In this document: positions 1 to 64,000 of the stretch, piece by piece
How the letters are laid out: every line of letters starts with the position of its first letter
Numbering within the stretch: the stretch's first letter is position 1
From: Mycolicibacterium crocinum
GTDB taxonomy: Bacteria; Actinomycetota; Actinomycetes; Mycobacteriales; Mycobacteriaceae
Assembly: GCF_022370635.2 (NCBI RefSeq)
Contig: NZ_CP092362.2
Span: 124,001 to 188,000 of the forward strand
Direction: 5' to 3'
Length of the DNA: 64,000 bases
Notes under the pieces: model-generated
Databases searched by the model: none
What the model was told of the DNA's origin: nothing
The model's input: only the letters and a program-made list of their open reading frames with translations
Translations under genes and position numbers: made by a program

Positions 1-744
1 CGGGTGACGCTCGAGCTGGGCGGAAACGACCCCGCGATCCTCCTCGACGACGTCGACCTCTCGCCCGAGACTATGCGGCAGATCGTAAAAGGCGCGTTCG
101 GGACCACCGGCCAGGTGTGCTTCGGTCTCAAACGTATCTACGTGCCGACCCGCATCCACGACCGCTTCGTGGAAGCGTTCTCAGCCGCCGTGGATGAAAT
201 CGTCGTCGGGCCCGGCGACGACCCCCGAGTCACCATGGGGCCGCTGAACAACGCTCAGCAGAAGAACCTCGTCGAGAAGATCGTGGACGACGCGCGCTCG
301 AGCGGCGCGACCGTCACCACCCTCGGGCAGCGGCTCGATTCGGCGGCCTGGGACCACGGCCACTTCATGATGCCCAGCGTGGTCACTGCGGCTGATCCCC
401 GCCTCGCAATCGTCGAAGAGGAACAGTTCGGCCCGGTAGTGCCCGTGCTGAAATACGACGAACTCGACGACGTGATCCGGCTCGTGAATCAATCGCAATA
501 CGGGCTTGCCGCCTCGATCTGGACGTCAGATGAAGAGCGGGCGTTCCTGCTCGGCCGTCGGTTCGACACCGGCTCCGTCTTCATCAACAGCCACACCTTC
601 ACCTCCCTCGACCCCCGCGCACCCTTCGGCGGGGCGAAAGCGAGCGGCTTGGGACGCGAATTCTCTCCAGCCAGCCTGGATTCCTACACCGAATTACAAA
701 CAATCAGCCGTCGCATCGGGCCGCCAGGCCCTCCGCTGTCCTGA
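1..744 (+). CDS. Aldehyde dehydrogenase, C-terminal part (5' end outside window)
   Basis: NAD(P)-dependent oxidation of an aldehyde to an acid. The reading frame is open from the first base, so the N-terminal cofactor-binding part lies upstream of the window. The general-base Glu in ELGGN is visible near residue 4, and the catalytic Cys in GQVC follows 35 residues later, the family spacing. The C-terminal signature GPVVPVLKYDELDD and the FGGAKASGLGRE motif near the end are present, and the protein ends normally at TGA 742-744. The next gene downstream is a broken IS256, so any operon partner on that side has been lost. The substrate is unknown. Confidence 0.93.
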   Translation, partial: RVTLELGGNDPAILLDDVDLSPETMRQIVKGAFGTTGQVCFGLKRIYVPTRIHDRFVEAFSAAVDEIVVGPGDDPRVTMGPLNNAQQKNLVEKIVDDARSSGATVTTLGQRLDSAAWDHGHFMMPSVVTAADPRLAIVEEEQFGPVVPVLKYDELDDVIRLVNQSQYGLAASIWTSDEERAFLLGRRFDTGSVFINSHTFTSLDPRAPFGGAKASGLGREFSPASLDSYTELQTISRRIGPPGPPLS

Positions 745-954
745 GTCCGGCGGGGAGCCTGACCAACACATATTCGTCACGGTCGTAGATCAGCGACGAC
801 GACGCGGCGGTATCGATGCATACAGGTAACTTCGCCGACGGTGTGAAGGCGTGGCGGCGCGTGCTTCGGCAGGGATGCCCCCATTAATGATCAATTCCGG
901 CCCAACGTTCGCGGCGATTCGACCCTCCTAACGTAGAGACCGCCAATAGTGGGA

Positions 955-2330
955 CTGTCGCGGTAACGGTGTAAACGGCCTGATCGGCCCCGGTGTGTCG
1001 GGGCCGGAAAGGTCGCGTGATGACCGAAACTGTCGTGGCTGTGGAGCCATCGCAGAATCCCGATGATGAGGCCGCCGTGGCGGCCATTGATGTCCCGGAT
1101 AGCCGTGAGGTCGACGAGCTCGAGGTTGCCCGGGAGTTGGTACGCCAGGCCCGCGAGGCCGGCGTATCGCTGACCGGTCCGGGCGGGTTGCTCAAGGCGA
1201 TGACCAAGACGGTCATCGAGACCGCTCTGGACGAGGAACTGTCCGAGCACCTGGGCTATGACCGTCACGATCCGGCTGGGTATGGCTCGGGCAACTCCCG
1301 CAACGGAACCCGGGCCAAGACCGTACTGACCGATGCGTGCGGGCAGATCGAGATCGAGGTGCCGCGCGACCGCGCCGGCAGCTTCGAACCCCAGATCGTC
1401 CAGAAGCGCCAACGTCGCCTGACCGATGTCGACGAGGTGGTGTTGTCGCTGTATGCCCGCGGGCTGACCACCGGCGAGATCAGCGCCCATTTCGCCGACA
1501 TCTACGGCGCGTCGGTGTCCAAGGACACGATCAGTCGGATCACCGACCGCGTGGTCGAGGAGATGACCGTGTGGCACACCCGCCCGCTGGAACGCGTGTA
1601 CGCCGCGGTGTTCATCGACGCCCTGCACGTCAAGATCCGCGACGGCCAGGTCGGCCCCAGGCCCATCTACGCCGCGATCGGGGTGGACCTGGCCGGGCAT
1701 CGTGACGTGCTGGGCATGTGGGCCGGCGAGGGCGATGGCGAGTCAGCCAAATACTGGCTGGCGGTACTCACCGAGCTGAAGAACCGCGGGGTGGCCGACA
1801 TCTTCTTCCTGGTCTGCGACGGGCTCAAAGGCTTACCGCAGTCGGTGGGCGCGGTGTTCCCCCGACACTGTGGTCCAGACGTGTGTCATCCATTTGATCC
1901 GTGGGACGTTCCGCTATGCCGGGCGCCAGCACCGCGACGCCATTGCTAAGGCGTTGCGGCCGATCTACACCGCGGTCAACGCTGAGGCTGCAGCGGCAGC
2001 GCTAAACGCATTCGAGCCCAGTGGGGTAACCGCTACCCGGCGGCGATTCGATTGTGGCGCAACGCGTGGAGTGAGTTCATTCCGTTCCTGGACTACGACA
2101 CCGAGATAAGGAAGGTGATCTGTTCGACCAATGCTATTGAATCGTTGAACGCCCGCTACCGCCGCGCCGTGCGGGCCCGCGGTCATTTTCCGACCGAGCA
2201 GGCGGCGCTGAAGTGCCTATACTTGGTCACCCGGTCGCTGGACCCGACCGGGACCGGACAGAAGCGATGGACCATACGCTGGAAACCAGCCCTGTGAATC
2301 GCCTGTAAGTCTTTACACGGCTGGCCCGGT
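955..2330 (+). mobile_element. Degenerate IS256-family element (copy 1)
   Basis: A broken transposase gene is flanked by weakly matching inverted ends: GTGTAAA at 969-975 and TTTACAC at 2312-2318, each followed outward by similar bases. A perfect 7-bp hairpin (GGCCCCG at 986-992, CGGGGCC at 999-1005) lies in the leader just before the transposase and could hinder read-through from neighbouring promoters. Outer limits are approximate because the ends have diverged. A 12-bp direct repeat, GTGAATCGCCTG, occurs at 2294-2305 and again at 2376-2387, across the right junction. Confidence 0.65.
1020..2297 (+). pseudogene. IS256-family transposase, inactivated by two frameshifts
   Basis: Compared with the intact IS256 transposase at 29.5 kb in this window, the protein follows the family from MTETVVAVE through the DDE region (the VFIDALHVKIRDG, VCDGLKGLP and STNAIESLNARYRR blocks) but needs three reading frames. 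The first shift is an extra C in the run at about 1859-1863. The frame then continues as VQTCVIHLIRGTF until a second shift near 2010-2020, where a few codons are missing. The end is also cut: translation stops after RWKPAL at 2297, about 17 residues short of the intact copy. The chosen ATG has GGAAAGG upstream. Not expected to be active. Confidence 0.85.
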
Positions 2331-2591
2331 GCTGGCTGACAGGATCGGTGTCGCCGTCCTGGCTGAGTGTGACTCGTGAATCGCCTGGCCCCTGCGAAGG
2401 GTGCTCTTCCCAGGATCTGTCCATTCGGCCGAGGGCGGCGGCGCCGGCCCGGTCTTGCTTCGGTGGCTTGATTAGAAGCCTGCCCGACTCGTTGCCGCGA
2501 GTCGTGGCCCGTTACAGGCCTGCCTCGAAGTGCTCTTTCCGGGCTGACGCCGCCAAACGACGTCGTCTACTGGAAGGAAATCAACGTCGCC

Positions 2592-3654
2592 ATGCCCATC
2601 GTCGCAGAGCAGTATGCGTTTGTCATCGGAGTCGATACCCACGCCGCCACCCACTCGTTCGCGCTGATCAACGCCACCAACGGTGCCATCATCGCCCAGG
2701 CTGTGTTCCCAACTTCGCCCGCGGGCCTCGATCGTGCCTGCGCCTGGATCGCCCGCGGGATCGACGAGAAGTCGGCGCTGGTCGTCATCGAAGGCGCCGG
2801 TTCTTTCGGCGCCGGACTGGCCACGCGGGTCACCAACGGCGGGCTGCCAATCGCCGAGCCCGCGGTGATGCCTGCCGTGCAACGTCGCGGTGTCGGCAAG
2901 ACCGACGCCTTGGACGCGGTCCGCATCGCGCGCTCGGTCCTGGCCGTCGACATCACACGGCTGCGGCGGCCGCGAGCTGACGGGCACCGCGTCGCGCTGC
3001 GCGTTCTGACGGTGGCCCGTGAGGAGATGGTCGCCGAACGCACCAGGGCGATCAATGCCCTGACCGCATTGTTGCGCACCGTGGACCTCGGCCTCGATGT
3101 GCGTAAAGCGTTGCCACACAGCCAATTCAAGGCGAATCGCAGCATGGCGAGAACGCAAGGAAGACCCAGTGATCGCGACCTGCAGGCAGGAAGCGGTCCG
3201 GTTGGCCAAGCGCATCGTGGCTCTTGACAGCGAACTGGTCAACAACCGTAAGAGTCTCGATTCCCTCGTCGAGGACGTCGCTCCCGAACTCTGCGAGCTG
3301 CCCGGGGTGGGTTCGGTCGTAGCCGCCTGCGTCCTGACGGCGTGGTCACATCCAGGGCGCGTGCGGTCTGAGGCGGCGTTCGCCGCGCTCGCCGGCACCT
3401 GCCCGATCCCGGCATCATCAGGAAACACTCTGCGGCACAGGCTCAATCGTGGGGGCGACCGCAGGCTCAACCGTGCATTGACGACGGTCGTCATTGTTCG
3501 GATGCGCACCCACGCCCCGACCCGCGCCTATGTTGCCCGCCGCCGCGCCGAAGGCCGCACCACCAAAGAGATCATGCGTTCGCTCAAGCGCTACATCACC
3601 CGACAGCTCTACCGAACCCTGGCCGCGGCACACCCGGTGCCCGCAACCCCTTGA
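2592..3654 (+). pseudogene. IS110-family transposase with one frameshift
   Basis: The first frame (2592-3135) gives the DEDD catalytic domain of IS110 transposases: GVDTHA near residue 14, VVIEGAGSFG, and KTDALDAVRIA. The second frame (to 3654) carries the C-terminal Transposase_20 domain with LPGVGSVVAA and the serine-containing PIPASSG block, ending in QLYRTLAAAHP. One extra base near 3131-3135 separates the two halves: translation reads SQFKA in one frame and resumes as IAAWRERKEDP in the other. All recognisable domains are otherwise complete, so the damage looks recent. No terminal inverted repeats were seen, as is usual for this family. Confidence 0.87.
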
Positions 3655-3716
3655 CACGATATAGAAGCATCCTGGAAATCCCGGAGGCTCCTGACCTTGG
3701 AAACGAGGATGCAGGT

Positions 3717-4061
3717 ATGCCGAAGGAACAGTCTGCTGGGAAGCCCACGACACGTCGTTACAGCTCGGAGGAGAAGGCCGCCGCGGTGCGGATGGTCCGC
3801 ACCCTGCGCGAAGAGCTGGGCACCGAGCAGGGCACGGTCACGCGGGTGGCCCATCAACTGGGTTACGGCGTGGAATCGGTGCGCTCCTGGGTGCGCCAGG
3901 CCGACATCGACGACGGGTATGCTCCGGGTGTGACGACCGCGGAGTCCGCGAAGGTCAAAGAGCTCGAGCAGGAAAACCGAGAACTTAAGCGGGCCAACGA
4001 AATACTGAAACGCGCGGCCAGTTTCTTCGGGGCGGAGCTCGACCGCCAACACAAGAAATAG
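3717..4061 (+). CDS. IS3-family transposase OrfA
   Basis: A 114-residue OrfA of an IS3-family element. It has an N-terminal helix-turn-helix (RRYSSEEKAAAVRMVR through VARVAHQLGYGVESVRSWVRQ) and a C-terminal leucine-zipper coiled coil (KVKELEQENRELKRANEILKRA). The ATG at 3717 is preferred over the longer open frame because family members begin MPKE-like just before the HTH. In a working element a -1 frameshift near the end would fuse it to OrfB, but OrfB here is destroyed, so this protein is at most a leftover DNA-binding fragment. Confidence 0.88.
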   Translation: MPKEQSAGKPTTRRYSSEEKAAAVRMVRTLREELGTEQGTVTRVAHQLGYGVESVRSWVRQADIDDGYAPGVTTAESAKVKELEQENRELKRANEILKRAASFFGAELDRQHKK

Positions 4062-4348
4062 TCGACTTCATCGACGCCCACCGCGAGGAGTTCGGAGTCG
4101 AGCCCATCTGCACCGTCCTGCGCAGCGCAGGCCTGCAGGTGGCCCCGAGCACCTACTACGACGCCAAAACCCGCCCACCGTCGGCGCGGGCACAGCGCGA
4201 TGCAGTCCTGGGGCCGGCGTTGCGCCAGCTCTGGAAAGACAACTACCAGGTGTGCTTCATCGTCGATGCACACTCGCGGATGATCGTGGGTGGCGGGTAG
4301 CGTCGCATATGCGCACCTCGATGGTGCTCGATGCGTTGGAGCGGACAG
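4062..4348 (+). pseudogene. IS3-family OrfB remnant with internal deletion
   Basis: In the -1 frame after OrfA the sequence reads VDFIDAHREEFGVEPICTVL and STYYDAKTRPPS, the normal start of an IS3 OrfB. At LWKDNYQV it jumps directly to CFIVDAHSRMIVG. About 110-120 residues that hold the first catalytic Asp of the DDE domain are therefore missing. One base is also lost near 4292-4296, after which the frame continues as WRVASHMRTSMVLDALERT. Homology stops near 4348, where the oppositely oriented IS21 remnant begins. The gene is dead. Confidence 0.8.
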
Positions 4349-5664
4349 GTCGATGACTGTGGAATCGGTTGCCGTGGCCACGCTTTCGGTGGCCACGGTG
4401 TTGGCGGTGGTGGTCCGGAGTAGTTGGGCGGCAGCAGCTTTGGCGGCTGCACCGGGTGGGATGCGTTCCTTGCGGCGGTGCGGTCGGCCGGTCGTGCCGG
4501 TGGCCATGGCCGCGGTGTCCAGGGCGATGATGTGGCCGCTGTCGCGGACCACGAGTCGAGGCCGTCTGTGGCGCGGTGGTGGCGGGCCACGACGACGCCG
4601 GTCATCGTGGCGATGTCGATGTACTGGCCACCGATGGGGTGGCTGACGGTGACCTGGGCGGCGGCCAACTCCGGTGGCACCGAGTAGCGGTTGCCGCGGT
4701 AGGACACCAGGGCTTGGCGTGACGCGGTTCGGGACTCGGACACGATTACCGGGTACGGCGTCACTGGTACCGGGGCCAGCGGCTCAGCTTTGGCGACCAC
4801 GGCGACCGAGGAGCGCCCGTCGGTGGTGGCCCGGATCCGGGTGTCACCTCGCAGACGAGCGAAGCGGTCCACGCTGGCCTGGGCCGCCTCAACGGTCAGG
4901 TCGTCGGCCAGGGTGCGCCACCAGCGTTGCGCGGCAGTGTGATTGACCTTCTCCACGACACCTTTGCGCTTACCGCGTCGCGGTGGGCAGATCGCTACCG
5001 AGACGCCGTAGTGTTTGGCGACCCCGGCGAACGAGGCGGTCACCCGGCCCGAGCCTGGGTCGCAGACTGTGGCCATCCGGTCGAACCGCCAGATGCGGGT
5101 CAGCCCGCCCAGGCCGCGCACGATGCGGTCGATGGCGGCCACCAGGTGCGGTTGATCCATCGACGGTGAGAGCACCGCCCGCCACTTGCCCGAATGCGCC
5201 AGCGAGCCGACCAGCAGGAAAGCTTTCTTCCCCCATCCCCAGGATGCGGGTGGATCGGGCAATTCCAGCCAGTCCCATTGGGTTTCCTCACCCGGCGGGT
5301 GCGCGATGACCGCGTTGGGCCGGTCTGCCGCGGTGCGGCAGGCCTCGTACGCCGGGCGCAGACTGCGGGTGCGGATGTTGCGGGTCAGGCTCTGATACGA
5401 CAGCCGGAAGCCGAGGTCTTCGAGTTCGTCGAAGAGTGTGCGGGCCCACAGGTGCGGGTCCTCGACCAGTCGGGCGGTCACGTAGTCGACGAACGGCTCG
5501 AACGGGTCAGGGCCCGGCCAGGCCCGCACGCCGGGCTCGGTGTCGCCGGCCAGATACTTGCGGACCGTTTTGCGGTCGAAGCCGGTGTGACGGGCGATCG
5601 CAGAGATCGACCAACCACGTTTTCGTAGGGCGTGTACTTCCATGTCGTCCTCCCATGTGAGCAT
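4349..5664 (-). pseudogene. IS21-family transposase IstA, frameshifted and 3'-truncated
   Basis: The protein starts at ATG 5664 with an AAGGAGG ribosome site upstream. It has the IstA order of domains: an N-terminal helix-turn-helix (HALRKRGWSISAIARHTGFDRKTVRKYL), a DDE-type core (TQWDWLELPDP, CPPRRGKRKGVVEKVNHTAAQRWW) and a C-terminal beta-barrel (VSYRGNRYSVPPE). After RATDGL, near 4553-4556, the frame shifts; the true continuation VVRDSGHIIALDTAAM lies in another frame. The 3' end is cut at the junction with the IS3 remnant and the helper ATPase gene istB is absent, so transposition is not possible. Confidence 0.85.
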
Positions 5665-5752
5665 GAGAAAGCGGGCCTCCTTCGACACAGCTACTGGCGT
5701 CAGACACCAGCAGCATCGAGGGAGGCCCGCCCTTCTCGGCGGAGCCACACAG

Positions 5753-5787
5753 GTGGGGAATTTCGATGAGCCTCAGTGGGGAATTTC
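5753..5787. repeat. IS21 end: two direct repeats of GTGGGGAATTTC
   Basis: Two identical copies of GTGGGGAATTTC lie at 5753-5764 and 5776-5787, just upstream of istA. Repeated sites of this kind at element ends are typical transposase-binding sites of the IS21 family. They mark the surviving terminus of the element on this side. Confidence 0.7.
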
Positions 5788-6048
5788 AGCGAGCGCGGTC
5801 AATAGACGTGCGTGTGCTGCCACGCCTCGACGAGGAACACACCGGTAGCGCTCTCACCGACAGTGCGCGTTATAAGGGCCGCCATCGCTGTCAAGCCTCG
5901 CCAACCACGGCGACGACCGCGCGATACCTCCGGCTTCGTCTGCAAGTTCGCTGGCTGTCGACGACGTGTGCCGTGCGACTGGTTCTGCGAGCGCCGCGGG
6001 GCTTGCTGTGGGAGCCGTTTTGGTCGTTGCCCATTTGGAGATGTTGTC
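5788..6048. other. Intergenic stretch between IS21 end and oxygenase promoter
   Basis: No gene with family resemblance was found on either strand. Short open frames here have no recognisable domain and no ribosome site. The end of the stretch runs into the promoter described next. Confidence 0.5.
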
Positions 6049-6107
6049 TTGACGGGCCGTGTGACGTGACTTACATTCTCTACAGCGGAGGACACATCTG
6101 TTCAGCA
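6049..6107 (+). promoter_or_regulatory. Promoter and putative operator of the oxygenase operon
   Basis: TTGACG at 6049-6054 and TACATT at 6072-6077 are separated by 17 bases, a good sigma-A type promoter. Immediately downstream, at 6076-6107, is a motif with the core TTCTCTACAGCGGAG, then five bases, then ATCTG and AGCA. The same arrangement occurs at 25770-25800 before the aldehyde dehydrogenase gene. Position just after the -10 suggests a repressor site; the half-site style is reminiscent of IclR-type operators, which is inference only. ATTCT at 6075-6079 and AGAAT at 6107-6111 form an outer inverted pair. Confidence 0.6.
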
Positions 6108-6152
6108 GAATAGAGAGTGAGTGTTGATGGTCTGGTCGAGGAGTTCGGTGTG

Positions 6153-6662
6153 ATGAACGCGGTTGCGGTCGATCGGGATACCCGTGAGGCTGTCGAGGAG
6201 TTCATGTTCCGGGAGGCGGAGCTACTCGATGGGGGGCAGTTCCGGGAATGGTTGGGTCTGCTCGACCCTGACATCCGGTATGTGGTTCCGGTGCGCACCA
6301 CCCGTGAGGATTCCGCGGGTTGGGTGGGTGCGATCGCGCACTGGAACGACGACTACACGGGTTTGGAGATGCGGGTCCTTCGGGGCGAGACGGATTTCTC
6401 GTGGGCCGAGTCACCTCGGTCGCGGACCCGGCACTTCGTGTCCAACATTCGCACGGTTGCCGGACCGGAGGCTGATGAGTTGACCGTGCGCTCGAATCTG
6501 TTGTTCTTTCGCAGCCGCGGAGATAGCGGCCGGTGGGAGTTGCTGTCGGCCGAACGCGTCGACGTGTTGCGCCGGACCGACGATTCGCTGCGGTTGGCTC
6601 GGCGCGAGGTGTTGCTCGATCACTCGACGTTGCCTATCGACAACCTGTCGGTAGTCCTGTAG
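6153..6662 (+). CDS. Aromatic-ring-hydroxylating dioxygenase, beta subunit
   Basis: Small, non-catalytic subunit of a Rieske dioxygenase (SnoaL/NTF2-like fold) that packs with the alpha subunit encoded 60 bases downstream. About 169 residues, the normal family size, with the conserved N-terminal AVEEFMFREAELLDGG, the WLGLLDPDIRYVVPVRTTRE block and a C-terminal RREVLLDHSTLP. ATG 6153 is chosen because GAGGAG lies nine bases before it and the family starts here; GTG 6117 in the same frame is a longer alternative. Beta precedes alpha, the reverse of the second pair at 11.1-12.8 kb. First gene after the promoter at 6.05 kb. Confidence 0.9.
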   Translation: MNAVAVDRDTREAVEEFMFREAELLDGGQFREWLGLLDPDIRYVVPVRTTREDSAGWVGAIAHWNDDYTGLEMRVLRGETDFSWAESPRSRTRHFVSNIRTVAGPEADELTVRSNLLFFRSRGDSGRWELLSAERVDVLRRTDDSLRLARREVLLDHSTLPIDNLSVVL

Positions 6663-6722
6663 GGCCAGCTCCGTTCACCACCTCCGCGTGGATATCGCCG
6701 TTTCCAGAAAGGGTCCAACCAT

Positions 6723-8090
6723 ATGACCACCGAAACAACCGGAACAGCTGACGCGACCGATCCCTACCTGCGGCGCGCGCTGCGCGACGTAGCGGACGGG
6801 CTCAAGGTCGGGCGCTTACCGGCCCGCGTCGTCAGCGATCCCGCGCTACACACGATCGAGATGGAGCGGATCTTCGGGCGCGCCTGGGTGTTTCTCGGAC
6901 ACGAGTCGGAGTTGGCCAAGTCCGGCGACTTCGTCGTGCGGCACATCGGGGCCGATTCGGTGATCGTTTGCCGGGACAACTCCGGCCGCATCCAGGCGCT
7001 GTCCAATTCTTGTCGCCACCGTGGTGCGCTCGTGTGCCGCGCTGAGATGGGAAACACCGCGCACTTCCAATGCCCGTACCACGGCTGGGTGTACAGCAAC
7101 ACCGGAGAGCTCGTCGGCGTGCCGGCGATGAGTGAGGCCTATCCCGGCGGCTTCGACAAGTCGCAGTGGGGATTACGTCACATCCCCCATGTCGACTCGT
7201 ACGCCGGATTCATCTTCGGCAGCGTCGATCCGAAGGCGCCGAGCCTGACCGACTACCTCGGCGACACGACGTTCTACCTCGACCTCATTGCGAAGAAGAC
7301 AGCGGGCGGTCTGGAGGTGATAGGGGCACCGCATCGATGGGTGATGTCAGCGAACTGGAAGACAGCCGCCGACAATTTTGTCGGCGACTCCTACCACACC
7401 CTCTTTGCTCACCGCTCGATGGTCGAGCTAGGCATGGCGCCCGGTGACCCAAACTTCGCGAGCGCACCAGCGGAAATCTCGCTGCAGAACGGCCACGGCG
7501 TCGGCGTACTCGGCTTTCCGCCCACGCTCGCCGATTTTCCCGAGTACGAGGGATACCCCGACGAAGTCGTCGACCAGATGGCGACGTCCTACCCGTCGCC
7601 GGTACACAAGGACCTGATGCGACGCTCATCCTTTATTCACGGCACCGTGTTCCCGAATTTGTCGTTCATCAACGTGACCCTCGCGCAGGACCACATGTCG
7701 CCCCCTACCCCCTTCATCACGTTCCGGGTATGGCATCCGCTCTCCCATGATCGGATGGAGATCCTCTCCTGGTTCCTGGTCGAACGCGATGCTCCGGAAT
7801 GGTTGCGCGATGCGTCCCAGGCGTCCTACGTCAACAACTTCGGCCCAGGTGGGGTTTTCGAACAGGACGACGCCGAGGCATGGAAGGCCATCACCGAATC
7901 TGTCCAGGGCCCGTTCGCCGGTGAAGGCCTGCTGAACTACGAAATGGGCATGGACTTGACTCCGCTCACCGACTGGCCAGGGCCGGGAGAGGCCCTCCCG
8001 AGCGGGTACGCCGAGCAGAATCAGCGGCGGTTTTGGGGGAGATGGCTGGAATACATGGGTCAGCCTCCCGCATTCGGCGGGCGTGCTTGA
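6723..8090 (+). CDS. Aromatic-ring-hydroxylating dioxygenase, alpha subunit (Rieske)
   Basis: Catalytic subunit, 455 residues. The Rieske [2Fe-2S] ligands are complete: Cys97-x-His99 in CRHRG and Cys117-x2-His120 in CPYHGW. The mononuclear iron site is visible as DNFVGDSYHTLFAH with His225 and His230 and the electron-bridging Asp222 between clusters. Length and motifs resemble the phenylpropionate/benzoate/biphenyl group, but the substrate cannot be read from sequence. It follows its beta subunit and overlaps the open frame of the next SDR gene. No ferredoxin or reductase is encoded nearby, so electrons must come from partners elsewhere. Confidence 0.95.
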   Translation: MTTETTGTADATDPYLRRALRDVADGLKVGRLPARVVSDPALHTIEMERIFGRAWVFLGHESELAKSGDFVVRHIGADSVIVCRDNSGRIQALSNSCRHRGALVCRAEMGNTAHFQCPYHGWVYSNTGELVGVPAMSEAYPGGFDKSQWGLRHIPHVDSYAGFIFGSVDPKAPSLTDYLGDTTFYLDLIAKKTAGGLEVIGAPHRWVMSANWKTAADNFVGDSYHTLFAHRSMVELGMAPGDPNFASAPAEISLQNGHGVGVLGFPPTLADFPEYEGYPDEVVDQMATSYPSPVHKDLMRRSSFIHGTVFPNLSFINVTLAQDHMSPPTPFITFRVWHPLSHDRMEILSWFLVERDAPEWLRDASQASYVNNFGPGGVFEQDDAEAWKAITESVQGPFAGEGLLNYEMGMDLTPLTDWPGPGEALPSGYAEQNQRRFWGRWLEYMGQPPAFGGRA

Positions 8091-8145
8091 TGAAGCTTCT
8101 GCCCAGGCTATGCGCGAAGTGCGCCCGTTCACCAATCGGCGCCGC

Positions 8146-8937
8146 GTGAGTGCCGTGAAGGCGGGGGACCGCCGGGTCGCAATTGTCACTGCCGCCGCCG
8201 CGGGAATCGGTAAGGCGATCGCCCTGCGGTGGTGCCGCGAAGGTGGGTGCTGTGTCATGGCCGACACCGACGGCGAGGGCCTCGATGCGGCCGTGCATGA
8301 ATTGGCCGAGTCCGGCGCGGCGGTTTGCGGCGTCGCCGGCGACGTTTGCCTCAGCGATGTTGCAAACAGTGTCGTCGAACGGGCGCTGACCGAGTTCGGG
8401 CGGCTCGACACACTGTTCAACGTCGTCGGCGGGAGCCTGGCTCGCAACGTGGAGGAGATCAGCGAGGAGCAGTGGCGCAGCCAGATCGACATGAACCTCG
8501 GCAGTGTCTTTCAGATGTCCAAACCCGTCATCCCACTCCTGCGCCAGGGTGGCGGCGGGTCGATCGTCAACGTCGCGTCGACGGCCGGGATCCTCGCCGA
8601 GAACAGGTGCTCCGCCTACAGCGCAAGCAAAGGCGGGGTCGTGCTGCTCACGAAGAACATGGCCCTCGACTTCGCCCGCGACAACATCCGCGTGAACGCG
8701 ATCGCCCCCGGGGGCACCCGCACGCCGAGGATCGAACGGTTCCTGGCCGAGCACCCCGAACACGCCTCGATGATGGTGGACCTCTGCGCGATGCAGCGTT
8801 TCGCAGGACCAGACGAGATCGCGGCGCCGGCTGTGTTTCTTGCCTCGCCCGAGGCGTCCTACATCACCGGTGCCGTACTGCCGGTCGACGGAGGCATGAC
8901 CGCCGGCGTCACTTTCCGGGCGTTCGAGGCGGTATGA
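8146..8937 (+). CDS. Short-chain dehydrogenase/reductase, possible dihydrodiol dehydrogenase
   Basis: Classical SDR of about 263 residues. Catalytic Ser is in IVNVASTAG and the catalytic pair is in YSASK; VDGGMTAG closes the fold. The glycine-rich cofactor loop reads TAAAAGIG instead of the usual TGxxxGIG, so the first glycine is replaced by alanine. Position right after a ring dioxygenase suggests oxidation of the cis-diol product, which is inference. The frame is open from GTG 8083, inside the end of the alpha-subunit gene; GTG 8146 is preferred because the SDR fold begins about eight residues later. Part of the same transcription unit. Confidence 0.88.
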   Translation: MSAVKAGDRRVAIVTAAAAGIGKAIALRWCREGGCCVMADTDGEGLDAAVHELAESGAAVCGVAGDVCLSDVANSVVERALTEFGRLDTLFNVVGGSLARNVEEISEEQWRSQIDMNLGSVFQMSKPVIPLLRQGGGGSIVNVASTAGILAENRCSAYSASKGGVVLLTKNMALDFARDNIRVNAIAPGGTRTPRIERFLAEHPEHASMMVDLCAMQRFAGPDEIAAPAVFLASPEASYITGAVLPVDGGMTAGVTFRAFEAV

Positions 8938-8994
8938 GCATGATCCCCAACCGCTGGAATCTACACCGGACCCACGAAAGCACCGCGAGCTGAG

Positions 8995-10020
8995 ATGGAA
9001 GCGATCGTTCTCAACGGCACCAACGACGTCGGTCTGACGTCGGTGCCAGACCCGGCGCCGCAGGACGGTGAGGTCATCATCGAAGTGGCGGCGACAGGGC
9101 TGTGTGGAACTGACCTCCACGAGTATGTCGCGGGGCCCACCTTCTCGCAGCCGCCGGTGGTGCTCGGTCACGAGGTCTCGGGCCGGATCGTGGAGGTCGG
9201 AGCGGGCGTCGACCAATCCCGCATCGGGCAGGGCGCCGCGGTGATCCCGATGGATTTCTGCGGGAGCTGCCACTACTGCCACCGGTCGCTCTACCACTTG
9301 TGCCAGCGCCCAGGATGGATCGGCTTCACCCGAAACGGAGGCCTCGCGAACTACGTCGCAGTGCCCTCTCGGCTCGCAGTCCGAGTGCCGGACGTGGTGG
9401 ACCTCGAGGAGGCGGCGCTGACCGAGCCGACGGCGGTGGCGTTCCACGCGGTGCGGCGAGCGGAACTGCTCCTCGGCGAAACGGTGATGGTCCTCGGTGC
9501 CGGGGCACTCGGGCTCACCGTGATCCAGTGCGCACGCGCGGCCGGAGCTGCGCGAATCTTCGTCACGGAACCAAGCGGCGTGCGGGCCAGCCTGGCGCGC
9601 GACCTCGGCGCCACGTTGGTGCTCGATCCGCATGACCCCGGGACCACCGCGTGCATCCTGGAGGAGACCCGCGGTGTAGGGGTGGACGTGGTCTTCCATG
9701 TGGCGGGCAGCGCGGAGGCGTTCACACAGGGCCTGGACTGCCTCCGCAAACAGGGCCGTTTCATGGAGATGTCGTCGTGGGCCGGCGCGGCCTCGCTCGA
9801 TGTCAACCGCCATCTGCTCAAGGAGATTCAGCTCCGGATGGTTTTCGGTTACGACATGTTCGACGATTTCCCGGCCGTTCTCGCCCTGATCGCCGACGGA
9901 AAACTCGCGCTCGCGCCGCAAATCACCGCTCGAGTCCCGCTGGACCGCGCCGTCAAGGAGGGATTGGGCGGGCTATTGGAGGGCCGGGAGGGTCTGGTCA
10001 AGGTGCTGGTGAAGCCGTGA
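8995..10020 (+). CDS. Zinc-dependent alcohol dehydrogenase (MDR family)
   Basis: A 341-residue medium-chain dehydrogenase of the threonine/butanediol/sorbitol dehydrogenase type. The catalytic zinc region CGTDLHEY and GHEVSG, the structural zinc cysteines in CGSCHYCHRSLYHLC, and the nucleotide-binding loop GAGALGL are all intact. It would oxidise an alcohol made in the oxygenase pathway, or reduce the matching ketone. Its stop overlaps a GTG in the frame of the next gene by the GTGA pattern, so the two are likely co-translated. Confidence 0.92.
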   Translation: MEAIVLNGTNDVGLTSVPDPAPQDGEVIIEVAATGLCGTDLHEYVAGPTFSQPPVVLGHEVSGRIVEVGAGVDQSRIGQGAAVIPMDFCGSCHYCHRSLYHLCQRPGWIGFTRNGGLANYVAVPSRLAVRVPDVVDLEEAALTEPTAVAFHAVRRAELLLGETVMVLGAGALGLTVIQCARAAGAARIFVTEPSGVRASLARDLGATLVLDPHDPGTTACILEETRGVGVDVVFHVAGSAEAFTQGLDCLRKQGRFMEMSSWAGAASLDVNRHLLKEIQLRMVFGYDMFDDFPAVLALIADGKLALAPQITARVPLDRAVKEGLGGLLEGREGLVKVLVKP

Positions 10021-10034
10021 GTGAGGGAGGCTTG

Positions 10035-11120
10035 ATGGTCGTCGCCGCGACAAGCCGCGGTGTATTCACCGTGTCCGGCGACGGCAAGGCCCGGGCCTGG
10101 CCCGAGTTGCCGGGGCAGGTCATGGCCATGGCTGTCCAGGACGAGCGCGTCGCCGTCGCCGTCCACAAGCACGGCGTGTTTCTCGCCACCGTGGGCGCAG
10201 ACCACTGGACTGACCTCGGCGATGGCCTCGCCCACCGCGACGTGCGCGCGCTGGCGTTCGATCCGCACACGCCCAACGCGCTCTACGCCGGAACAGAACC
10301 AGCGCACTTGCTGCGGTGGCAAGACGGGATCTGGGCCGAGTGTGGAAACGTCCTCGGCGTACCCGAAGCGAAAAGGTGGAGCTTCCCCATCCGCCCGGGA
10401 ATCGCGCACGTCCGTACCATCGCCGTGCACCCACTAGAAGCTGACGTCGTCTACGTCGGCATTGAAGTTGGATCCCTCCTGATCACCCGGGACCGGGGAC
10501 AGACGTGGGAGGAGATCGATGGCCTCGGTCACGACATCCACCGCGTGGTCCTGCACCCGGAAGCTCCCGACCGGCTCATCGTCACCACCGGCCAAGACAC
10601 CAAGCCTTACCGCGGCGGCAAGGGCATTTACCGCAGCACCGACCGCGGATCGAGCTGGGTGCAGTCCAACAACGGACTTGGCGAGCGCAACTACACCGAA
10701 GACGCGATCGTGGTGCATCCCGCCGACCCCGACGTGGTGTTCCTCGCCGCGGCCGACGGCATCCCACCGAAGTGGGCTGCAGTGCGCCGGCTGGTGATGG
10801 GCGCGATCAACGGCAACGTCTATTTCTTGTCGCCGTCCAAACTGCGCCGACGCCGCGGCGCCGACGTGGGATTCTTCCGCAGCAACGACGGTGGCGCCTC
10901 CTGGGTACGGCTGAATAGCGAGGACGACCGCGGCCTGTTCGACATGGTCTGGGCGCTGGAAGGCGAGCTCACTGAAGGCGGCGAGCTGCTGCTGTACCAC
11001 GGCACCACGGCGGGTGGGCTTTACGTGTCGGAAGACGAGGGCCACACCTGGAAGTGCCTGGCCGACGGCCTGGGCGCGATCACCCACATCGCGACGCCGA
11101 AGAAGGGAACAGCGCAGTGA
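10035..11120 (+). CDS. Asp-box beta-propeller protein (sialidase/BNR-like), function unknown
   Basis: A 361-residue protein with repeated beta-propeller blades. Four Asp-box motifs are visible: TRDRGQTW, STDRGSSW, SNDGGASW and SEDEGHTW; several blades carry HP-x-DVVYVG-like strands. No signal peptide or membrane segment is seen, so it is predicted to be cytoplasmic. ATG 10035 is chosen because GAGGGAGG lies just upstream; an in-frame GTG at 10017 overlaps the preceding stop. It sits tightly between the alcohol dehydrogenase and a Rieske alpha subunit (stop overlaps the next start), so it belongs to the catabolic operon. It lacks an obvious sialidase active-site signature; a scaffold, assembly or lactonase-like role is possible but unproven. 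Confidence 0.8.
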   Translation: MVVAATSRGVFTVSGDGKARAWPELPGQVMAMAVQDERVAVAVHKHGVFLATVGADHWTDLGDGLAHRDVRALAFDPHTPNALYAGTEPAHLLRWQDGIWAECGNVLGVPEAKRWSFPIRPGIAHVRTIAVHPLEADVVYVGIEVGSLLITRDRGQTWEEIDGLGHDIHRVVLHPEAPDRLIVTTGQDTKPYRGGKGIYRSTDRGSSWVQSNNGLGERNYTEDAIVVHPADPDVVFLAAADGIPPKWAAVRRLVMGAINGNVYFLSPSKLRRRRGADVGFFRSNDGGASWVRLNSEDDRGLFDMVWALEGELTEGGELLLYHGTTAGGLYVSEDEGHTWKCLADGLGAITHIATPKKGTAQ

Positions 11121-12298
11121 AGCTTGGACCGACGATGGAGTTCGACCACATACAGCCGGCGATCCGGAAACGGTTCACCTCTGCCGCGGACATCCCCAAA
11201 GAGGTGTTCAGCGACCCCGACGTCTACCGGGAAGAGCTCACCCGCATCTTCTATGGCCCCTACTGGCATCCGATCGCGCACCGGGCCGAGCTGGCCGAGC
11301 GCAACGCCTTCCGGACGAGATGGCTGGCCGACGTGCCGCTGCTGATGGTGCGGGACGGCGATGACCGCATCCGCGTGTTCGTCAACTCCTGCGCCCATCG
11401 GGGAACGCTACTGGAACAGCGCCGGTGCGGGGTGGCGGAGCGATTCGAGTGTCCGTATCACCGGTGGATCTTCAACAATGACGGCCGTTTCGCCGGCGCG
11501 CCCCGCCGCATGCAGTTTCGCCCGGACTTTCGCGAGGAGGACTACGGCCTCCGGGAGCTGCACGTAGTCGAGGCGTGGGGTTTGATCTTCGTCAGCATGG
11601 CTGCGCAGCCGCCGCCGTTCGACGATTATCTCGGCGATAGCGCGGATCCGTTGCGCGACTGCATGGTCGATGACGGGGACTTGACGTTGCTGGGCTACCA
11701 GACGGTGGTGTTTCAGAGTAATTGGAAAACCTACATCGACAACGATCCCTATCACGCGCCGCTGCTGCACAGCGCGTTCAAACTGCTCAACTGGCAGGGC
11801 GGCAGCGGAAACGTGCTGGTCAGCGAGCCCTATGGGCACATGTCGGTTCTGTACGATGCGCAACCCTACGTGGACAACGGTTTCCTGGCTGACCCGAGTG
11901 TGGTCACGCGGATGGGGGATGACAGCCGAGCCCGCGTGATTGCGTTACGGCCGGTCACTGGGATCGTGCGTCACGTCGACACAATCAACATCCGGTACGC
12001 CCGCCCGCTGGGGGTTGATCGTACCGAGGTGCGATACACGTTCTTCGGCCATGCCAGTGACTCCGAGGACTTCGCACGCCACCGAGTCCGCCAGTCGTCA
12101 AATCTGCTGGGGCCGAGCGGCTTCATCAGTATCGAGGACGCCGCCGTCTACAACCGCGTGCAGGCGACCGCGCGTGACGGCGGCTATCAGCGCTTTGTCG
12201 CCGGGGTCGGCCGACCATTGTCGGAGTCGTCGCAGAACGACGAGGTCGCCAATACCGGCTGGTGGGCGCACTACCAGGAGGTGATGGAGTTTTGCTGA
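11117..12298 (+). CDS. Second Rieske oxygenase, alpha subunit
   Basis: A 393-residue alpha subunit clearly different from the one at 6.7 kb. Rieske ligands are Cys92-x-His94 (SCAHRG) and Cys112-x2-His115, but the second motif is CPYHRW rather than the near-universal CPYHGW. The iron site is in NWKTYIDNDPYHAPLLH, with His213 and His218 and Asp208/Asp210 nearby. GTG 11117 overlaps the stop of the propeller gene by GTGA; ATG 11135 is an alternative start. Its beta subunit follows with a short overlap. It probably performs a second oxygenation in the same pathway, or acts on a related substrate. Confidence 0.93.
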   Translation: MKLGPTMEFDHIQPAIRKRFTSAADIPKEVFSDPDVYREELTRIFYGPYWHPIAHRAELAERNAFRTRWLADVPLLMVRDGDDRIRVFVNSCAHRGTLLEQRRCGVAERFECPYHRWIFNNDGRFAGAPRRMQFRPDFREEDYGLRELHVVEAWGLIFVSMAAQPPPFDDYLGDSADPLRDCMVDDGDLTLLGYQTVVFQSNWKTYIDNDPYHAPLLHSAFKLLNWQGGSGNVLVSEPYGHMSVLYDAQPYVDNGFLADPSVVTRMGDDSRARVIALRPVTGIVRHVDTINIRYARPLGVDRTEVRYTFFGHASDSEDFARHRVRQSSNLLGPSGFISIEDAAVYNRVQATARDGGYQRFVAGVGRPLSESSQNDEVANTGWWAHYQEVMEFC

Positions 12299-12789
12299 CA
12301 TCGAGCGTCGAAGATCGGCGGGCACGTGCCGCGTACCTGGTGGACGAACTGCTGGGAGCCTACGCCCGCGCAGTCGACGATCAAGACTTCACCGCGTGGC
12401 TTGCCCTGTTCGCGACGGAATGTGCCTACGAGGTGCGCGCGATGGAGAACGTCCGTGAGGGGCTGCCGCTGGCGTACATGATGGACGATTGCCGAGAACG
12501 GCTGGCCGACCGCGTGAAGATGATCCAGGAGGTCTGGGCGGGCACGGTCGAACCCTACGACACCCGCCACTTTCAGCAGCGTACGGCGATGCGTGAGCTC
12601 GGCGAAGACCGCTGGGAGGTACGGTCCAACGTCCTCGTCACCTACACCGGCGCCTCCGGCGAGCCGGGGATTCTGGTCAGCGGCTACAGCGAAGACGTCG
12701 TCGTCCTTGACGATGAAACCGCGCTGTTTCAGCAGAAATTCGTGGTGGTGGACAACACTCCGCCGCGCTATCTGGTGTACCCCGTTTGA
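12292..12789 (+). CDS. Second oxygenase, beta subunit (SnoaL-like)
   Basis: About 165 residues, NTF2/SnoaL-like fold of dioxygenase beta subunits: an N-terminal helix RRARAAYLVDELLGAYARAVDDQDFTAW-type segment, YDTRHFQQRTAM, and a C-terminal FQQKFVVVDNTPPRYLVYPV. TTG 12292 is chosen as the start because AGGAGG lies at the right distance before it; this makes the gene overlap the alpha-subunit stop by seven bases, as expected for co-translated subunits. No ATG or GTG start in frame has comparable support. Confidence 0.86.
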   Translation: MLTSSVEDRRARAAYLVDELLGAYARAVDDQDFTAWLALFATECAYEVRAMENVREGLPLAYMMDDCRERLADRVKMIQEVWAGTVEPYDTRHFQQRTAMRELGEDRWEVRSNVLVTYTGASGEPGILVSGYSEDVVVLDDETALFQQKFVVVDNTPPRYLVYPV

Positions 12790-12817
12790 CTCGTCGACCG
12801 AAGGAGTGGATTAGATA

Positions 12818-13216
12818 ATGACTGCCGTTGCGTTGATGTCGCCCGAGTGGGCACGCGCGTACCGCGACCTGTGGAACGACTCGGCCGAGATCCGGCAGGG
12901 TGCCAAAGAATTGAGCATGCTGATCGAATGGCGAGTACAGGACGCCAACGACCAGGTCTCACAGTTGGAGATCACCGATGGTGAGGCCGTCTACGGCGGG
13001 GTGCAGATCGAAGGGCGAAAGCCTGACTTCGTTCTGACTGCAACCGCGAGCGTCTGGCACCGGGTCGCGGACGGCGAGCTCGGCGTAGCGAACGCCATCG
13101 CGACGCGCAAGATCAAATTCGTGGGCCCGGTCAAGCTGGCGATGGCGAACATGGCGGTGCTCGGCGCCGGACTCCGCCTCCTAGGTCAGGTCGACGGACT
13201 CGTCTGGGGAGACTGA
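12818..13216 (+). CDS. SCP2 sterol-carrier-domain protein
   Basis: A 132-residue protein made almost entirely of one SCP2-like domain, which binds hydrophobic ligands such as sterols or acyl-CoA. Typical features are the central VYGGVQIEGRKPDFVLTATA strand pair, a basic IATRKIKFVGPVKLAMANM segment and a hydrophobic C-terminal helix. It has no signal peptide and is cytoplasmic. GAAGGAG precedes the ATG. Position inside the oxygenase operon suggests that it delivers or holds a poorly soluble substrate for the oxygenases; this fits the neighbouring mce importer but is inference. Confidence 0.8.
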   Translation: MTAVALMSPEWARAYRDLWNDSAEIRQGAKELSMLIEWRVQDANDQVSQLEITDGEAVYGGVQIEGRKPDFVLTATASVWHRVADGELGVANAIATRKIKFVGPVKLAMANMAVLGAGLRLLGQVDGLVWGD

Positions 13217-13218
13217 AC

Positions 13219-13737
13219 ATGGCAGCTTCTCCACGGTGGCAGTGCGACCGGGCGGCGGGCGCGTCCGGGGCCATTCAGTTTCACGGGGTGATTACGGATG
13301 AAGATGGTCGACCAGTTCCTAACGTCCTGATCGAGACCTGGCACGCCACGGGGGACGACGACAACGCGGCGACGAAGATCGGACGGCCGCGGTGCGACGG
13401 CCGGAACTACACCCGCCCAAAGAGCGTCATCACCGACCAACAGGGTCGTTACAGCATGAGAATGGTGCCGCCTCGAGCACCCGAGCACGGATCAGCACCG
13501 TTCATAGCGGTCTCAGTAGAAGCCCGGGGGCTTCTCGATCGGCTGATAACCCGCGCCTACCTTCCAGGGTGCCATCTCGCCAAGGACCCCCTGCTCCGCC
13601 GCCTGCCCGCCGAGCGGCGGCAAGCCCTGATTGCCACCCGCGACGACATCGGACTTCGTTTCGACATCACACTGCGGCCAGCACACGGCGTGAGGGTTGA
13701 AACCTTTGTTGAGCCGCAACAGGAAGCTGCGAGGTGA
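13219..13737 (+). CDS. Intradiol ring-cleavage dioxygenase, alpha-subunit-like (orphan)
   Basis: A 172-residue protein with the immunoglobulin-like core of protocatechuate 3,4-dioxygenase: FHGVITDEDGRPVPNVLIETWHA, then DQQGRYSMRMVPP, then a C-terminal RFDITLRP. This resembles the non-catalytic alpha subunit (PcaG type). The iron ligands of the catalytic beta subunit (two Tyr, two His, including a YHxRxxH-like segment) are not seen, and no beta-subunit gene is adjacent. It follows the SCP2 gene by two bases, so it is co-transcribed. It may need a distant partner or may have lost ring-cleavage activity. Confidence 0.78.
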   Translation: MAASPRWQCDRAAGASGAIQFHGVITDEDGRPVPNVLIETWHATGDDDNAATKIGRPRCDGRNYTRPKSVITDQQGRYSMRMVPPRAPEHGSAPFIAVSVEARGLLDRLITRAYLPGCHLAKDPLLRRLPAERRQALIATRDDIGLRFDITLRPAHGVRVETFVEPQQEAAR

Positions 13738-13892
13738 CCGTGTTGCCGGCTTCAGGCGATCGGGGGCGGTCCGGCCTCACCATGCCTGCTGTCATCGACG
13801 CATTTCGGCCGTGCTGTTGGGGCAGGCCTAGCCGCGGTGAGGGAGACTCCGGTCCCAGACGCGCACCTCAGCAACCTTATGGGGGCTTCTGA

Positions 13893-14702
13893 GTGAAGGG
13901 CTTTTCGCTCCGTAGCAAGGTTGAGAACCTCCCGACAGCGGCTGACGTCAAAGCTCTGAAACCACTCAGCATCATTGGCGGGCTCTACGCGATGACGCTG
14001 GACATGTTCGTCGCGATGTTCAAACCACCGTTCGCATGGCGCGAGTTTCTGCTCCAAACATGGTTCGTGGCGCGGGTTTCCCTGGTCCCTGCGCTGACGT
14101 TGTCGATTCCCCTGGTTGTCCTGACGTCATTCACCTTCAACACGTTGCTCGCCGAATTCGGTGCCGCCGACTTCTCGGGGACCGGCGCAGCATTGGGCGC
14201 GGTCAACCAGATCGGCCCCTTCGTGACCGTCCTTGTCGTCGCGGGTGCTGGCGCCTCGGCGATATGCGCCGATCTCGGGTCGCGCACCATCCGTGAGGAA
14301 GTCGATGCGATGCGGGTCCTCGGCCTTGACCCCATCCATTCCCTGGTTGTCCCCAGGGTGCTGGCGACGACCACGGTCGCGGTCCTGCTGTCATCTGTGG
14401 TGACCGTGACCGGCCTCCTAGGCGCTTTCTATTTTTCGGTCTACTTCCAGCACGTGACACCCGGGTCGTTCGTCGCGAGCATGACGCTGATCACCGGCCT
14501 CAGCGATGTCCTGGTCTCTCTCGTCAAGGCCACGTTATTCGGTTTCGTGGCAGGTCTGATTGCCTGCTACCAGGGCTTGCGTGTGCAAAAAGGCGCGGCC
14601 GGCGTCGGTAATGCGGTCAACGAGACGGTTGTGATCGCGTTCTTGTTGCTGTTCGTCGTCAACGCCATTGTCACGGCGGTCGGGTTCCAGGTTACGAAGT
14701 GA
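13893..14702 (+). CDS. yrbEA: Mce-system permease YrbE, first subunit
   Basis: Integral membrane permease of the Mce ABC-type importer, MlaE family, 269 residues with about five or six membrane segments. The conserved cytoplasmic motif REEVDAMRVLGLDP, which docks the ATPase, is present near residue 135. With the next gene it forms the permease pair; the ATPase (MceG/Mkl) is not in this window and is usually encoded elsewhere. A 155-base gap separates it from the oxygenase operon, in which no strong promoter was spotted, so read-through from upstream is possible. It overlaps the next gene by four bases. Symbol is generic because the operon number cannot be assigned. Confidence 0.95.
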   Translation: MKGFSLRSKVENLPTAADVKALKPLSIIGGLYAMTLDMFVAMFKPPFAWREFLLQTWFVARVSLVPALTLSIPLVVLTSFTFNTLLAEFGAADFSGTGAALGAVNQIGPFVTVLVVAGAGASAICADLGSRTIREEVDAMRVLGLDPIHSLVVPRVLATTTVAVLLSSVVTVTGLLGAFYFSVYFQHVTPGSFVASMTLITGLSDVLVSLVKATLFGFVAGLIACYQGLRVQKGAAGVGNAVNETVVIAFLLLFVVNAIVTAVGFQVTK

Positions 14703-15556
14703 GCGCGAGCGTCGTGTTACGACAGAGACGTCCTCGTACCGCTCGCGCGCTGAGCGGGGCGAGGGCCAGGTGGAAGGACCTCGGCGATCAGGCCCGTTTC
14801 TACGCTCAGTCGATCGGCTCAATCGGGCAGGCGGTGAGCATCTACCGGGCTGAATTGCTGCGCCAGATCGCCGCGATCGGTCTCGGCGCGGGCTCCCTGG
14901 CGGTGGTGGGTGGCACCGTGGCGGTGGTTGCCTTCCTCAACTTGTCGACGAGCGGCGCCTTGGCAAGTCAGGCCTACAACCAGATGTCTCAGGTCGGTGT
15001 GGAAGCGTTGGCGGGTTTTACCTCTGCCTTCGTCAACGTTCGGTTGGTCACTCCGGCCAGCTCGGCTTTCGCGTTCGCTGCGACGATTGGTGCCGGTACC
15101 ACCGCGCAGCTGGGCGCGATGAAGATCAACGAGGAGGTCGACGCGCTCGCGGTGATGGGCATCCGTCCGATCGCCTACCTAACGTCAACCCGTGTGGTCG
15201 CCGGCATGATCGTGGTAGTTCCGCTGTATTGCGTGGCTTTGTTGATGTCGTTCTTCTCGGTGCGTGTCATCACCACCGTGTTTTACGGGCAGGGCTCCGG
15301 AGTATTCGACCACTACTTCGACACCTTTCTCGATCCGCAGGCCGTGCTCTTCTCGTTCGGCGTCACGGTCGCCGAAGTTCTGGTGATCATGCTGATCCAC
15401 ACGTATTACGGCCTCAACGCCACCGGCGGACCCGCGGGCGTCGGCGAGGCGGTCGGACGTGCCACCCGGACATCGCTGATCGCGTCGCAAATGGTGATTC
15501 TCCTGGTCACCCTGGCCCTCTACGGCCAGACCGGCAACTTCAACTTCGCGGGGTGA
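14699..15556 (+). CDS. yrbEB: Mce-system permease YrbE, second subunit
   Basis: Second MlaE-family permease, 285 residues, with the docking motif NEEVDALAVMGIRP and similar membrane topology; the basic N-terminal tail is longer than in the first subunit, as is usual for YrbEB. GTGA overlap with yrbEA and four bases to mceA show a single operon. Acts in the inner membrane, moving lipid-like substrates handed over by the Mce proteins. Confidence 0.95.
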   Translation: MSASVVLRQRRPRTARALSGARARWKDLGDQARFYAQSIGSIGQAVSIYRAELLRQIAAIGLGAGSLAVVGGTVAVVAFLNLSTSGALASQAYNQMSQVGVEALAGFTSAFVNVRLVTPASSAFAFAATIGAGTTAQLGAMKINEEVDALAVMGIRPIAYLTSTRVVAGMIVVVPLYCVALLMSFFSVRVITTVFYGQGSGVFDHYFDTFLDPQAVLFSFGVTVAEVLVIMLIHTYYGLNATGGPAGVGEAVGRATRTSLIASQMVILLVTLALYGQTGNFNFAG

Positions 15557-15560
15557 CGCG

Positions 15561-16904
15561 GTGACACAGGGAACAGGCGCTCGTCGGATCTCCTCCGAGT
15601 GGTGGGCGGTGTTCCTGGTCGTGGGCATCGTCGTGGCGGTGGTGCTGAGTCTGGGCATGTTCAGCGGCACATTCACCCCGACGGTGCCGGTGACATTGAC
15701 GGCGGACCGATCGGGCCTGGTGCTGGAGCCCAACTCGCGGGTCAAGATGCGCGGTGTGCAGGTCGGGCACGTCAGCTCGATTAGTGGCGGAGATTTCACG
15801 CGCATCCAGCTGGACATCGACCCGGCGCAGATCCAGTACATCCCAGCCAACGTTGAGGCGCGCATCCAGTCCATCTCCCTGTTCGGTGCGAAGTTCGTCG
15901 ATCTTGTCTACCCGCCTGATCCCAGCCCGCAGCGGCTGTCCGCGGGAGCAGTGCTGCGATCGCAGAACGTCGCCACCGAGGTCAACACCGTGTTTCAGAA
16001 CGTGGTGGAGCTGATCAAACAGATCGACCCGTTCAAGCTCAACGCCGTGCTCAGTGCGCTCGCCGAAGGGGTGAGGGGGCAAGGTGACAGGATCGGTGAG
16101 GCGATCACCGCGAGCAATGAGGTTCTGCTGGAGTTGAATCCACGAACCGACACGATGCGCGAGGACTTCCGCGCGATCAAAGGTGTCAGCGACACCTACA
16201 GCGCCGCGGCAAAGAACATCATCGACACCCTGGCCGCCGGGACCACGACGAGCGTGACGGTCACCACGCATGCCCAGCAACTCGACGCGCTGCTCCTCAA
16301 CGTCGTGGGGCTGTCGCGCAGCGGAGTGGGCCTGCTGAGCCCCAGCAAAGACAATCTGGTGAAAGCGGTCAACCTGCTGGAACCCACGGCGAACTTGCTG
16401 ATGAAGTACAACCCCGAGATCACCTGCTTGTTCGTCGGCGCCAAGACGACCCTCGACAACGGTTATGCCGACATGCTCGGCGGAAACGGCAAATCGCTCA
16501 TCATGGACGCTGAGCTGTTGCCGGGATACGACCCGTACCGATATCCGGACAACCTGCCGATCGACGCCGCCAAGGGCGGGGAAGGCGGCAAGCCCGGGTG
16601 CGGCTCGCTGCCGGACGTCGCCAAGAACTTCCCGGTGAGACAGCTGATCGCCAACACCGGCTTCGGCACCGGACTGGATTGGCGGCCCAATCCCGGCATC
16701 GGATTCCCCGGGTACGCCAACTACTTCCCGGATACTCGGGCGGTCCCTGAACCGCCGAGTATCCGCTACCCAGGCGGCCCGGCGCCCGGTCCCGTGCCCT
16801 ACCCCGGTGCGCCGCCCTACGGCGCACCTCAGTACGGCCGCGATGGAACGCCCCTCTATCCAGGGGTGCCGCCAGCGCCGTCACCAGGACCCACACCACC
16901 GTGA
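15561..16904 (+). CDS. mceA: Mce family protein MceA
   Basis: Substrate-binding/channel subunit, 447 residues. One N-terminal membrane anchor (about residues 14-33), then the MlaD/MCE domain (VTLTADRSGLVLEPNSRVKMRGVQVGHV), a long helical region and a Pro/Gly/Tyr-rich tail. This is the standard Mce layout, with subunits A-F forming a hexameric tunnel across the periplasm. Cysteines in ITCLFVGAKTTLDNGY and GKPGCGSLPD match the conserved cysteine segment of MceA proteins. GTG start four bases after yrbEB. Confidence 0.95.
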   Translation: MTQGTGARRISSEWWAVFLVVGIVVAVVLSLGMFSGTFTPTVPVTLTADRSGLVLEPNSRVKMRGVQVGHVSSISGGDFTRIQLDIDPAQIQYIPANVEARIQSISLFGAKFVDLVYPPDPSPQRLSAGAVLRSQNVATEVNTVFQNVVELIKQIDPFKLNAVLSALAEGVRGQGDRIGEAITASNEVLLELNPRTDTMREDFRAIKGVSDTYSAAAKNIIDTLAAGTTTSVTVTTHAQQLDALLLNVVGLSRSGVGLLSPSKDNLVKAVNLLEPTANLLMKYNPEITCLFVGAKTTLDNGYADMLGGNGKSLIMDAELLPGYDPYRYPDNLPIDAAKGGEGGKPGCGSLPDVAKNFPVRQLIANTGFGTGLDWRPNPGIGFPGYANYFPDTRAVPEPPSIRYPGGPAPGPVPYPGAPPYGAPQYGRDGTPLYPGVPPAPSPGPTPP

Positions 16905-16961
16905 CCGCCGAACACGCAAATCGTCGGCGCATGCCCGCAATCGTCGGAGGGGAGCACCGCC

Positions 16962-17990
16962 GTGATAAATAAGGTGTCAGCCGTCGTGTGGCGCCTCGGG
17001 ATCTTCGTGGTCGTGTGCGCGCTCGGCGCATTCGCACTCATCACCGTGTTCGCGCAGCTGCGCTTCGATCGCGAGCAGACCTACACCGCTGTGTTCACCA
17101 ACGTCAGTGGACTGAAAAGCCAAGACTTCGTCCGCATCGCCGGTGTGGAAGTCGGCAAGGTCAAGAACCTCACCGTCCGAGACGATTCCACCGTGCAGGT
17201 CGAGTTCGGGGCCGACGACTCCGTGGTACTCACCGACGGCAGCAGGGCTGTCATCAAGTACGACAACCTGATCGGGGACCGCTACCTGGCGATCGAGGAA
17301 GGCGCGGGCGGAACCAAGAAACTGCGGCCCGGCGACACGATCCCGTTGAGTCGCACCGCGCCGGCACTGGATCTTGACGCCGTGATCGGCGGGTTCCGGC
17401 CACTGTTCCGCGCGCTGGACCCCGCCCAGGTGAACGCGCTCACCGGCCAACTCATCGCAGCTTTTCAGGGTCAAGGCGCCACGATCGGTTCCATATTGTC
17501 TCAGACCGCAGCGCTGACGAACACGCTTGCCGACCGGGACCAGCTGATCGGTCAAACCATCGTCAACTTGAACTCCGTGCTCGGATCGCTGGGCGAGCAC
17601 AGCGAGCAATTCGGCAAGGCCATCGACTCGCTGTCGCAGCTCGTGCACGGACTGCAAGCCCGCAAGCAGGACATCAGCAACGGAGTGGCCTACGCCAACG
17701 AGGCTGCCCGCTCGGTGGCCGACCTCCTCGCACAAGCACGACCACCGCTGCAGAAAGCGGTCCACGAGACCGATCGCACCGCGACCGCGGTGCTCGCAGA
17801 GCGCGATTATTTCGACAACCTCCTCAAGACATTGCCCGACTCCTACCGTGTGCTGCTGCGCCAGGGGCTCTACGGCAACTACTTCGCCTTCTACCTGTGC
17901 GATCTGCTGCTGAAGGTGAATGGAAAGGGCGGACAACCCGTGTACATCAAGTTGGCGGGACAAGACAGCGGCAGGTGCACACCCAAATGA
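16962..17990 (+). CDS. mceB: Mce family protein MceB
   Basis: 342 residues, with an N-terminal membrane anchor (LGIFVVVCALGAFALITVF), an MCE domain (YTAVFTNVSGLKSQDFVRIAG) and helical repeats rich in Leu and Gln. The short C-terminal end with FAFYLCDLLLKVNG and GRCTPK is typical of MceB. GTG start 57 bases after mceA, stop overlapping mceC by ATGA. One of six channel subunits. Confidence 0.94.
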   Translation: MINKVSAVVWRLGIFVVVCALGAFALITVFAQLRFDREQTYTAVFTNVSGLKSQDFVRIAGVEVGKVKNLTVRDDSTVQVEFGADDSVVLTDGSRAVIKYDNLIGDRYLAIEEGAGGTKKLRPGDTIPLSRTAPALDLDAVIGGFRPLFRALDPAQVNALTGQLIAAFQGQGATIGSILSQTAALTNTLADRDQLIGQTIVNLNSVLGSLGEHSEQFGKAIDSLSQLVHGLQARKQDISNGVAYANEAARSVADLLAQARPPLQKAVHETDRTATAVLAERDYFDNLLKTLPDSYRVLLRQGLYGNYFAFYLCDLLLKVNGKGGQPVYIKLAGQDSGRCTPK

Positions 17991-19315
17991 AGACCTTCGG
18001 CGAGCGCAACTTCATCGTCATGGGGGCCATCGGGGTTGTGGCCACCGCCGCCCTGGTTCTCGGCGCGCTCAACTACCACAAGCTGCCGTTCGTCTCCTCC
18101 GGGAAGACCTATTCGGCGTATTTCGACGAGGCTGGCGGACTGACCACCGGCGCCCCGGTGCGGGTATCGGGGGCTCCCGCCGGCCAAGTGCAGAGCATCA
18201 CCCTCGACGGGCAGTGGGTACTGGTCACGTTCACGGTGGCCGAAGGCATCCGGTTGGGCGACCGTAGCGAGGCTGCGATCAGGACGACCAGTGTTCTCGG
18301 CAACAAGGTCCTCGACCTCACCACCCGCGGCGCCGGGACGCTCTCCGGCACCATCCCCGTCGAGCGGACCACCTCGCCGTATCAATTGCCGGACGCCATC
18401 GGGGACCTCACGACCACCATCAGCGGTCTCGACACCGACCAGCTGTCCACATCGTTGACGGTGCTGTCCCAGACCCTCCAAGACACCCCCGATGACCTGC
18501 GGCTCGCCGTCGCGGGTGTCGCCCGATTCGCGGAAACGCTCAACCAGCGCGATGCCCGGTTGCGCGAACTCCTCGCGAACGCCGCCAAGGCGACCACCGT
18601 CCTGGGCGAACGCACCAATGACATCGTGCGCCTGATCTCCGACACCAACGCGTTGTTGGCGCAGCTGCGCACCCAAAGCGCGGCGCTGGACGAGATCTCG
18701 ACGAACATCTCGCTGCTCAGTCGGCAGATCGCCGGGTTCATCGCGGAAAACAAGACGACGCTCAAACCCGCACTCGACAAACTCAACGGGGTTCTCACGA
18801 TCCTCGACAACCGGAAAGTGGAGATCCAAGAGTCCATCAAAGGACTGGCGGCGTACGCGATGCAGTTCGGCGAGACCATCGCATCCGGCCCCTTCTTCAA
18901 CGCCTACCTGGCCAACCTGGTCCCCGGACAGTTCATTCAACCGTTCGTCGATGCCGCGTTCTCGGATCTCGGTCTGGATCCCAACGTGCTCTTACCTTCC
19001 CAGCGCACCGACCCCCAGGTGGGCCAGCCCGGCACCCCGGCACTGCCGATTCCCTATCCGCGGACCGGCCAGGGTGGCGAACCGAAATTGACTCTGCCCG
19101 ATGCGATCACCGGAAACCCGGGCGATCCCCGGTACCCCTACCGCGAGCCGGCACCGGCCCCTCCGCCAGGTGGGCCCCCACCGGGTCCGCCGGCACCGCC
19201 AGCACCCGATCAGCAGGCCCCACAGCCGCCGACGCCAAGCCCCTTCTTCGTGCCGGCGCCCGATGAAGTCGCGCCCGGACCGGCTGATTCCTCGATCCCC
19301 CAAGGCAGACGATGA
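17987..19315 (+). CDS. mceC: Mce family protein MceC
   Basis: 442 residues from ATG 17987, which overlaps the mceB stop. Membrane anchor GAIGVVATAALVLGAL, MCE domain YSAYFDEAGGLTTGAPVRVSG, helical region, then a strongly Pro-rich tail (PPPGPPAPPAPDQQAPQPPT). Pro-rich C termini are usual in MceC and MceD and probably extend into the cell wall. Longer in-frame starts upstream lie inside mceB and are not needed. Confidence 0.94.
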   Translation: MKTFGERNFIVMGAIGVVATAALVLGALNYHKLPFVSSGKTYSAYFDEAGGLTTGAPVRVSGAPAGQVQSITLDGQWVLVTFTVAEGIRLGDRSEAAIRTTSVLGNKVLDLTTRGAGTLSGTIPVERTTSPYQLPDAIGDLTTTISGLDTDQLSTSLTVLSQTLQDTPDDLRLAVAGVARFAETLNQRDARLRELLANAAKATTVLGERTNDIVRLISDTNALLAQLRTQSAALDEISTNISLLSRQIAGFIAENKTTLKPALDKLNGVLTILDNRKVEIQESIKGLAAYAMQFGETIASGPFFNAYLANLVPGQFIQPFVDAAFSDLGLDPNVLLPSQRTDPQVGQPGTPALPIPYPRTGQGGEPKLTLPDAITGNPGDPRYPYREPAPAPPPGGPPPGPPAPPAPDQQAPQPPTPSPFFVPAPDEVAPGPADSSIPQGRR

Positions 19316-20658
19316 CGAACTCTCGGACCAAGCTCGGACTGGCGATCGTTTTGGTGAGCCTCATCGTGGGCGGGTCGATTGCGGCGGTGCGTGTGGCACG
19401 CGAGGTCGATCGTGTTCACGTCGTCGCCTACTTCGAAAACAGCAACGGGGTGTTCGTCGGCGACGATGTCCGCATCAAGGGCGTTCGGGTAGGCGGGATC
19501 GACTCCATCGAACCGCAGCCCACACGAGTCAAGATCGCCTTCTGGTTCGACGCCAAGTACAAGGTGCCCGCCGATGCCAAAGCGGTCATCCTGTCGCCGA
19601 CGCTGGTGACCTCCCGCGCCATTCAATTGACTCCCCGCTACACCGGTGGCCCGGCGCTGCAGGACAACGCCGTCATCCCCCGGGACCGCACCGCGGTTCC
19701 AGTGGAGTTCGACGAATTCCGCCAACAGCTCGAACGGCTGACGACATTGCTGCAGCCCACCGAGCCCGGCGGGGTCAGCACGCTGGGCGCCCTGGTCAAC
19801 ACCGCGGCCGACAACTTGCGCGGCCAAGGCCCAGCAATCCGCGAGGCGATCATCAGGTTGTCCCAGTCGGTGTCTGCGCTCGCCGATCACAGCCCGGACA
19901 TCTTCAGCAGCGTCAAGAATCTTGCGACACTCGTCTCAGCACTTCAGGACAGCACCGTACTGATACGCCAGCTGAATCAGAACCTCGCCTCGGTCACCGG
20001 GCTGCTGACCAACAACCCCACCGAAGTCGGTGACGCCGTCAAGGACCTCAATGGCGTAATCGGTGACCTGACGGCCTTCGTCTCCGCAAACCGCGACGCG
20101 CTCGGTACCACATCGGACAAATTGACGTCAGTCTCACAGGCACTGACGGGCAGCATCGACGACATCAAACAGGTGCTGCACATCGCGCCGACGACGTTGT
20201 CCAACGCCGCCAACCTCTACAAGCCCGCCCAGGGCACGCTGACCGGAGCACTCAACGTCGCCAACTTCGCGGATCCGATCACCTTTCTGTGCAGCGCAGT
20301 ACAGGCCGCGTCGCGACTGAACAACGAACAATCGGCGAAATTATGTGTGCAGTACTTGGCCCCGATCATCAAAAACCGCCAGTACAACTTCCCCCCGATC
20401 GGTGTCAACCCCTTCGTCCAGGCCAGCGCCCGGCCGAATGAAGTCACCTACAGTGAGGACTGGATGCGCCCGGACTACGTTCCGCCGCAGACTTCACCGG
20501 CGCCGGACACATCGCCGGGCCACAGCACGCCGCCACCCCTCGACGAGCCGGCGCAACCAGCCGAAGGAACGCTGCCGGTTCCCGGCCCGTCGGCTCAGCA
20601 GACCGATCCCGCCGCCGGGCTGCCCGGCATGCTCATTCCACCCGGGGCCGGCTCGTGA
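19312..20658 (+). CDS. mceD: Mce family protein MceD
   Basis: 448 residues, with membrane anchor LAIVLVSLIVGGSIAAVRV and MCE domain YFENSNGVFVGDDVRIKGVRVGGI. The helical central part contains TLVTSRAIQLTPRYTGGP, a segment characteristic of MceD. Pro-rich tail. ATGA overlaps on both sides. One of six channel subunits of the lipid importer. Confidence 0.95.
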   Translation: MTNSRTKLGLAIVLVSLIVGGSIAAVRVAREVDRVHVVAYFENSNGVFVGDDVRIKGVRVGGIDSIEPQPTRVKIAFWFDAKYKVPADAKAVILSPTLVTSRAIQLTPRYTGGPALQDNAVIPRDRTAVPVEFDEFRQQLERLTTLLQPTEPGGVSTLGALVNTAADNLRGQGPAIREAIIRLSQSVSALADHSPDIFSSVKNLATLVSALQDSTVLIRQLNQNLASVTGLLTNNPTEVGDAVKDLNGVIGDLTAFVSANRDALGTTSDKLTSVSQALTGSIDDIKQVLHIAPTTLSNAANLYKPAQGTLTGALNVANFADPITFLCSAVQAASRLNNEQSAKLCVQYLAPIIKNRQYNFPPIGVNPFVQASARPNEVTYSEDWMRPDYVPPQTSPAPDTSPGHSTPPPLDEPAQPAEGTLPVPGPSAQQTDPAAGLPGMLIPPGAGS

Positions 20659-21794
20659 CGAGGACGCGCTGCGCCCGCGGCGTCGCGGTGATGGTGATCG
20701 CGCTGACGATCGCCGCGCTGTCGGGATGCGGTTTTCGCGGCCTGAACTCCTTTCGGCTGCCGGGAACGCAGGGCCACGGGCAGGGCTCCTACACGATCCA
20801 GGCCGAAATGCCCGATGTCGAAAACCTTCAACCGAACTCGCGTGTCCGCGTGGGCGACGTCAACGTGGGCACGGTCACGAAGATCGAGCGTCGAGGATGG
20901 CATGCGCTGCTCACGCTCGCACTCAACGGCGACGTCGAGCTTCCCGCCAACTCGACCGTGTCGTTGGGTCAAACCAGCCTGCTGGGCTCACTGCACGTCG
21001 AGTTGGCACCCCCCACCGATGTTCGCCCGGCGGGAAAGCTTCGGGCCGGTTCGCTGATTCCGCTGACATCTGCTGGGGCCTACCCGTCCACCGAACAGAC
21101 CCTGGCGTCGGTATCACTTCTGCTCAACGGCGGCGGAGTGGGGCAGGTACAGGACATCACCACAGCACTCACCTCCGCGTTGGGAGGCCGCGAGCAGGAC
21201 TTCCGCAGCCTGCTCTCACAGCTGGACATCTTCACCGCCAACATCAACGGCCAAATCGGGGACATCATCGCGGCCACCGAAAGCCTCAACCATCTGGTCG
21301 CGCAGTTCGCGGCACAAAAACCAGTCATCGACAAGGCCCTGGAAACGATTCCCGACGCGCTGGCGGTAATCAACGCCGAACGCGACAAGCTCGTTGAGGC
21401 GGTTGACCAACTCGGCAAATTCAGCGCGCTGGCCGCCGACTCGGTTAACCAGTCCAAAGAGTCGTTGATCCAGATCCTTAACGACCTGGGACCGGTATTG
21501 GAATCACTCGCGAACGCCGGTCCTGCGCTGACCCGTTCACTGAACCTGTTCACCACGGTTCCCTTCGTGAAGGACAACCTGACCAATTGGTGGCGCGGTG
21601 ACTACGCCAACATCACCACCATCGTGGACTTGACATTGAGTCGTATCGACGCGGCGCTGTTCACCGGCACCCGGTTCGAGGGCAACCTCACCGAACTGGA
21701 ACTGCAATGGGGCCGCACGATCGGGCAACTGCCTAGCCCCTACACCGCGCGAAATCCGCTGATCGCCCCCTACCGGTTGGACCAAGGACCGTAA
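20655..21794 (+). CDS. mceE: Mce lipoprotein MceE
   Basis: 379 residues. Signal peptide with lipobox LSGC, modified Cys at residue 25, so it is anchored as a lipoprotein; this is the hallmark of MceE (LprK type) among the six subunits. MCE domain YTIQAEMPDVENLQPNSRVRVGDVNVG follows, then helical repeats. GTG start overlapping the mceD stop; its stop shares one base with the mceF start. Confidence 0.95.
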   Translation: MTRTRCARGVAVMVIALTIAALSGCGFRGLNSFRLPGTQGHGQGSYTIQAEMPDVENLQPNSRVRVGDVNVGTVTKIERRGWHALLTLALNGDVELPANSTVSLGQTSLLGSLHVELAPPTDVRPAGKLRAGSLIPLTSAGAYPSTEQTLASVSLLLNGGGVGQVQDITTALTSALGGREQDFRSLLSQLDIFTANINGQIGDIIAATESLNHLVAQFAAQKPVIDKALETIPDALAVINAERDKLVEAVDQLGKFSALAADSVNQSKESLIQILNDLGPVLESLANAGPALTRSLNLFTTVPFVKDNLTNWWRGDYANITTIVDLTLSRIDAALFTGTRFEGNLTELELQWGRTIGQLPSPYTARNPLIAPYRLDQGP

Positions 21795-23254
21795 TGTATC
21801 TGAGTAAACGAGTCCGGTTGCAGCTGGCCGCCTTTGGGGTGGTGACACTGTTGGCCGGTGGAACCATGGCCTTCTATTACCTCCGGCTGCCGAGCCTGCT
21901 CTTCGGTATCGGCCGCTACCAAGTCACAATGAAGCTGCCGGACGCAGCGAGTCTGTACGACAACGCCAACGTCACGTATCGGGGCACTACGGTGGGTCGG
22001 GTCACCGACGTCCGCCTGACTGACACCGGAGTCGACGCGGTGCTGTCGCTGCAGTCGGACATCAAGATCCCGGCGGACCTCGACGCCCAGGTGCACAGCC
22101 AGACTGCGGTCGGCGAGTTGTTCGTCGAACTCCTACCGCGAAGCGGCGACGGCGCACCGCTGAAGAACGGCGACGTGATACCAGCCGGCCGCACCTCGGT
22201 CCCCCCCGACATCAACGCACTGCTGCGGGCTGTCAACACCGGTATCGAGGCGATCCCGCGCGACAACCTCAAAACGGTGATCGACGAGTCCTATACGGCG
22301 TTCGGTGGCTTGGGCCCCGAGCTCTCACGGCTGACGCGGGGGGCCACAACGCTGGCCATCGATGCGCGCAACAACCTGCCTGCGCTGACCACCCTCATCG
22401 ATCAGTCCAAACCGGTCTTGGACACCCAGACCGAAACCTCCGACTCCATCCACACCTGGGCGGCCAACCTCGCTCAAATCACCAATCAACTACAGCTCCA
22501 GGATGATTCGGTAAAGGGCTTACTGGTCAACGGGCCCCCCGCCGCAGACCAGGTACGTCAGCTGGTCGACCGCGTACAGCCCACCCTGCCCATCCTGCTG
22601 ACCAATCTGGTCAGCCTCGGCCAAGTGGCGCTCACCTATCAACCCAACCTCGAGCAGATCCTGGCCCTGTATCCGATCGAGATCGCCGGCCTCCAGGGTG
22701 CCGCGCTGGCCAACCGAAACACCAAACAGGACTACAAGGGCGTGTTCCTGTCCTTCAACCTGAACCTCAATGTGCCCCCGCCATGCAGAACGGGATACCT
22801 CCCCGCCCAACAGCAACGCGCAATGTCTGAGGTCGATTACCCACCGAAACCGGCCGGTGACTTGTACTGCCGGATACCACAGGATTCCGGCCTCACGAAC
22901 GTTCGCGGCGCCCGCAACCTGCCCTGTGAAACACGACCGGGAAAGCGGGCGCCGACGGTGAAGATGTGCGAAAGCGACGAAAACTACGTACCTCTCAACG
23001 ACGGCGCCAACTGGAAAGGCGACCCGAACGCGACGCTGTCCGGTCAGCCAGTTCCGCAGCCGCCGCCAGGAACGCCGCCGCCCACCTCGGTACCGGTGAC
23101 CGCCCCGATTGCGGTCGCCGAGTACGACCCGAGCACCGGCATTTACATCGGACCGGATGGCAAACAGTACCGGCAAGCGGATCTGGCTCGGAACGCTGCC
23201 GGGCAGCACACCTGGCAGGACATGCTGCTTCCGCCAAAGGACGGTGAACCGTGA
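21794..23254 (+). CDS. mceF: Mce family protein MceF
   Basis: 486 residues, with a membrane anchor (LQLAAFGVVTLLAGGTMAFYY), MCE domain (YQVTMKLPDAASLYDNANVTYRGTTVGRV) and a long helical region. The C-terminal segment is Cys- and Pro-rich (PPPCRTGYLP, PAGDLYCRIPQ, NLPCETRPGKR, YDPSTGIYIGPDGKQY), standard for MceF. Last core subunit; the two mce-associated genes follow with ATGA-type overlaps. Confidence 0.95.
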   Translation: MYLSKRVRLQLAAFGVVTLLAGGTMAFYYLRLPSLLFGIGRYQVTMKLPDAASLYDNANVTYRGTTVGRVTDVRLTDTGVDAVLSLQSDIKIPADLDAQVHSQTAVGELFVELLPRSGDGAPLKNGDVIPAGRTSVPPDINALLRAVNTGIEAIPRDNLKTVIDESYTAFGGLGPELSRLTRGATTLAIDARNNLPALTTLIDQSKPVLDTQTETSDSIHTWAANLAQITNQLQLQDDSVKGLLVNGPPAADQVRQLVDRVQPTLPILLTNLVSLGQVALTYQPNLEQILALYPIEIAGLQGAALANRNTKQDYKGVFLSFNLNLNVPPPCRTGYLPAQQQRAMSEVDYPPKPAGDLYCRIPQDSGLTNVRGARNLPCETRPGKRAPTVKMCESDENYVPLNDGANWKGDPNATLSGQPVPQPPPGTPPPTSVPVTAPIAVAEYDPSTGIYIGPDGKQYRQADLARNAAGQHTWQDMLLPPKDGEP

Positions 23255-23928
23255 CAACGCAAACCACCGGAGATACCGACGAACCCGTCCGCGACGACCA
23301 CACACCGCCCTCGCCTGCCCCTGATGACACCGTCGATGTCGCCCCCGAAAAGGGCGCTGACAGGACGGATGCCAGCGGCGGCGACCCGCCCGAAGGTGTC
23401 AACGACGAACTGTCGCGGGTCGCCACGCGCGCCTGGCGAAGCCCAATGCCGCCGCAGCGACTGGGGCTCGTGATGGGGTTGGTAGCGGTCGTGACGTTGG
23501 CCGCACTGACCAGTTGGCTGGGCTACCGGGCCTACCAAGCGCATCAGGCCTTCGAACAGCGCCAGCTGTTCGTGCAGGTCGGACGTCAAGGCGCACTGAA
23601 TCTGACCACGATCGACTGGCAGCACGCAGACGCCGATGTGAAGCGCATTCTCGACTCAGCCACAGGCAAGTTCTACGACGAGTTCGCCCAGCGGTCACAA
23701 CCATTCATCGATGTGGTCAACAAGGTGAAGTCGAAATCGGAGGGCACCATCACCGAGGCCGGCTTGGAGTCGCAGTCCCGTGACACGGCCCAGGTGCTGG
23801 TCGCTGTCAACGTGAAGACCACTGTCGGCGAGGGGCCAGAGCGCGAACCCCGAACATGGCGAATGCGCGTCACGGTGCAGAAAGTCGGCAACGACGCGAA
23901 GGTCTCTGACGTGGAGTTCGTGGCATGA
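23251..23928 (+). CDS. Mce-associated membrane protein (Mam), first
   Basis: 225 residues. An acidic, disordered N-terminal part of about 70 residues, one membrane helix (LGLVMGLVAVVTLAALTSWLGY), then an NTF2-like extracytoplasmic domain (TTIDWQHADADVKRILDSATGKFYDEF). This architecture is shared by Mce-associated proteins such as OmamA/LucA, which stabilise Mce complexes. Overlaps both neighbours by four bases. Confidence 0.9.
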   Translation: MTTQTTGDTDEPVRDDHTPPSPAPDDTVDVAPEKGADRTDASGGDPPEGVNDELSRVATRAWRSPMPPQRLGLVMGLVAVVTLAALTSWLGYRAYQAHQAFEQRQLFVQVGRQGALNLTTIDWQHADADVKRILDSATGKFYDEFAQRSQPFIDVVNKVKSKSEGTITEAGLESQSRDTAQVLVAVNVKTTVGEGPEREPRTWRMRVTVQKVGNDAKVSDVEFVA

Positions 23929-24509
23929 CGAACTCACCAGGGAAAGTCGAGTGCGACGATCAGGCTGCCGGCGTCGCCCCAGAATGCGAGGACACCCACG
24001 ATGGCGCCACACCAGGCAGACGTCGCGGCAACATCGTGCGCGTGCTCGGATTCTGGGTGTTGCCGGCTGTCGCCCTGCTGTTGGCGCTCGGCGCGGGCTA
24101 CTTCAAATACCAGGAAGCGACCGCCGATGATGCCGACCGCGCTCGGGCGCAAACCGCTCAGATCGCAACCGAAGCGACGGTCGCGATGCTCTCCTACGCA
24201 CCTGACACGGCAACCGCGAAGCTGAAGGCTGCGCGCGAGGGACTGACAGGGCCGTTTCGCGATTCATACACCTCGTTGACTGATGATGTCGTGATTCCTG
24301 GAGCACAGCAGAAACGAATCTCGGCCACCGCCAAGGTGACTGGTGCCGCCTCCGTCTCCGCCAGTGAAAACCATGCCGTAGTGCTGGTGTTCGTCGACCA
24401 AACCACCGTAGTGGGCAATGACGCGCCGACAGATACTGACTCCGTCGTTCGGGTGACCCTCGACAGAATCGGAAACCGTTGGCTGATATCGGGTTTCGAG
24501 CCGATATGA
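23925..24509 (+). CDS. Mce-associated membrane protein (Mam), second
   Basis: 194 residues with the same plan as the preceding gene: hydrophilic N terminus, single membrane helix (VLGFWVLPAVALLLALGAGYF) and an NTF2-like domain ending in RIGNRWLISGFEPI. It probably forms a pair with the first Mam protein beside the Mce complex. A remnant with the same C-terminal signature is found at 36.93 kb. Confidence 0.9.
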   Translation: MTNSPGKVECDDQAAGVAPECEDTHDGATPGRRRGNIVRVLGFWVLPAVALLLALGAGYFKYQEATADDADRARAQTAQIATEATVAMLSYAPDTATAKLKAAREGLTGPFRDSYTSLTDDVVIPGAQQKRISATAKVTGAASVSASENHAVVLVFVDQTTVVGNDAPTDTDSVVRVTLDRIGNRWLISGFEPI

Positions 24510-24570
24510 GCAGTATTCCAGACACGGCCGCGGCTGCCCGCGAGCCGCAGGCAGCGTGTGAGGAGCAGCC

Positions 24571-25713
24571 TTGAGTGCCCGACCCGCGGTGAGACCGTTT
24601 CGCATCGACGTTGCCGATGAAGTTCTCGATGATCTGCGAACGCGTTTGTCACAGACCCGTTGGCCGGAAGCTGAATGCGTAGCGGACTGGAGCCAGGGCA
24701 TCCCGTTGGGTTACACCCGGGAACTGGCCGAATACTGGGCGAGCGGATACGACTGGCGGTCGCGTGAAGCCGCGCTCAACCGATTCGCTCAGTTCATCAC
24801 CGAAATCGATGGCTTGGACATCCATTTCATCCACCAGCGATCCCCGCACCAAGACGCTTTCCCGCTGCTCATCACCCACGGCTGGCCCGGCTCAATCGTC
24901 GAGTTTCACAAAGTGATTGAGCCGCTGACCAATCCGACTGCCCACGGGGGACAGGTGGAGGACGCCTTCCACGTCGTCTGTCCGTCGCTTCCCGGATACG
25001 GCTTCTCCGGCAGGCCCATCCGCCACGGGTGGGGTGTGGACAAGATCGCGCAGGCATGGGAGACGCTCATGCTGCGCCTCGGCTACGCGCGCTACGGCGC
25101 CCAAGGCGGCGATTGGGGCGCAGCCGTCACCACCCAGATGGGCCGCCACCGCGGCCACTGCGCCGCCATCCATCTGAACATGCCGATCGCTTATCCTCCG
25201 GCGGGGGACATCGCCGATTCGTCGGAGGAAGAGCGGGAGGCGCTGGCCGCGTTGACGCACCACCAGCGTTGGGGCACGGGCTATTCCGAGCAGCAGTCCA
25301 CCCGGCCCCAGACCGTCGGCTACGGACTGGCCGATTCGCCGGTCGGCCAGATGGCCTGGATCGTCGAGAAATTCGCAGCGTGGATGGACTGCGACGGCCA
25401 TCCCGAGAACGTGCTCAGCCGCGATGAGCTCCTCGACAACGTCATGATGTACTGGGCTACCAATAGTGGCTCCTCCTCGGCCCGGTTGTACTGGGAGAGC
25501 TTCAAGACCCTGGACGCGACAACTCGTGTGGAATTGCCCACTGGTATTGCTGCCTTCCCCAAGGAGGTCCTGCGCGCACCGCGAAGTTGGTGCGAACCGA
25601 TCTACAACATCACCCATTGGACGACCATGCCGCGCGGCGGGCACTTCGCCGCTCTGGAACAACCGAGGCTCTTCGTCGACGACATCCGCGCATTCTTCGA
25701 ATCCGTGCGGTGA
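24571..25713 (+). CDS. Epoxide hydrolase (alpha/beta-hydrolase, EHN family)
   Basis: 380 residues. The N-terminal EHN domain (PFRIDVADEVLDDLRTRLSQTRWPE) is followed by the alpha/beta core: oxyanion HGWP at residues 103-106, nucleophile Asp181 in GGDWGA, and the catalytic His in RGGHFAALE near residue 359. Opens epoxides to diols; juvenile-hormone epoxide hydrolase-like proteins share this layout. TTG 24571 is preferred because GAGGAG lies five bases before it; GTG 24589 is an alternative. It follows the Mam genes by about 60 bases and is probably the last gene of the mce operon, linking uptake to epoxide metabolism. Confidence 0.92.
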   Translation: MSARPAVRPFRIDVADEVLDDLRTRLSQTRWPEAECVADWSQGIPLGYTRELAEYWASGYDWRSREAALNRFAQFITEIDGLDIHFIHQRSPHQDAFPLLITHGWPGSIVEFHKVIEPLTNPTAHGGQVEDAFHVVCPSLPGYGFSGRPIRHGWGVDKIAQAWETLMLRLGYARYGAQGGDWGAAVTTQMGRHRGHCAAIHLNMPIAYPPAGDIADSSEEEREALAALTHHQRWGTGYSEQQSTRPQTVGYGLADSPVGQMAWIVEKFAAWMDCDGHPENVLSRDELLDNVMMYWATNSGSSSARLYWESFKTLDATTRVELPTGIAAFPKEVLRAPRSWCEPIYNITHWTTMPRGGHFAALEQPRLFVDDIRAFFESVR

Positions 25714-25740
25714 TGCGGCCAGCCGGCAGGCAACGAAGCT

Positions 25741-25800
25741 TTGGGAGCACGCTTTCGATGAGCTAAACTTTCTGTATTGCGGAGATATTATCTGCTAGCA
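25741..25800 (+). promoter_or_regulatory. Promoter and putative operator of the aldehyde dehydrogenase gene
   Basis: TTGGGA at 25741-25746 and TAAACT at 25764-25769 are 17 bases apart. Directly after the -10 is TTCTGTATTGCGGAG, five bases, then ATCTG, CT and AGCA (25770-25800), matching the motif at 6076-6107. The last part contains the perfect palindrome TGCTAGCA. The likeness covers TTCT, TA, GCGGAG, ATCTG and AGCA with nearly identical spacing, so one DNA-binding protein probably controls both sites. Confidence 0.6.
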
Positions 25801-25848
25801 AGAGGATGCCCGCTGACAAGCACGTGTCAACTATCAAGGAGGCGATGA

Positions 25849-27309
25849 GTGGTAGACGACCCACGGAGTGCAGTCATGAGAACGTGGACGCTCCCGCTAG
25901 GTGACGCAACTTTGCAGGGCCAAAGCGTCTACGACGTGGAGGATCCGTGTACCGGCGACGTGCTGACCCAGGTGCCCGACTGCAGCAGTGAGGATGTCGA
26001 CAGGGTGGTGGCGACTGCACATGCCGCTCAACGCGATTGGGCGCTGCGGACGCCTCGCCAGCGCGGCACCGCGCTGCGGGCTTTGGCGACACTCATGCGC
26101 GATCACTCTGAAGAGCTCGCGCTGCTCGACGCAATTGACGGCGGCTTTCCACTGCCTGCGATGCGCGACGACGTCACGTGGGCGGCCGACGTGCTCGAGC
26201 TGATGGCAGACGACGCGCTCGACCTCGGCGGACGGACTATTCCACTCTCGGCGAACCTGCACTACACGCTGCAGCAGCCCTACGGCGTAGTCGCTCGAAT
26301 CGTCCCCTTCAATCATCCCGTCCTATTTGCAGGATCCAAGATCGCCGCTCCGCTGATGGCGGGGAACGCCGTGGTGCTCAAAGCTCCCGATCAAACACCG
26401 TTGTCGGCCATCCGGCTCGCCGAGCTCGCCAGGGAGGTCCTGCCCGAAGGCCTATTCGGGGTGGTAACCGGGCACGGGGCAACTGCCGGCGCCGCGTTGG
26501 TTGCCCATCCACTAGTCCGGCGAATCGGCTTCATCGGCTCCCCGGGCACGGGCCGACATATCCAGCGCTTGGCGGCCGAGCACGGCGTCAAATACGTCAC
26601 GCTGGAACTCGGCGGCAAGAACCCGATGATCGTCATGCCCGACGCCGACCTCGAGGCGGCTGCCAAAAGCGCCGTGGTAGGGATGAACTTCACCACCACC
26701 GCGGGCCAATCATGCGGATCAACAAGCAGACTGCTGCTGCACGAAGCGATCGCTGACGAGGTGATTGATCTGGTCGTCGATCAGGTCGCTGCCATCAAGG
26801 TAGGCGACCCGCTCGTTGACGGCACGGACATGGGACCCGTCATCGACCAAGCGCAATACTCAAAGTCGTTGCGGGCCATCGAGTCAGGACGGGCGGGCGG
26901 CGCCAGCGTACTTACCGGTGGAGGACGCGCGCAGGGTGTTGGTAGCAAAGGCTGGTATGTCGCCCCGACCGTATTGGCTGGAGTGGCACCACAAGCCGAT
27001 GTCGCCCGCGACGAGATCTTCGGGCCCGTTCTTTCGGTGCTGACCGTCCGTGACGAAGCCGAGGCTGTCGAAGTTGCCAACAGCGTCGAGTTCGGGTTGA
27101 CCGCCGCGGTGTGGACCAACGACGTAAGCCAAGCCCACCGCATGGCTGCGGGACTTGATGCCGGCTACGTCTGGATAAACGGCAGTGCACGCCATTACTG
27201 GGGGTTGCCCTTCGGCGGTTGGAAATCGTCAGGTGTTGGATCCGAAGAGTCCACGGAGGAACTGTTGTCCTACACCCAAGTCAAGGCAGTAACCGTCACC
27301 TTGGACTGA
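25849..27309 (+). CDS. Aldehyde dehydrogenase
   Basis: 486 residues, complete. NAD(P)-binding region with PFNHPVLFAGSKIAAPLMAG-type segment, general base Glu253 in LELGGKNP and catalytic Cys289 in GQSCGS, correctly spaced; C-terminal PFGGWKSSGVG. Oxidises an aldehyde from the pathway encoded upstream. GTG 25849 has AAGGAGG seven bases upstream; ATG 25876 is a possible shorter start. It has its own promoter carrying the shared motif. Similar in family to, but clearly different from, the partial enzyme at the start of the window. Confidence 0.94.
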   Translation: MVDDPRSAVMRTWTLPLGDATLQGQSVYDVEDPCTGDVLTQVPDCSSEDVDRVVATAHAAQRDWALRTPRQRGTALRALATLMRDHSEELALLDAIDGGFPLPAMRDDVTWAADVLELMADDALDLGGRTIPLSANLHYTLQQPYGVVARIVPFNHPVLFAGSKIAAPLMAGNAVVLKAPDQTPLSAIRLAELAREVLPEGLFGVVTGHGATAGAALVAHPLVRRIGFIGSPGTGRHIQRLAAEHGVKYVTLELGGKNPMIVMPDADLEAAAKSAVVGMNFTTTAGQSCGSTSRLLLHEAIADEVIDLVVDQVAAIKVGDPLVDGTDMGPVIDQAQYSKSLRAIESGRAGGASVLTGGGRAQGVGSKGWYVAPTVLAGVAPQADVARDEIFGPVLSVLTVRDEAEAVEVANSVEFGLTAAVWTNDVSQAHRMAAGLDAGYVWINGSARHYWGLPFGGWKSSGVGSEESTEELLSYTQVKAVTVTLD

Positions 27310-27333
27310 ACTGCGTCGATGCGCTGGAAGGCG

Positions 27334-27366
27334 TCGACTGCGGACGGTGACCTTTCTCGCAGTCGA
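27334..27366 (+). terminator. Stem-loop after the aldehyde dehydrogenase gene
   Basis: Perfect 9-bp arms TCGACTGCG (27334-27342) and CGCAGTCGA (27358-27366) around a 15-base loop, 25 bases after the stop codon. There is no T-run, which is common for actinobacterial terminators. The rest of the gap to 27607 shows no gene. Confidence 0.45.
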
Positions 27367-27607
27367 AATCCTGTGGGAGAACTGCTATTTGACGTAGGGC
27401 GTCAGTCGGCCGTGCATCGGCGCCCCAGACGATAAGCGACCGATTAGAAAATCGACTCGGGACACGGCATCGCGCCGTTGCGGGTATGTGACACGCGGCT
27501 GTTTCCCCCGGAACCCCTCCGATGCCCGCGGCGGCGGCTATGTCCGGCGTCGGGTCGGGCAGCACGCAATCGACTGGTACACGCCGACTTGCGCTAGCAT
27601 CAGTTGT

Positions 27608-27636
27608 AGTTTCAAAATAGTTGTGTGAATGAAACT
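27608..27636. promoter_or_regulatory. Palindrome over the MFS gene start, possible MarR operator
   Basis: AGTTTCA (27608-27614) and TGAAACT (27630-27636) are perfect 7-bp inverted arms that straddle the GTG start of the transporter gene. A MarR-type regulator is encoded directly behind the transporter, so auto-regulation of a pump/MarR operon is plausible. Spacing of 15 bases is wide for a single MarR dimer, so this remains tentative. Confidence 0.4.
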
Positions 27637-29085
27637 GTTGTCGAACGACTGAGCCGCCGGCACAAGGCCTTCGTCCTGGCGTCCTGCTGCCTGAGCGTGC
27701 TCATTGTGTCGATCGACGTGACCATCGTCAACGTTGCAATCCCGAGCATCCGCGCCGACCTTTCGGCGTCGCCTTCGCAAATGCAGTGGGTCATTGACAT
27801 CTACACCTTGATGGTGGCCTCGCTATTGCTGCTCTCGGGTGCCATGGCCGACCGATTCGGTCGGCGGCGTACGTTGCAGATCGGGTTGACAATCTTTGCG
27901 TCGGCCTCCCTACTGTGCAGCGTGGCTCCCAACGTCGAAACGCTGATCGGCGCCCGCTTCCTGCAGGCGATCGGCGGTTCGATGCTCACTCCTGCTGGGT
28001 TGTCGATCGTCACGCAGGTGTTCACCGGCAGAGTGGAGCGCGCGCGCGTCATCGGCATATGGGGGGGCGTCGTAGGCATCTCGATGGCCTTGGGTCCGAT
28101 CATGGGCGGAATACTTCTCGAGTATGTTGACTGGCGAGCAGTGTTCTGGATCAACGTGCCGATCTGCGCGCTTGCGGTGCTGTTGACCGCGATCTTCGTT
28201 CCTGAATCCAAGTCGGTCACCATGCGCCACGTCGACCTGATCGGCTTGGTCCTGGGCATGGCCTTCCTGTTCGGACTGGTGTTCGTGCTCATCGAAGGGC
28301 CAGGGATGGGCTGGACCGACACCCGCGTCGTCGTTAGCTGTTGCCTCGCAGCGCTGGCCTTCGCGACATTCCTGCGCTACGAGTCACGCCGCCTCGACCC
28401 GTTCGTCGAGCTCCGATTCTTCCGCAGCATCCCGTTTGCTTCGGCGACGGCCATCGCGGTGTGCGCATTCGCTGCATGGGGCGCGTTCCTGTTCATGATG
28501 TCAATCTATTTGCAAGGGGAGCGCGGGCTTTCAGCGGTGAATACCGGGCTGATGTTTCTGCCCGTGGCCGTCGGCGCATTCATCTTCTCGCCCTTGTCTG
28601 GCCGGCTGGTGGGGCGATTTGGTGCCAGACCGTCGCTGATGATCGCCGGCGCATTGATCGTCGCCGCGACTCTCATGTTCGCGCAGATGAGCGACGCTAC
28701 CCCGCAATGGCGAATGCTGGTCGCCTTTGCGGTTTTCGGCGTCGGTACTTCGATGGTGAACGCACCGGTCACAACCGCGGCCGTCAGCGGTATGCCGACC
28801 GACCGCGCCGGTGCGGCGGCGGCTATCACATCCACGAGCCGACAGGTGGGCGTCGCCATCGGTGTGGCCATATGTGGCCCGGTCGCTGGTGCGGCATTGG
28901 GCGACACCAACGTCGATTTCGCGGTCTCCGCCCAGCCCCTATGGCTAGTGTTCGCTGGAGTTGGTGTGCTGATCTTCACGCTCGGTGTCTACTCGACGTC
29001 GAAGCGCGCGCTGCGCTCAGCAGAGCATCTGGCGCCGCTGATCGCAGGAACCGATCCGCGACGGGAGGCTGCCGATGTCGCGTAA
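27625..29085 (+). CDS. MFS drug/solute exporter, DHA2 (14-TMS) family
   Basis: 486 residues with about 14 hydrophobic segments. Conserved motifs are visible: DVTIVNVAIPSI in helix 1, GAMADRFGRRRTLQ in the first cytoplasmic loop, and GPIMGGILLEYVDWRAVFWINVPI, the signature of the EmrB/QacA-like proton-driven exporters. GTG start; the message may be leaderless or short-leadered because the palindrome overlaps the start. Stop overlaps the MarR gene by 11 bases, so both form one unit. It may expel toxic pathway intermediates. Confidence 0.92.
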   Translation: MNETVVERLSRRHKAFVLASCCLSVLIVSIDVTIVNVAIPSIRADLSASPSQMQWVIDIYTLMVASLLLLSGAMADRFGRRRTLQIGLTIFASASLLCSVAPNVETLIGARFLQAIGGSMLTPAGLSIVTQVFTGRVERARVIGIWGGVVGISMALGPIMGGILLEYVDWRAVFWINVPICALAVLLTAIFVPESKSVTMRHVDLIGLVLGMAFLFGLVFVLIEGPGMGWTDTRVVVSCCLAALAFATFLRYESRRLDPFVELRFFRSIPFASATAIAVCAFAAWGAFLFMMSIYLQGERGLSAVNTGLMFLPVAVGAFIFSPLSGRLVGRFGARPSLMIAGALIVAATLMFAQMSDATPQWRMLVAFAVFGVGTSMVNAPVTTAAVSGMPTDRAGAAAAITSTSRQVGVAIGVAICGPVAGAALGDTNVDFAVSAQPLWLVFAGVGVLIFTLGVYSTSKRALRSAEHLAPLIAGTDPRREAADVA

Positions 29086-29429
29086 TCCGGAAGCGGACGA
29101 GGTCTGGCGCGCGATGACCGCACTGGTCACCGACAACCGCGACAGTTGGAGGCGAGCGACCGTCGACCAGACGGGCCTACCTTTGAGTCGCATCCGGATA
29201 CTGCTCCGGCTGTCCCGCGGGTCGATGACCGTCAAAGAGGTCGCGCACGCCGTGACAATCGATCCCCCGGCGGCCACGGTGGCCGTCAACGATCTGGAGG
29301 ACCGCGGCTTAGTCATGCGTCAGACTATTCCCACCAACCGGCGGTACAAAGTGGTATCACTGACCGACGCCGGCTGGTCGATGGTGGCCACCATCAATGC
29401 GGTCGACGACCCGGCTCGGGACTGTGGAT
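29075..29429 (+). pseudogene. MarR-family regulator, 3' end removed by IS256
   Basis: From ATG 29075 the protein has the MarR winged helix: LPLSRIRILLRLSRGSMTVKEVAHAVTIDPPAATVAVNDLEDRGLVMRQ, with the wing RRYKVVSLTDAG. The normal C-terminal dimerisation helix is lost: at 29430 the sequence enters the left inverted repeat of the IS256 element, and translation would run on into IS sequence to 29527. DNA-binding parts remain but dimer formation is probably impaired, which could leave the transporter de-repressed. Confidence 0.85.
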
Positions 29430-30792
29430 CTAACGGTGTTTCCGGCACTGACACGCTGAGTGATGCTCGGCGAGAAAGGTGCCGTGATGACGACACTGGA
29501 CGATGTGGCGAAGAAGAAGGCGGCTGAGCAGTCCGAAGGCCAGAAGGCTGCGGTCGAACTGGTCCGATTGGCCCAGGAGCAGGGCTTGTCGCTGACCGGG
29601 CCCGACGGGCTGCTCAAGCAGTTGACCAAGACGGTCCTCGAGACCGCGCTCAATGAGGAGATGACCGAGCACCTCGGCTATGAGAAACACGACCCGCCCG
29701 AGACGGGGTCGGGCAACATCCGCAACGGCACCCGCACCAAGACGGTGCTGACCGACACCACCGGCCCGGTCGAACTTGACGTGCCGCGCGATCGGGCATC
29801 GACCTTCGAGCCTCAGATCGTCAAGAAACGCCAACGTCGCCTGAACGGCGTGGACGAGGTCGTGCTGTCGCTGTACGCGAAGGGCTTGACCACCGGTGAG
29901 ATCTCGGCGCACTTCGCCGAGATCTACGGGGCGTCGGTATCCAAAGAGACGATCAGCCGCATCACCGACAAGGTGCTTGAGGAGATGAACGACTGGTCGG
30001 TGCGACCGCTGGATGAAACCTACGCCGCGATCTTCATCGACGCGATCGTGGTCAAGGTCCGCGACGGCCAAGTCGCCAACCGGCCGTTCTACGCTGCCAT
30101 CGGGGTCACCCTGGCCGGGGAACGCGACATCCTCGGCTTGTGGGCCGGCACCGGCGGGGAGGGCGCCAAGTTCTGGATGAGCGTGCTCACCGACCTACGC
30201 AACCGCGGCATCAAGGACACCTTCTTCGTCGTCTGCGACGGGCTCAAGGGACTGCCCGAGGTGGTGGGCAATGTGTGGCCGCAGGCGATCGTGCAGACGT
30301 GCATCATTCATCTGCTGCGCAACACTTTTCGGCTCACGTCCCGCAAGTACTGGGACGAGATCAAGCGCGACGTCAAGCCGATCTACACTGCGGTCAACGC
30401 GACCGCGGCTCGGGCGGCGTTCGACGAGCTGGCCGAGAAATGGGGGCAGCGCTACCCGGCAGTGATCCGGCTCTGGGACAACGCCTGGGCGGAGTTCATT
30501 CCGTTCCTGGACTACGACGTGGAGATCCGGCGAGTGATCTGCTCGACGAACGCGATCGAGTCGCTCAACGCCCGCTACCGCCGCGCGATCAAGGCCCGCG
30601 GACACTTCCCCTCCGAGCAGGCGGCGCTCAAGTGCCTGTATCTGGTGACCCGATCACTGGACCCGACCGGTGTCGGCAGGGCACGATGGACGATGCGGTG
30701 GAAACCTGCCCTCAATGCGTTCGCGATCACCTTCGCCGACCGATTCCCGGCAGCCGAAACCTACTGATGAAAAACGCCGGAAACACCGTTAG
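29430..30792 (+). mobile_element. Intact IS256-family element (copy 2)
   Basis: The ends are perfect 17-bp inverted repeats: CTAACGGTGTTTCCGGC at 29430-29446 and its reverse complement at 30776-30792. One complete transposase gene lies between. The flanking bases (ACTGTGGAT on the left, CGAGATAGA on the right) do not form a target duplication. The element interrupts a MarR gene on one side and a tyrosine recombinase on the other, so the present position reflects a deletion or rearrangement, not a simple insertion. Confidence 0.93.
29487..30767 (+). CDS. IS256-family transposase (Mutator type), intact
   Basis: 426 residues from ATG 29487 (AGAAAGG upstream; an in-frame ATG at 29463 and GTG at 29460 are longer options). 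Shows the family blocks: EHLGYEKHD, PRDRASTFEPQIVKKRQ, the catalytic Asp in IFIDAIVVKVRDG, the second Asp in VVCDGLKGLPE, QTCIIHLLRNTF, and the catalytic Glu in STNAIESLNARYRR. Complete to the C terminus, so the element is probably still mobile. About two-thirds of residues match the dead copy at 1.0-2.3 kb by eye, so the two are different elements of one family. Confidence 0.95.
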   Translation: MTTLDDVAKKKAAEQSEGQKAAVELVRLAQEQGLSLTGPDGLLKQLTKTVLETALNEEMTEHLGYEKHDPPETGSGNIRNGTRTKTVLTDTTGPVELDVPRDRASTFEPQIVKKRQRRLNGVDEVVLSLYAKGLTTGEISAHFAEIYGASVSKETISRITDKVLEEMNDWSVRPLDETYAAIFIDAIVVKVRDGQVANRPFYAAIGVTLAGERDILGLWAGTGGEGAKFWMSVLTDLRNRGIKDTFFVVCDGLKGLPEVVGNVWPQAIVQTCIIHLLRNTFRLTSRKYWDEIKRDVKPIYTAVNATAARAAFDELAEKWGQRYPAVIRLWDNAWAEFIPFLDYDVEIRRVICSTNAIESLNARYRRAIKARGHFPSEQAALKCLYLVTRSLDPTGVGRARWTMRWKPALNAFAITFADRFPAAETY

Positions 30793-31479
30793 CGAGATAG
30801 ACCCGAAGCGGATGGAGCGTGTCTGCAGGTAGTCGTCGATGAGGATGATCAGGTCTCTCGCGACGGGTATGCGACGGTCTTTGTTGCCCTTCCCGCGCAC
30901 GTGCAGCACGCCGCCGTCGTCGGTGCGTCGGATGTCGCCCACGTTGGCGTTGAGGAGTTCCTCGGCCCGCAGGCCGGCCAACAGCGAAGTGAAAACGATG
31001 GCGCGGTCGCGCTCGGGCCAGTCGCTGGGTCGAGTAGAACCTTGATCGGCGTCGATGGCAGTGACCAGTTCGGTGACGGCGTGCGCCGGGTAGCTCTTGG
31101 GGAGGCTCTTCGGCACTTTCGGCCGACCGATCAGCGGCATCGGGTTGGCCTCGAGAAGTTCTGCAGTAAATAGAAAGGCGCACAACGTATTCCACGTCGA
31201 CCAGCAGCGTCGGATCGATGCTGGGGAGTGGGTGCCGGCGTAGGTGGCGAACGCGGGGCGCAGGTTGTCCTTCGTCAGTTCGTCGACTCGCAAGTGTGCG
31301 ACGGCGTCAGGGGTGTGGGCCAGCAGAACGGCGATGGCTTCGAAGTCTTGACGGTAGGCCTTGATTGTGTGCGGTGACGGTTTGCGCACCGCGCGGTCGG
31401 CCAGGAAGTCGACGAACCAGCTCGGATGCGCGACTGCGGCTTCGGCCTGCAGTTCGGAGGGGACCACATCTTCCATCAT
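30793..31479 (-). pseudogene. Tyrosine recombinase/integrase, C-terminal catalytic part lost
   Basis: The protein (reading leftwards from ATG 31479) has the SAM-like core-binding domain (SPHTIKAYRQDFEAIAVLL) and the start of the catalytic domain with the first Arg at residue 171 (SLLAGLRAEELLNANV) and the Lys region VRGKGNKDRRIPV. After DYLQTRSIRFGS it runs into the IS256 right repeat, so the HxxR, His/Trp and nucleophilic Tyr are missing. It cannot catalyse strand exchange. XerC/D-like or phage/ICE integrase type. Confidence 0.85.
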
Positions 31480-31492
31480 CGCAGAGGACTCG

Positions 31493-31512
31493 TGGATAAC
31501 AGTCGTTATCCA
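31493..31512. promoter_or_regulatory. Perfect palindrome upstream of the integrase fragment
   Basis: TGGATAAC and GTTATCCA, 8-bp arms with a 4-base spacer AGTC, lie 14 bases upstream of the recombinase start. This could be its operator or a strand-exchange core site of the lost element. Confidence 0.4.
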
Positions 31513-31530
31513 TGACTAGCTCCTCCAGGG

Positions 31531-31839
31531 ATGAATCATGGGTCCGAGCCCGGTATCGATTGTCTGCGCTGTGGTGTGATCACGGAAGCCGCCAACGACG
31601 TCATCGTCGAGCCCTGGTCGGCTGCGCTGCGTCTGCTGATGCGCCGCGCCGCCGACCGTCACCAGATCGCCGACACCGCAGCCATTGACACCCTGGCGCA
31701 GGTCATCCCGGAAATGGCGGCCTACCGGTCACTCACCCAACGCAAACCCTTCGAGTTGGCGTTCCTCACCGCGCTGGTCGACGACGTCCTCCTGCCCGCA
31801 CTCTCCATCGCACCGCCAACGAAGGAAGACCGCTCGTGA
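31531..31839 (+). pseudogene. TetR-family regulator, C-terminal half only
   Basis: About 90 residues resemble the ligand-binding domain of TetR regulators: VIVEPWSAALRLLMRRAADRHQI, then IPEMAAYRSLTQRKPFELAFLTALVDDVLLPAL. The N-terminal helix-turn-helix is absent; the sequence before residue 15 has no family likeness. The stop overlaps the next start by GTGA. It looks like the surviving end of a TetR gene whose 5' part was removed when the mobile element next to it arrived. Confidence 0.6.
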
Positions 31840-31970
31840 AGTATCGACCACTCGGGTCCACCGGGGTCCGCAGCCCGCGGTGGTCACCACGTCCGTCGCA
31901 GCGGTGTGCAGCTGTGTGGGTTCGGCCGCATCCGGGGTTTGCGCTGGACCCGTGGTGGCGGGTCTGACCG
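31836..31970 (+). pseudogene. Aldo/keto reductase start, truncated after about 12 residues
   Basis: GTG 31836 begins VKYRPLGSTGVRS, the usual first strand of aldo/keto reductases, and overlaps the TetR-fragment stop by four bases, a natural operon arrangement. After that the likeness ends and a stop follows at about 31970. Only the N-terminal signature supports this call. Confidence 0.5.
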
Positions 31971-31984
31971 TTTAACCTCCTGGT

Positions 31985-32760
31985 GTGCACCGTTCGTCGA
32001 TGTTCAAGCTGGTCGGGTTGGTCGCCGTGGCGGCGTTTATCGGAGGATGCGACGCGACGTCCGCCGGTCCGCCGACGACGTCGAGCACCGCCGAGGTGGT
32101 GCCACCCCTGGATCCGGCGATGGGCCTGCCGGCCAACGCCGTCGAGGACGCCGTCGGCATGCTCCACGGCATCGCCGACGAGCTCTTGAAGGCCTCGGGG
32201 GTTCCCGGCATGGCGGTCGCCGTGGTGCACGGTGGAAAGACGGTGTACGCCAGGGGTTTCGGCGTGAAGGATGTTTGCAATGGGGATGCACCGGGCAACA
32301 GGGTCGATCCGGATCCGGTGTTTCAGCTGGCGTCGCTGTCGAAGTCGCTGAGTTCGACCGTCGTCGCCCACCAGGTGGGGGCGGCTGCGGTCTCGTGGAA
32401 CACCCCGGTGGTGGAGAAGCTTCCGTGGTTCGCGCTCGCCGACCCCACCGTGACGAGGATGGTGACGGTCGGTGACATGTTCGCGCACCGCTCGGGGCTG
32501 CCTGATCAGGCGGGCGATCTGCTGGAGGACCTGGGTTACGACCGCGCCCACGTGCTCGAACACCTGCGTCAGTTGCCGCTGGGCGAGTTCCGGACGTCGT
32601 ATGAGTACACCAATTTCGGGTTGACCGCTGGTGCCGAGGCGGTGGCCGTCGGTGCGGGCACGTCGTGGGAGAGCCTGTGCCAAGAAGTGCTGTAAGGCCC
32701 GCTGGGCATGACGATTTGAGTGCGGGTCTTGACCAGGTCGTCGCGGTGCTCGACGATCGC
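31985..32760 (+). pseudogene. Beta-lactamase/CubicO-type serine hydrolase lipoprotein, stopped early
   Basis: From GTG 31985: signal peptide with lipobox IGGC (Cys22), then a class C beta-lactamase-like domain with the SxxK motif Ser117-Leu-Ser-Lys120 and the YxN motif in YEYTNFG near residue 212. Translation stops at TAA 32693-32695 after CQEVL, yet the same frame continues with GPLGMT, the expected next family residues. A Tyr codon has therefore probably become a stop. The remaining 3' part of a gene of about 450-500 residues is missing. Likely exported to the membrane face if made, but inactive. Confidence 0.75.
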
Positions 32761-32880
32761 GGGGGGGCGCAGTGATGGTCGCGTCGGCGACCGCGGAGCT
32801 CAACCTGGACGCTGTGCGCGCGACGACCGCAACGCTGACGGCGTCGGCATCGTCGTTCTTGGGTCCGTGGCCAGTCGAGA

Positions 32881-33231
32881 GCATCCGTACACGCCTACCA
32901 AAACGACACCACAGCAGGGCGGGACAGTCTGCTGGTGTGTGACACCGCCGAGATGGCCGCCGCGCTCAACCAACGCATCCACCGTCAACACGTCGACCGC
33001 GGCGCGGAAACCGTCAGCGCGATGGGTGGGCAGCAGATCGGGGTGGGGGAGCTGATCCTCAGCCGCCGCAACGACCCCACCATCGAATTCCACGCATCCA
33101 GCCCCAACCTCGAATCGCTGCCCTCGGTGCGCAACGGCAACCGCTGGCGCGTCGCCCACGTCGACCCGGCCACGAAGCGGGTTGCCGCGCAACGCCTCGA
33201 CGACGGCGCCCGCGCCGTCCCCTGGCCGTGA
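32881..33231 (+). pseudogene. TraA/MobF-type relaxase-helicase, internal fragment
   Basis: In one frame the sequence reads TTAGRDSLLVCDTAEMAAALNQRIH, then GAETVSAMGGQQIGVGELILSRRNDPTIEF and RNGNRWRV, ending DDGARAVPWP. This block order is typical of the helicase part of large TraA-like conjugative relaxases from actinobacterial plasmids. Both the relaxase N terminus and the rest of the helicase are missing. It marks the remains of a conjugative plasmid or integrative element. Confidence 0.65.
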
Positions 33232-33713
33232 CACTGGGACTGCCGCCAACCATCGTCTGGTTATGGCCGTGCGCCATCGACGTCGCGATAGCGCAGGCAA
33301 CACTGTGCCTACTATCGCTCAACAGGCGGACGGCCGGCGAATCCCATCGTGCTGGGACCGCTGCCACCGGGTCGAATGACCGCACCCAACGGCCAAAGGC
33401 CGAGAGAACGCCCCATGACGGTGCGCGTGTAAGCGACGGCGCCGGTGAGGAGCGCCTGGCCATCGCGCCGCCGAGGGGTACCGCTGGCGCCGCGGTGATC
33501 GCCGCGGGAGACCCGGCAGTGGTGGCGCGGTGGACGCCGATCGCGGAAACCCTCGTACGGCAGGGCATCACAAGCAAAGACAGTGGGTTGGTCGCGACCA
33601 TCCTCGCGCAGCGAGAAGCCGGCATGCCGCCGAGCACGATCGGACGCGCGCACAAGGTGCACCACACGACGGTCGGCCGGATCCTCGCGGCGGCCGACGA
33701 GCTCACGCCATAG
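33228..33713 (+). pseudogene. DUF2637-type plasmid protein, N-terminally truncated
   Basis: GTG 33228 overlaps the preceding stop. The protein keeps the last hydrophobic segment of DUF2637 membrane proteins (IVWLWPCAIDVAIAQATLCLLSL) and the usual C-terminal helix-turn-helix (WTPIAETLVRQGITSKDSGLVATILAQREAGMPPSTIGRAHKVHHTTVGRILAAADEL). Upstream membrane segments are gone. Such proteins are encoded by actinobacterial plasmids and integrative elements beside replication and transfer genes, which fits the TraA fragment just before it. It may still be translated. Confidence 0.65.
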
Positions 33714-33906
33714 CGGGAACTGGACGTCGGAGCGCCATCGAACACTAAGCCTCGATCCACCGGTGAGCTGTCGGTGTGAAGTCGATTTCGATTGTGTGCG
33801 TTGGGCCCGGGGTGTGCCGTGAGGTGGGTGTGTGTGATGGCCCGATCTCGGTATCGGCTTGTTCCTGTGGGTCTTTCGTCTCGTGCGGGCGGTTGGGGTT
33901 GCTCTG

Positions 33907-35301
33907 TTAGGCCAGCAGTGGCCGGTTTCGGCCAAACAGACTGTGGAACAGGGTGTTCCACGCGGTTTCCCAGGGCCAGTTGCGTGGCAGGTGCAGGGTC
34001 AGGCGTCGGGCCGAGGAGGCGATGCGTGCCGGCACGCTGATCAGGGTGCGGCGGATGGTGCCGGTGCGGGCTTTGGCCAGCGCTGGTCCGGTCAGGGTGG
34101 CCGCGGCGCGGGTGAGGTTGAACGCCATCGCTGCGCACACCAGCCAGGCGGCGTTGGCGCCGAATCGCCCCGAGGGCAGATGGGCCAGAGCAGAGTCTTT
34201 GAGGTCGGCGTGGACCTGCTCGATGAGCGCGTGGCCGCGGTGGGTCTTGTCGGCGGTGACGGTATCGAGGTCGGTGGTGGTGAAGAAGGCATGGAAGCGC
34301 CAGGTGTCGAACAGGGTGGTCTGCCCCTCGCCGCTGGCGGGGTTGAGGTCGGGGATGCGCCGCACCACCAGCCTGCCGGGGATCTGCTCGCTGGTTTTGC
34401 GGGAGCTGAACGCGGTGAAGTCGATCTCGGCGACCTCGGCGCGCGAGATCCAGCGCTGGGTGTTCTCGTCGTAGATCGCGTCGGTGTACTGGATCGAGAT
34501 CCAGGCGTCCTCGGGTATGGCGGCGATGGCGGCTTTGACTTTTGGGTCCAGGCGCACGGTGATCGACACGTCGGCACCACCGCGCAGAGCAGCCGCCACG
34601 GTTGGGTAGCCGTAGAACGCCGAGTCGGCTCGCAGCAGCGGCCGGGTGGCTGCCGCCGAAGAGCGCAGTCGTGTCACGGTGGCCAGCGTGTCGCCGACGA
34701 TGCGGGCAGCTCCACGTGCTGATCCGCAGGCGCCTTTGCGTAGGCGTTGGCCGCAGATGATCGGTGCACCATGCTCAGTGGTGAGCGTGGCGATCAGCGC
34801 ATTTAACCCACGGACCCCGGAGTATCCGTAACCAGATCCCTGTTTGGTGTAGCCGTGCACTTCGATGATGGTGTCATCGAGATCAACACACACCGGACCG
34901 TCAACACCGGCCAGCACCGGAGTGCGTTCGTGCAGACCGGCCAGCAACCGCGCCGCCACGGCGTCGAGTTGGCGGACATGACCGAAGCTGAATTCGCGCA
35001 GGAACGATCCCAGCGTCGACGGGGCGTACGGGCGGTCGAACACGGTGCCCATCGCGCCGTGGCGCAGCAAGGCCATGTCATCGATGCTGTCAGCACCAGC
35101 TACCATGCCCGCGACCAGCGACAAGACTTTCGCCCCGGCGTTGGCGCCCTTGTCGGTCGGCACCGTGATGTGCTCATCAGCCAGGCTGCTCAACCCGCAC
35201 TGATGAGCCAGAGCGGCCATCGGGACCAGCCCGGCACACGACACCAGATTGGGGTCATCAAAGCGGGCTGACGCCACAGGACGAGTGTGAGATAGTTGCA
35301 T
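33907..35301 (-). CDS. IS1380-family transposase, intact
   Basis: 464 residues, complete. DDE transposase of the IS1380 group: VDLDDTIIEVHGYTKQG (first catalytic Asp), RADSAFYGYP (second), and EQVHADLKDSALAHLPSG with the late acidic residue. Starts at ATG 35301; a perfect hairpin GCATCT-acg-AGATGC (35298-35312) overlaps the start and may limit expression. Terminal inverted repeats could not be identified with confidence by eye, so the limits of the element are not given. Confidence 0.93.
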   Translation of the reverse strand: MQLSHTRPVASARFDDPNLVSCAGLVPMAALAHQCGLSSLADEHITVPTDKGANAGAKVLSLVAGMVAGADSIDDMALLRHGAMGTVFDRPYAPSTLGSFLREFSFGHVRQLDAVAARLLAGLHERTPVLAGVDGPVCVDLDDTIIEVHGYTKQGSGYGYSGVRGLNALIATLTTEHGAPIICGQRLRKGACGSARGAARIVGDTLATVTRLRSSAAATRPLLRADSAFYGYPTVAAALRGGADVSITVRLDPKVKAAIAAIPEDAWISIQYTDAIYDENTQRWISRAEVAEIDFTAFSSRKTSEQIPGRLVVRRIPDLNPASGEGQTTLFDTWRFHAFFTTTDLDTVTADKTHRGHALIEQVHADLKDSALAHLPSGRFGANAAWLVCAAMAFNLTRAAATLTGPALAKARTGTIRRTLISVPARIASSARRLTLHLPRNWPWETAWNTLFHSLFGRNRPLLA

Positions 35302-36929
35302 CTACGAGATGCCCTTCGTTCTGACCGAATGTGATCCTAGACAAATCCCATTCTTTCACCGCGACAGGGCATTTCGTTTTTACAACCCGCCCCAACTCCT
35401 ATTCGATCGGTGGATCAAGGCTAAGGCCCGAGAAGTACTGTCAGCTCGCGTTGAAGCAATAGACTCCGCTAGTGCACCGGAACCTCTCTGAGTTGGAGGC
35501 AGTTCCGGCCGACATCGTCGATCTCCCAACGTCGCATTGTCTGTGCCAACAGCGGTCCTTCCGGGTTCGAGCGGCGCCGCGGAGTCTTCGCGGTTTGGCC
35601 GGAAGCGGGTCGACGCAAAGCACATGTGGACGGATCCGATCATCGTCGCCGGCGCGTGGATCTTGGCTATTTATTCCATGAGAAGCTACTCACGCGCAAG
35701 AAGTCAAGAAGAGTCGTCATGGCGGCCTCAAACCGCCGGTCGCCGGATCAGGTACGCGAATTCGATTCCCCGACAAAGCTGTCCGAAAGCATGCAGCAGC
35801 GGTAGCGAGAGATGCGGTCGGCCGGCACGAATCGTAGATTGCCCTGAAACGGTTCGGTATCAACGGCTTTCGCCGGCATCGGCCGGAGGTTCACCACGTA
35901 TGGCATCGACGCCAGCAGCTCGATCGAACCGCGCTGTCAAGTCGGCGAAAGATTGCAGATCTCGGGGCCGAAGACTGGCATAGCTCAACACCACGTGTGC
36001 CGCCAAATTGTCGACACTGTCGATCATGCTGCGCTGAGTGAGGAAACGGAGGATGCCGAGCTTGTGGGCATACCTTCGACGTCCCATATCGGAGTCGACA
36101 CGGCGCGCTCTCAGCCGATTTCGCGATCCTAGTAGTCGTCCCGGTCCCCATCGCGGGGCCAACCGCATCGCTTCGCCCATGAGGAATGATCGATGCGGCG
36201 GCCAATAAGATGGTCGGCGGGCTGGTGCTGCTCCTGTGTCCATCCAACCTGACGAACAGGGTGGAGACTTGGCAGGCGTCGGTGTAGATCATCGGTTTGC
36301 CGTCGACGTCACCCGGTTGGTTGAGGAGGCGGTTGGCGAAGGTCTGGGACTGCGGTCCACTCTGTCCGTTACTGCCCAGATATCGAGCGCGACTTCGACT
36401 CTGGGCCGTGGCCAATCCTCCACGGTTCGCTGCATCTCAGGGAAGTGCTGCGGCCATCATCAGGACCCGCTCGCGCTGTGCGCCTCCGGCGCCCTTGGTG
36501 TCCTTGGGCCGAGGCTTCGACGCCGTCGCGGGCCGTCGTCAACTTGCGCCACCCATCGCGGTACTCGCGCCCCTCAGAATCCCGGAAACTGTCCGGTGCC
36601 CTGATTGAGCGCCCGTCAGATGACTTGATAACCGATACGGCGAGCCTCGACGGCGAGTCGGCCACACAGGTCGGGGTAAGGAAACAACCGGCTGCATCGG
36701 CGTCGCCGAGCGAGCCGGCGCGAACAGTGCCACACACGCCCCCGCGAAACGGCTGTTGTAGCGCCCTCCATCAAGGTCTGGAAACGCCCTTACCGCCGCG
36801 TGCCCACTGCTAGGCAACCGCATGCGGCGCTGTCGAGATCGCGAACGTGCCCCGGCGCGGGTCGCGCACGCACCGACGCTGTCGGCGAGTTCGCTTAGGA
36901 ATCCAGCGTTGGCACCGTCAGCAGCAGCG
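35302..36929. other. Long non-coding or decayed stretch
   Basis: About 1.6 kb with no gene that resembles a known family on either strand. Two overlapping open frames on the minus strand (35860-36243 and 35891-36415) have no ribosome site or recognisable domain and are probably chance or decayed sequence. The stretch lies between an IS1380 and a remnant of a Mam gene, so it is likely degraded genomic DNA. Confidence 0.5.
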
Positions 36930-37010
36930 CTCTTCAACGGTGTATCTAGAGCGATCTCTCGACAAGATCGGAGACCGCTGGCTAATATCGGCATTCGATC
37001 CGAAACGATT
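36930..37010 (+). pseudogene. Remnant of a Mce-associated (Mam) gene, C-terminal end only
   Basis: One frame reads RSSTVYLERSLDKIGDRWLISAFDP, closely matching the C terminus of the second Mam protein in this window (RVTLDRIGNRWLISGFEPI). No upstream part of a Mam protein is visible in any frame. This suggests that another mce region once lay here or that a Mam gene was carried in and eroded. Confidence 0.55.
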
Positions 37011-37101
37011 CCGCCGTAGTGTTCAGTCCGCCGGACAAGCCTTGTGGCACGGCTCGGGCGGCAATCCGTTACCCGCTGGGGGAGAAACCGATGCCAGGAA
37101 A

Positions 37102-37461
37102 ATGTCGCGCGCCCCGCTGATGGCGGTGACGACCGGCGCCTTGCTCGGCGCGGCTACGCTGCTCACCGCCCCGCCGTCGCACGCCGACGCGGTGGCTTAC
37201 TTGTTGAACGTCACGGTGCGTCCCGGGTACAACTTTCCCAACGCCGACGCCGCGCTGTCCTACGGCCACCGACTGTGCGACAAGATAACCGCAGGTAGCT
37301 CATACGCGGATATCGTGCGTGAAGTCAAGGCTGACTTCCAGACCTCCGACGAATACCAGGCTTCGTACCTGATCACCCAGGGAGCCAACGAACTCTGCCC
37401 CGCCCGGATCTGGCAGCTCAGACAATCGGCGGCAGACTACGTTCCCGGCGGAGTGCCATGA
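37102..37461 (+). CDS. DUF732 secreted protein
   Basis: 119 residues: signal peptide (MSRAPLMAVTTGALLGAATLLTAPPSHA) followed by a DUF732 domain with the two spaced cysteines HRLCDKI and NELCPARI. Small exported mycobacterial protein of unknown role. The start ATG 37102 places the signal peptide directly at the N terminus; the longer open frame upstream belongs to the Mam remnant. It overlaps the next gene by ATGA, so the two are co-translated. Confidence 0.85.
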   Translation: MSRAPLMAVTTGALLGAATLLTAPPSHADAVAYLLNVTVRPGYNFPNADAALSYGHRLCDKITAGSSYADIVREVKADFQTSDEYQASYLITQGANELCPARIWQLRQSAADYVPGGVP

Positions 37462-37946
37462 TGGCCGCGAGACGCCTTCCTGTCGCGGTGTTCCCGGTCA
37501 TCGCCGTGGTTGCCGCGCCCCTGATGGCGCCACAGGCCCATGCCGACAATCGTCGCCTGAACGACAGCGTCGCTGCCAACGTCTACACCGTCCAGCATCA
37601 GGCCGGTTGCACGAACGACCTTGTGATCAACCCACAATTGCAACGGGCCGCCCAGTGGCACACCGACGACCTGCTCAACAACCGGACAAACGACGGCGAC
37701 GTCGGATCCAACGGGTCCACCGTCGCTGACCGAGCCAAGGCCGCCGGCTTTCGCGGCTCCGTCGCCGAAACCGTAGCGATCAACCCGGCGCTCGCAATCA
37801 GCGGCATCGAAATCTTGAACCAGTGGTACTACGACCCCGCCGACATGGCGGTCATGTCCAACTGCGCCAACACTCAGATCGGCGTCTGGTCGGAGAACAG
37901 TCTCGACCGGAGCGTCGTCGTCGCCGTCTACGGCCAGCCGACCTGA
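37458..37946 (+). CDS. CAP/SCP-like secreted protein
   Basis: 162 residues: signal peptide (FPVIAVVAAPLMAPQAHA) and a domain of the CAP/SCP superfamily type (LNDSVAANVYTVQHQAGC, INPQLQRAAQWHTDDLLNN, and AETVAINPALAISGIEILNQWYYDP). The classical His/Glu pair of active CAP enzymes is only partly recognisable (QWHTDD). Two cysteines could form a disulfide outside the cell. Translationally coupled to the DUF732 gene, so the pair may act together at the cell surface. Confidence 0.78.
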   Translation: MMAARRLPVAVFPVIAVVAAPLMAPQAHADNRRLNDSVAANVYTVQHQAGCTNDLVINPQLQRAAQWHTDDLLNNRTNDGDVGSNGSTVADRAKAAGFRGSVAETVAINPALAISGIEILNQWYYDPADMAVMSNCANTQIGVWSENSLDRSVVVAVYGQPT

Positions 37947-38111
37947 ACCCAAGGGCGGCTACTGCACTCCGAAACCCGTTGAAACGCAGAGCGTATGTCC
38001 GTTGTTGATGCTGAAGCGTTGCCGCTGCAATCTCAATCCATCCGCGCTGAGCGGTCCTCGATGCGGAATTCTGCGCACTCGTTCAGCAGGGGTAAGTGGC
38101 CCTAGCAGTGA

Positions 38112-38220
38112 CTAGACAGGCTGCCTCACAGCTTCAACCAGCCGGTGCGACAGCCAGGCGACCAAGGAGTCGGCGTCGTCTGAAAACCGACCCGTGTCGA
38201 ACTCACCCGTCGTAAAGGGG
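38112..38220 (-). pseudogene. C-terminal fragment of an unidentified minus-strand gene
   Basis: Reading leftwards from the IS3 end near 38221, one frame gives TTGEFDTGRFSDDADSLV and AWLSHRLVEAVRQPV before stop TAG at 38112-38114. It has the look of the last helix of a TetR-type ligand-binding domain, but this is uncertain. The rest of the gene was removed by the IS3 remnant. The gap 37947-38111 holds nothing recognisable. Confidence 0.4.
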
Positions 38221-38221
38221 T

Positions 38222-38560
38222 TGATCCGCCCCGGTGTGTCCGGAGAGTTCTTCCGTTGGGAAGGATGGACGCGTGGGTTCGAAGTCATCGAGGCGGTATC
38301 CAGTCGAGTTGAAGGCGCGGGCGGTGCAGATGGTGGTCGATCTGCGCAGCGATACGGTCTCGGAGTGGGAGGCGATGGGCCGGGTTGCTGACCTGCTGGG
38401 TGTCGGTACTGCCGAGACGGTGCGCAAATGGGTCCGCCAGGCCGAGATCGACGCTGGTGGTCGGGCCGGGCAGAGGTTGCCGTGGCTCGCGGCGATCCCG
38501 GCCTACCTGGTCGGCGTGGGGGTGCGCCCCGAGCACGCGCCGGAGTTCGCGCGCCGCTAG
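38222..38560 (+). pseudogene. IS3-family element remnant: left end and N-terminal OrfA
   Basis: TGATCCGCCCCGGTGTGTCC near 38222 looks like an IS3-type left terminal repeat. OrfA then starts at GTG 38273 with the helix-turn-helix (RRYPVELKARAVQMVVDLRS, SEWEAMGRVADLLGVGTAETVRKWVRQAEIDAGG). The family sequence ends near 38470 and the frame continues into unrelated DNA (LPWLAAIPAYLVGVGVRPEHAPEF) to a stop at 38560. The coiled coil and all of OrfB are missing. A different IS3 subgroup from the one at 3.7 kb. Confidence 0.75.
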
Positions 38561-39606
38561 GGCAGCCGCTGCTCCAGCAGTTCCACCACGGCGAGGTCCT
38601 CGATGGCTCTCGTCGTGAGAATCATTGCCGCACGCGCAATCTCGATGGGCTGCCATTGTGATCCGACCGCCGCTGTCGAGACCGCGGCGATCCAGGAGTA
38701 CAGCGAGAACAACCGGTACTGTTCGAGCGCAGTGCGTTCGTCCAGGGCCACTCCGTTCTCCTCGAGAGCAGACCGGTAGCTCGCCAGCAGCGCGTGCTGT
38801 TCGGATCGCCGCACATCGGTCGGTAGCGAATTACACAGGAAGTAGGCGACGTCGCGCATGCCCGGACCGCGGCCGACGACCGCCCAGTCGTAGAAACCGG
38901 TGCGCCCGTCGTCGACGAACAGGTTGCCGCTGTGGGTATCACCGTGGATCAGGGTGAGCGCACCTTCGCCGAACAGTCCGATGATGTCGCCCGAGCGCTC
39001 GATGTACAGCTGTGCCAGGCGACGGAACTCCGGACCCATCTCGGCGCCGAACTGGTCGAGTGCGAGCCGGACGAAGTGCGTCCGTCGAGCAGCCGTCTTG
39101 GGATCGTCGGGCTTGCGCCGCATACCGTCCGGCGTTGCCAGCCAGGGGATTTCCCGACCCGAATAGGTGGAGTGCAGAACGGCCAGCTCAGTCATCGCCG
39201 ATCGCGCGACGTCGCGGATATCGTCATCGTGCGGGGTCGGGAACCGGCAGCCCGACGCGACCAAGTCTTCGAGAACCATCACGAATGAGCCCTCGGCCTC
39301 GTCGGTTGCGGAGTGCCAGACACGCGGAATACGCACGGGCAGTTCGCTACCCAGCTTGGCGTAGAGCCTCGCCTCGGCAACTCCGAGACCAACCTGGCGC
39401 AGGAACGCCCGCTGTTCCGGGGTGAACGGTTGCAGTTTGACGAACAACGTCTCGGGCAGCGATTCGCTGGTCAGACGGACGCGGGCTCGGCCGGTGGTGC
39501 CGGAGTGGGCGTCGAGCACCTCGACGGCAGTCACCTTCTCGCCCAGCGCCTCGCTGAACCAGGACGGTGTCAGATCGTCCACCGAGGCCGGGATGTTCAG
39601 GCTCAC
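38557..39606 (-). CDS. APH-like phosphotransferase family protein
   Basis: 349 residues from GTG 39606 (VSLNIPASVDDL). Protein-kinase-like fold of the aminoglycoside/choline phosphotransferase group: LFVKLQPFT with the ATP-binding Lys, catalytic loop LIHGDTHSGNLFVDD, and metal-binding FYDWAVVGRGPGMRDVAYFL. Family members in mycobacteria are common and mostly uncharacterised; the substrate is unknown. A TetR gene lies upstream on the same strand, with a strong inverted repeat between them. Confidence 0.88.
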   Translation of the reverse strand: MSLNIPASVDDLTPSWFSEALGEKVTAVEVLDAHSGTTGRARVRLTSESLPETLFVKLQPFTPEQRAFLRQVGLGVAEARLYAKLGSELPVRIPRVWHSATDEAEGSFVMVLEDLVASGCRFPTPHDDDIRDVARSAMTELAVLHSTYSGREIPWLATPDGMRRKPDDPKTAARRTHFVRLALDQFGAEMGPEFRRLAQLYIERSGDIIGLFGEGALTLIHGDTHSGNLFVDDGRTGFYDWAVVGRGPGMRDVAYFLCNSLPTDVRRSEQHALLASYRSALEENGVALDERTALEQYRLFSLYSWIAAVSTAAVGSQWQPIEIARAAMILTTRAIEDLAVVELLEQRLP

Positions 39607-39625
39607 CCGGAGAAAGCTAGCACCG

Positions 39626-39653
39626 ATCGGACAAAATAGAGCTATTGTCCGAT
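39626..39653 (-). promoter_or_regulatory. Long inverted repeat between TetR and phosphotransferase genes
   Basis: Perfect 9-bp arms ATCGGACAA (39626-39634) and TTGTCCGAT (39645-39653) with a 10-base middle that adds further pairing (TAG/CTA). It spans the TetR stop codon and lies 20 bases before the phosphotransferase start. It could be a TetR operator or an RNA hairpin in the intergenic leader. Confidence 0.5.
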
Positions 39654-40265
39654 TTGTGGCACGAGGGCGCGCAGCAGGTACTGCTGGACGAATCGGCGCT
39701 TGGCGTCCGCGGGCCGGTGCCGCCAGGCGGGCGCGATCAGGAACAACGCCGCCGTGTGCAGCCACCGGGCGGTCTCGCGTGGATCGAGGTCGGCATGCAG
39801 TTGGCCGTCGGCCTGCCACCGCTCGAACAGCGGGCGGTAGTGGCGCAGGACCACATCCACGATCTGCTCGGAGCCGATCTGGAGTGCCGTCGTCAGCGCG
39901 ATGCTCTCGCTGGACATCAGTGCCTTGTTCAAGTGGTCGCCGACCACCGACTGCACGGGTGCCATCAGCAGCTCCAGGATCGAGTCTGCCGCGTCATCGG
40001 GATGCGGCAGCGAGGCGACATTGCCGGCCAGCGCGTTGTCGATGCGCATCAGCAGCAGCCCGAGCAGCAGGTCGTCGCGCGACGGAAAGTAGCGATACAC
40101 CGTCGAACGGACCACACCGGCTTCGGCGGCGACCTCGGCCATCCGGATCTGGGTGTTACCGCGGCGCACGATGCACCGACTGGCGGCCTCGAGCAGACGT
40201 TGGCGCGCCTCGTCGCCGTCGAGCTGCGCGCGCTCAGCGCCCCAACGACGACTCACTGTTCCCAT
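39642..40265 (-). CDS. TetR-family transcriptional regulator
   Basis: 207 residues from ATG 40265 (MGTVSRRWGAERAQ); GTG 40256 is an alternative. N-terminal helix-turn-helix: RLLEAASRCIVRRGNTQIRMAEVAAEAGVVRSTVYRYFPSRDDLLLGLL. Large C-terminal ligand domain ending LLRALVPQIGQ. Divergent from the 40.3 kb gene with only 37 bases between starts; an 8-bp palindrome TCGTACGA (40274-40281) in that gap is a candidate operator. It likely controls the 40.3-42.5 kb genes and its downstream phosphotransferase. Confidence 0.9.
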   Translation of the reverse strand: MGTVSRRWGAERAQLDGDEARQRLLEAASRCIVRRGNTQIRMAEVAAEAGVVRSTVYRYFPSRDDLLLGLLLMRIDNALAGNVASLPHPDDAADSILELLMAPVQSVVGDHLNKALMSSESIALTTALQIGSEQIVDVVLRHYRPLFERWQADGQLHADLDPRETARWLHTAALFLIAPAWRHRPADAKRRFVQQYLLRALVPQIGQ

Positions 40266-40302
40266 TCGCCAGATCGTACGACGGGGCGCAAGGAAGGTAA
40301 CC

Positions 40303-41463
40303 GTGGCAATCAAGGACATCGGCCCGCTGCTCGGGGCCGACGAAGGGCTCAATCACCAGATCGTCGACACCTTCGCAACCCTGTCGCAGGCTGACCAGGC
40401 CTGGACGGAGAAGATCTGGGCGTCGATCGCGCGCACCGACGGCTCGCTCCAAGTGGACTTCGGGCTCGGCAAGTACCAGAACCGGGGGATCATCGACGGT
40501 TTCGCCGGTATCTCGCGCGGGCGCGAGCAGTGGACCGTGCGGGGGAGTCGTGAACTTCGTTCGGCACCAGAAGCCAACAGTGTCGGGCCCATTCACCTCG
40601 AAGTCGTGGAACCGCTGCGCGCCATGAGGTTTCGGCTCGAACCCAACGACGTCCAACCAATCTCGTTCGATGTGGTGCTCTCCGGGGTGACGCCGCCGTT
40701 CTTCGAGGAGCGCAACCTGGTGCGCAACCGGCGAACGGGCCGTGTCGACGTCGACGTGATCCGCTACCACCAGGGCGGCTGGGCCAGCGGCACCGTGACC
40801 GTCGACGGTCAGACCCACGAGATCCGACCCGACGAGTGGTTCGGCATGCGCGACCACTCCTGGGGCGTGCGTCAGGCCATCGGGTCACCGCCCGATGACC
40901 TGATCCCGGCACCTGAGGCACCGGCCGGAATGCGGGGCGGTATGAAGTGGTCACCGGCCTTCTTCCAGCGTCCCGACGGAACCTATTACGAGACTGCCAT
41001 TTTCATCGTCGAGGGACCGTGGAAGTACAGCTCGGCGTACCTCAACGAGGCCGACGGGACCCAGACCCCGGTCCGGCGGGTGACGCCGAAGATCGCTTAC
41101 GACACCAGGACCCGCTTCGTGAAGGGCGGTGAACTGGTGATGACGCTGGAATCCGGCGAGGACCGCGTCATCGAAGTCGAAGCCCTCGGCGAATCTGGGT
41201 TCTTCCTCAAGACCGGCGGCTACGGCGCGTGGAAGGGTCACAAACACGGCTCGTGGCGGGGGCCGCTGCACCTCGACGGCGAGTACATCGCCGACTGCTG
41301 GTCAGACGAAAGTCTGCGCAGTCTAGGACAATTCCGCGACACCCCGGTTCGGGTGCGCGACGGCGACGCCGTGGGCTACGGGATCATGGAAAGCCTCATC
41401 GGCGGGGTATGGCCCGAACTCGGTCTGACTGCCGAATCCGATCACAAAGTCTCGTACAACTGA
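40303..41463 (+). CDS. Conserved hypothetical protein (DUF7064/DUF7065-like)
   Basis: 386 residues from GTG 40303, with GGAAGG six bases upstream. Beta-rich protein lacking signal peptide or membrane segments: LDVVEPLRAMRFRLEPND-type strands, DEWFGMRDHSWGVRQ, GMKWSPAFFQRPDG and GYGAWKGHKHGSWRGPLHLDGEY. The HSWGxR segment recalls lipocalin-like hydroxyneurosporene synthase/CrtC and carotenoid-hydratase-type folds, but no catalytic role can be assigned. The stop overlaps the ATG of a phosphotransferase by one base, a pairing that suggests a common pathway. Confidence 0.72.
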   Translation: MAIKDIGPLLGADEGLNHQIVDTFATLSQADQAWTEKIWASIARTDGSLQVDFGLGKYQNRGIIDGFAGISRGREQWTVRGSRELRSAPEANSVGPIHLEVVEPLRAMRFRLEPNDVQPISFDVVLSGVTPPFFEERNLVRNRRTGRVDVDVIRYHQGGWASGTVTVDGQTHEIRPDEWFGMRDHSWGVRQAIGSPPDDLIPAPEAPAGMRGGMKWSPAFFQRPDGTYYETAIFIVEGPWKYSSAYLNEADGTQTPVRRVTPKIAYDTRTRFVKGGELVMTLESGEDRVIEVEALGESGFFLKTGGYGAWKGHKHGSWRGPLHLDGEYIADCWSDESLRSLGQFRDTPVRVRDGDAVGYGIMESLIGGVWPELGLTAESDHKVSYN

Positions 41464-42500
41464 TGGGGCCTGACCTGGCTTCCCGCCTCACGCCGTGGTT
41501 GCAGGCACTTCTCGGCGAGGACGTCCGGGTGGAGGGGCTCGACCGTGTCGACTTCGGGCACTCGGCCGAAATGGTGCTCTTCACCATCGCGACGGCGACC
41601 GACCGCACCGATGTGGTGTTGCGGCTGCGGCCGCGCCCGCCGGCACTTCTGGAGCCCTATGACCTGCCCCGTCAGTTCAGGGTCCTGTCCGCGCTGCGCG
41701 ACACCGCGGTCCGCGCGCCAAAGGTGTTGTGGCTCGAGGACTCCGGTGACGTACTGGGCCGCCCGTTCCTCGTCATGGAGCGGGTGCCGGGTGACGTCTA
41801 TGAGATGGAAGTACCCGACGGCCCAGACGTCACCGACCGCAGAATTCGGCGGATGTGTGTCAGCATGGCCGAGCAACTCGCGGCCGTGCACACCGTCGAC
41901 CTTGCCGCCACCGGTTTGGCTGAGCTCGGGGACGGTCACAACCACCTCGACCGCGAAATCGCCCGCTGGGCCGACGAGATGCATCGGGTGCAACGCGGGC
42001 AGTTGCCCGCACTAGAACGTCTGCTCGCGGAATTGCAGCGCAGCAAGCCCGAACAGTACGCGCACGTCACACTCGTCCACGGTGACGCCAAGCCCGGGAA
42101 CTTCGCCTTCGTCGGCGACGATGTGAGTGCGGTGTTTGATTGGGAACTCACATCTTTGGGTGATCCACTGACTGACCTCGGGTGGATGGAGCTGCTTTGG
42201 ATGCAGCCGGTCGGCCTCACCAGCCATCCCGCCGCGCTGAGCATCGACGACTTCCTGGCGCACTACCAGGCGGCCAGCGGGATCACCCCGCGCAACCGGC
42301 CCTGGTACCGGGCACTTAACGCCTTCAAGATGGCGGTCATCTGCCTGATCGGCTCGGCCCTCTACGACAGTGGCGCCAGCGATGACGAGCGGTTCTTGCT
42401 GAACGCCCACGGCATTTCGCTGCTCACCCAGCTGGGGCTGGCCGATCTCGGCATCACCGACAAGCTCGACGACGGACCGGTGCTGCCGCGGCCGCGTTAG
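41463..42500 (+). CDS. APH-like phosphotransferase family protein
   Basis: 345 residues. Kinase-like fold: VVLRLRPRPPALLEPYDLPRQFRVLSAL, FLVMERVPGDVYEME, catalytic loop LVHGDAKPGNFAFVGDD, and metal site VFDWELTSLGDPLTDLGWMELLW. The group includes acyl-CoA dehydrogenase-linked (ACAD10/11-type) phosphotransferases active on hydroxy-acyl substrates, so a lipid-like substrate is possible. Start overlaps the preceding stop (TGATG). Convergent with the SDR gene that follows. Confidence 0.88.
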   Translation: MGPDLASRLTPWLQALLGEDVRVEGLDRVDFGHSAEMVLFTIATATDRTDVVLRLRPRPPALLEPYDLPRQFRVLSALRDTAVRAPKVLWLEDSGDVLGRPFLVMERVPGDVYEMEVPDGPDVTDRRIRRMCVSMAEQLAAVHTVDLAATGLAELGDGHNHLDREIARWADEMHRVQRGQLPALERLLAELQRSKPEQYAHVTLVHGDAKPGNFAFVGDDVSAVFDWELTSLGDPLTDLGWMELLWMQPVGLTSHPAALSIDDFLAHYQAASGITPRNRPWYRALNAFKMAVICLIGSALYDSGASDDERFLLNAHGISLLTQLGLADLGITDKLDDGPVLPRPR

Positions 42501-42501
42501 G

Positions 42502-43254
42502 TCAGCCGCCCACCATGATCAGGCCGCCGTCGACCGGCAGCAGCTGACCGGTGATGAAGTGCGAGCCCTCACTCGCCAGGAAGACCAGCACGGGTCCGAG
42601 GTCGCGGTCGGGATCACCGAGCGCACCGCCCAGCGGAATGGTGGCTTTGATCTGCTGATCGATGAACGGCGCCGCGTCCGGCCCGAGGAACTCGCGCAGT
42701 CGCTCCGCGCCGCGGGTCTGCATCGCCGGCGCCAGAGCGTTCACCGTTACGTTGTCGGAGGCCCACGCTTTCGCCGCCGAGCGGGTCCAGGCTTGTACCG
42801 CACCCTTGGCCGCGGCGTAGACCGCGGAGATCGGACTGCCCATCACCGCCTCCGCCGAACCGAAGTTGATGATGCGGCCACCGGACTTGCGCATCACCGC
42901 ATGCGCCGCCTGGTTGGTCAGGATCGTCGTCTTCAAGTTGGTGTCGAGGACGAAGTCGATATCGGCGACGGCGATCTGTCCCGGAATGCCCTGCTGCCAC
43001 AGTCCCGCTGCGTTGACCAGCACGTCGAGGCCGCCCATCTGCGCGACGGCGGCGTCGATCACCGCGCCCACGGAATCGGGGTCCCTGGCGTCGCACTGCA
43101 ACCAGGTCGCTTCCGACTCGTCGGCCGGATCGGTCTGGTGGTAGGTCGCGACGACCTCCGCACCGGCCTCCGACAGCGCCCGGACCGCTGCGGCGCCCAG
43201 GCCGGTGGCCGCGCCGGTCACGACCGCGCGACGTCCGGCAAGCGGCTTGCTCAT
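42502..43254 (-). CDS. Short-chain dehydrogenase/reductase
   Basis: 250 residues, classical SDR: cofactor loop TGAATGLG, NAAG motif, catalytic Ser in NFGSAEAV, YAAAK catalytic pair and a C-terminal LLPVDGGLIMVGG. NAD(P)(H)-dependent alcohol/ketone conversion with unknown substrate. Divergent from the alcohol dehydrogenase at 43.4 kb, with about 125 bases between. Confidence 0.9.
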   Translation of the reverse strand: MSKPLAGRRAVVTGAATGLGAAAVRALSEAGAEVVATYHQTDPADESEATWLQCDARDPDSVGAVIDAAVAQMGGLDVLVNAAGLWQQGIPGQIAVADIDFVLDTNLKTTILTNQAAHAVMRKSGGRIINFGSAEAVMGSPISAVYAAAKGAVQAWTRSAAKAWASDNVTVNALAPAMQTRGAERLREFLGPDAAPFIDQQIKATIPLGGALGDPDRDLGPVLVFLASEGSHFITGQLLPVDGGLIMVGG

Positions 43255-43379
43255 CGGGAGAACAACGACGACTGGGTGGCCGTGTGCCTTACCATGACGG
43301 TCACGCTAGGGTGCGGCACCGCCGGTGTCAACCGTCGGGTATTCGAAAAGCATTGTGCGAGTGGATCTGTGAGGAACAG

Positions 43380-44390
43380 ATGAGAGCAACGATTGTCACC
43401 GGGCCCGGCCAGACCGACGTCGTCGACGTCGCCGATCCGGAGGTCAAAGCAGCCGACGTTCTGGTGAAGATCAAGGCCTGCGGCATCTGCGGTTCCGACG
43501 CGCTCTACATCTCGATGGGTGGTCTGCCACCGCATCAGGGGCGGATGGCGCTCGGGCACGAGCCGGCCGGCGAGGTGGTCGAGGTCGGTCGCGACGTGAC
43601 CGGCATCAACGTCGGGGACCATGTGGTCATCAACCCGATCGGCGCACCGAGTGGGATCATCGGCAACGGCGGCGCCACCGGGGCGCTGGCCGAGTACCTC
43701 CTCGTCGAGAACGCCGTGCGTGGCCAGAGCATCGAGGTCATCCCGGCCGATATTCCGTTCGAGGTGGCAGCCCTCAACGAGCCGATGGCGGTCGCCCGGC
43801 ACGGGGTCAATCAGACCAAGCCCGCACCTGCGGACAAGGTCGCCGTATTCGGTGCCGGGCCGATCGGGCTCGGCGCGACCATCGCCTATAAGGCTCTCGG
43901 TGTCAGCCATGTGACCGTGGTGGACCTGATCGGCTCCCGGCTGGAGAAGGCGCTGGCGGTCGGTGCCGATGCGGTGATCAACGCCGGCGATGAGGATGTC
44001 GCGAAGCGCCTCATCGAATTGCACAGCAAGGGCGAGGCGCTGTGGCCGGGCAAGTCGGGCACCACGATCTACCTCGACGCCGCCGGCGCGCCGTCGGTAA
44101 TCAACACGGCGCTGGGGGCGGCCCAGCGAGGAGCACGGCTGGGTGTGGTCGCCGTGCACAAGGAGCCGGTGCCGGTCGACTTCATCAACATCATGGCCAA
44201 TGAGATCACCGTCGTCGGATCCATGGGATACCCCACCGAAATCTTCGAGGTAACAAAGGATCTCGTTGCCAACTGGCAGAAGTACGCGGTGATCGTCAGC
44301 CATACCTTCGGGTTCGACGAGGTGCAGGACGCGTTGCGGACGGCGATGACGCCGGGTGCCGCCGACAAGGTCGTCGTCACCTTCGACTAG
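43380..44390 (+). CDS. Alcohol dehydrogenase (MDR family) without structural zinc site
   Basis: 336 residues. Catalytic zinc region CGICGSDALY and GHEPAGEV, and nucleotide-binding loop GAGPIGLG, are intact. In the place of the four structural-zinc cysteines the sequence reads NPIGAPSGIIGNGGATGALAEY, with none. ATG 43380 follows GTGAGGAAC. Ends in a four-base convergent overlap with the LLM oxidoreductase gene. Probably oxidises a secondary alcohol or sugar alcohol; substrate unknown. Confidence 0.88.
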   Translation: MRATIVTGPGQTDVVDVADPEVKAADVLVKIKACGICGSDALYISMGGLPPHQGRMALGHEPAGEVVEVGRDVTGINVGDHVVINPIGAPSGIIGNGGATGALAEYLLVENAVRGQSIEVIPADIPFEVAALNEPMAVARHGVNQTKPAPADKVAVFGAGPIGLGATIAYKALGVSHVTVVDLIGSRLEKALAVGADAVINAGDEDVAKRLIELHSKGEALWPGKSGTTIYLDAAGAPSVINTALGAAQRGARLGVVAVHKEPVPVDFINIMANEITVVGSMGYPTEIFEVTKDLVANWQKYAVIVSHTFGFDEVQDALRTAMTPGAADKVVVTFD

Positions 44391-45322
44391 AGCTGTGGCA
44401 GTACCTCGACGGCAAGCAGCTCCAGGGTGGCGTCGGAGGCTCGGTCGTGGGTGAAGAACACCACCTGGCCGAAGCCCATCTCACGGAGTTGACCCAGTCG
44501 GTCGACGATCACGGACGGGGTGCCGATCAGGCCGCCCTCGTGCAGGCCGAAACCCGGTCCGCCGAAGCGCTTCTCGGCGACCGCACGAACACCTTCGAGC
44601 GCTGCGTCGTCAGGCGCCAGGGCCAGTACCGCCTCCACTGACATCACGATGGTGGCCGGGTCCCGGCCGATGTCCTCACACAATGACCGCAGCACGGCCA
44701 GCTTGTGCTCCATCTCGCCGAGTGCGTAGGTGGGTACATTCCAGACGTCGGCGTAGCGGGCGACCAGCGGCAGCGTGTACTTCTCGCCGGACCCGCCCAC
44801 CACGATCGGTGGCCGCGGCTGCTGCACGGGCCCAGGCTTGATCGGCATGTCGCGCACCGTGTAATGCGTTCCGCTGAAATCGATCCGCTGCTCGCCGAAG
44901 GCCTGAGTGAGGATTTCCAGGGTCTCGCGCAGACGGTCGGAGCGCTGGGCGAACGTGCCCCAGTTCAGCCCGAGCCGGTGGTGTTCGTCGTCGATGGAGC
45001 CGCTGCCGATGCCCAACTCGAGGCGACCGGCGGACACCTGGTCCAGGGTGGTGGCCATCTTGGCCAAGACGGCGGGATGACGAAACTGGTTGCACAGCAC
45101 CATGTGTCCGACCCGCAAGCCGTCGGTGCGGGCGAGCAGCGCAGTGGCCAGCGTCCAGGCCTCCAGCGAGTCGATGCCCGGGGCACCGGGGCCGTACATG
45201 TGGTCGTAGAGCCACAGCGAACCGATGCCCAACTCTTCGCAGCGGTGCGCGCGGTGCAGCACGTCGGAGTAGCTGAAACCCATCTGCGGGACGTAGATCC
45301 CGATGTCCAAAGCTGCGGTCAC
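44387..45322 (-). CDS. LLM-class (F420-type) oxidoreductase
   Basis: 311 residues, TIM-barrel flavin/F420 oxidoreductase of the luciferase-like family: LGIGSLWLYDHMYGPG, VSAGRLELGIGSGSIDDEHHRLG, RPPIVVGGSGEKYTLPLVARYADVWN. Mycobacterial members often use F420 rather than FMN. Its GTG start overlaps the stop of the TetR gene upstream by GTGA, so both are one transcript. Confidence 0.9.
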   Translation of the reverse strand: MTAALDIGIYVPQMGFSYSDVLHRAHRCEELGIGSLWLYDHMYGPGAPGIDSLEAWTLATALLARTDGLRVGHMVLCNQFRHPAVLAKMATTLDQVSAGRLELGIGSGSIDDEHHRLGLNWGTFAQRSDRLRETLEILTQAFGEQRIDFSGTHYTVRDMPIKPGPVQQPRPPIVVGGSGEKYTLPLVARYADVWNVPTYALGEMEHKLAVLRSLCEDIGRDPATIVMSVEAVLALAPDDAALEGVRAVAEKRFGGPGFGLHEGGLIGTPSVIVDRLGQLREMGFGQVVFFTHDRASDATLELLAVEVLPQL

Positions 45323-45864
45323 TGCTTGATGCCGACGGCGTGGCGCAACTGAGCCAGGAACTGATCGGCATCGTCACTGCGCACCACATAGTGCGACACG
45401 GCGATGCGAATTGCGGTGGCGGCCTTGATCTCCGCGTTGGGCCCCGTCAGCAGCCGCTGTAGCCGGGTTCGCATGAGCGGCAGGATCCGGGCCAGCTGGG
45501 CGATCACCACCTCGGGTTCGATGTCGATGAGCCGGACCCCGGAGTAGGTCTGTTGATAGGAGACGATGAACTGCAGCGCCGCGTCGAGTTTGTCGGTGCC
45601 ACGCAGCCCGGCCGTGGCCCGGCTGATGCCGGTGTCGAACATCTCCCGCTCGTAGGCGCCGAACGCGTCGAGCAGTTCAGTTTTGGAGGCGAACCAGCGG
45701 TAGAGGGTGGGCCGCGAGACCCCTGCCTGCAAGGCCACCTCCGACAAACTGAGCTTGGTCTGTCCGCTTCGGGCGAGCACCTCGGCGGTCGCATTGAGGA
45801 TGCGGCGGCGCGACGAGGTCTCGTCCTCGTCGGGGATCGCAGCGGTGGTTCCGGCCGGGCTCAC
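45319..45864 (-). CDS. TetR-family transcriptional regulator
   Basis: 181 residues from GTG 45864 (VSPAGTTAAIPDEDE). Helix-turn-helix: RILNATAEVLARSGQTKLSLSEVALQAGVSRPTLYRWFASKTELLDAFG. Upstream in-frame sequence is open but overlaps the divergent P450 gene and is not needed. Co-transcribed with the LLM gene and divergent from a P450 gene, whose promoter carries a 10-bp direct repeat, so it probably regulates both directions. Confidence 0.9.
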   Translation of the reverse strand: MSPAGTTAAIPDEDETSSRRRILNATAEVLARSGQTKLSLSEVALQAGVSRPTLYRWFASKTELLDAFGAYEREMFDTGISRATAGLRGTDKLDAALQFIVSYQQTYSGVRLIDIEPEVVIAQLARILPLMRTRLQRLLTGPNAEIKAATAIRIAVSHYVVRSDDADQFLAQLRHAVGIKQ

Positions 45865-45891
45865 GTGTACAGGATTACAGGTTGCGGGCTT

Positions 45892-45962
45892 AGTGTCACG
45901 CGCAGTTCGCACATCCGAGATCGAAAACACTGTCTTTACAAATTCTGACCAAAGTGTCACGC
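45892..45962. promoter_or_regulatory. Direct repeats AGTGTCACGC in the TetR/P450 divergent promoter
   Basis: Identical 10-bp copies at 45892-45901 and 45953-45962, 61 bases apart (close to six helical turns). The second ends two bases before the first possible P450 start (GTG 45964). Candidate binding sites for the neighbouring TetR protein. The later GTG at 45970 would leave the repeat in the leader. Confidence 0.45.
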
Positions 45963-45963
45963 T

Positions 45964-47211
45964 GTGCTCGTGTCGGCGGACAGCAGTGGCTACAGCCCCC
46001 ACGACATCACGTCGCGGCGATTCTGGGGTCAGACCTTCGACGTCCGCGAGCAGACCTTCGCCGCACTGCGGGCCACCGATGGGCTCACCTGGCATGAGCC
46101 GTTCCCGTCGTTGTTCCCGATGGAGGAGCCCGGCTTCTGGGCGTTGACCCGGCGCACCGACATCGTCCACGCGAGCCTGCACCCCGAGCTGTTCAGCTCG
46201 GCGCAGGGCATCGCGCTCGACCCGATGCCCGCCGAAATCCAGCGGATCGCGACCTTCTTCCTGATGATGGATCCGCCGCAGCACACCGTCTACCGACGCC
46301 TGATCAGCTCGGCGTTCACCCCGCGCAACGTCGCCCAGATCGACGAGCAGGTCCGCAAGAACGCCGCCACCGTGGTCGACGAACTGGTCGGAGCCGGCGA
46401 GGTGGACTTCGTCGCGGCCTGCTCGGCACGGCTGCCGATGATGACGATCTCGGAGATGCTCGGCGTGCCGACCTCTGACCGCGAGGCGGTGGCCAAAGCC
46501 GCCGAGAAGCTCTTCTCGATGAGCGACGACGAGTACGCCACGATCGAGGAACGGGCCGAGGCGACCGTCAACGAGATGTTCCTGCTGGCCGGCACCGGCA
46601 TCGAGCTGGCCAAGTTCCGCCGTAGGCATCCCGGCGACGACCTGATGACCAGCATCGTCAACGCCGAGGTCGACGGGCACCGGCTCACCGACGAGGAGAT
46701 CGGCGCCTTCCTGGTGCTGCTGGCCTCGGCCGGCAACGACACCACCAAGCAGACCACCTCGCACGCCATGCTGGCGCTCGCGGCCAACCCTGACCAGCGG
46801 GCCTGGCTGATGGAAGATTTCGACGGCCGGATCGGTACGGCGGTCGAGGAGTTCATCCGGTGGGCGACGCCGGTGCTGCAGTTCGCCAGGTTCGTCACCG
46901 AGGACACCGAGTTGGCCGGCCAGCAGCTGAAGGCCGGCGACAAGGTCGGGCTGTTCTACTGCTCGGCGAACCGGGACGAGGCAGCCTTCGACCAGCCGGG
47001 GAAGTTCGACGTGGCACGCTCACCGAACCCGCATCTCGGCTTCGGCGGCGGCGGCCCGCACTTCTGCCTCGGCAACCAGCTCGCACGGACCGAACTGCGG
47101 AATCTGTTCCGCGAGTTGCTGTTCCGGGTCGACGTCGAGTTCGGCGAGCCAGACTATCTCCTCAGTAGTTTCGTACACGGGATCAAGCGACTCCCGGCGT
47201 TCGTCCGGTGA
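45964..47211 (+). CDS. Cytochrome P450
   Basis: 415 residues. Heme-binding FGGGGPHFCLGNQLAR with the axial Cys, ExxR helix EEFIRW, oxygen-activating helix LLASAGNDTTKQT, and a C-terminal SSFVHGIKRLPAF that resembles mycobacterial sterol/lipid P450s (CYP124/125/142-like region). Membership of a named family is not claimed. A ferredoxin gene overlaps its stop, giving the likely redox partner. GTG 45964 or GTG 45970 as start. Confidence 0.94.
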   Translation: MLVSADSSGYSPHDITSRRFWGQTFDVREQTFAALRATDGLTWHEPFPSLFPMEEPGFWALTRRTDIVHASLHPELFSSAQGIALDPMPAEIQRIATFFLMMDPPQHTVYRRLISSAFTPRNVAQIDEQVRKNAATVVDELVGAGEVDFVAACSARLPMMTISEMLGVPTSDREAVAKAAEKLFSMSDDEYATIEERAEATVNEMFLLAGTGIELAKFRRRHPGDDLMTSIVNAEVDGHRLTDEEIGAFLVLLASAGNDTTKQTTSHAMLALAANPDQRAWLMEDFDGRIGTAVEEFIRWATPVLQFARFVTEDTELAGQQLKAGDKVGLFYCSANRDEAAFDQPGKFDVARSPNPHLGFGGGGPHFCLGNQLARTELRNLFRELLFRVDVEFGEPDYLLSSFVHGIKRLPAFVR

Positions 47212-47225
47212 GTGTGGGGCAGGGT

Positions 47226-47420
47226 ATGCGTATCGAAGTGGACCTCGGCAAGTGCACCGGGCACGGTATCTGCGAGACCATCGCCGAGGACGTGTTCGAA
47301 GTCGCCGACGACGGCAGCGTCCGCGTCCACGGCGATCAGCGGCCTGAAGCGGACCGGGCGCGGATGCAGCAGGCGGTCACCCAGTGTCCCGCCGCAGCGC
47401 TGTCGCTGGTCGAGGACTGA
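47226..47420 (+). CDS. [3Fe-4S] ferredoxin, P450 redox partner
   Basis: 64 residues from ATG 47226 (MRIEVDLGKC); GTG 47208, overlapping the P450 stop, is a possible longer start. The cluster motif is CTGHGIC with a His in place of the second Cys, then CP near the C terminus (TQCPAAAL), as in P450-linked 3Fe-4S ferredoxins of mycobacteria and streptomycetes. Passes electrons from a reductase encoded elsewhere to the flanking P450 enzymes. Confidence 0.9.
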   Translation: MRIEVDLGKCTGHGICETIAEDVFEVADDGSVRVHGDQRPEADRARMQQAVTQCPAAALSLVED

Positions 47421-47423
47421 TCG

Positions 47424-48128
47424 GTGAAGAAGTACTACAGCCACACCCTGCTGTATTTGCACGAGACCATCGCGCTGGGTTCCGAACGCAGCGACCGGTT
47501 CACCGAGAAGTTCACCGGCATTTACCAGCCGATGATGGAACAGCTTGGCGCGCGGCTCTTCTCGATCTGGGAGACCACCCCCTACAACGGGCACTGGCCG
47601 CAGGTGACGATCATCTGGGAGATCGACGCATTCGCCGACTATGCGCGGATCGGGCGGGCGCAGGCACCCGGCGGCAGCCATCGCGAGGCCGCCGCCCAGT
47701 GGTCGGACTATCTCGCGGGAGTCGGTGCGTCGGGGGAGGGCCGGATCATGTACGCCGGGCGCAGCAACCGCAGCCTTCAGGAGCTCAAGGACGCGAAATT
47801 CGGTGCCGGGCTGGTGATCCAGGAGATCATGCAAACCAAGCCGGGCAAGCAGGACGACTACATCCGGGAGCTGGAACGGCTTTACGTCCCGTGGTCGGAG
47901 CGCACCGGCAAGCGCTGGCTGGGCTCGTTCATCACGACGTTTCGCTTCAACGAGGTGATCCACTACTGGGCGCTCGACGGTGACTGGGACTGCTTCGAGA
48001 ATCACTACCCGTCGTGGAAGGACAGCCCACCGGCCGAGATCGTCACCTGGATGAGCGTCGCACCAGCCCTGCGGGATGGCTGGGAAGACTCGATCCTGCA
48101 GGCCCTGCCACCGTCCCCGCTTCGATAA
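47424..48128 (+). CDS. NIPSNAP-like protein of unknown function
   Basis: 234 residues from GTG 47424, three bases after the ferredoxin. Two similar alpha/beta halves with conserved aromatic residues (RLFSIWETTPYNGHWPQVTIIWEID and RWLGSFITTFRFNEVIHYWALDGDW), suggesting a dimeric alpha-beta-barrel fold like NIPSNAP or monooxygenase-accessory proteins. No signal peptide or cofactor motif. Its last base is shared with the start of the second P450, so it belongs to the P450 operon and may be an accessory or isomerase-like enzyme. Confidence 0.65.
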   Translation: MKKYYSHTLLYLHETIALGSERSDRFTEKFTGIYQPMMEQLGARLFSIWETTPYNGHWPQVTIIWEIDAFADYARIGRAQAPGGSHREAAAQWSDYLAGVGASGEGRIMYAGRSNRSLQELKDAKFGAGLVIQEIMQTKPGKQDDYIRELERLYVPWSERTGKRWLGSFITTFRFNEVIHYWALDGDWDCFENHYPSWKDSPPAEIVTWMSVAPALRDGWEDSILQALPPSPLR

Positions 48129-49351
48129 TGACTGTGATGCAAGACTTTTCGTACAGTCCGTTCGATCCCGCGGTGATGGCCGACCCGCGGCCGTACTACC
48201 GGACACTGCGCGATCACCACCCGGTGTATTACGTCGACGACATCGACACCTATGCGCTGTCCCGATTCGACGACGTCTGGAATGTCCTGGCCGTCAACGA
48301 CGGCACGTTCGTCGCGTCCGAGGGAACCTTGCCCGCGGTGGGCGTGCTGTCACATCGCAACGACGGCCCGGTACCCGACCCGCCGTTGCATCCCCTCCCG
48401 TTCCACGCCAACTTCGACGCCCCGCTCTATGATGACGTCCGGCGCTGCACCGCCGCCCAGTTCCGGCCCAAGTCCGTCGCCGGGTGGGCGGACCGCATTC
48501 GCGAGCTGGCCAACCAGCGCCTGGACGAACTGCTGCCGCGCGGCAGCTTCGACCTCACCCAGGAGTACGGCGGTATCGTCGCGGCATCGGTGGTGTGTGA
48601 ACTTGTCGGTCTGCCAACAGATTTGGCTGCCGACGTGCTGGCTACCGTGAACGCGGGCAGCCTGGCCGAACCGGGCAGCGGCGTCGAGGTCGCCAACGCG
48701 AGGCCCGGATACCTCGAATATCTGATCCCTGTCGTCCAGCAGGTTCGGGCCGGGGACTTCGACGGGCCGCTGCCGATCGTCGAGAATCTCCTGGCCTACC
48801 GGTTGCCCGACGGCTCGGCGCTGACCGACAGCGAAGTGGCGGTCCAGATGCTCGGCGTGTTCATCGGTGGCACGGAGACGGTGCCGAAGATCGTCGCGCA
48901 CGGGTTGTGGGAGCTCAGCCGTCACCCCGATCAGCTCGCGGCGGTGCGCGCCGACCCGACCACGAATGTCCCGGTGGCGCGCGAGGAGATCATCCGCTAC
49001 TGCGCGCCCGCGCAGTGGTTCGCCCGAACCCTCCGACGACCGTTCACCATTCACGACATCACGATGGCGCCGGGTCAACGGATCATCACCCTGCTGGCGT
49101 CGGCCAATCGCGACGAACGGGAATTCGACGAGCCGGAGACGTTCCGCTGGGACCGGCCGATCGAGCGGTCGCTGGCGTTCGGCCGCGGTCAGCATTTCTG
49201 CCTGGGCTTTCATATGGCCCGGCTGGAGATCGCGGTGATGCTGCAGGAGTGGTTGCGCCGTGTCCGGGACTATCGCATCGACGAGCAGCACGCGCTGCGA
49301 CCGCCGTCGAGCTTCCAGTGGGGCTGGAACAACATCCCGGTCCAGGTCTGA
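48128..49351 (+). CDS. Cytochrome P450 (second in operon)
   Basis: 407 residues from ATG 48128. Heme loop FGRGQHFCLGFHMAR, ExxR in REEIIRYC, and helix I GVFIGGTETVPKIV, where the acid-alcohol pair is Glu-Thr. Clearly different from the P450 at 46 kb. In the same operon as that enzyme, the ferredoxin and the NIPSNAP-like gene, so the two P450s probably work on one pathway. Confidence 0.94.
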   Translation: MTVMQDFSYSPFDPAVMADPRPYYRTLRDHHPVYYVDDIDTYALSRFDDVWNVLAVNDGTFVASEGTLPAVGVLSHRNDGPVPDPPLHPLPFHANFDAPLYDDVRRCTAAQFRPKSVAGWADRIRELANQRLDELLPRGSFDLTQEYGGIVAASVVCELVGLPTDLAADVLATVNAGSLAEPGSGVEVANARPGYLEYLIPVVQQVRAGDFDGPLPIVENLLAYRLPDGSALTDSEVAVQMLGVFIGGTETVPKIVAHGLWELSRHPDQLAAVRADPTTNVPVAREEIIRYCAPAQWFARTLRRPFTIHDITMAPGQRIITLLASANRDEREFDEPETFRWDRPIERSLAFGRGQHFCLGFHMARLEIAVMLQEWLRRVRDYRIDEQHALRPPSSFQWGWNNIPVQV

Positions 49352-49429
49352 GCGGACCGAGTAAACCCTCACATACCGCTGAGCGCACGCCTAGCATGAT
49401 GCCCGGGCGGGCGCTGAGAGGGTGGGACT

Positions 49430-50863
49430 GTGCGGCGACTCAACGGTATGGACGCGATGCTGCTCTACAGCGAGACGCCCAACCTGCACACCCACACGTT
49501 GAAGGTGGCGATAGTCGATGCTGCCGGGTTCGACGGCGACTTCGACTTTGAGGTGTTCCGACGCACGGTCGCCGATCGGCTACATCTGCTGGAACCGCTG
49601 CGGTATCGACTGGTCGAGATTCCCGGACGTCTGCATCACCCGATGTGGTTGGAGAACTGCCAGGTCGATCTGGACTATCACTTGCGACGCGTCACTGTCC
49701 CGGCGCCGGGCGGGCGCCGCGAGCTGGACGCCGTGATCGGTGAGATCGCCAGCACGCCCCTGGATCGGACTCGTCCGCTGTGGGAGTTCCACTTCGCCGA
49801 GGGAATGGCCGACGACCGGTTCGCATTGATCGGCAAGGTTCACCACACGTTGGCCGACGGCGTCGCATCGGCGAATCTTCTTGCGCGACTGATGGATCTG
49901 GCTGGAGATGACGCGGCGCCGGCCCAGCCCTATCCGGTGTGCGCGGTGCCGCCCGCCCCTGAGTTGCTGCAGTCTGCGTTCGTCGATCATCTGCGGCAAG
50001 CCGCTGAATTGCCGGCGTTGGTCAAGGATGCGGCTGCGGGCTTCGTCCGGCTGCGCCGGCAGCAGCGGCAGCGTCGTGATCAGGTCGATCTGGCGAAGCC
50101 GTTTTCGGCGCCGGCCACGTTCGTCAACCACGTGGTGTCGCCCGCGCGGACGTTCGCGACCGCCACCCTTGATCTGGCACAGGTCAAGGAGACGGCCAAG
50201 CGTCTCGACGTCACCTTCAACGATGTGATCCTCGCGATCGCCGCCGGCGGATTGCGCGAACTGTTGCTGCGGCACGACGGACACGCCGATCAGCCGCTCG
50301 TCGCCACCGTGCCGGTTGCCACCGACAAGTCCCCGGACCGGGTCACCGGCAATGAGATCGGGGGCCTGTCGGTGTCGCTGCCCGTCCACGTCGATGATGC
50401 GATCGAGCGGGTTCGCTTGACGGCGGTGGCCAGCCGGCGCGCCAAGGAAAATTTTGAGCTGCTCGGGCCGACCGTGCAGGGTCGCATGATGCAGTACCTG
50501 CCGACCGCGATGGCACCCGCGGTATTTCGCTGGCAGGGTCGCCGGGCCGACCGCAACCGGATCATGAACGTCGCGGTGTCCAATGTGCCCGGCCCGCGCG
50601 AACGCGGTCACATCGGCGGGGCGCCGGTCAGCGAAATCTATTCCGTCGGTGTGCTTTCCGCCGGCAGCGCGTTCAACATGACGGTGTGGAGTTACGTCGA
50701 TCAGGTAGACATCGCGGTTCTCTCTGACGACCGCACCTTCACCGACGTGCACGAGGCGACCGACGCGATGGTGCGCGCGTTCGGCGAAATTCGCACAGCG
50801 GCGGGGTTTTCCGATGGCGTACGCAACGTCAGCACCGCCATGCCGCCGGCCGCACCGGTGTGA
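49430..50863 (+). CDS. Wax ester synthase/diacylglycerol acyltransferase (WS/DGAT)
   Basis: 477 residues. The active-site HHxxxDG motif is present as HHTLADG (His138, His139, Asp143, Gly144), with the family N terminus LNGMDAMLLYSETPNLHTHTLKV and the C-terminal NVPGPRE block. Joins acyl-CoA to diacylglycerol or a fatty alcohol to make storage lipid. GTG 49430 start. Convergent with a lysophospholipid acyltransferase gene, one base apart. Confidence 0.95.
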   Translation: MRRLNGMDAMLLYSETPNLHTHTLKVAIVDAAGFDGDFDFEVFRRTVADRLHLLEPLRYRLVEIPGRLHHPMWLENCQVDLDYHLRRVTVPAPGGRRELDAVIGEIASTPLDRTRPLWEFHFAEGMADDRFALIGKVHHTLADGVASANLLARLMDLAGDDAAPAQPYPVCAVPPAPELLQSAFVDHLRQAAELPALVKDAAAGFVRLRRQQRQRRDQVDLAKPFSAPATFVNHVVSPARTFATATLDLAQVKETAKRLDVTFNDVILAIAAGGLRELLLRHDGHADQPLVATVPVATDKSPDRVTGNEIGGLSVSLPVHVDDAIERVRLTAVASRRAKENFELLGPTVQGRMMQYLPTAMAPAVFRWQGRRADRNRIMNVAVSNVPGPRERGHIGGAPVSEIYSVGVLSAGSAFNMTVWSYVDQVDIAVLSDDRTFTDVHEATDAMVRAFGEIRTAAGFSDGVRNVSTAMPPAAPV

Positions 50864-50864
50864 G

Positions 50865-51671
50865 TCAGCCGAGGATGGGCAGCCGGCGCTGGCGGCTCAG
50901 CCGCTTCAACGCCTCGCTCATCACCGCCCGCACGTGCGCGTCGACTTCGGCGATATCGGGGTCGGGTCCGAAACGTTCGACGATGTCGATCGGCTCGAGG
51001 ACTTCGGTGACGATCTTCGACGGCAGCGGCAGATTGGGAGGCATCAGCACGCTGAGCCCGAACGGCACCCCGAAGCTGATCGGCAGGATGTCCATCCTGG
51101 CTTTGGTCAGGCCCAGTCGCTTGGCCAGCCAGTTGCCGCGGGTCAGGAACAACTGCGTTTCCTGGGCCCCGATCGACACGGTGGGCACCAGCGGCACCCC
51201 GGTCTCCAGCGCGGTGCGGACGTAGCCGGTCCGGCCGTTGAAGTCGATCTCGCTCTGGGCGAACGTCGGCCGGTACGAGTCGTAATCGCCGCCGGGGAAC
51301 ACCAGCACCACCGCTCCGGAATTCAGGGCCGTGGCGGCGTTGTCGCGGCTGGCCTCGATGACGCCGACACGGCGCAGCCAGCCGTCGAGAGGCCCGATGA
51401 AGACGCCGTAGTGGGCCAACGTGTAGAGCGGCCGGTCGTAGCCGAAGCGGCGGTAGAACTCCGGGGCGAAGATCATCACGTCCGGAGTGAGCATGCCGCC
51501 GGAATGGTTTGACACCACCAGCGCGCCGCCGGCGGCGGGGATGTTGTCCAGCCCCCGGACCTCGGGGCGGAACCATCGTTTCAGAACCGGCGAGACGGCG
51601 CCGATCACGCTCGCGGTGAACGACGGATCCCACTTCGTGGTCTCGTCTTGGCCGGCGTCGTCGCCGCTCAT
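50865..51671 (-). CDS. Lysophospholipid acyltransferase family protein
   Basis: 268 residues from ATG 51671 (MSGDDAGQDETTKWD). PlsC-like acyltransferase with VVSNHSGGMLTPD as the His-containing active-site segment, VLVFPGGDYDSYRPTF as the substrate motif, and VPLVPTVSIGAQE. Transfers an acyl chain from acyl-CoA to a lysolipid. A poorly conserved spacing between His and Asp in the first motif is typical of this actinobacterial subgroup. Confidence 0.9.
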   Translation of the reverse strand: MSGDDAGQDETTKWDPSFTASVIGAVSPVLKRWFRPEVRGLDNIPAAGGALVVSNHSGGMLTPDVMIFAPEFYRRFGYDRPLYTLAHYGVFIGPLDGWLRRVGVIEASRDNAATALNSGAVVLVFPGGDYDSYRPTFAQSEIDFNGRTGYVRTALETGVPLVPTVSIGAQETQLFLTRGNWLAKRLGLTKARMDILPISFGVPFGLSVLMPPNLPLPSKIVTEVLEPIDIVERFGPDPDIAEVDAHVRAVMSEALKRLSRQRRLPILG

Positions 51672-51739
51672 GGCTCCCCCAGGGATCACTGTGTGCCGGC
51701 GGCTGCCTCCCCGACGACCGTCACACCAGCGGATATACG

Positions 51740-51757
51740 ATTCTCAGAAGCGAGAAT
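51740..51757. promoter_or_regulatory. Palindrome ATTCTC-6-GAGAAT upstream of acyltransferase gene
   Basis: Perfect 6-bp arms in the 197-base gap between two divergent genes. It lies about 70 bases before the acyltransferase start, a normal operator position. Confidence 0.35.
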
Positions 51758-51822
51758 ACCATCATCAGGCGCTGACGATCGCGGGCGTCGATTTCCAGCC
51801 GCGCACCGTCGCCGAGTACGCG

Positions 51823-51842
51823 AGTAAACGCGTTGATTTACT
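51823..51842. promoter_or_regulatory. Palindrome AGTAAA-8-TTTACT before the TetR gene, likely autoregulatory
   Basis: Arms 51823-51828 and 51837-51842, 26 bases before GTG 51869. The right arm reads GATTTACTTTGG; nearly the same GATTTACTTGG occurs in a palindrome at 53589-53611 before the crotonase gene, implying one regulator for both. Confidence 0.5.
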
Positions 51843-51868
51843 TTGGCGGGTGCTGTTCACTGACTGCG

Positions 51869-52582
51869 GTGAGCTCTGTCAAGGACGTGCGCACCGATCG
51901 ATCGACCATCACTCGTGACGCGCTGTTGGTGGCCGCCGAGCGGCTTTTCGCCGAGAACGGTTTGCACGCGGTGTCGAACCGGCAGATCAGCGATGCGGCC
52001 GGGCAAGGAAATAATGCGGCTGCGTGCTACCACTTCGGTTCTCGAGCCGATCTGCTGCGTGCGATCGAGGTCCGCCACCATGTCGCGATCGATGCGATCC
52101 GCAGGCGCAAGCTGGCCGATCTGCCACCGAACCCGCAGCTGCGGGATTGGATTGGCGTGCTTGTGTATCCGTTGACCGAGCATCTGCACACGCTGGGTGC
52201 GACGTCGACCTACGCACGTTTCGCGGCCCAGGTAATGGCCGACCCTGCCTGCCGGGAGTCCGTGGGATCAGATGCGATGACGTCGGATCGCATGCTCAAA
52301 ACGGTACGGGGGATCAATCGATGCCTGCCCTCCCGCCCGAAGCGCGTTCGGGTCATCCGCTGGACGATGGCGCGAAACCTGTTGATGCATACCTGCGCCG
52401 AGATCGAGGGTGAGCAGGTGAACGGCGGATCGTCGGCTAGCTCGAGCTGGTTGGTGGTCGGCGAGGAGTTGGTCGACGCGCTCGTCGGCCTGTGGTCCGC
52501 GCCTGACGAGGCTCCGCGCGCCGCTCAGGTCAGGGCTTCTTCCGCCCGGAGTGGCTCAACCGCCACTCTGGCGGGAAGTTGA
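51869..52582 (+). CDS. TetR-family transcriptional regulator
   Basis: 237 residues from GTG 51869 (VSSVKDVRTDRSTIT). Helix-turn-helix: ALLVAAERLFAENGLHAVSNRQISDAAGQGNNAAACYHFGSRADLLRAI. The C terminus overlaps the convergent crotonase gene by 53 bases. A shared operator-like palindrome before its own gene and before the crotonase gene suggests that it controls both. Confidence 0.88.
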   Translation: MSSVKDVRTDRSTITRDALLVAAERLFAENGLHAVSNRQISDAAGQGNNAAACYHFGSRADLLRAIEVRHHVAIDAIRRRKLADLPPNPQLRDWIGVLVYPLTEHLHTLGATSTYARFAAQVMADPACRESVGSDAMTSDRMLKTVRGINRCLPSRPKRVRVIRWTMARNLLMHTCAEIEGEQVNGGSSASSSWLVVGEELVDALVGLWSAPDEAPRAAQVRASSARSGSTATLAGS

Positions 52583-53498
52583 GGTCGTTGTCCTTGACGA
52601 CGTTGTTGAGACCCTTGTCGAACGTGCCCTCGGTCAGATCCGGGTAGTTGTCGCGGTCGTTGGTCATCATCGGCAGCATGCCTTCGACCACACCGGTCAG
52701 CAGGCTGCCGAAGTACTCGCCCTTGTGCTGCTTGTAGAGCTCGAGGAACGTCTTCTGTACGACGACGGTATCGGTGGGCCGCGACTTCGAGCACGCCATC
52801 GCGTACTTGAGTGTCTCCGCCTCGAGCTGTTCACGGGGTACGACACTGTTGATGAAGCCGCAGTCGTACATCTCGTCGGCCGTGAACGGCCTTCCGGTGA
52901 ACAACATTTCGGAGAATTTCCGCAGGCCCATGGTCTCGGCCCACCACCACAGGCGGGGACCCCAGCCTACGTAGCGGAAGGCAGGATGGCCGAACAATGC
53001 ATCGTCGGAGGACACCACGAGATCGGCGTCGCCGGCTTGGTAGAAGTGCCAGCCATAGCAATAGCCCTTGGCCTCCACGATGGTGACCTTCTTGCACTCC
53101 TGCAGGGGCCGGTTTCCGGCGCGCGCTTTCGCGTAGTGATCGGTGAGGGTATACAAGTAGCGGTAGGAATCACCCGGTGGGTACTTCACATTCTCGTCGT
53201 TGATCGAAAGTTCGTGCAGCAGCGGCGTTCCCGGGTTCTCCAACATCTCGCGCTGTTCCGGCAGGTCGCCCCCGCTACCGAAGTCGTTGCCCTCGCCGCG
53301 GATCACCACCACCTTTACGTCGTCGTCGACGTTGCACTTATGGATCATGTCGGCGAAGTTCTGCCGCATCCCCATCGTGGTCGAGTTGAGCTCAGCGGGC
53401 CGGTCAAAGGTGATGTAAGCAATCCGATTAGCGAGATCTTTCTCGAATTTGATGAACGGCTCCGCCTCACGTCTCATCTGTTCGTAGTCGTGATCCAT
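52530..53498 (-). CDS. Enoyl-CoA hydratase/isomerase (crotonase) family protein
   Basis: 322 residues. Crotonase fold: ITFDRPAELNSTTMGMRQN, oxyanion-hole segment GNDFGSGGDLPEQ, and a second region YCYGWHFYQAGDADLVVSSDDALFGHPAFRYVGWG. It has a longer N terminus and C terminus than the usual 260-residue hydratases, and the usual catalytic Glu pair is not evident, so the reaction (hydration, isomerisation, C-C cleavage) is open. Preceded by a candidate TetR operator. Confidence 0.88.
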   Translation of the reverse strand: MDHDYEQMRREAEPFIKFEKDLANRIAYITFDRPAELNSTTMGMRQNFADMIHKCNVDDDVKVVVIRGEGNDFGSGGDLPEQREMLENPGTPLLHELSINDENVKYPPGDSYRYLYTLTDHYAKARAGNRPLQECKKVTIVEAKGYCYGWHFYQAGDADLVVSSDDALFGHPAFRYVGWGPRLWWWAETMGLRKFSEMLFTGRPFTADEMYDCGFINSVVPREQLEAETLKYAMACSKSRPTDTVVVQKTFLELYKQHKGEYFGSLLTGVVEGMLPMMTNDRDNYPDLTEGTFDKGLNNVVKDNDLNFPPEWRLSHSGRKKP

Positions 53499-53588
53499 GG
53501 TCCGGAGCTCCCGTCATGCGCGATGACGCTGCCGGCCGACGGGCAGCGCTATGGGTGCAACATAACGGGATTCACACGCCAGCCGCAA

Positions 53589-53611
53589 TAAATCACGCGA
53601 TTTACTTGGTC
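53589..53611 (-). promoter_or_regulatory. Palindrome TAAATC-ACGC-GATTTA before the crotonase gene
   Basis: Perfect 6-bp arms at 53589-53594 and 53599-53604, followed by CTTGG. It lies about 90 bases upstream of the crotonase start and close to the end of the molybdopterin oxidoreductase gene. It shares GATTTACTT(T)GG with the site at 51837-51846 before the TetR gene. Confidence 0.5.
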
Positions 53612-53621
53612 GGCTCGCGGC

Positions 53622-55871
53622 TCACCCGGTCGCGACGAGGCCCGCCGCCACCGCTTCGATGCGGGCCGGGACGTGCTTGTGCCACGGTGTGCCGGCGTAG
53701 GGGTCACGCCAATCGGTGGAGGTCAGTGCATTCGGCGCCACACCGGGCACCCGGGTCTGTCCGTCGGCGTCGACGTAGTCGAGACCGAATCCGTTGGGCA
53801 GGGCGGCATGCCCGGGCAGCATGGTTTCGCTGATCTCGACGGTGGCCTCCGCGCTGCCGGCGGCGGTCGTGATGCGGGCGCGGCCGCCGTCGACCAGGCC
53901 GAGCGCTTCGGCGTCTTCGACACTGACCCGCAGGGCACCGTCGGCGTCGCGCTTGCGCCACGACGGATCCCGCAGGATGTCGTTGGCGGTGAACGCGCGG
54001 CGTTCGCCGGCGGACAGCACGATCGGGAACTCCGGGTTGGTCAGCTCCGGCCGTTGATCGGCCAGTGCGCGAATGTCGTCGAGCATCTCCGGGATCACCA
54101 GCGCGATCTTGCGGTCGGTGTGGCTGATCAGCGCCCAGTCGTCGGCGTACTCGTGGATGCTGAACGTAACCCCCGACTTGGCGGCCAGGATCGCGTCGAA
54201 CAGCGCGTTGCCGTCGGCGTGCCCGGCCCGGCGCACCGCATCGGGATAGGTGACGGCGGCCTTCTGGGCCAACCCCCACAGAGCAGCAGCCCCGGCCAGC
54301 CCGTCGGGCAGCGTCGGGCCCAGCGTTTCGTAAAGCACGAACGGCAACACCTTGCCCAGTGCGGGATTCGCGGCGAGCTCGGTGAAGAAGGCCTGGGTGT
54401 AGGCGTCGCGACCCTGCTTGGCGGCCTCGCGCAGCGGACGCAGGTCGTCGTCACTGATCACCCCAAGTGCACGCACCAGCCGGGCCCAGATCTCGGGCTC
54501 CGGCAGCGTGCCGGGTGTCGGCGCGAAAAGCGGGTGGCGCAGATGGAATTCGTTGCGCGGGAATTCAAAATTGAAGAAGGTGGCTTCCGGCTTCTCGAAC
54601 TGGTTGGCCGCGGGCAGCACGTAGTGGGCGAGCCGCGCCGTTTCCGTCATCGCGACGTCGACCACCACCAGCAGCTCGAGGGACTCGAACGCGGCGCGGC
54701 AATTCTCCGAGTCGGCGATGGAGTGGGCGGGGTTGGCGCTCTCGACGATCATGGCCCGGAACCGGTCGGGGTGATCGGTCAGGATCTCTTGCGGCACCAC
54801 GTTGGACGGCACCAGCCCGGCGATGATCGGCGCACCCGTCACCGGTGAGCGGCCGACGCCACTGAGGCTGAACAGTGGTGCGAACGTCGAATGCAGATGT
54901 TGCCCACCGGGTTTGGCGAAGCTGCCAGTCAGGATCCACAGCAACTTGTTGAGGTACGAGCACAGGGTGCTGTTGGGGGCCTGCTGGACGCCAAGGTCTT
55001 CGAACACCGCGACGGAGTCGGCTCCGGCGATGCGGCGGGCGGCCGCCCGCAGCAACTCCTCGTCGACTCCGCTGCGTTCGGCGTACTCCGCGACCGGGAC
55101 CGTCGCCAAGACCGCGCGGACTTCGTCGGCGCCGTGCACATGCTCAGCCAAAAAGGCTTCGTTGCACAGGTTTTCCTGCACCAGCACCGCGGCCAGAGCG
55201 GCCAGGCACCAGGCGTCGGTGCCGGGTCGCACCCGCAGATGGAAGTCCGCCATCTTGGCGGTGTCGGTGAGCACCGGGTCGATGACGACCATCGAGCGGG
55301 CCGGGTCCTTGGCGATGTCGTTGAGCACCGTTCGCGCCCGCGGGAAGCTCTGCGACATCCACGGGTTCTTCCCGACGAACACCGAGACCTCGGCATGCTC
55401 GAACTCGCCACGGGTGTGGCCGCCGTAGAGCTGGAAGTCGACCCATGCCTCGCCGGTCTTCTCCTGCGCCAGCGCATTTGACCGGTACCGCGAGCCGAGC
55501 AGCTTGAGGAAGGCGCTGCTGTAGGCGCCGCCGAGGTGATTGCCCTGCCCGCCGCCGCCGTAGTAGAAGATCTTCTCGCCACCGTAGGTGTCGGCGATTC
55601 GCCGGAAGCCCTCGGCGATTTCGGAGATCGCGGTGTCCCAATCGATCTCCTCGTAGCTGCCGTCGGGCCGGCGGCGCATCGGGGACGTCAGGCGCGCCCG
55701 GTTGTTCTGGTAGTGGTCCAGCCGCAGCGCCTTATTGCACGTGTAGCCCTGCGAGGCGGGATTGTCCTTATCGCCGCGGATGCGGGCCAGGGTGCGACCC
55801 TCGGTCTGCACGACGATGCCGCAGTTGCACTCGCAGAGGATGCAGGCGGTGGGTTGCCAGTCAGCGGACAT
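53622..55871 (-). CDS. Molybdopterin-dependent oxidoreductase (formate dehydrogenase/nitrate reductase superfamily)
   Basis: 749 residues. N-terminal [4Fe-4S] site CILCECNCGIVV with a fourth Cys in GYTCNKALR, then molybdopterin-binding domains (YGGGGQGNHLGGAYSSAF, VFVGKNPWMSQSFPRAR, VIDPVLTDTAK) and a C-terminal aspartate-decarboxylase-like barrel (GLVDGGRARITTAAGSAEATVEI). No Cys or selenocysteine is obvious at the usual metal-ligand position; that region reads ALAQEKTGEAW. No signal peptide, so cytoplasmic. The substrate is unknown. A TetR gene sits 16 bases upstream in the same orientation. Confidence 0.9.
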   Translation of the reverse strand: MSADWQPTACILCECNCGIVVQTEGRTLARIRGDKDNPASQGYTCNKALRLDHYQNNRARLTSPMRRRPDGSYEEIDWDTAISEIAEGFRRIADTYGGEKIFYYGGGGQGNHLGGAYSSAFLKLLGSRYRSNALAQEKTGEAWVDFQLYGGHTRGEFEHAEVSVFVGKNPWMSQSFPRARTVLNDIAKDPARSMVVIDPVLTDTAKMADFHLRVRPGTDAWCLAALAAVLVQENLCNEAFLAEHVHGADEVRAVLATVPVAEYAERSGVDEELLRAAARRIAGADSVAVFEDLGVQQAPNSTLCSYLNKLLWILTGSFAKPGGQHLHSTFAPLFSLSGVGRSPVTGAPIIAGLVPSNVVPQEILTDHPDRFRAMIVESANPAHSIADSENCRAAFESLELLVVVDVAMTETARLAHYVLPAANQFEKPEATFFNFEFPRNEFHLRHPLFAPTPGTLPEPEIWARLVRALGVISDDDLRPLREAAKQGRDAYTQAFFTELAANPALGKVLPFVLYETLGPTLPDGLAGAAALWGLAQKAAVTYPDAVRRAGHADGNALFDAILAAKSGVTFSIHEYADDWALISHTDRKIALVIPEMLDDIRALADQRPELTNPEFPIVLSAGERRAFTANDILRDPSWRKRDADGALRVSVEDAEALGLVDGGRARITTAAGSAEATVEISETMLPGHAALPNGFGLDYVDADGQTRVPGVAPNALTSTDWRDPYAGTPWHKHVPARIEAVAAGLVATG

Positions 55872-55887
55872 CGGATCTCCTGGTCGG

Positions 55888-56454
55888 CTAGGTGGGCAGT
55901 TCGGCTTCGAGCAGGTCGCGCAGTTGCCGGTGGACGATGTCGAGTGGTTCGGTATCGCGCGCGGCGCGGGCGAGCACGATGGCGCCTTCCAGCGCGGCGG
56001 TCGTCGTCACCGCGATGTCCTCGGCGCGGTCCTTCGTGATGCCGTCGGCGATCAGGCGCTGGGCGATCAGATCGTTCCAGCGGGTGAACGCCTCGGCAGC
56101 CCGGTCGATGACCGGATTGGCGCTGCCGGGCTCTCCGGATTCGACGGCAACCGCGAGCACCGGGCAGCCGGCGCGGTACTCGGTCTCGATCAGGTTCTTG
56201 CGATAGAAGCGGGTCAGCCCGTCGAGCATCTCCAGACTGCTGGGCGCTTTCGCCAATTTGGAGGCGACGTAATCGGCAACGTAATCCACTGCCTCGCTGA
56301 GTAATTGGGTGCGTCCGCCGGGGAAGTAGTGGTAGGCAGATCCGCGCGGTGCGCCGCTGTGCGCCAGGACGTCGGCGATCGCCGTCGACTGCGCTCCGCG
56401 CTCGCGGATCAGCAGGGCGGCAGAGGCAACCATCCGTTCGCGGGGGCTCGTCAT
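55888..56454 (-). CDS. TetR-family transcriptional regulator (LmrA/YxaF-like)
   Basis: 188 residues from ATG 56454 (MTSPRERMV). Helix-turn-helix: ASAALLIRERGAQSTAIADVLAHSGAPRGSAYHYFPGGRTQLLSEAV, with the GAPRGSxYHYFPGG recognition segment of the LmrA/YxaF group; C-terminal domain GCPVLAVAVESGEPG fits too. In front of the gene is an 8-bp-arm palindrome, its likely operator. Followed by the molybdopterin oxidoreductase gene, probably in one transcript. Confidence 0.92.
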   Translation of the reverse strand: MTSPRERMVASAALLIRERGAQSTAIADVLAHSGAPRGSAYHYFPGGRTQLLSEAVDYVADYVASKLAKAPSSLEMLDGLTRFYRKNLIETEYRAGCPVLAVAVESGEPGSANPVIDRAAEAFTRWNDLIAQRLIADGITKDRAEDIAVTTTAALEGAIVLARAARDTEPLDIVHRQLRDLLEAELPT

Positions 56455-56457
56455 GCC

Positions 56458-56477
56458 TATGTATGTAACCATACATA
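56458..56477. promoter_or_regulatory. TetR operator-like palindrome in divergent promoter
   Basis: TATGTATG and CATACATA, perfect 8-bp arms with spacer TAAC, lie three bases upstream of the TetR start and about 65 bases before the divergent thioesterase gene. Size and symmetry are typical of TetR-type autoregulatory sites. Confidence 0.7.
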
Positions 56478-56542
56478 ATCGGGTAGCACCAGGGTCCCGG
56501 CCGGACGCCGGGGCCGACCACGGCAGCGGTACCGTCGCGCGA

Positions 56543-57328
56543 ATGTCGTATTTCAGCCGGGTGTCCGATCATTCGTATCGGGCCAGCGAGCACGCCGGTG
56601 GCGCGTGGAACCTCGACGAGCAGCACATCGCGCCGTCATTCGGCCTGCTCGCGCATGCCATCGAGACAGACCGGGACGCTCGCGGCAACGGGCACCTGAT
56701 GACGGCGCGGCTCAGTTACGACATCCTCGGCACGGTGCCGGTCGACGTCGTCGTCGACATCGACGTGCGGGTGCTGCGACCCGGCCGCACGATCGAACTC
56801 GTCGAAGCCGCCCTCACCTACCAGGGCAGGGGAGTGGTTCTGGCGCGGGCCTGGTTGATGAAGCAGTACGACACCGCGGCATTGCGCGGCAGCGGCTTGC
56901 GCCCGATCCCGCCGCCTCAGGACATGCCGGAGTGGAACCCGAGTGGGGTGTGGCCGGGCGGCTTCATCGCGTCGGCCGAGGTGCGGCGCGCCGAAGACGA
57001 ACCGGGCCGGGCGGCGTACTGGGTGCGGACTCCGGTGCCGCTACTCGACGACGAGCCGGTGAGCTCGGTGGCCCGCGTCGCCGGGCTGCTGGACATCGCC
57101 AACGGGATGACGGTTCGGGTCGATCCACGCGAGGTGGCGTTCCCGAACCTGGATCTCACCGCGCACTTCTTCGCGACACCGGTCCGCGAGTGGGTGGGCT
57201 TCGACACCGCGGTGTCGATCGGGCCGAGCGGAATCGGCTTGACCCACAGCATCATTCACGACGAGACCGGCCCGATCGGCGCCGTCTCGCAGAGTCTGAC
57301 GGTGCGGCCCGGCACCGGCATCGGGTGA
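56543..57328 (+). CDS. Thioesterase family protein (double hot-dog, TesB-like)
   Basis: 261 residues from ATG 56543 (MSYFSRVSDHSY). Two hot-dog repeats: WNLDEQHIAPSFGLLAHAIE with LSYDILGTVPVD, and RVAGLLDIANGMTVRV with FPNLDLTAHFFATPVREWVGFDT. Resembles acyl-CoA thioesterases of the TesB/acyl-CoA thioester hydrolase group in actinobacteria. Divergent from the TetR gene and possibly under its control. Convergent with the PaaI-like thioesterase, three bases apart. Confidence 0.85.
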   Translation: MSYFSRVSDHSYRASEHAGGAWNLDEQHIAPSFGLLAHAIETDRDARGNGHLMTARLSYDILGTVPVDVVVDIDVRVLRPGRTIELVEAALTYQGRGVVLARAWLMKQYDTAALRGSGLRPIPPPQDMPEWNPSGVWPGGFIASAEVRRAEDEPGRAAYWVRTPVPLLDDEPVSSVARVAGLLDIANGMTVRVDPREVAFPNLDLTAHFFATPVREWVGFDTAVSIGPSGIGLTHSIIHDETGPIGAVSQSLTVRPGTGIG

Positions 57329-57331
57329 GAC

Positions 57332-57715
57332 TCAGACCGCCGCGAAGTTGATCGTGCTGGTCGCCGCGAGTTCGTTATCCTCGCCGCGATGGATGTCCAC
57401 CTGCACCACCACCGAGCGTTTGCCGGTGCGCAGGATCTTGGCCACCGCGCGGGCCGGGCCGACTTTGATCGGCCGCAGGTAGCGGACGAACAGATCGGTG
57501 GTCGCGATCCCGAAGCCGAACGGGGTCGCACGAGATGCCAGCTGCCCCGCCGCCACGTCGGCCATGGTGGCGATCAGGCCGCCCTGCAGCCCGCCCGCGG
57601 TGTTCGTGGTGCGTTCGTCCACCGGCATCTCCATGACGACGGTGTCGTCCGTCGACTCGACGACCTGCAGGCCGAGCTGGTCGAACAACTCCCGAAGCGA
57701 GCGCGGTGCGGTCAT
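57332..57715 (-). CDS. PaaI-type thioesterase (hot-dog fold)
   Basis: 127 residues from ATG 57715 (MTAPRSLRELFDQ). Single hot-dog domain with TNTAGGLQGGLIATMADVAAGQLA, the HGG-like region in which the first residue is Leu-Gln-Gly-Gly rather than His-Gly-Gly, then FVRYLRPIKVGPARAVAKILRTGKRSVVVQVDI. Hydrolyses an acyl-CoA thioester. Transcribed after the EF-G-like gene, 32 bases apart. Confidence 0.88.
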   Translation of the reverse strand: MTAPRSLRELFDQLGLQVVESTDDTVVMEMPVDERTTNTAGGLQGGLIATMADVAAGQLASRATPFGFGIATTDLFVRYLRPIKVGPARAVAKILRTGKRSVVVQVDIHRGEDNELAATSTINFAAV

Positions 57716-57747
57716 GGAGAACGACGTTACCGCGCGACCGCGGACCG

Positions 57748-59874
57748 TTAGGTCTGGACCTTCGCGGCGGCGGTTTCCGGCATCGGCTCGTAGCGGGCGA
57801 AGGACCGGGTGAACGATGCCGCGCCGTGGGTGAGGCTGCGCATGTCGATGGCGTACCGGGTCAGCTCGACCTGGGGCACCTCGGCCCGGATCAAGGTGTG
57901 GTTCTCGCTGGCCTGCTCGGTGCCCAGCACGCGACCGCGCCGGCCGGACAGATCGCCCATGACCGCGCCGACGAGGTCGTCGGGCACGTTGATGGTGACC
58001 TCGTCGACCGGTTCGAGCAGGTCGATCCGAGTCTGGGCGGCGGCTTCCCGCAACGCCAGGCCGCCGGCCATCTGGAACGCCATATCGGAGGAATCGACGC
58101 TGTGCGCCTTGCCGTCGACGAGCGTGACCCGAATGTCGACGACGGGATAGCCGGCGTGCACGCCGCGCTCCATCTGGGCGCGTACCCCTTTCTCGACACT
58201 CGGGATGAACTGCCGGGGCACCGCGCCGCCGACGACCTTGTCGACGAACTCGAAACCGGAGCCGCCGGGCAGCGGCTCGACTTCGATGTCGCACACCGCG
58301 AACTGGCCGTGGCCGCCGGATTGTTTGACGTGGCGACCGTGTCCCTTGGCCGAACCGCCGAAGGTCTCGCGCAACGGGATTCGCACCTCGATGGTGTCGA
58401 CGTTGACGCCGTAGCGGTTCGCCAGCGCCTCGAGCACCACACTGGAATGCGCCTCGCCCATGCACCACAACACGATTTGGTGGGTTTCCGCGTTCTGTTC
58501 GATGCGCAGCGTCGGGTCCTCGGCCGCCAGTCGCTGCAAGCCGACCGAGAGCTTGTCTTCGTCGGTCTTGGCGCGCGCCGCAATCGCCACCGGCAGCAGT
58601 GGCTCCGGCATCGTCCAGGGTTTGAGCAACAGCGGATCGGCCTTGTCCGACAACGTGTCTCCGGTCTCGGCGCGGGTGAGCCTGCCGATCGCGCAGATGT
58701 CACCGGCGACCACCTGGGTGGCCGGGCGCTGCTGCTTGCCCAGCGGGAAGGACAGTGTCCCGATGCGTTCGTCCTCGTCGTGGTCGGCGTGGGTGTTCGC
58801 CTCGAAGAAGGCCGAAAAATGGCCCGACACATGCACTGTCGTGTCGGGCCTGATGGTGCCGGAGAACACCCGGACCAGGCTGACCCTGCCGACGTAGGGG
58901 TCCGACGTCGTCTTGACCACCTCGGCCAGCAGCGGCCCGTCCGGATCGCAGGACAGCCCCGGACGGGCCACCCCGTGCGGGTTGTAGACCTCGGGCAGCA
59001 CGTGTTCGAGTGGCGACGGGAAGCCCCGGGTCGCGACGTCCAGCAGCTCGACGGTGCCTACCCCGGTGCCGCTGCACACCGGGATGACCGGGAAGAACGA
59101 CCCGCGTGCGACTGCCTTCTCCAAGTCGTCGATCAGCACGGCCTCGTCGATCACCTCACCGCCGAGATAGCGCTCCATCAGCGATTCGTCCTCGGATTCC
59201 TCGATGATGCCCTCGATCAGCGTGCCGCGATGCTCGGCGATCCGGTCGGTGTGGGCGTCGTCCGGCGGGTGGACGCTGCGTGTGCCGTCGCGGTAGTCGT
59301 ACTGGCTGCGCGACAGCAGCCCGACCAACCCCTTCTCGATCGGCAGGTACAGCGGCAGCACCTTCTCACCGAAGGCGTCCTGCGCGGCACGCAGGGCGGT
59401 GTCGTAGTTGGCGCGGGCATGGTCGAGCTTGGTGATCACCACGGCCCGGGGCATGCCGACGTCGTCGCATTCGTGCCACAACGCCTTGGTCGCTTCGTCG
59501 ACGCCTTCGTTCGCGGCGATCACGAACAACGCGCATTCGGCGGCGCGCAGGCCGGCTCGCAGTTCGCCGACGAAGTCGGCGTAGCCGGGGGTGTCGATCA
59601 GGTTGACCTTGATGCCCTCGTGCGGAATGGGTGCCAGTGCGAGCCCGACGGATCGTTGTTGGCGGATCGCCGCGTCGTCGAAATCGCACACCGTGCTGCC
59701 GTCGACCACGGACCCCGCTCGCGACAGCACTCCGGAGGCGACCAGGAGCGCTTCGACGAGCGTCGTCTTGCCCGCACCGGACGGACCGACGAGCACGACA
59801 TTGCGGACTGCGGCCGGACTGTCGGCGGCGGGAGCCGATCGGGCGGCCTGGGAAGTGTTCGTCTTGTCGGCCAT
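57748..59874 (-). CDS. fusA2: Elongation factor G-like protein (FusA2 type)
   Basis: 708 residues from ATG 59874. Translational GTPase with P-loop GPSGAGKTT, switch motif DTPGY, and TKLDH in place of the usual NKxD. Domains II-V follow, including the C-terminal RRGRVLGTEQ block. The overall size is that of EF-G, but divergent GTP-binding motifs and an unusual N terminus identify the actinobacterial EF-G-like (FusA2) group, which is not the main elongation factor. Role in translation or ribosome rescue is uncertain. Upstream on the same strand is an adenylate cyclase gene, 88 bases away. Confidence 0.9.
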   Translation of the reverse strand: MADKTNTSQAARSAPAADSPAAVRNVVLVGPSGAGKTTLVEALLVASGVLSRAGSVVDGSTVCDFDDAAIRQQRSVGLALAPIPHEGIKVNLIDTPGYADFVGELRAGLRAAECALFVIAANEGVDEATKALWHECDDVGMPRAVVITKLDHARANYDTALRAAQDAFGEKVLPLYLPIEKGLVGLLSRSQYDYRDGTRSVHPPDDAHTDRIAEHRGTLIEGIIEESEDESLMERYLGGEVIDEAVLIDDLEKAVARGSFFPVIPVCSGTGVGTVELLDVATRGFPSPLEHVLPEVYNPHGVARPGLSCDPDGPLLAEVVKTTSDPYVGRVSLVRVFSGTIRPDTTVHVSGHFSAFFEANTHADHDEDERIGTLSFPLGKQQRPATQVVAGDICAIGRLTRAETGDTLSDKADPLLLKPWTMPEPLLPVAIAARAKTDEDKLSVGLQRLAAEDPTLRIEQNAETHQIVLWCMGEAHSSVVLEALANRYGVNVDTIEVRIPLRETFGGSAKGHGRHVKQSGGHGQFAVCDIEVEPLPGGSGFEFVDKVVGGAVPRQFIPSVEKGVRAQMERGVHAGYPVVDIRVTLVDGKAHSVDSSDMAFQMAGGLALREAAAQTRIDLLEPVDEVTINVPDDLVGAVMGDLSGRRGRVLGTEQASENHTLIRAEVPQVELTRYAIDMRSLTHGAASFTRSFARYEPMPETAAAKVQT

Positions 59875-59962
59875 GACAAACCTCCTGGCGCGCGGAGGCG
59901 CGCCGAATCGATATAGCCACCATTCACCCGATGGCGGCGCGGGCACAAGAGGATGGGCAAAG

Positions 59963-61435
59963 TCAGGTGGGGACGGACATCCGGGTCGGCTCGAGGCGGC
60001 CGCGCAGCACTTCGCGGGAGTGCTCTCGCCAGTGGGCACGCTCGGCGTGGTCGGCCCTGTCCAGCGCCGGCTGCGAACAGAGGGCGCGTTCGTCGGCGGC
60101 TTTGGCCCGATCGGCAAGGCGCGCAGCCTCGTTGACCGCATCGCCGATCACGGTGTACTCGTAGCGATGCTCGGCCCCGAGGTTTCCGGCGAACACCGGC
60201 CCGGCCGATACGCCGATGCCGAAGTCCACCACCGGCAGCCGGCGCAGCGCGGCCGTGAGCGCACGGGCGGTCGCCAGCGCATCGGACGCCGAATGCGTGC
60301 TGGGCAGCGGCGCACCGAAGACCGCCAGCACCGCGTCACCCTGAAACTTGTTGATCAGCCCGTGGCGCTCGTCGACGGCGTCGACGACGATCTGGAAGAA
60401 CTCGTTGAGCACGTGGGCCACCTCGGCCGGTGAACGGCTCTGCGCCAGTTGGGTCGAGCCGACGAGATCGACGAACAGGACGGCGGCCTCCCGCACTTCA
60501 CCGGAGAGAGTGTCGGCGTCGCTGACCGCGCGCAGCGCCACATCCGTCCCCACGTGGCGGCCGAACAGGTCGCGCAGCCGGTCGCGTTCGGCCAACCCGG
60601 CGACCATCCGGTTGAAACCACTTTGCAGACGCCCGATTTCGGAGCGCTCGTAGACGTCGACCCGGGTGGCGATCTGGCCCCGTTCGACCCGGGCCATGGC
60701 GGCGACGACGTCGTGGACCGGATCGGAGATCGACAGCGCGACGATCGCCATCCCGCGTAGCCCGACCAGGACCGAGATGACCGACAGCACGATCACGGGT
60801 ATCTCGATGGACGCGTTCTTCTGGATGATCCAGCCGGTCGAGCGCATCAGCACCACCACCGCGATGCCGATGCTCGGCAGTGCACTGGTCATCAGCCACA
60901 TCAGCAACAGCCGGGGCAGCACTCCCGGAGCGGTGTCGCGGCCCGGGGCCGACCCCATGATGGCTGCGGTGATCGGCCGCATGGGCCGCTGGATGAGCAA
61001 CAGGGCGGCGCCGGTCGATGTGGTGAGACCGAACAACACCGCCATTCCGATCAGCCAGGCCGCCACCACCCCGCCGTCGCGGTTGATGGCGAACAGGACC
61101 GTGCCGCTGATCAACCAGATGACCGTCAGCAGCGCTGACTGATTGCGCAGCAGGCCCTCGACGAACCGCCGGTCCCGAGCCGTCGGCGGTTGACCCGTGG
61201 TGAACCAGCGCAATCTGCGATCGACGACCAGGATCGCGTAACCGATCGAGGCGGCGAAGCCGACTACCGACAGCGCGATCGAGGCGACCAAGGTGTCGGT
61301 TCCGAACACGGTCTCCGCCTGCGGCACCAATTCGTGGCGCAGCGGCATCACCAGGAAAGTGAGCTCGACGGCCGCCAGGATCTGGGCGAGGACGAGAGCC
61401 AGGGCGTAGCGAACCTTCAGCCTGCTCGCCGTCAT
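59963..61435 (-). CDS. Class III adenylate cyclase, membrane-bound with HAMP domain
   Basis: 490 residues. About six membrane helices (1-250), a HAMP linker (ISDPVHDVVAAMARVERGQIATRVDVYERSEIGRLQSGFNRM) and a C-terminal cyclase domain. Catalytic residues are present: metal Asp in VLFVDLVGST, Lys-containing INKFQGDAVLAVFG with the second metal Asp, and the transition-state Asn/Arg in IGDAVNEAARLADRA. Makes cAMP from ATP. The layout matches the mycobacterial Rv1318c-Rv1320c type. Divergent from the LLM gene at 61.5 kb. Confidence 0.93.
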   Translation of the reverse strand: MTASRLKVRYALALVLAQILAAVELTFLVMPLRHELVPQAETVFGTDTLVASIALSVVGFAASIGYAILVVDRRLRWFTTGQPPTARDRRFVEGLLRNQSALLTVIWLISGTVLFAINRDGGVVAAWLIGMAVLFGLTTSTGAALLLIQRPMRPITAAIMGSAPGRDTAPGVLPRLLLMWLMTSALPSIGIAVVVLMRSTGWIIQKNASIEIPVIVLSVISVLVGLRGMAIVALSISDPVHDVVAAMARVERGQIATRVDVYERSEIGRLQSGFNRMVAGLAERDRLRDLFGRHVGTDVALRAVSDADTLSGEVREAAVLFVDLVGSTQLAQSRSPAEVAHVLNEFFQIVVDAVDERHGLINKFQGDAVLAVFGAPLPSTHSASDALATARALTAALRRLPVVDFGIGVSAGPVFAGNLGAEHRYEYTVIGDAVNEAARLADRAKAADERALCSQPALDRADHAERAHWREHSREVLRGRLEPTRMSVPT

Positions 61436-61532
61436 AGGCCCAAACGCTACTGCGGCGACCTCGCAGAATCACGCTCTCCGAAACTGAGAGTAATACTTCC
61501 GTCGACGCACGCCGCTGCGTAACATCCGCGCT

Positions 61533-62378
61533 GTGAAGTTCGGGATTCCGCTGGGTGGCGTTCACCCCGGCCTCTGGCGTGACCTGACCGTGCGCGCCGA
61601 GGAGCTCGGCTACGAGTCGGTCTGGCTGCCCGAGCATCTTGTGCTGCCTGCGGAGATGTCCGGTAGCCCGCACCACGGCGACAGCCATCCGCCGATCCCG
61701 TCGAAGACCCCGATGTATGACGCGATCGCCTACCTGTCGTATCTCGCGGGGCAGACCAGCACCATTCGGATGGGGACCTACGTCTACAACATCGGGTTGC
61801 GACACCCCTTCGTGAGTGCCCGTGCCGCCGCGACACTGGACATCGTCTCGAACGGCCGCTTCGACTTCGGTATCGGCGCCAGCTGGCTGCGCGAGGAGTG
61901 GGACGCCGCCGGGCTGGACTTCAGCACCCGCGGCGCCCGCGTCGACGAGGCCCTCGAGGTGTGCCGGGCATTGTGGACCGAGCCCACGATCTCCCACCAT
62001 GGCCGCTTCTTCGACTTCGACGCGGTCGCGTTCGAACCCAAACCGGTCCAGGCGGGCGGGCCGCCGATCCACGTCGGCGGTGACGGAATGCCCGCGCTGC
62101 GCCGGGTGGCGCGATTCGGTTCCGGCTGGATCCCGATGAATCACACCCTCGACCAGATTCCCGGATCAGTGCAGAAGCTCTCAGCACTGTGGGCCGAGCA
62201 CGGCCGCGACGGCAAGCCGGAGGTGACCACGTCGGCGCCGGCCGAGTCACCCGACGATGTGGCGCGGGCTGCCGACGCCGGCATTGACCGGATGATCGTC
62301 ATGCCGTGGCGGCGCACCCGCGAGGCGCTCGACGGGATCGCCCGCTTCGCCGATGACGTCCTGACGCGAAGCAGCTAG
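61533..62378 (+). CDS. LLM-class (F420-type) oxidoreductase
   Basis: 281 residues, luciferase-like TIM barrel: LGYESVWLPEHLVLPAE, IRMGTYVYNIGLRHPF, GRFDFGIGASWLREEWDAAG, and PPIHVGGDGMPALRRVARFGSGW. GTG start. Followed four bases later by an SDR gene, so both may be in one operon. Substrate unknown. Confidence 0.92.
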   Translation: MKFGIPLGGVHPGLWRDLTVRAEELGYESVWLPEHLVLPAEMSGSPHHGDSHPPIPSKTPMYDAIAYLSYLAGQTSTIRMGTYVYNIGLRHPFVSARAAATLDIVSNGRFDFGIGASWLREEWDAAGLDFSTRGARVDEALEVCRALWTEPTISHHGRFFDFDAVAFEPKPVQAGGPPIHVGGDGMPALRRVARFGSGWIPMNHTLDQIPGSVQKLSALWAEHGRDGKPEVTTSAPAESPDDVARAADAGIDRMIVMPWRRTREALDGIARFADDVLTRSS

Positions 62379-62382
62379 CGCG

Positions 62383-63183
62383 ATGACGATCGCGCCGGCG
62401 GACATCCTGCTCACCGATCGGGTGGCCGTCGTCACCGGCGGCGGCACCGGCATCGGTCGTGGGATCGCCGACGGGTTGGCCCGATTCGGGGCCAAGGTCG
62501 CCATCTGGGAACGTGACGCCGACACCTGCGCCACGGCCGCAGACGAGCTGGGCGCGCTCGGCATCGTCGCCGACGTCCGAGACAGCGGGCAGGTCGACGC
62601 CGCGCTGGCGCGCACCCGTGACGAGCTCGGGCCGGTCGAGATCTTGGTCAACAACGCCGGTGGGGTGTTCGCCTCGCCGTTACTGGACACCACCGAAAAC
62701 GGTTGGGACGCCTTGTACAAGGCCAACCTTCGGCACGTTCTGCTGTGCACGCAGCGGGTGGCAAGACAGCTGGTCGCCGACGGCCGCGGGGGCAGCGTGA
62801 TCTCGGTGACCTCGATCGAGGGAGTGCGCGCGGCGCCCGGGTACGCGGCCTACTCCGCGGCGAAGGCCGGTGTCATCAACTACACCCGCACGGCCGCCTT
62901 CGAACTGGCGCCGCACAACATCCGCGTCAACGCCATCGCCCCCGACATCACCGTCACCGAGGGCCTGCTGGCACTGTCTCCGGACGGCATACGCCAGGAA
63001 CTCAGCCAGGCCGTGCCGTTGGGCAGGCTCGGCCATGTCGATGAAATCGCTTCGGCCGCAGTCTTTCTCGCTTCCGATATGTCCCGCTATATCACCGGCC
63101 AGACGTTGCACGTCGACGGTGGAACCCAGGCGGCGGGCGGCTGGTACCACGCCGAGGGCGGCGCCCGGTTCGGCCCGGCCTGA
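62383..63183 (+). CDS. Short-chain dehydrogenase/reductase
   Basis: 266 residues, classical SDR with TGGGTGIG cofactor loop, NNAGG, catalytic Ser in SVTSIEG, YSAAK and C-terminal LHVDGGTQAAGG. Probably co-transcribed with the preceding LLM gene. Ends directly before a convergent membrane-protein gene. Confidence 0.93.
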   Translation: MTIAPADILLTDRVAVVTGGGTGIGRGIADGLARFGAKVAIWERDADTCATAADELGALGIVADVRDSGQVDAALARTRDELGPVEILVNNAGGVFASPLLDTTENGWDALYKANLRHVLLCTQRVARQLVADGRGGSVISVTSIEGVRAAPGYAAYSAAKAGVINYTRTAAFELAPHNIRVNAIAPDITVTEGLLALSPDGIRQELSQAVPLGRLGHVDEIASAAVFLASDMSRYITGQTLHVDGGTQAAGGWYHAEGGARFGPA

Positions 63184-63855
63184 TCAGGCGCGGACTCGGC
63201 GGTCCATACCCAGCAGCACCGCCGCTATCAGCACGCAGAGTGCCGCGATCGCGATCGTCAACGACACCGACACCTGAACCAGCAGCGCTCCGATGACCGC
63301 GCCGGCCAACATCGTCGTGATCGACGCCAGTCGGCGAACCGGTTTCGCGCCCGGACCTCCTGCGACCCGGCTGTCCGCAGCCAATCCCGTCACCGTCAAC
63401 GTCAGCACGGTGGTGGTCAGATCGGCGACCGCCATCCGCCGCGCCGTGCTGTTCTGCAAGCCGAATGCGAATGCCAGCACCGCCACGACGACTGGGCGGC
63501 CCATCGTGGATATTCCGAATACTGCGCCAGCCGCGGTGACGGCACCGAGAAGCGCCGCCTGCGCCAGCAGCACCGACATCGGCCAGGTCGGCGACGCGGC
63601 CCATCGATGAGCCGAGGCACCGCCCACCAACGCACCAAACATGAACGCGACCAGCGCGATCAGAGCCAGCGACGCGGACAATCCGGAGCTGGGATTGGCG
63701 GCGAAACCGAGGAAGACGATGTTGCCGGTCATGTTGGCGACGAAGACGTGACCGAGGCCGAGGTAGGACACCGCGTCGATCACCCCGGTGCCCGCGGTGA
63801 GGGTCAGCAGCGCCGCGATGGTCGGCCGCGACGTCACCGGTGCGGTGGTGGTCAC
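63184..63855 (-). CDS. DUF1275 (YoaK-like) membrane protein
   Basis: 223 residues from GTG 63855, with about six membrane helices. Family segments VSYLGLGHVFVANMTGNIVFLG and GLQNSTARRMAVADLTTTVLTLTVTGL match YoaK/DUF1275 proteins; the role is unknown. The start overlaps the stop of the upstream SDR gene by four bases. Confidence 0.92.
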   Translation of the reverse strand: MTTTAPVTSRPTIAALLTLTAGTGVIDAVSYLGLGHVFVANMTGNIVFLGFAANPSSGLSASLALIALVAFMFGALVGGASAHRWAASPTWPMSVLLAQAALLGAVTAAGAVFGISTMGRPVVVAVLAFAFGLQNSTARRMAVADLTTTVLTLTVTGLAADSRVAGGPGAKPVRRLASITTMLAGAVIGALLVQVSVSLTIAIAALCVLIAAVLLGMDRRVRA

Positions 63856-64000
63856 GGCAGGATCGCGTCGACGTAGCCGCCGTCAACACGCAGCGCGCCG
63901 CCGGTGGTGGCCGACGCCAGCGGCGAGCTCAGGTACACGACCATGTTGGCGATCTCGTCGGGCTCGATCAGCCGCTGCAACAACGACTGCGGCCGGTGCT
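63852..64000 (-). CDS. Short-chain dehydrogenase/reductase, C-terminal part (5' end outside window)
   Basis: The last 48 residues of an SDR: QRLIEPDEIANMVVYLSSPLA-type segment, then TTGGALRVDGGYVDAILP before TGA at 63852-63854. The catalytic region lies beyond the window. Overlaps the DUF1275 start by GTGA, so both are in one operon. Confidence 0.88.
   Translation of the reverse strand, partial: HRPQSLLQRLIEPDEIANMVVYLSSPLASATTGGALRVDGGYVDAILP

Follow-up and report, generated by a model that had tools for sequence, protein, structure and literature searches.

An mce operon within a segment of mosaic ancestry in mycobacterial PAH catabolic region A

We analyzed a window of 64,000 nucleotides from the genome of Mycolicibacterium crocinum, in which a segment of catabolic and mce genes extends from 6117 to ~29.4 kb with all genes on the + strand. 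All gene types named in an earlier sequence-only reading of this DNA are present on that strand. The segment begins with nidB (6117..6662; Pfam Ring_hydroxyl_B, 9.5e-38) and nidA (6723..8090) for the beta and alpha subunits of a ring-hydroxylating dioxygenase, i.e., with the small-subunit gene 5' of the large. NidA contains the Rieske, D..H....H, and FEQDD ligand motifs, has naphthalene dioxygenase (2b1x) as its best PDB match (546 bits), and falls in the Nid/Nar clade. Upstream of nidB, we noticed a candidate sigma-70-like promoter, TTGACG-17-TACATT (6049..6077, + strand), but the scan returned 1 site against 1.1 expected by chance and is not significant alone. Downstream of nidA follow genes for a short-chain dehydrogenase/reductase (SDR; 8083..8937), which is a probable cis-dihydrodiol dehydrogenase, a zinc alcohol dehydrogenase (ADH; 8995..10020), and a BNR/Sortilin-type beta-propeller protein (BNR; 10017..11120).

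The next two genes encode a second Rieske pair, A2 (11135..12298) and B2 (12262..12789). The A2 open reading frame opens at 11054, and the start at 11135 is likelier. Both alpha subunits contain CxH-x17-CxxH and D-x2-H-x4-H and are thus Rieske oxygenases. A2 is similar over nearly its whole length to the alpha subunits of terephthalate/anthranilate dioxygenases (7vju, 7q04; AndAc), with which it shares the Rieske and 2-His-1-Asp motifs; against the NCBIfam equivalogs, every A2 score was far under its cut-off. The closest A2 relatives that we found outside region A, all uncharacterised, are on Rhodococcus and Prescottella plasmids (63%) and on pNL1 (44%). The terephthalate-site Arg was dropped as a predictor of the A2 substrate, as NidA, by eye in alignments, has an Arg there too. 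B2 is followed by genes for an SCP2 sterol-carrier-type lipid-binding protein (12818..13216) and a PcaG/intradiol-like protein (Intra; 13219..13737). Intra has PFIAVS where PcaH has AHIHFS, and HxH is missing in 7/7 alleles read. Thus, the intradiol-like gene reported earlier is present, but Intra was rejected as an intradiol ring-cleavage enzyme because the Fe(III) ligands, including HxH, are absent. Intra also evolves fast, with a dN/dS of 0.42-0.48 between well-diverged alleles.

A 10-gene mce operon is located immediately downstream. It comprises the permease genes yrbEA (13893..14702; best PDB match YrbE1A of 8fed) and yrbEB (14699..15556), followed by mceA (15561..16904), mceB (16962..17990), mceC (17897..19315), the true start of which is probably further in, mceD (19312..20658), mceE (20655..21794), mceF (21794..23254), and two genes for mce-associated membrane proteins, mam1 (23251..23928) and mam2 (23925..24509). 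Mam1 has no Pfam match and was assigned based on position, 4-bp overlaps, and length; mam2 is the most divergent part of the operon, with 64% amino acid identity to most alleles. Two yrbE and six mce genes in one direction, together with an EExDA loop in both YrbE proteins (EEVDA at residue 135 in YrbEA and at residue 145 in YrbEB), are the characteristics of an actinobacterial mce operon. The order yrbEA-yrbEB-mceA-F and the EExDA loops are also those of the Mycobacterium Mce operons, including Mce1 (structure 8fed) and the cholesterol system Mce4. As in other mycobacterial operons, MceE has a lipobox (LSGC at residue 22), two mam genes are located downstream, and no ATPase gene is linked (PMC1810536). 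We detected no ABC ATPase in the window at an E value of 1e-20 or better, while there are 57 ABC ATPase matches genome-wide. The earlier description of a complete importer is, therefore, correct for the eight canonical genes but not for the ATPase; none of the mycobacterial mce operons examined previously adjoins an ATPase gene, and one Mkl/MceG has been proposed to serve in trans (PMC1810536).

The operon differs from other Mycobacterium Mce operons in forming a separate subclass and in being located inside an aromatic-catabolism cluster. YrbEA is 68.7% identical at the amino acid level to that of the nearest other operon in the same genome, and MceE is at most 73% identical to its nearest relative outside region A. 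The window genome has 69 MlaD and 22 YrbE matches and about ten other mce operons, in line with the previous observation that PAH degraders hold the most mce operons (PMC1810536). Downstream of mam2 are genes for an epoxide hydrolase of the EHN family (EH; 24571..25713), a phdK-type aldehyde dehydrogenase (2-carboxybenzaldehyde step; 25849..27309) with the same spacing and gene index as phdK of Mycobacterium sp. TJFP1, an MFS transporter (27625..29085), and a MarR regulator (29075..29417).

The locus is the nidBA-to-phdK part of region A, a known mycobacterial region for PAH catabolism, because the lengths of nidB and nidA, the gene count, and the nidA-phdK spacing equal those of TJFP1. The TJFP1 gene table includes nidD, nidB, nidA, and phdK as well as another nidA/nidB pair (PMC12114333). 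nidB (546 bp) and nidA (1368 bp) have the same lengths as in that table, and nidA and phdK are separated by 18 genes here (SDR, ADH, BNR, A2, B2, SCP2, Intra, yrbEA, yrbEB, mceA-F, mam1, mam2, and EH) and by 18 genes based on the table indices (PMC12114333). The distance between the nidA and phdK starts, 19,273 bp in TJFP1, is identical in genome G153 if an internal start codon is taken for phdK (PMC12114333). Region A has been described for M. vanbaalenii PYR-1 and M. frederiksbergense LB501T (PMC7585852, PMC10301208); LB501T, which carries region A and has been documented to degrade anthracene, is among the holders of the present cluster. The Nid/Nar-clade NidA, this PAH-degrading holder, and the match to TJFP1 in genes and spacing support the prediction that the locus serves aromatic or polycyclic catabolism.

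The common layout of region A in PYR-1, LB501T, and TJFP1 is nidD-nidBA-...-phdK-MFS-MarR-pdoA2B2. The window has nidD upstream of a Nid/Nar-type nidB-nidA pair and phdK, MFS, and a truncated MarR downstream in this order; pdoA2B2 does not follow MarR, and the 53%-class match is absent from the window genome. Compared to its relatives, the window genome thus lacks the right end of region A (the MarR C-terminus and pdoA2B2), and insertion sequences separate nidD from nidB. The absence of pdoA2B2 means that region A has been truncated here and is not a sign of a different region. In PMC4342237, PMC7585852, PMC12114333, and PMC10301208, we saw no mce operon mentioned as part of region A, and our literature search did not find such an operon stated; subscription papers, e.g., on the PYR-1 genome, may show one.

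Transposase/integrase genes flank the segment at 993-1949 and 4243-5748 on the left and at 29460-30767, 30727-31479, and 33907-35301 on the right, as the sequence-only reading had noted. However, the catabolic region extends beyond them. The 3' part of the nidD aldehyde dehydrogenase gene is at 4..744 (+ strand), with the gene starting left of the window, and for ~35 kb leftward there are, in addition to nidD, genes for a phthalate-dioxygenase-like alpha subunit (pht) with a reductase and for a NidA3-like alpha subunit (57% to NidA). On the right, an IS256/Mutator-type element (29418..30767, + strand) cuts MarR after 114 of 159 residues, and the loss of pdoA2B2 adjoins this element; in relatives, MarR is followed by the second NidA-like pair pdoA2B2, which is kept in the ten other holders. 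Because the cluster continues leftward and relatives continue past MarR, we rejected a discrete island edged by mobile DNA and regard the mobile DNA as damage to a larger region rather than its border.

To describe the distribution of the two halves, we used a genus sample of 199 genomes with identity thresholds of >80% for NidA and >90% for MceE. NidA, A2, and region-A-type MceE occur in exactly the same 11/199 genomes, and none of the 199 has the oxygenase or the region-A mce genes without the other. Named holders include M. pyrenivorans, M. frederiksbergense LB501T, M. novocastrense, M. tusciae, M. neglectum, and Mycobacterium sp. PO1. The full gene order is kept in 11 of the 12 copies from the 11 holder genomes, and this conservation across 11 genomes supports that the arrangement is not due to chance. 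In mycobacteria, oxygenase and mce genes are linked in every copy seen except for two secondary deletions, in one copy each of G151 (contig C3) and the UC10 assembly (L015). These deletions differ (about 11.5 kb and 10.1 kb, respectively), and in both genomes the other cluster contains mce genes and only one MceE exceeds 90%. Thus, exactly one intact region-A-type mce operon is present in each of the two genomes that have two oxygenase clusters.

Beyond the genus, a Pseudonocardia metagenome-assembled genome (MAG) has nidBA-SDR-ADH-BNR-A2B2-SCP2 at 70-85% without mce genes after them, and its sole MceE relative is 38% identical. The link is, therefore, not obligatory outside mycobacteria, and the region-A mce operon is either a mycobacterial addition or was lost in Pseudonocardia. 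A2B2-BNR-ADH without mce is also found on an alphaproteobacterial MAG contig, and a plasmid of M. rufum carries phdK-MarR-pdoA2B2 with no mce alongside.

Comparison of the window with genomes G010 and G136 revealed a mosaic. The oxygenase block and the phdK-MFS block are 99.7% and 99.6% identical, respectively, to those of G010 and 81.8% and 84.9% identical to those of G136, while the mce block is 86.5% identical to that of G010 and 99.7% identical to that of G136. An 11.2-kb allele-replacement tract of G136-type in a G010-type backbone (14019..25320, unstranded) covers the mce operon and the 5' part of EH, with breakpoints at 14019-14123 in yrbEA and at 25278-25320 within EH. Along contig C1, 89-112 kb is G136-type, 112-138 kb is G010-type, 138-149.3 kb (mce) is G136-type, and 149.3-153.4 kb is G010-type; past the insertion elements, the G136 type resumes. 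The clades tested were chosen with the identities already known; the oxygenase clade is rejected on the mce data (AU p ~1e-50), as is the mce clade on the oxygenase data (p 2.5e-5). The oxygenase and mce halves of the window genome have different recent parents, a new observation. Acquisition as one block, suggested earlier as a possibility, is rejected for this genome because the G010-type oxygenase flanks and the G136-type mce tract have different recent sources. On the most parsimonious reading, the resident region was G136-type, a G010-type donor supplied the oxygenases, and the mce allele has either remained in place or been restored.

Between well-diverged alleles, yrbE and mceA-F are under purifying selection, with dN/dS values of 0.06-0.20 similar to those of the oxygenases; mam1, mam2, and Intra have values of 0.35-0.48. 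The gap between Intra and yrbEA is ~31 bp in G170 and L011 as read from the alignment and, therefore, the oxygenase and mce halves are likely co-transcribed as a single transcript. We saw no conserved palindrome by eye in the intergenic alignment that could represent a regulator motif common to both halves.

Based on protein families and the published pathway, NidAB would convert PAHs to cis-dihydrodiols, which the SDR and ADH would oxidise; A2B2 may act on an aromatic intermediate, PhdK would oxidise 2-carboxybenzaldehyde, and the epoxide hydrolase may open arene oxides made elsewhere. Together with an ATPase from another locus, YrbEAB, MceA-F, and the two Mam proteins would form an Mce ABC importer that carries PAHs or amphipathic metabolites across the mycobacterial envelope to these enzymes, with SCP2 as a putative intracellular carrier. 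We consider it fairly probable that this segment of region A contains an embedded, dedicated Mce importer of this kind. The role that we infer as most likely is that the complex directly imports PAHs or PAH metabolites; the substrate, the direction of transport, and the need for the importer allele to fit its host are likewise inferences. The idea of a single uptake-and-breakdown module is partly supported by the linkage and the aromatic catabolism, but not as a self-standing island, as the segment is the middle of region A trimmed by insertion sequences. Few Mce systems have a known substrate. The region-A mce operon, on which purifying selection acts and which has to date been seen only in genomes with NidA, would give direct genetic access to PAH uptake, and its natural swaps would be ready allele pairs for testing Mce specificity and host fit.

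Shifts of mce alleles recur in three pairs, i.e., the window and G010, G010 and G096 (oxygenases 99.8%, mce 89.1%), and G151C2 and L016 (oxygenases 99.8%, mce 89.0%), and their breakpoints are often at yrbEA/B and mam2/EH. The mosaic could be explained by homologous recombination of the ordinary kind, in a region that is often transferred, sometimes on plasmids, and in which mce is not special. Exchanges outside mce fit this explanation, as G125 and L014 differ in the ADH-SCP2 block and G096 and L011 in the Intra-mceA part, and most of region A in the window genome alternates between G136-type and G010-type. On the other hand, besides the recurrence and the preferred breakpoints, no 10.4-kb window in the alignment of G010 with G096 is less identical than the mce block (88.9%), while windows clear of mce go no lower than 95.8%. 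We regard ordinary recombination as a reasonable possibility for the mosaic, though less probable than not. Another possibility, which we put forward tentatively and with considerable doubt, is that the oxygenases move freely between mycobacteria, while the Mce importer must suit the host, with one matching importer per host. An incoming mce operon would therefore be replaced by the resident allele, as in the window, or deleted, as in the G151 plasmid copy and UC10; perhaps two similar alleles spoil a mixed MceA-F hexamer, or the importer must fit envelope partners of the host. In a host tree of core genes (rpoB, gyrB, and recA, partial), the window genome groups with G136 and G151 (support 100/99), and this host clade has one mce allele type and three oxygenase types. 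The nearest-host groups (the window genome/G136/G151, G125/G146, and G010/G153) agree with the mce clusters and not with the oxygenases. When all pairs are compared, mce and core distances show no rank correlation (0.007; Pearson, 0.51) and, therefore, host matching is an idea drawn from the tips of the tree only.

The Pseudonocardia and alphaproteobacterial copies without mce, the M. rufum plasmid, and the two mce deletions speak against a dedicated PAH importer. Moreover, PAHs are membrane-permeable and, therefore, may enter without active import, and the Mce complex could move lipid instead. The proteobacterial Mla system moves phospholipid, and the region-A complex might similarly remodel membrane lipids for tolerance of hydrophobic toxicants (Ttg2/Mla-type) without importing PAHs. 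In agreement with such envelope maintenance, mce alleles cluster with nearest host relatives, and the Mce-type transporter gene ttg2A of P. putida is required for toluene tolerance (PMC1810536). We nevertheless consider this role unlikely: the operon sits between catabolic genes, probably in one transcript with them, and its subclass is found only in genomes with NidA. That mce was placed by history and is carried along with the spreading region, with no functional tie to PAH breakdown, would be compatible with the strongly incongruent mce and oxygenase trees, the about ten other mce operons in the genome, and the loss of mce from second copies. However, the two halves have stayed linked despite nucleotide divergence of 18% and recurrent recombination, strong purifying selection is acting, and 0/199 sampled genomes have one half alone; we find such a neutral association improbable.

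The flanks of related mce operons lend a functional link weak support, as these loci are non-independent. Genes for SDR, enoyl-CoA hydratase, FAA hydrolase, and Rieske proteins are commoner beside the nearest relatives of the region-A operon than beside the other mce operons of the window genome. In the flanks of the nearest relatives, we counted enoyl-CoA hydratase (8 of 102), FAA hydrolase (5), and AMP-ligase (6) genes, compared to ≤1/110 each for the first two and 3 for AMP-ligase beside the other operons of the window genome.

At the right end of region A in the window genome, an IS256-type element truncates the MarR regulator gene (gene remnant and element together, 29075-30767), and pdoA2B2 is absent from this genome and found in all 10 of the other holders of NidA, A2 and the region-A mce type. 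To the right of the mobile elements, at window positions 38557-42500, lie two genes for APH/ecdysteroid-kinase-like phosphotransferases. The same genome encodes a TNT (tuberculosis necrotizing toxin) domain protein directly upstream of another mce operon (L182:7574-9301; G000:C1 ~22.6-24.3 kb).

Within the cluster of G136, an FAD_binding_2 (succinate-dehydrogenase-like) gene separates ADH from BNR (L115:6294-8069); this gene is absent between ADH and BNR in the window lineage, and the ADH-BNR gap in G160 and the Pseudonocardia MAG is similar in size to that in G136. Two distinct deletions removed the mce operon from the plasmid copy in G151 (contig C3, L101/L102) and from the UC10 assembly copy (L015). 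Both of these copies retain the oxygenases and the epoxide hydrolase, and both genomes carry a second cluster with mce genes.

The M. rufum plasmid NZ_CP103313.1 (L123) bears phdK-MarR-pdoA2B2 with IS256 copies close by, and neither nidBA nor mce is present in the stretch covered. An alphaproteobacterial MAG contig contains BNR-A2-B2-ADH-ALDH and no mce in the stretch L019:1123-13238; the genes following ALDH (VOC, isomerase-like and aldolase-like) resemble, by sequence, a putative naphthalene-type upper pathway. Two more mce operons adjoin Rieske oxygenase genes, namely an alpha/beta pair 30-32% like NidAB in G198 (L194:2279-18612) and a 42% alpha gene in G121 (L185).
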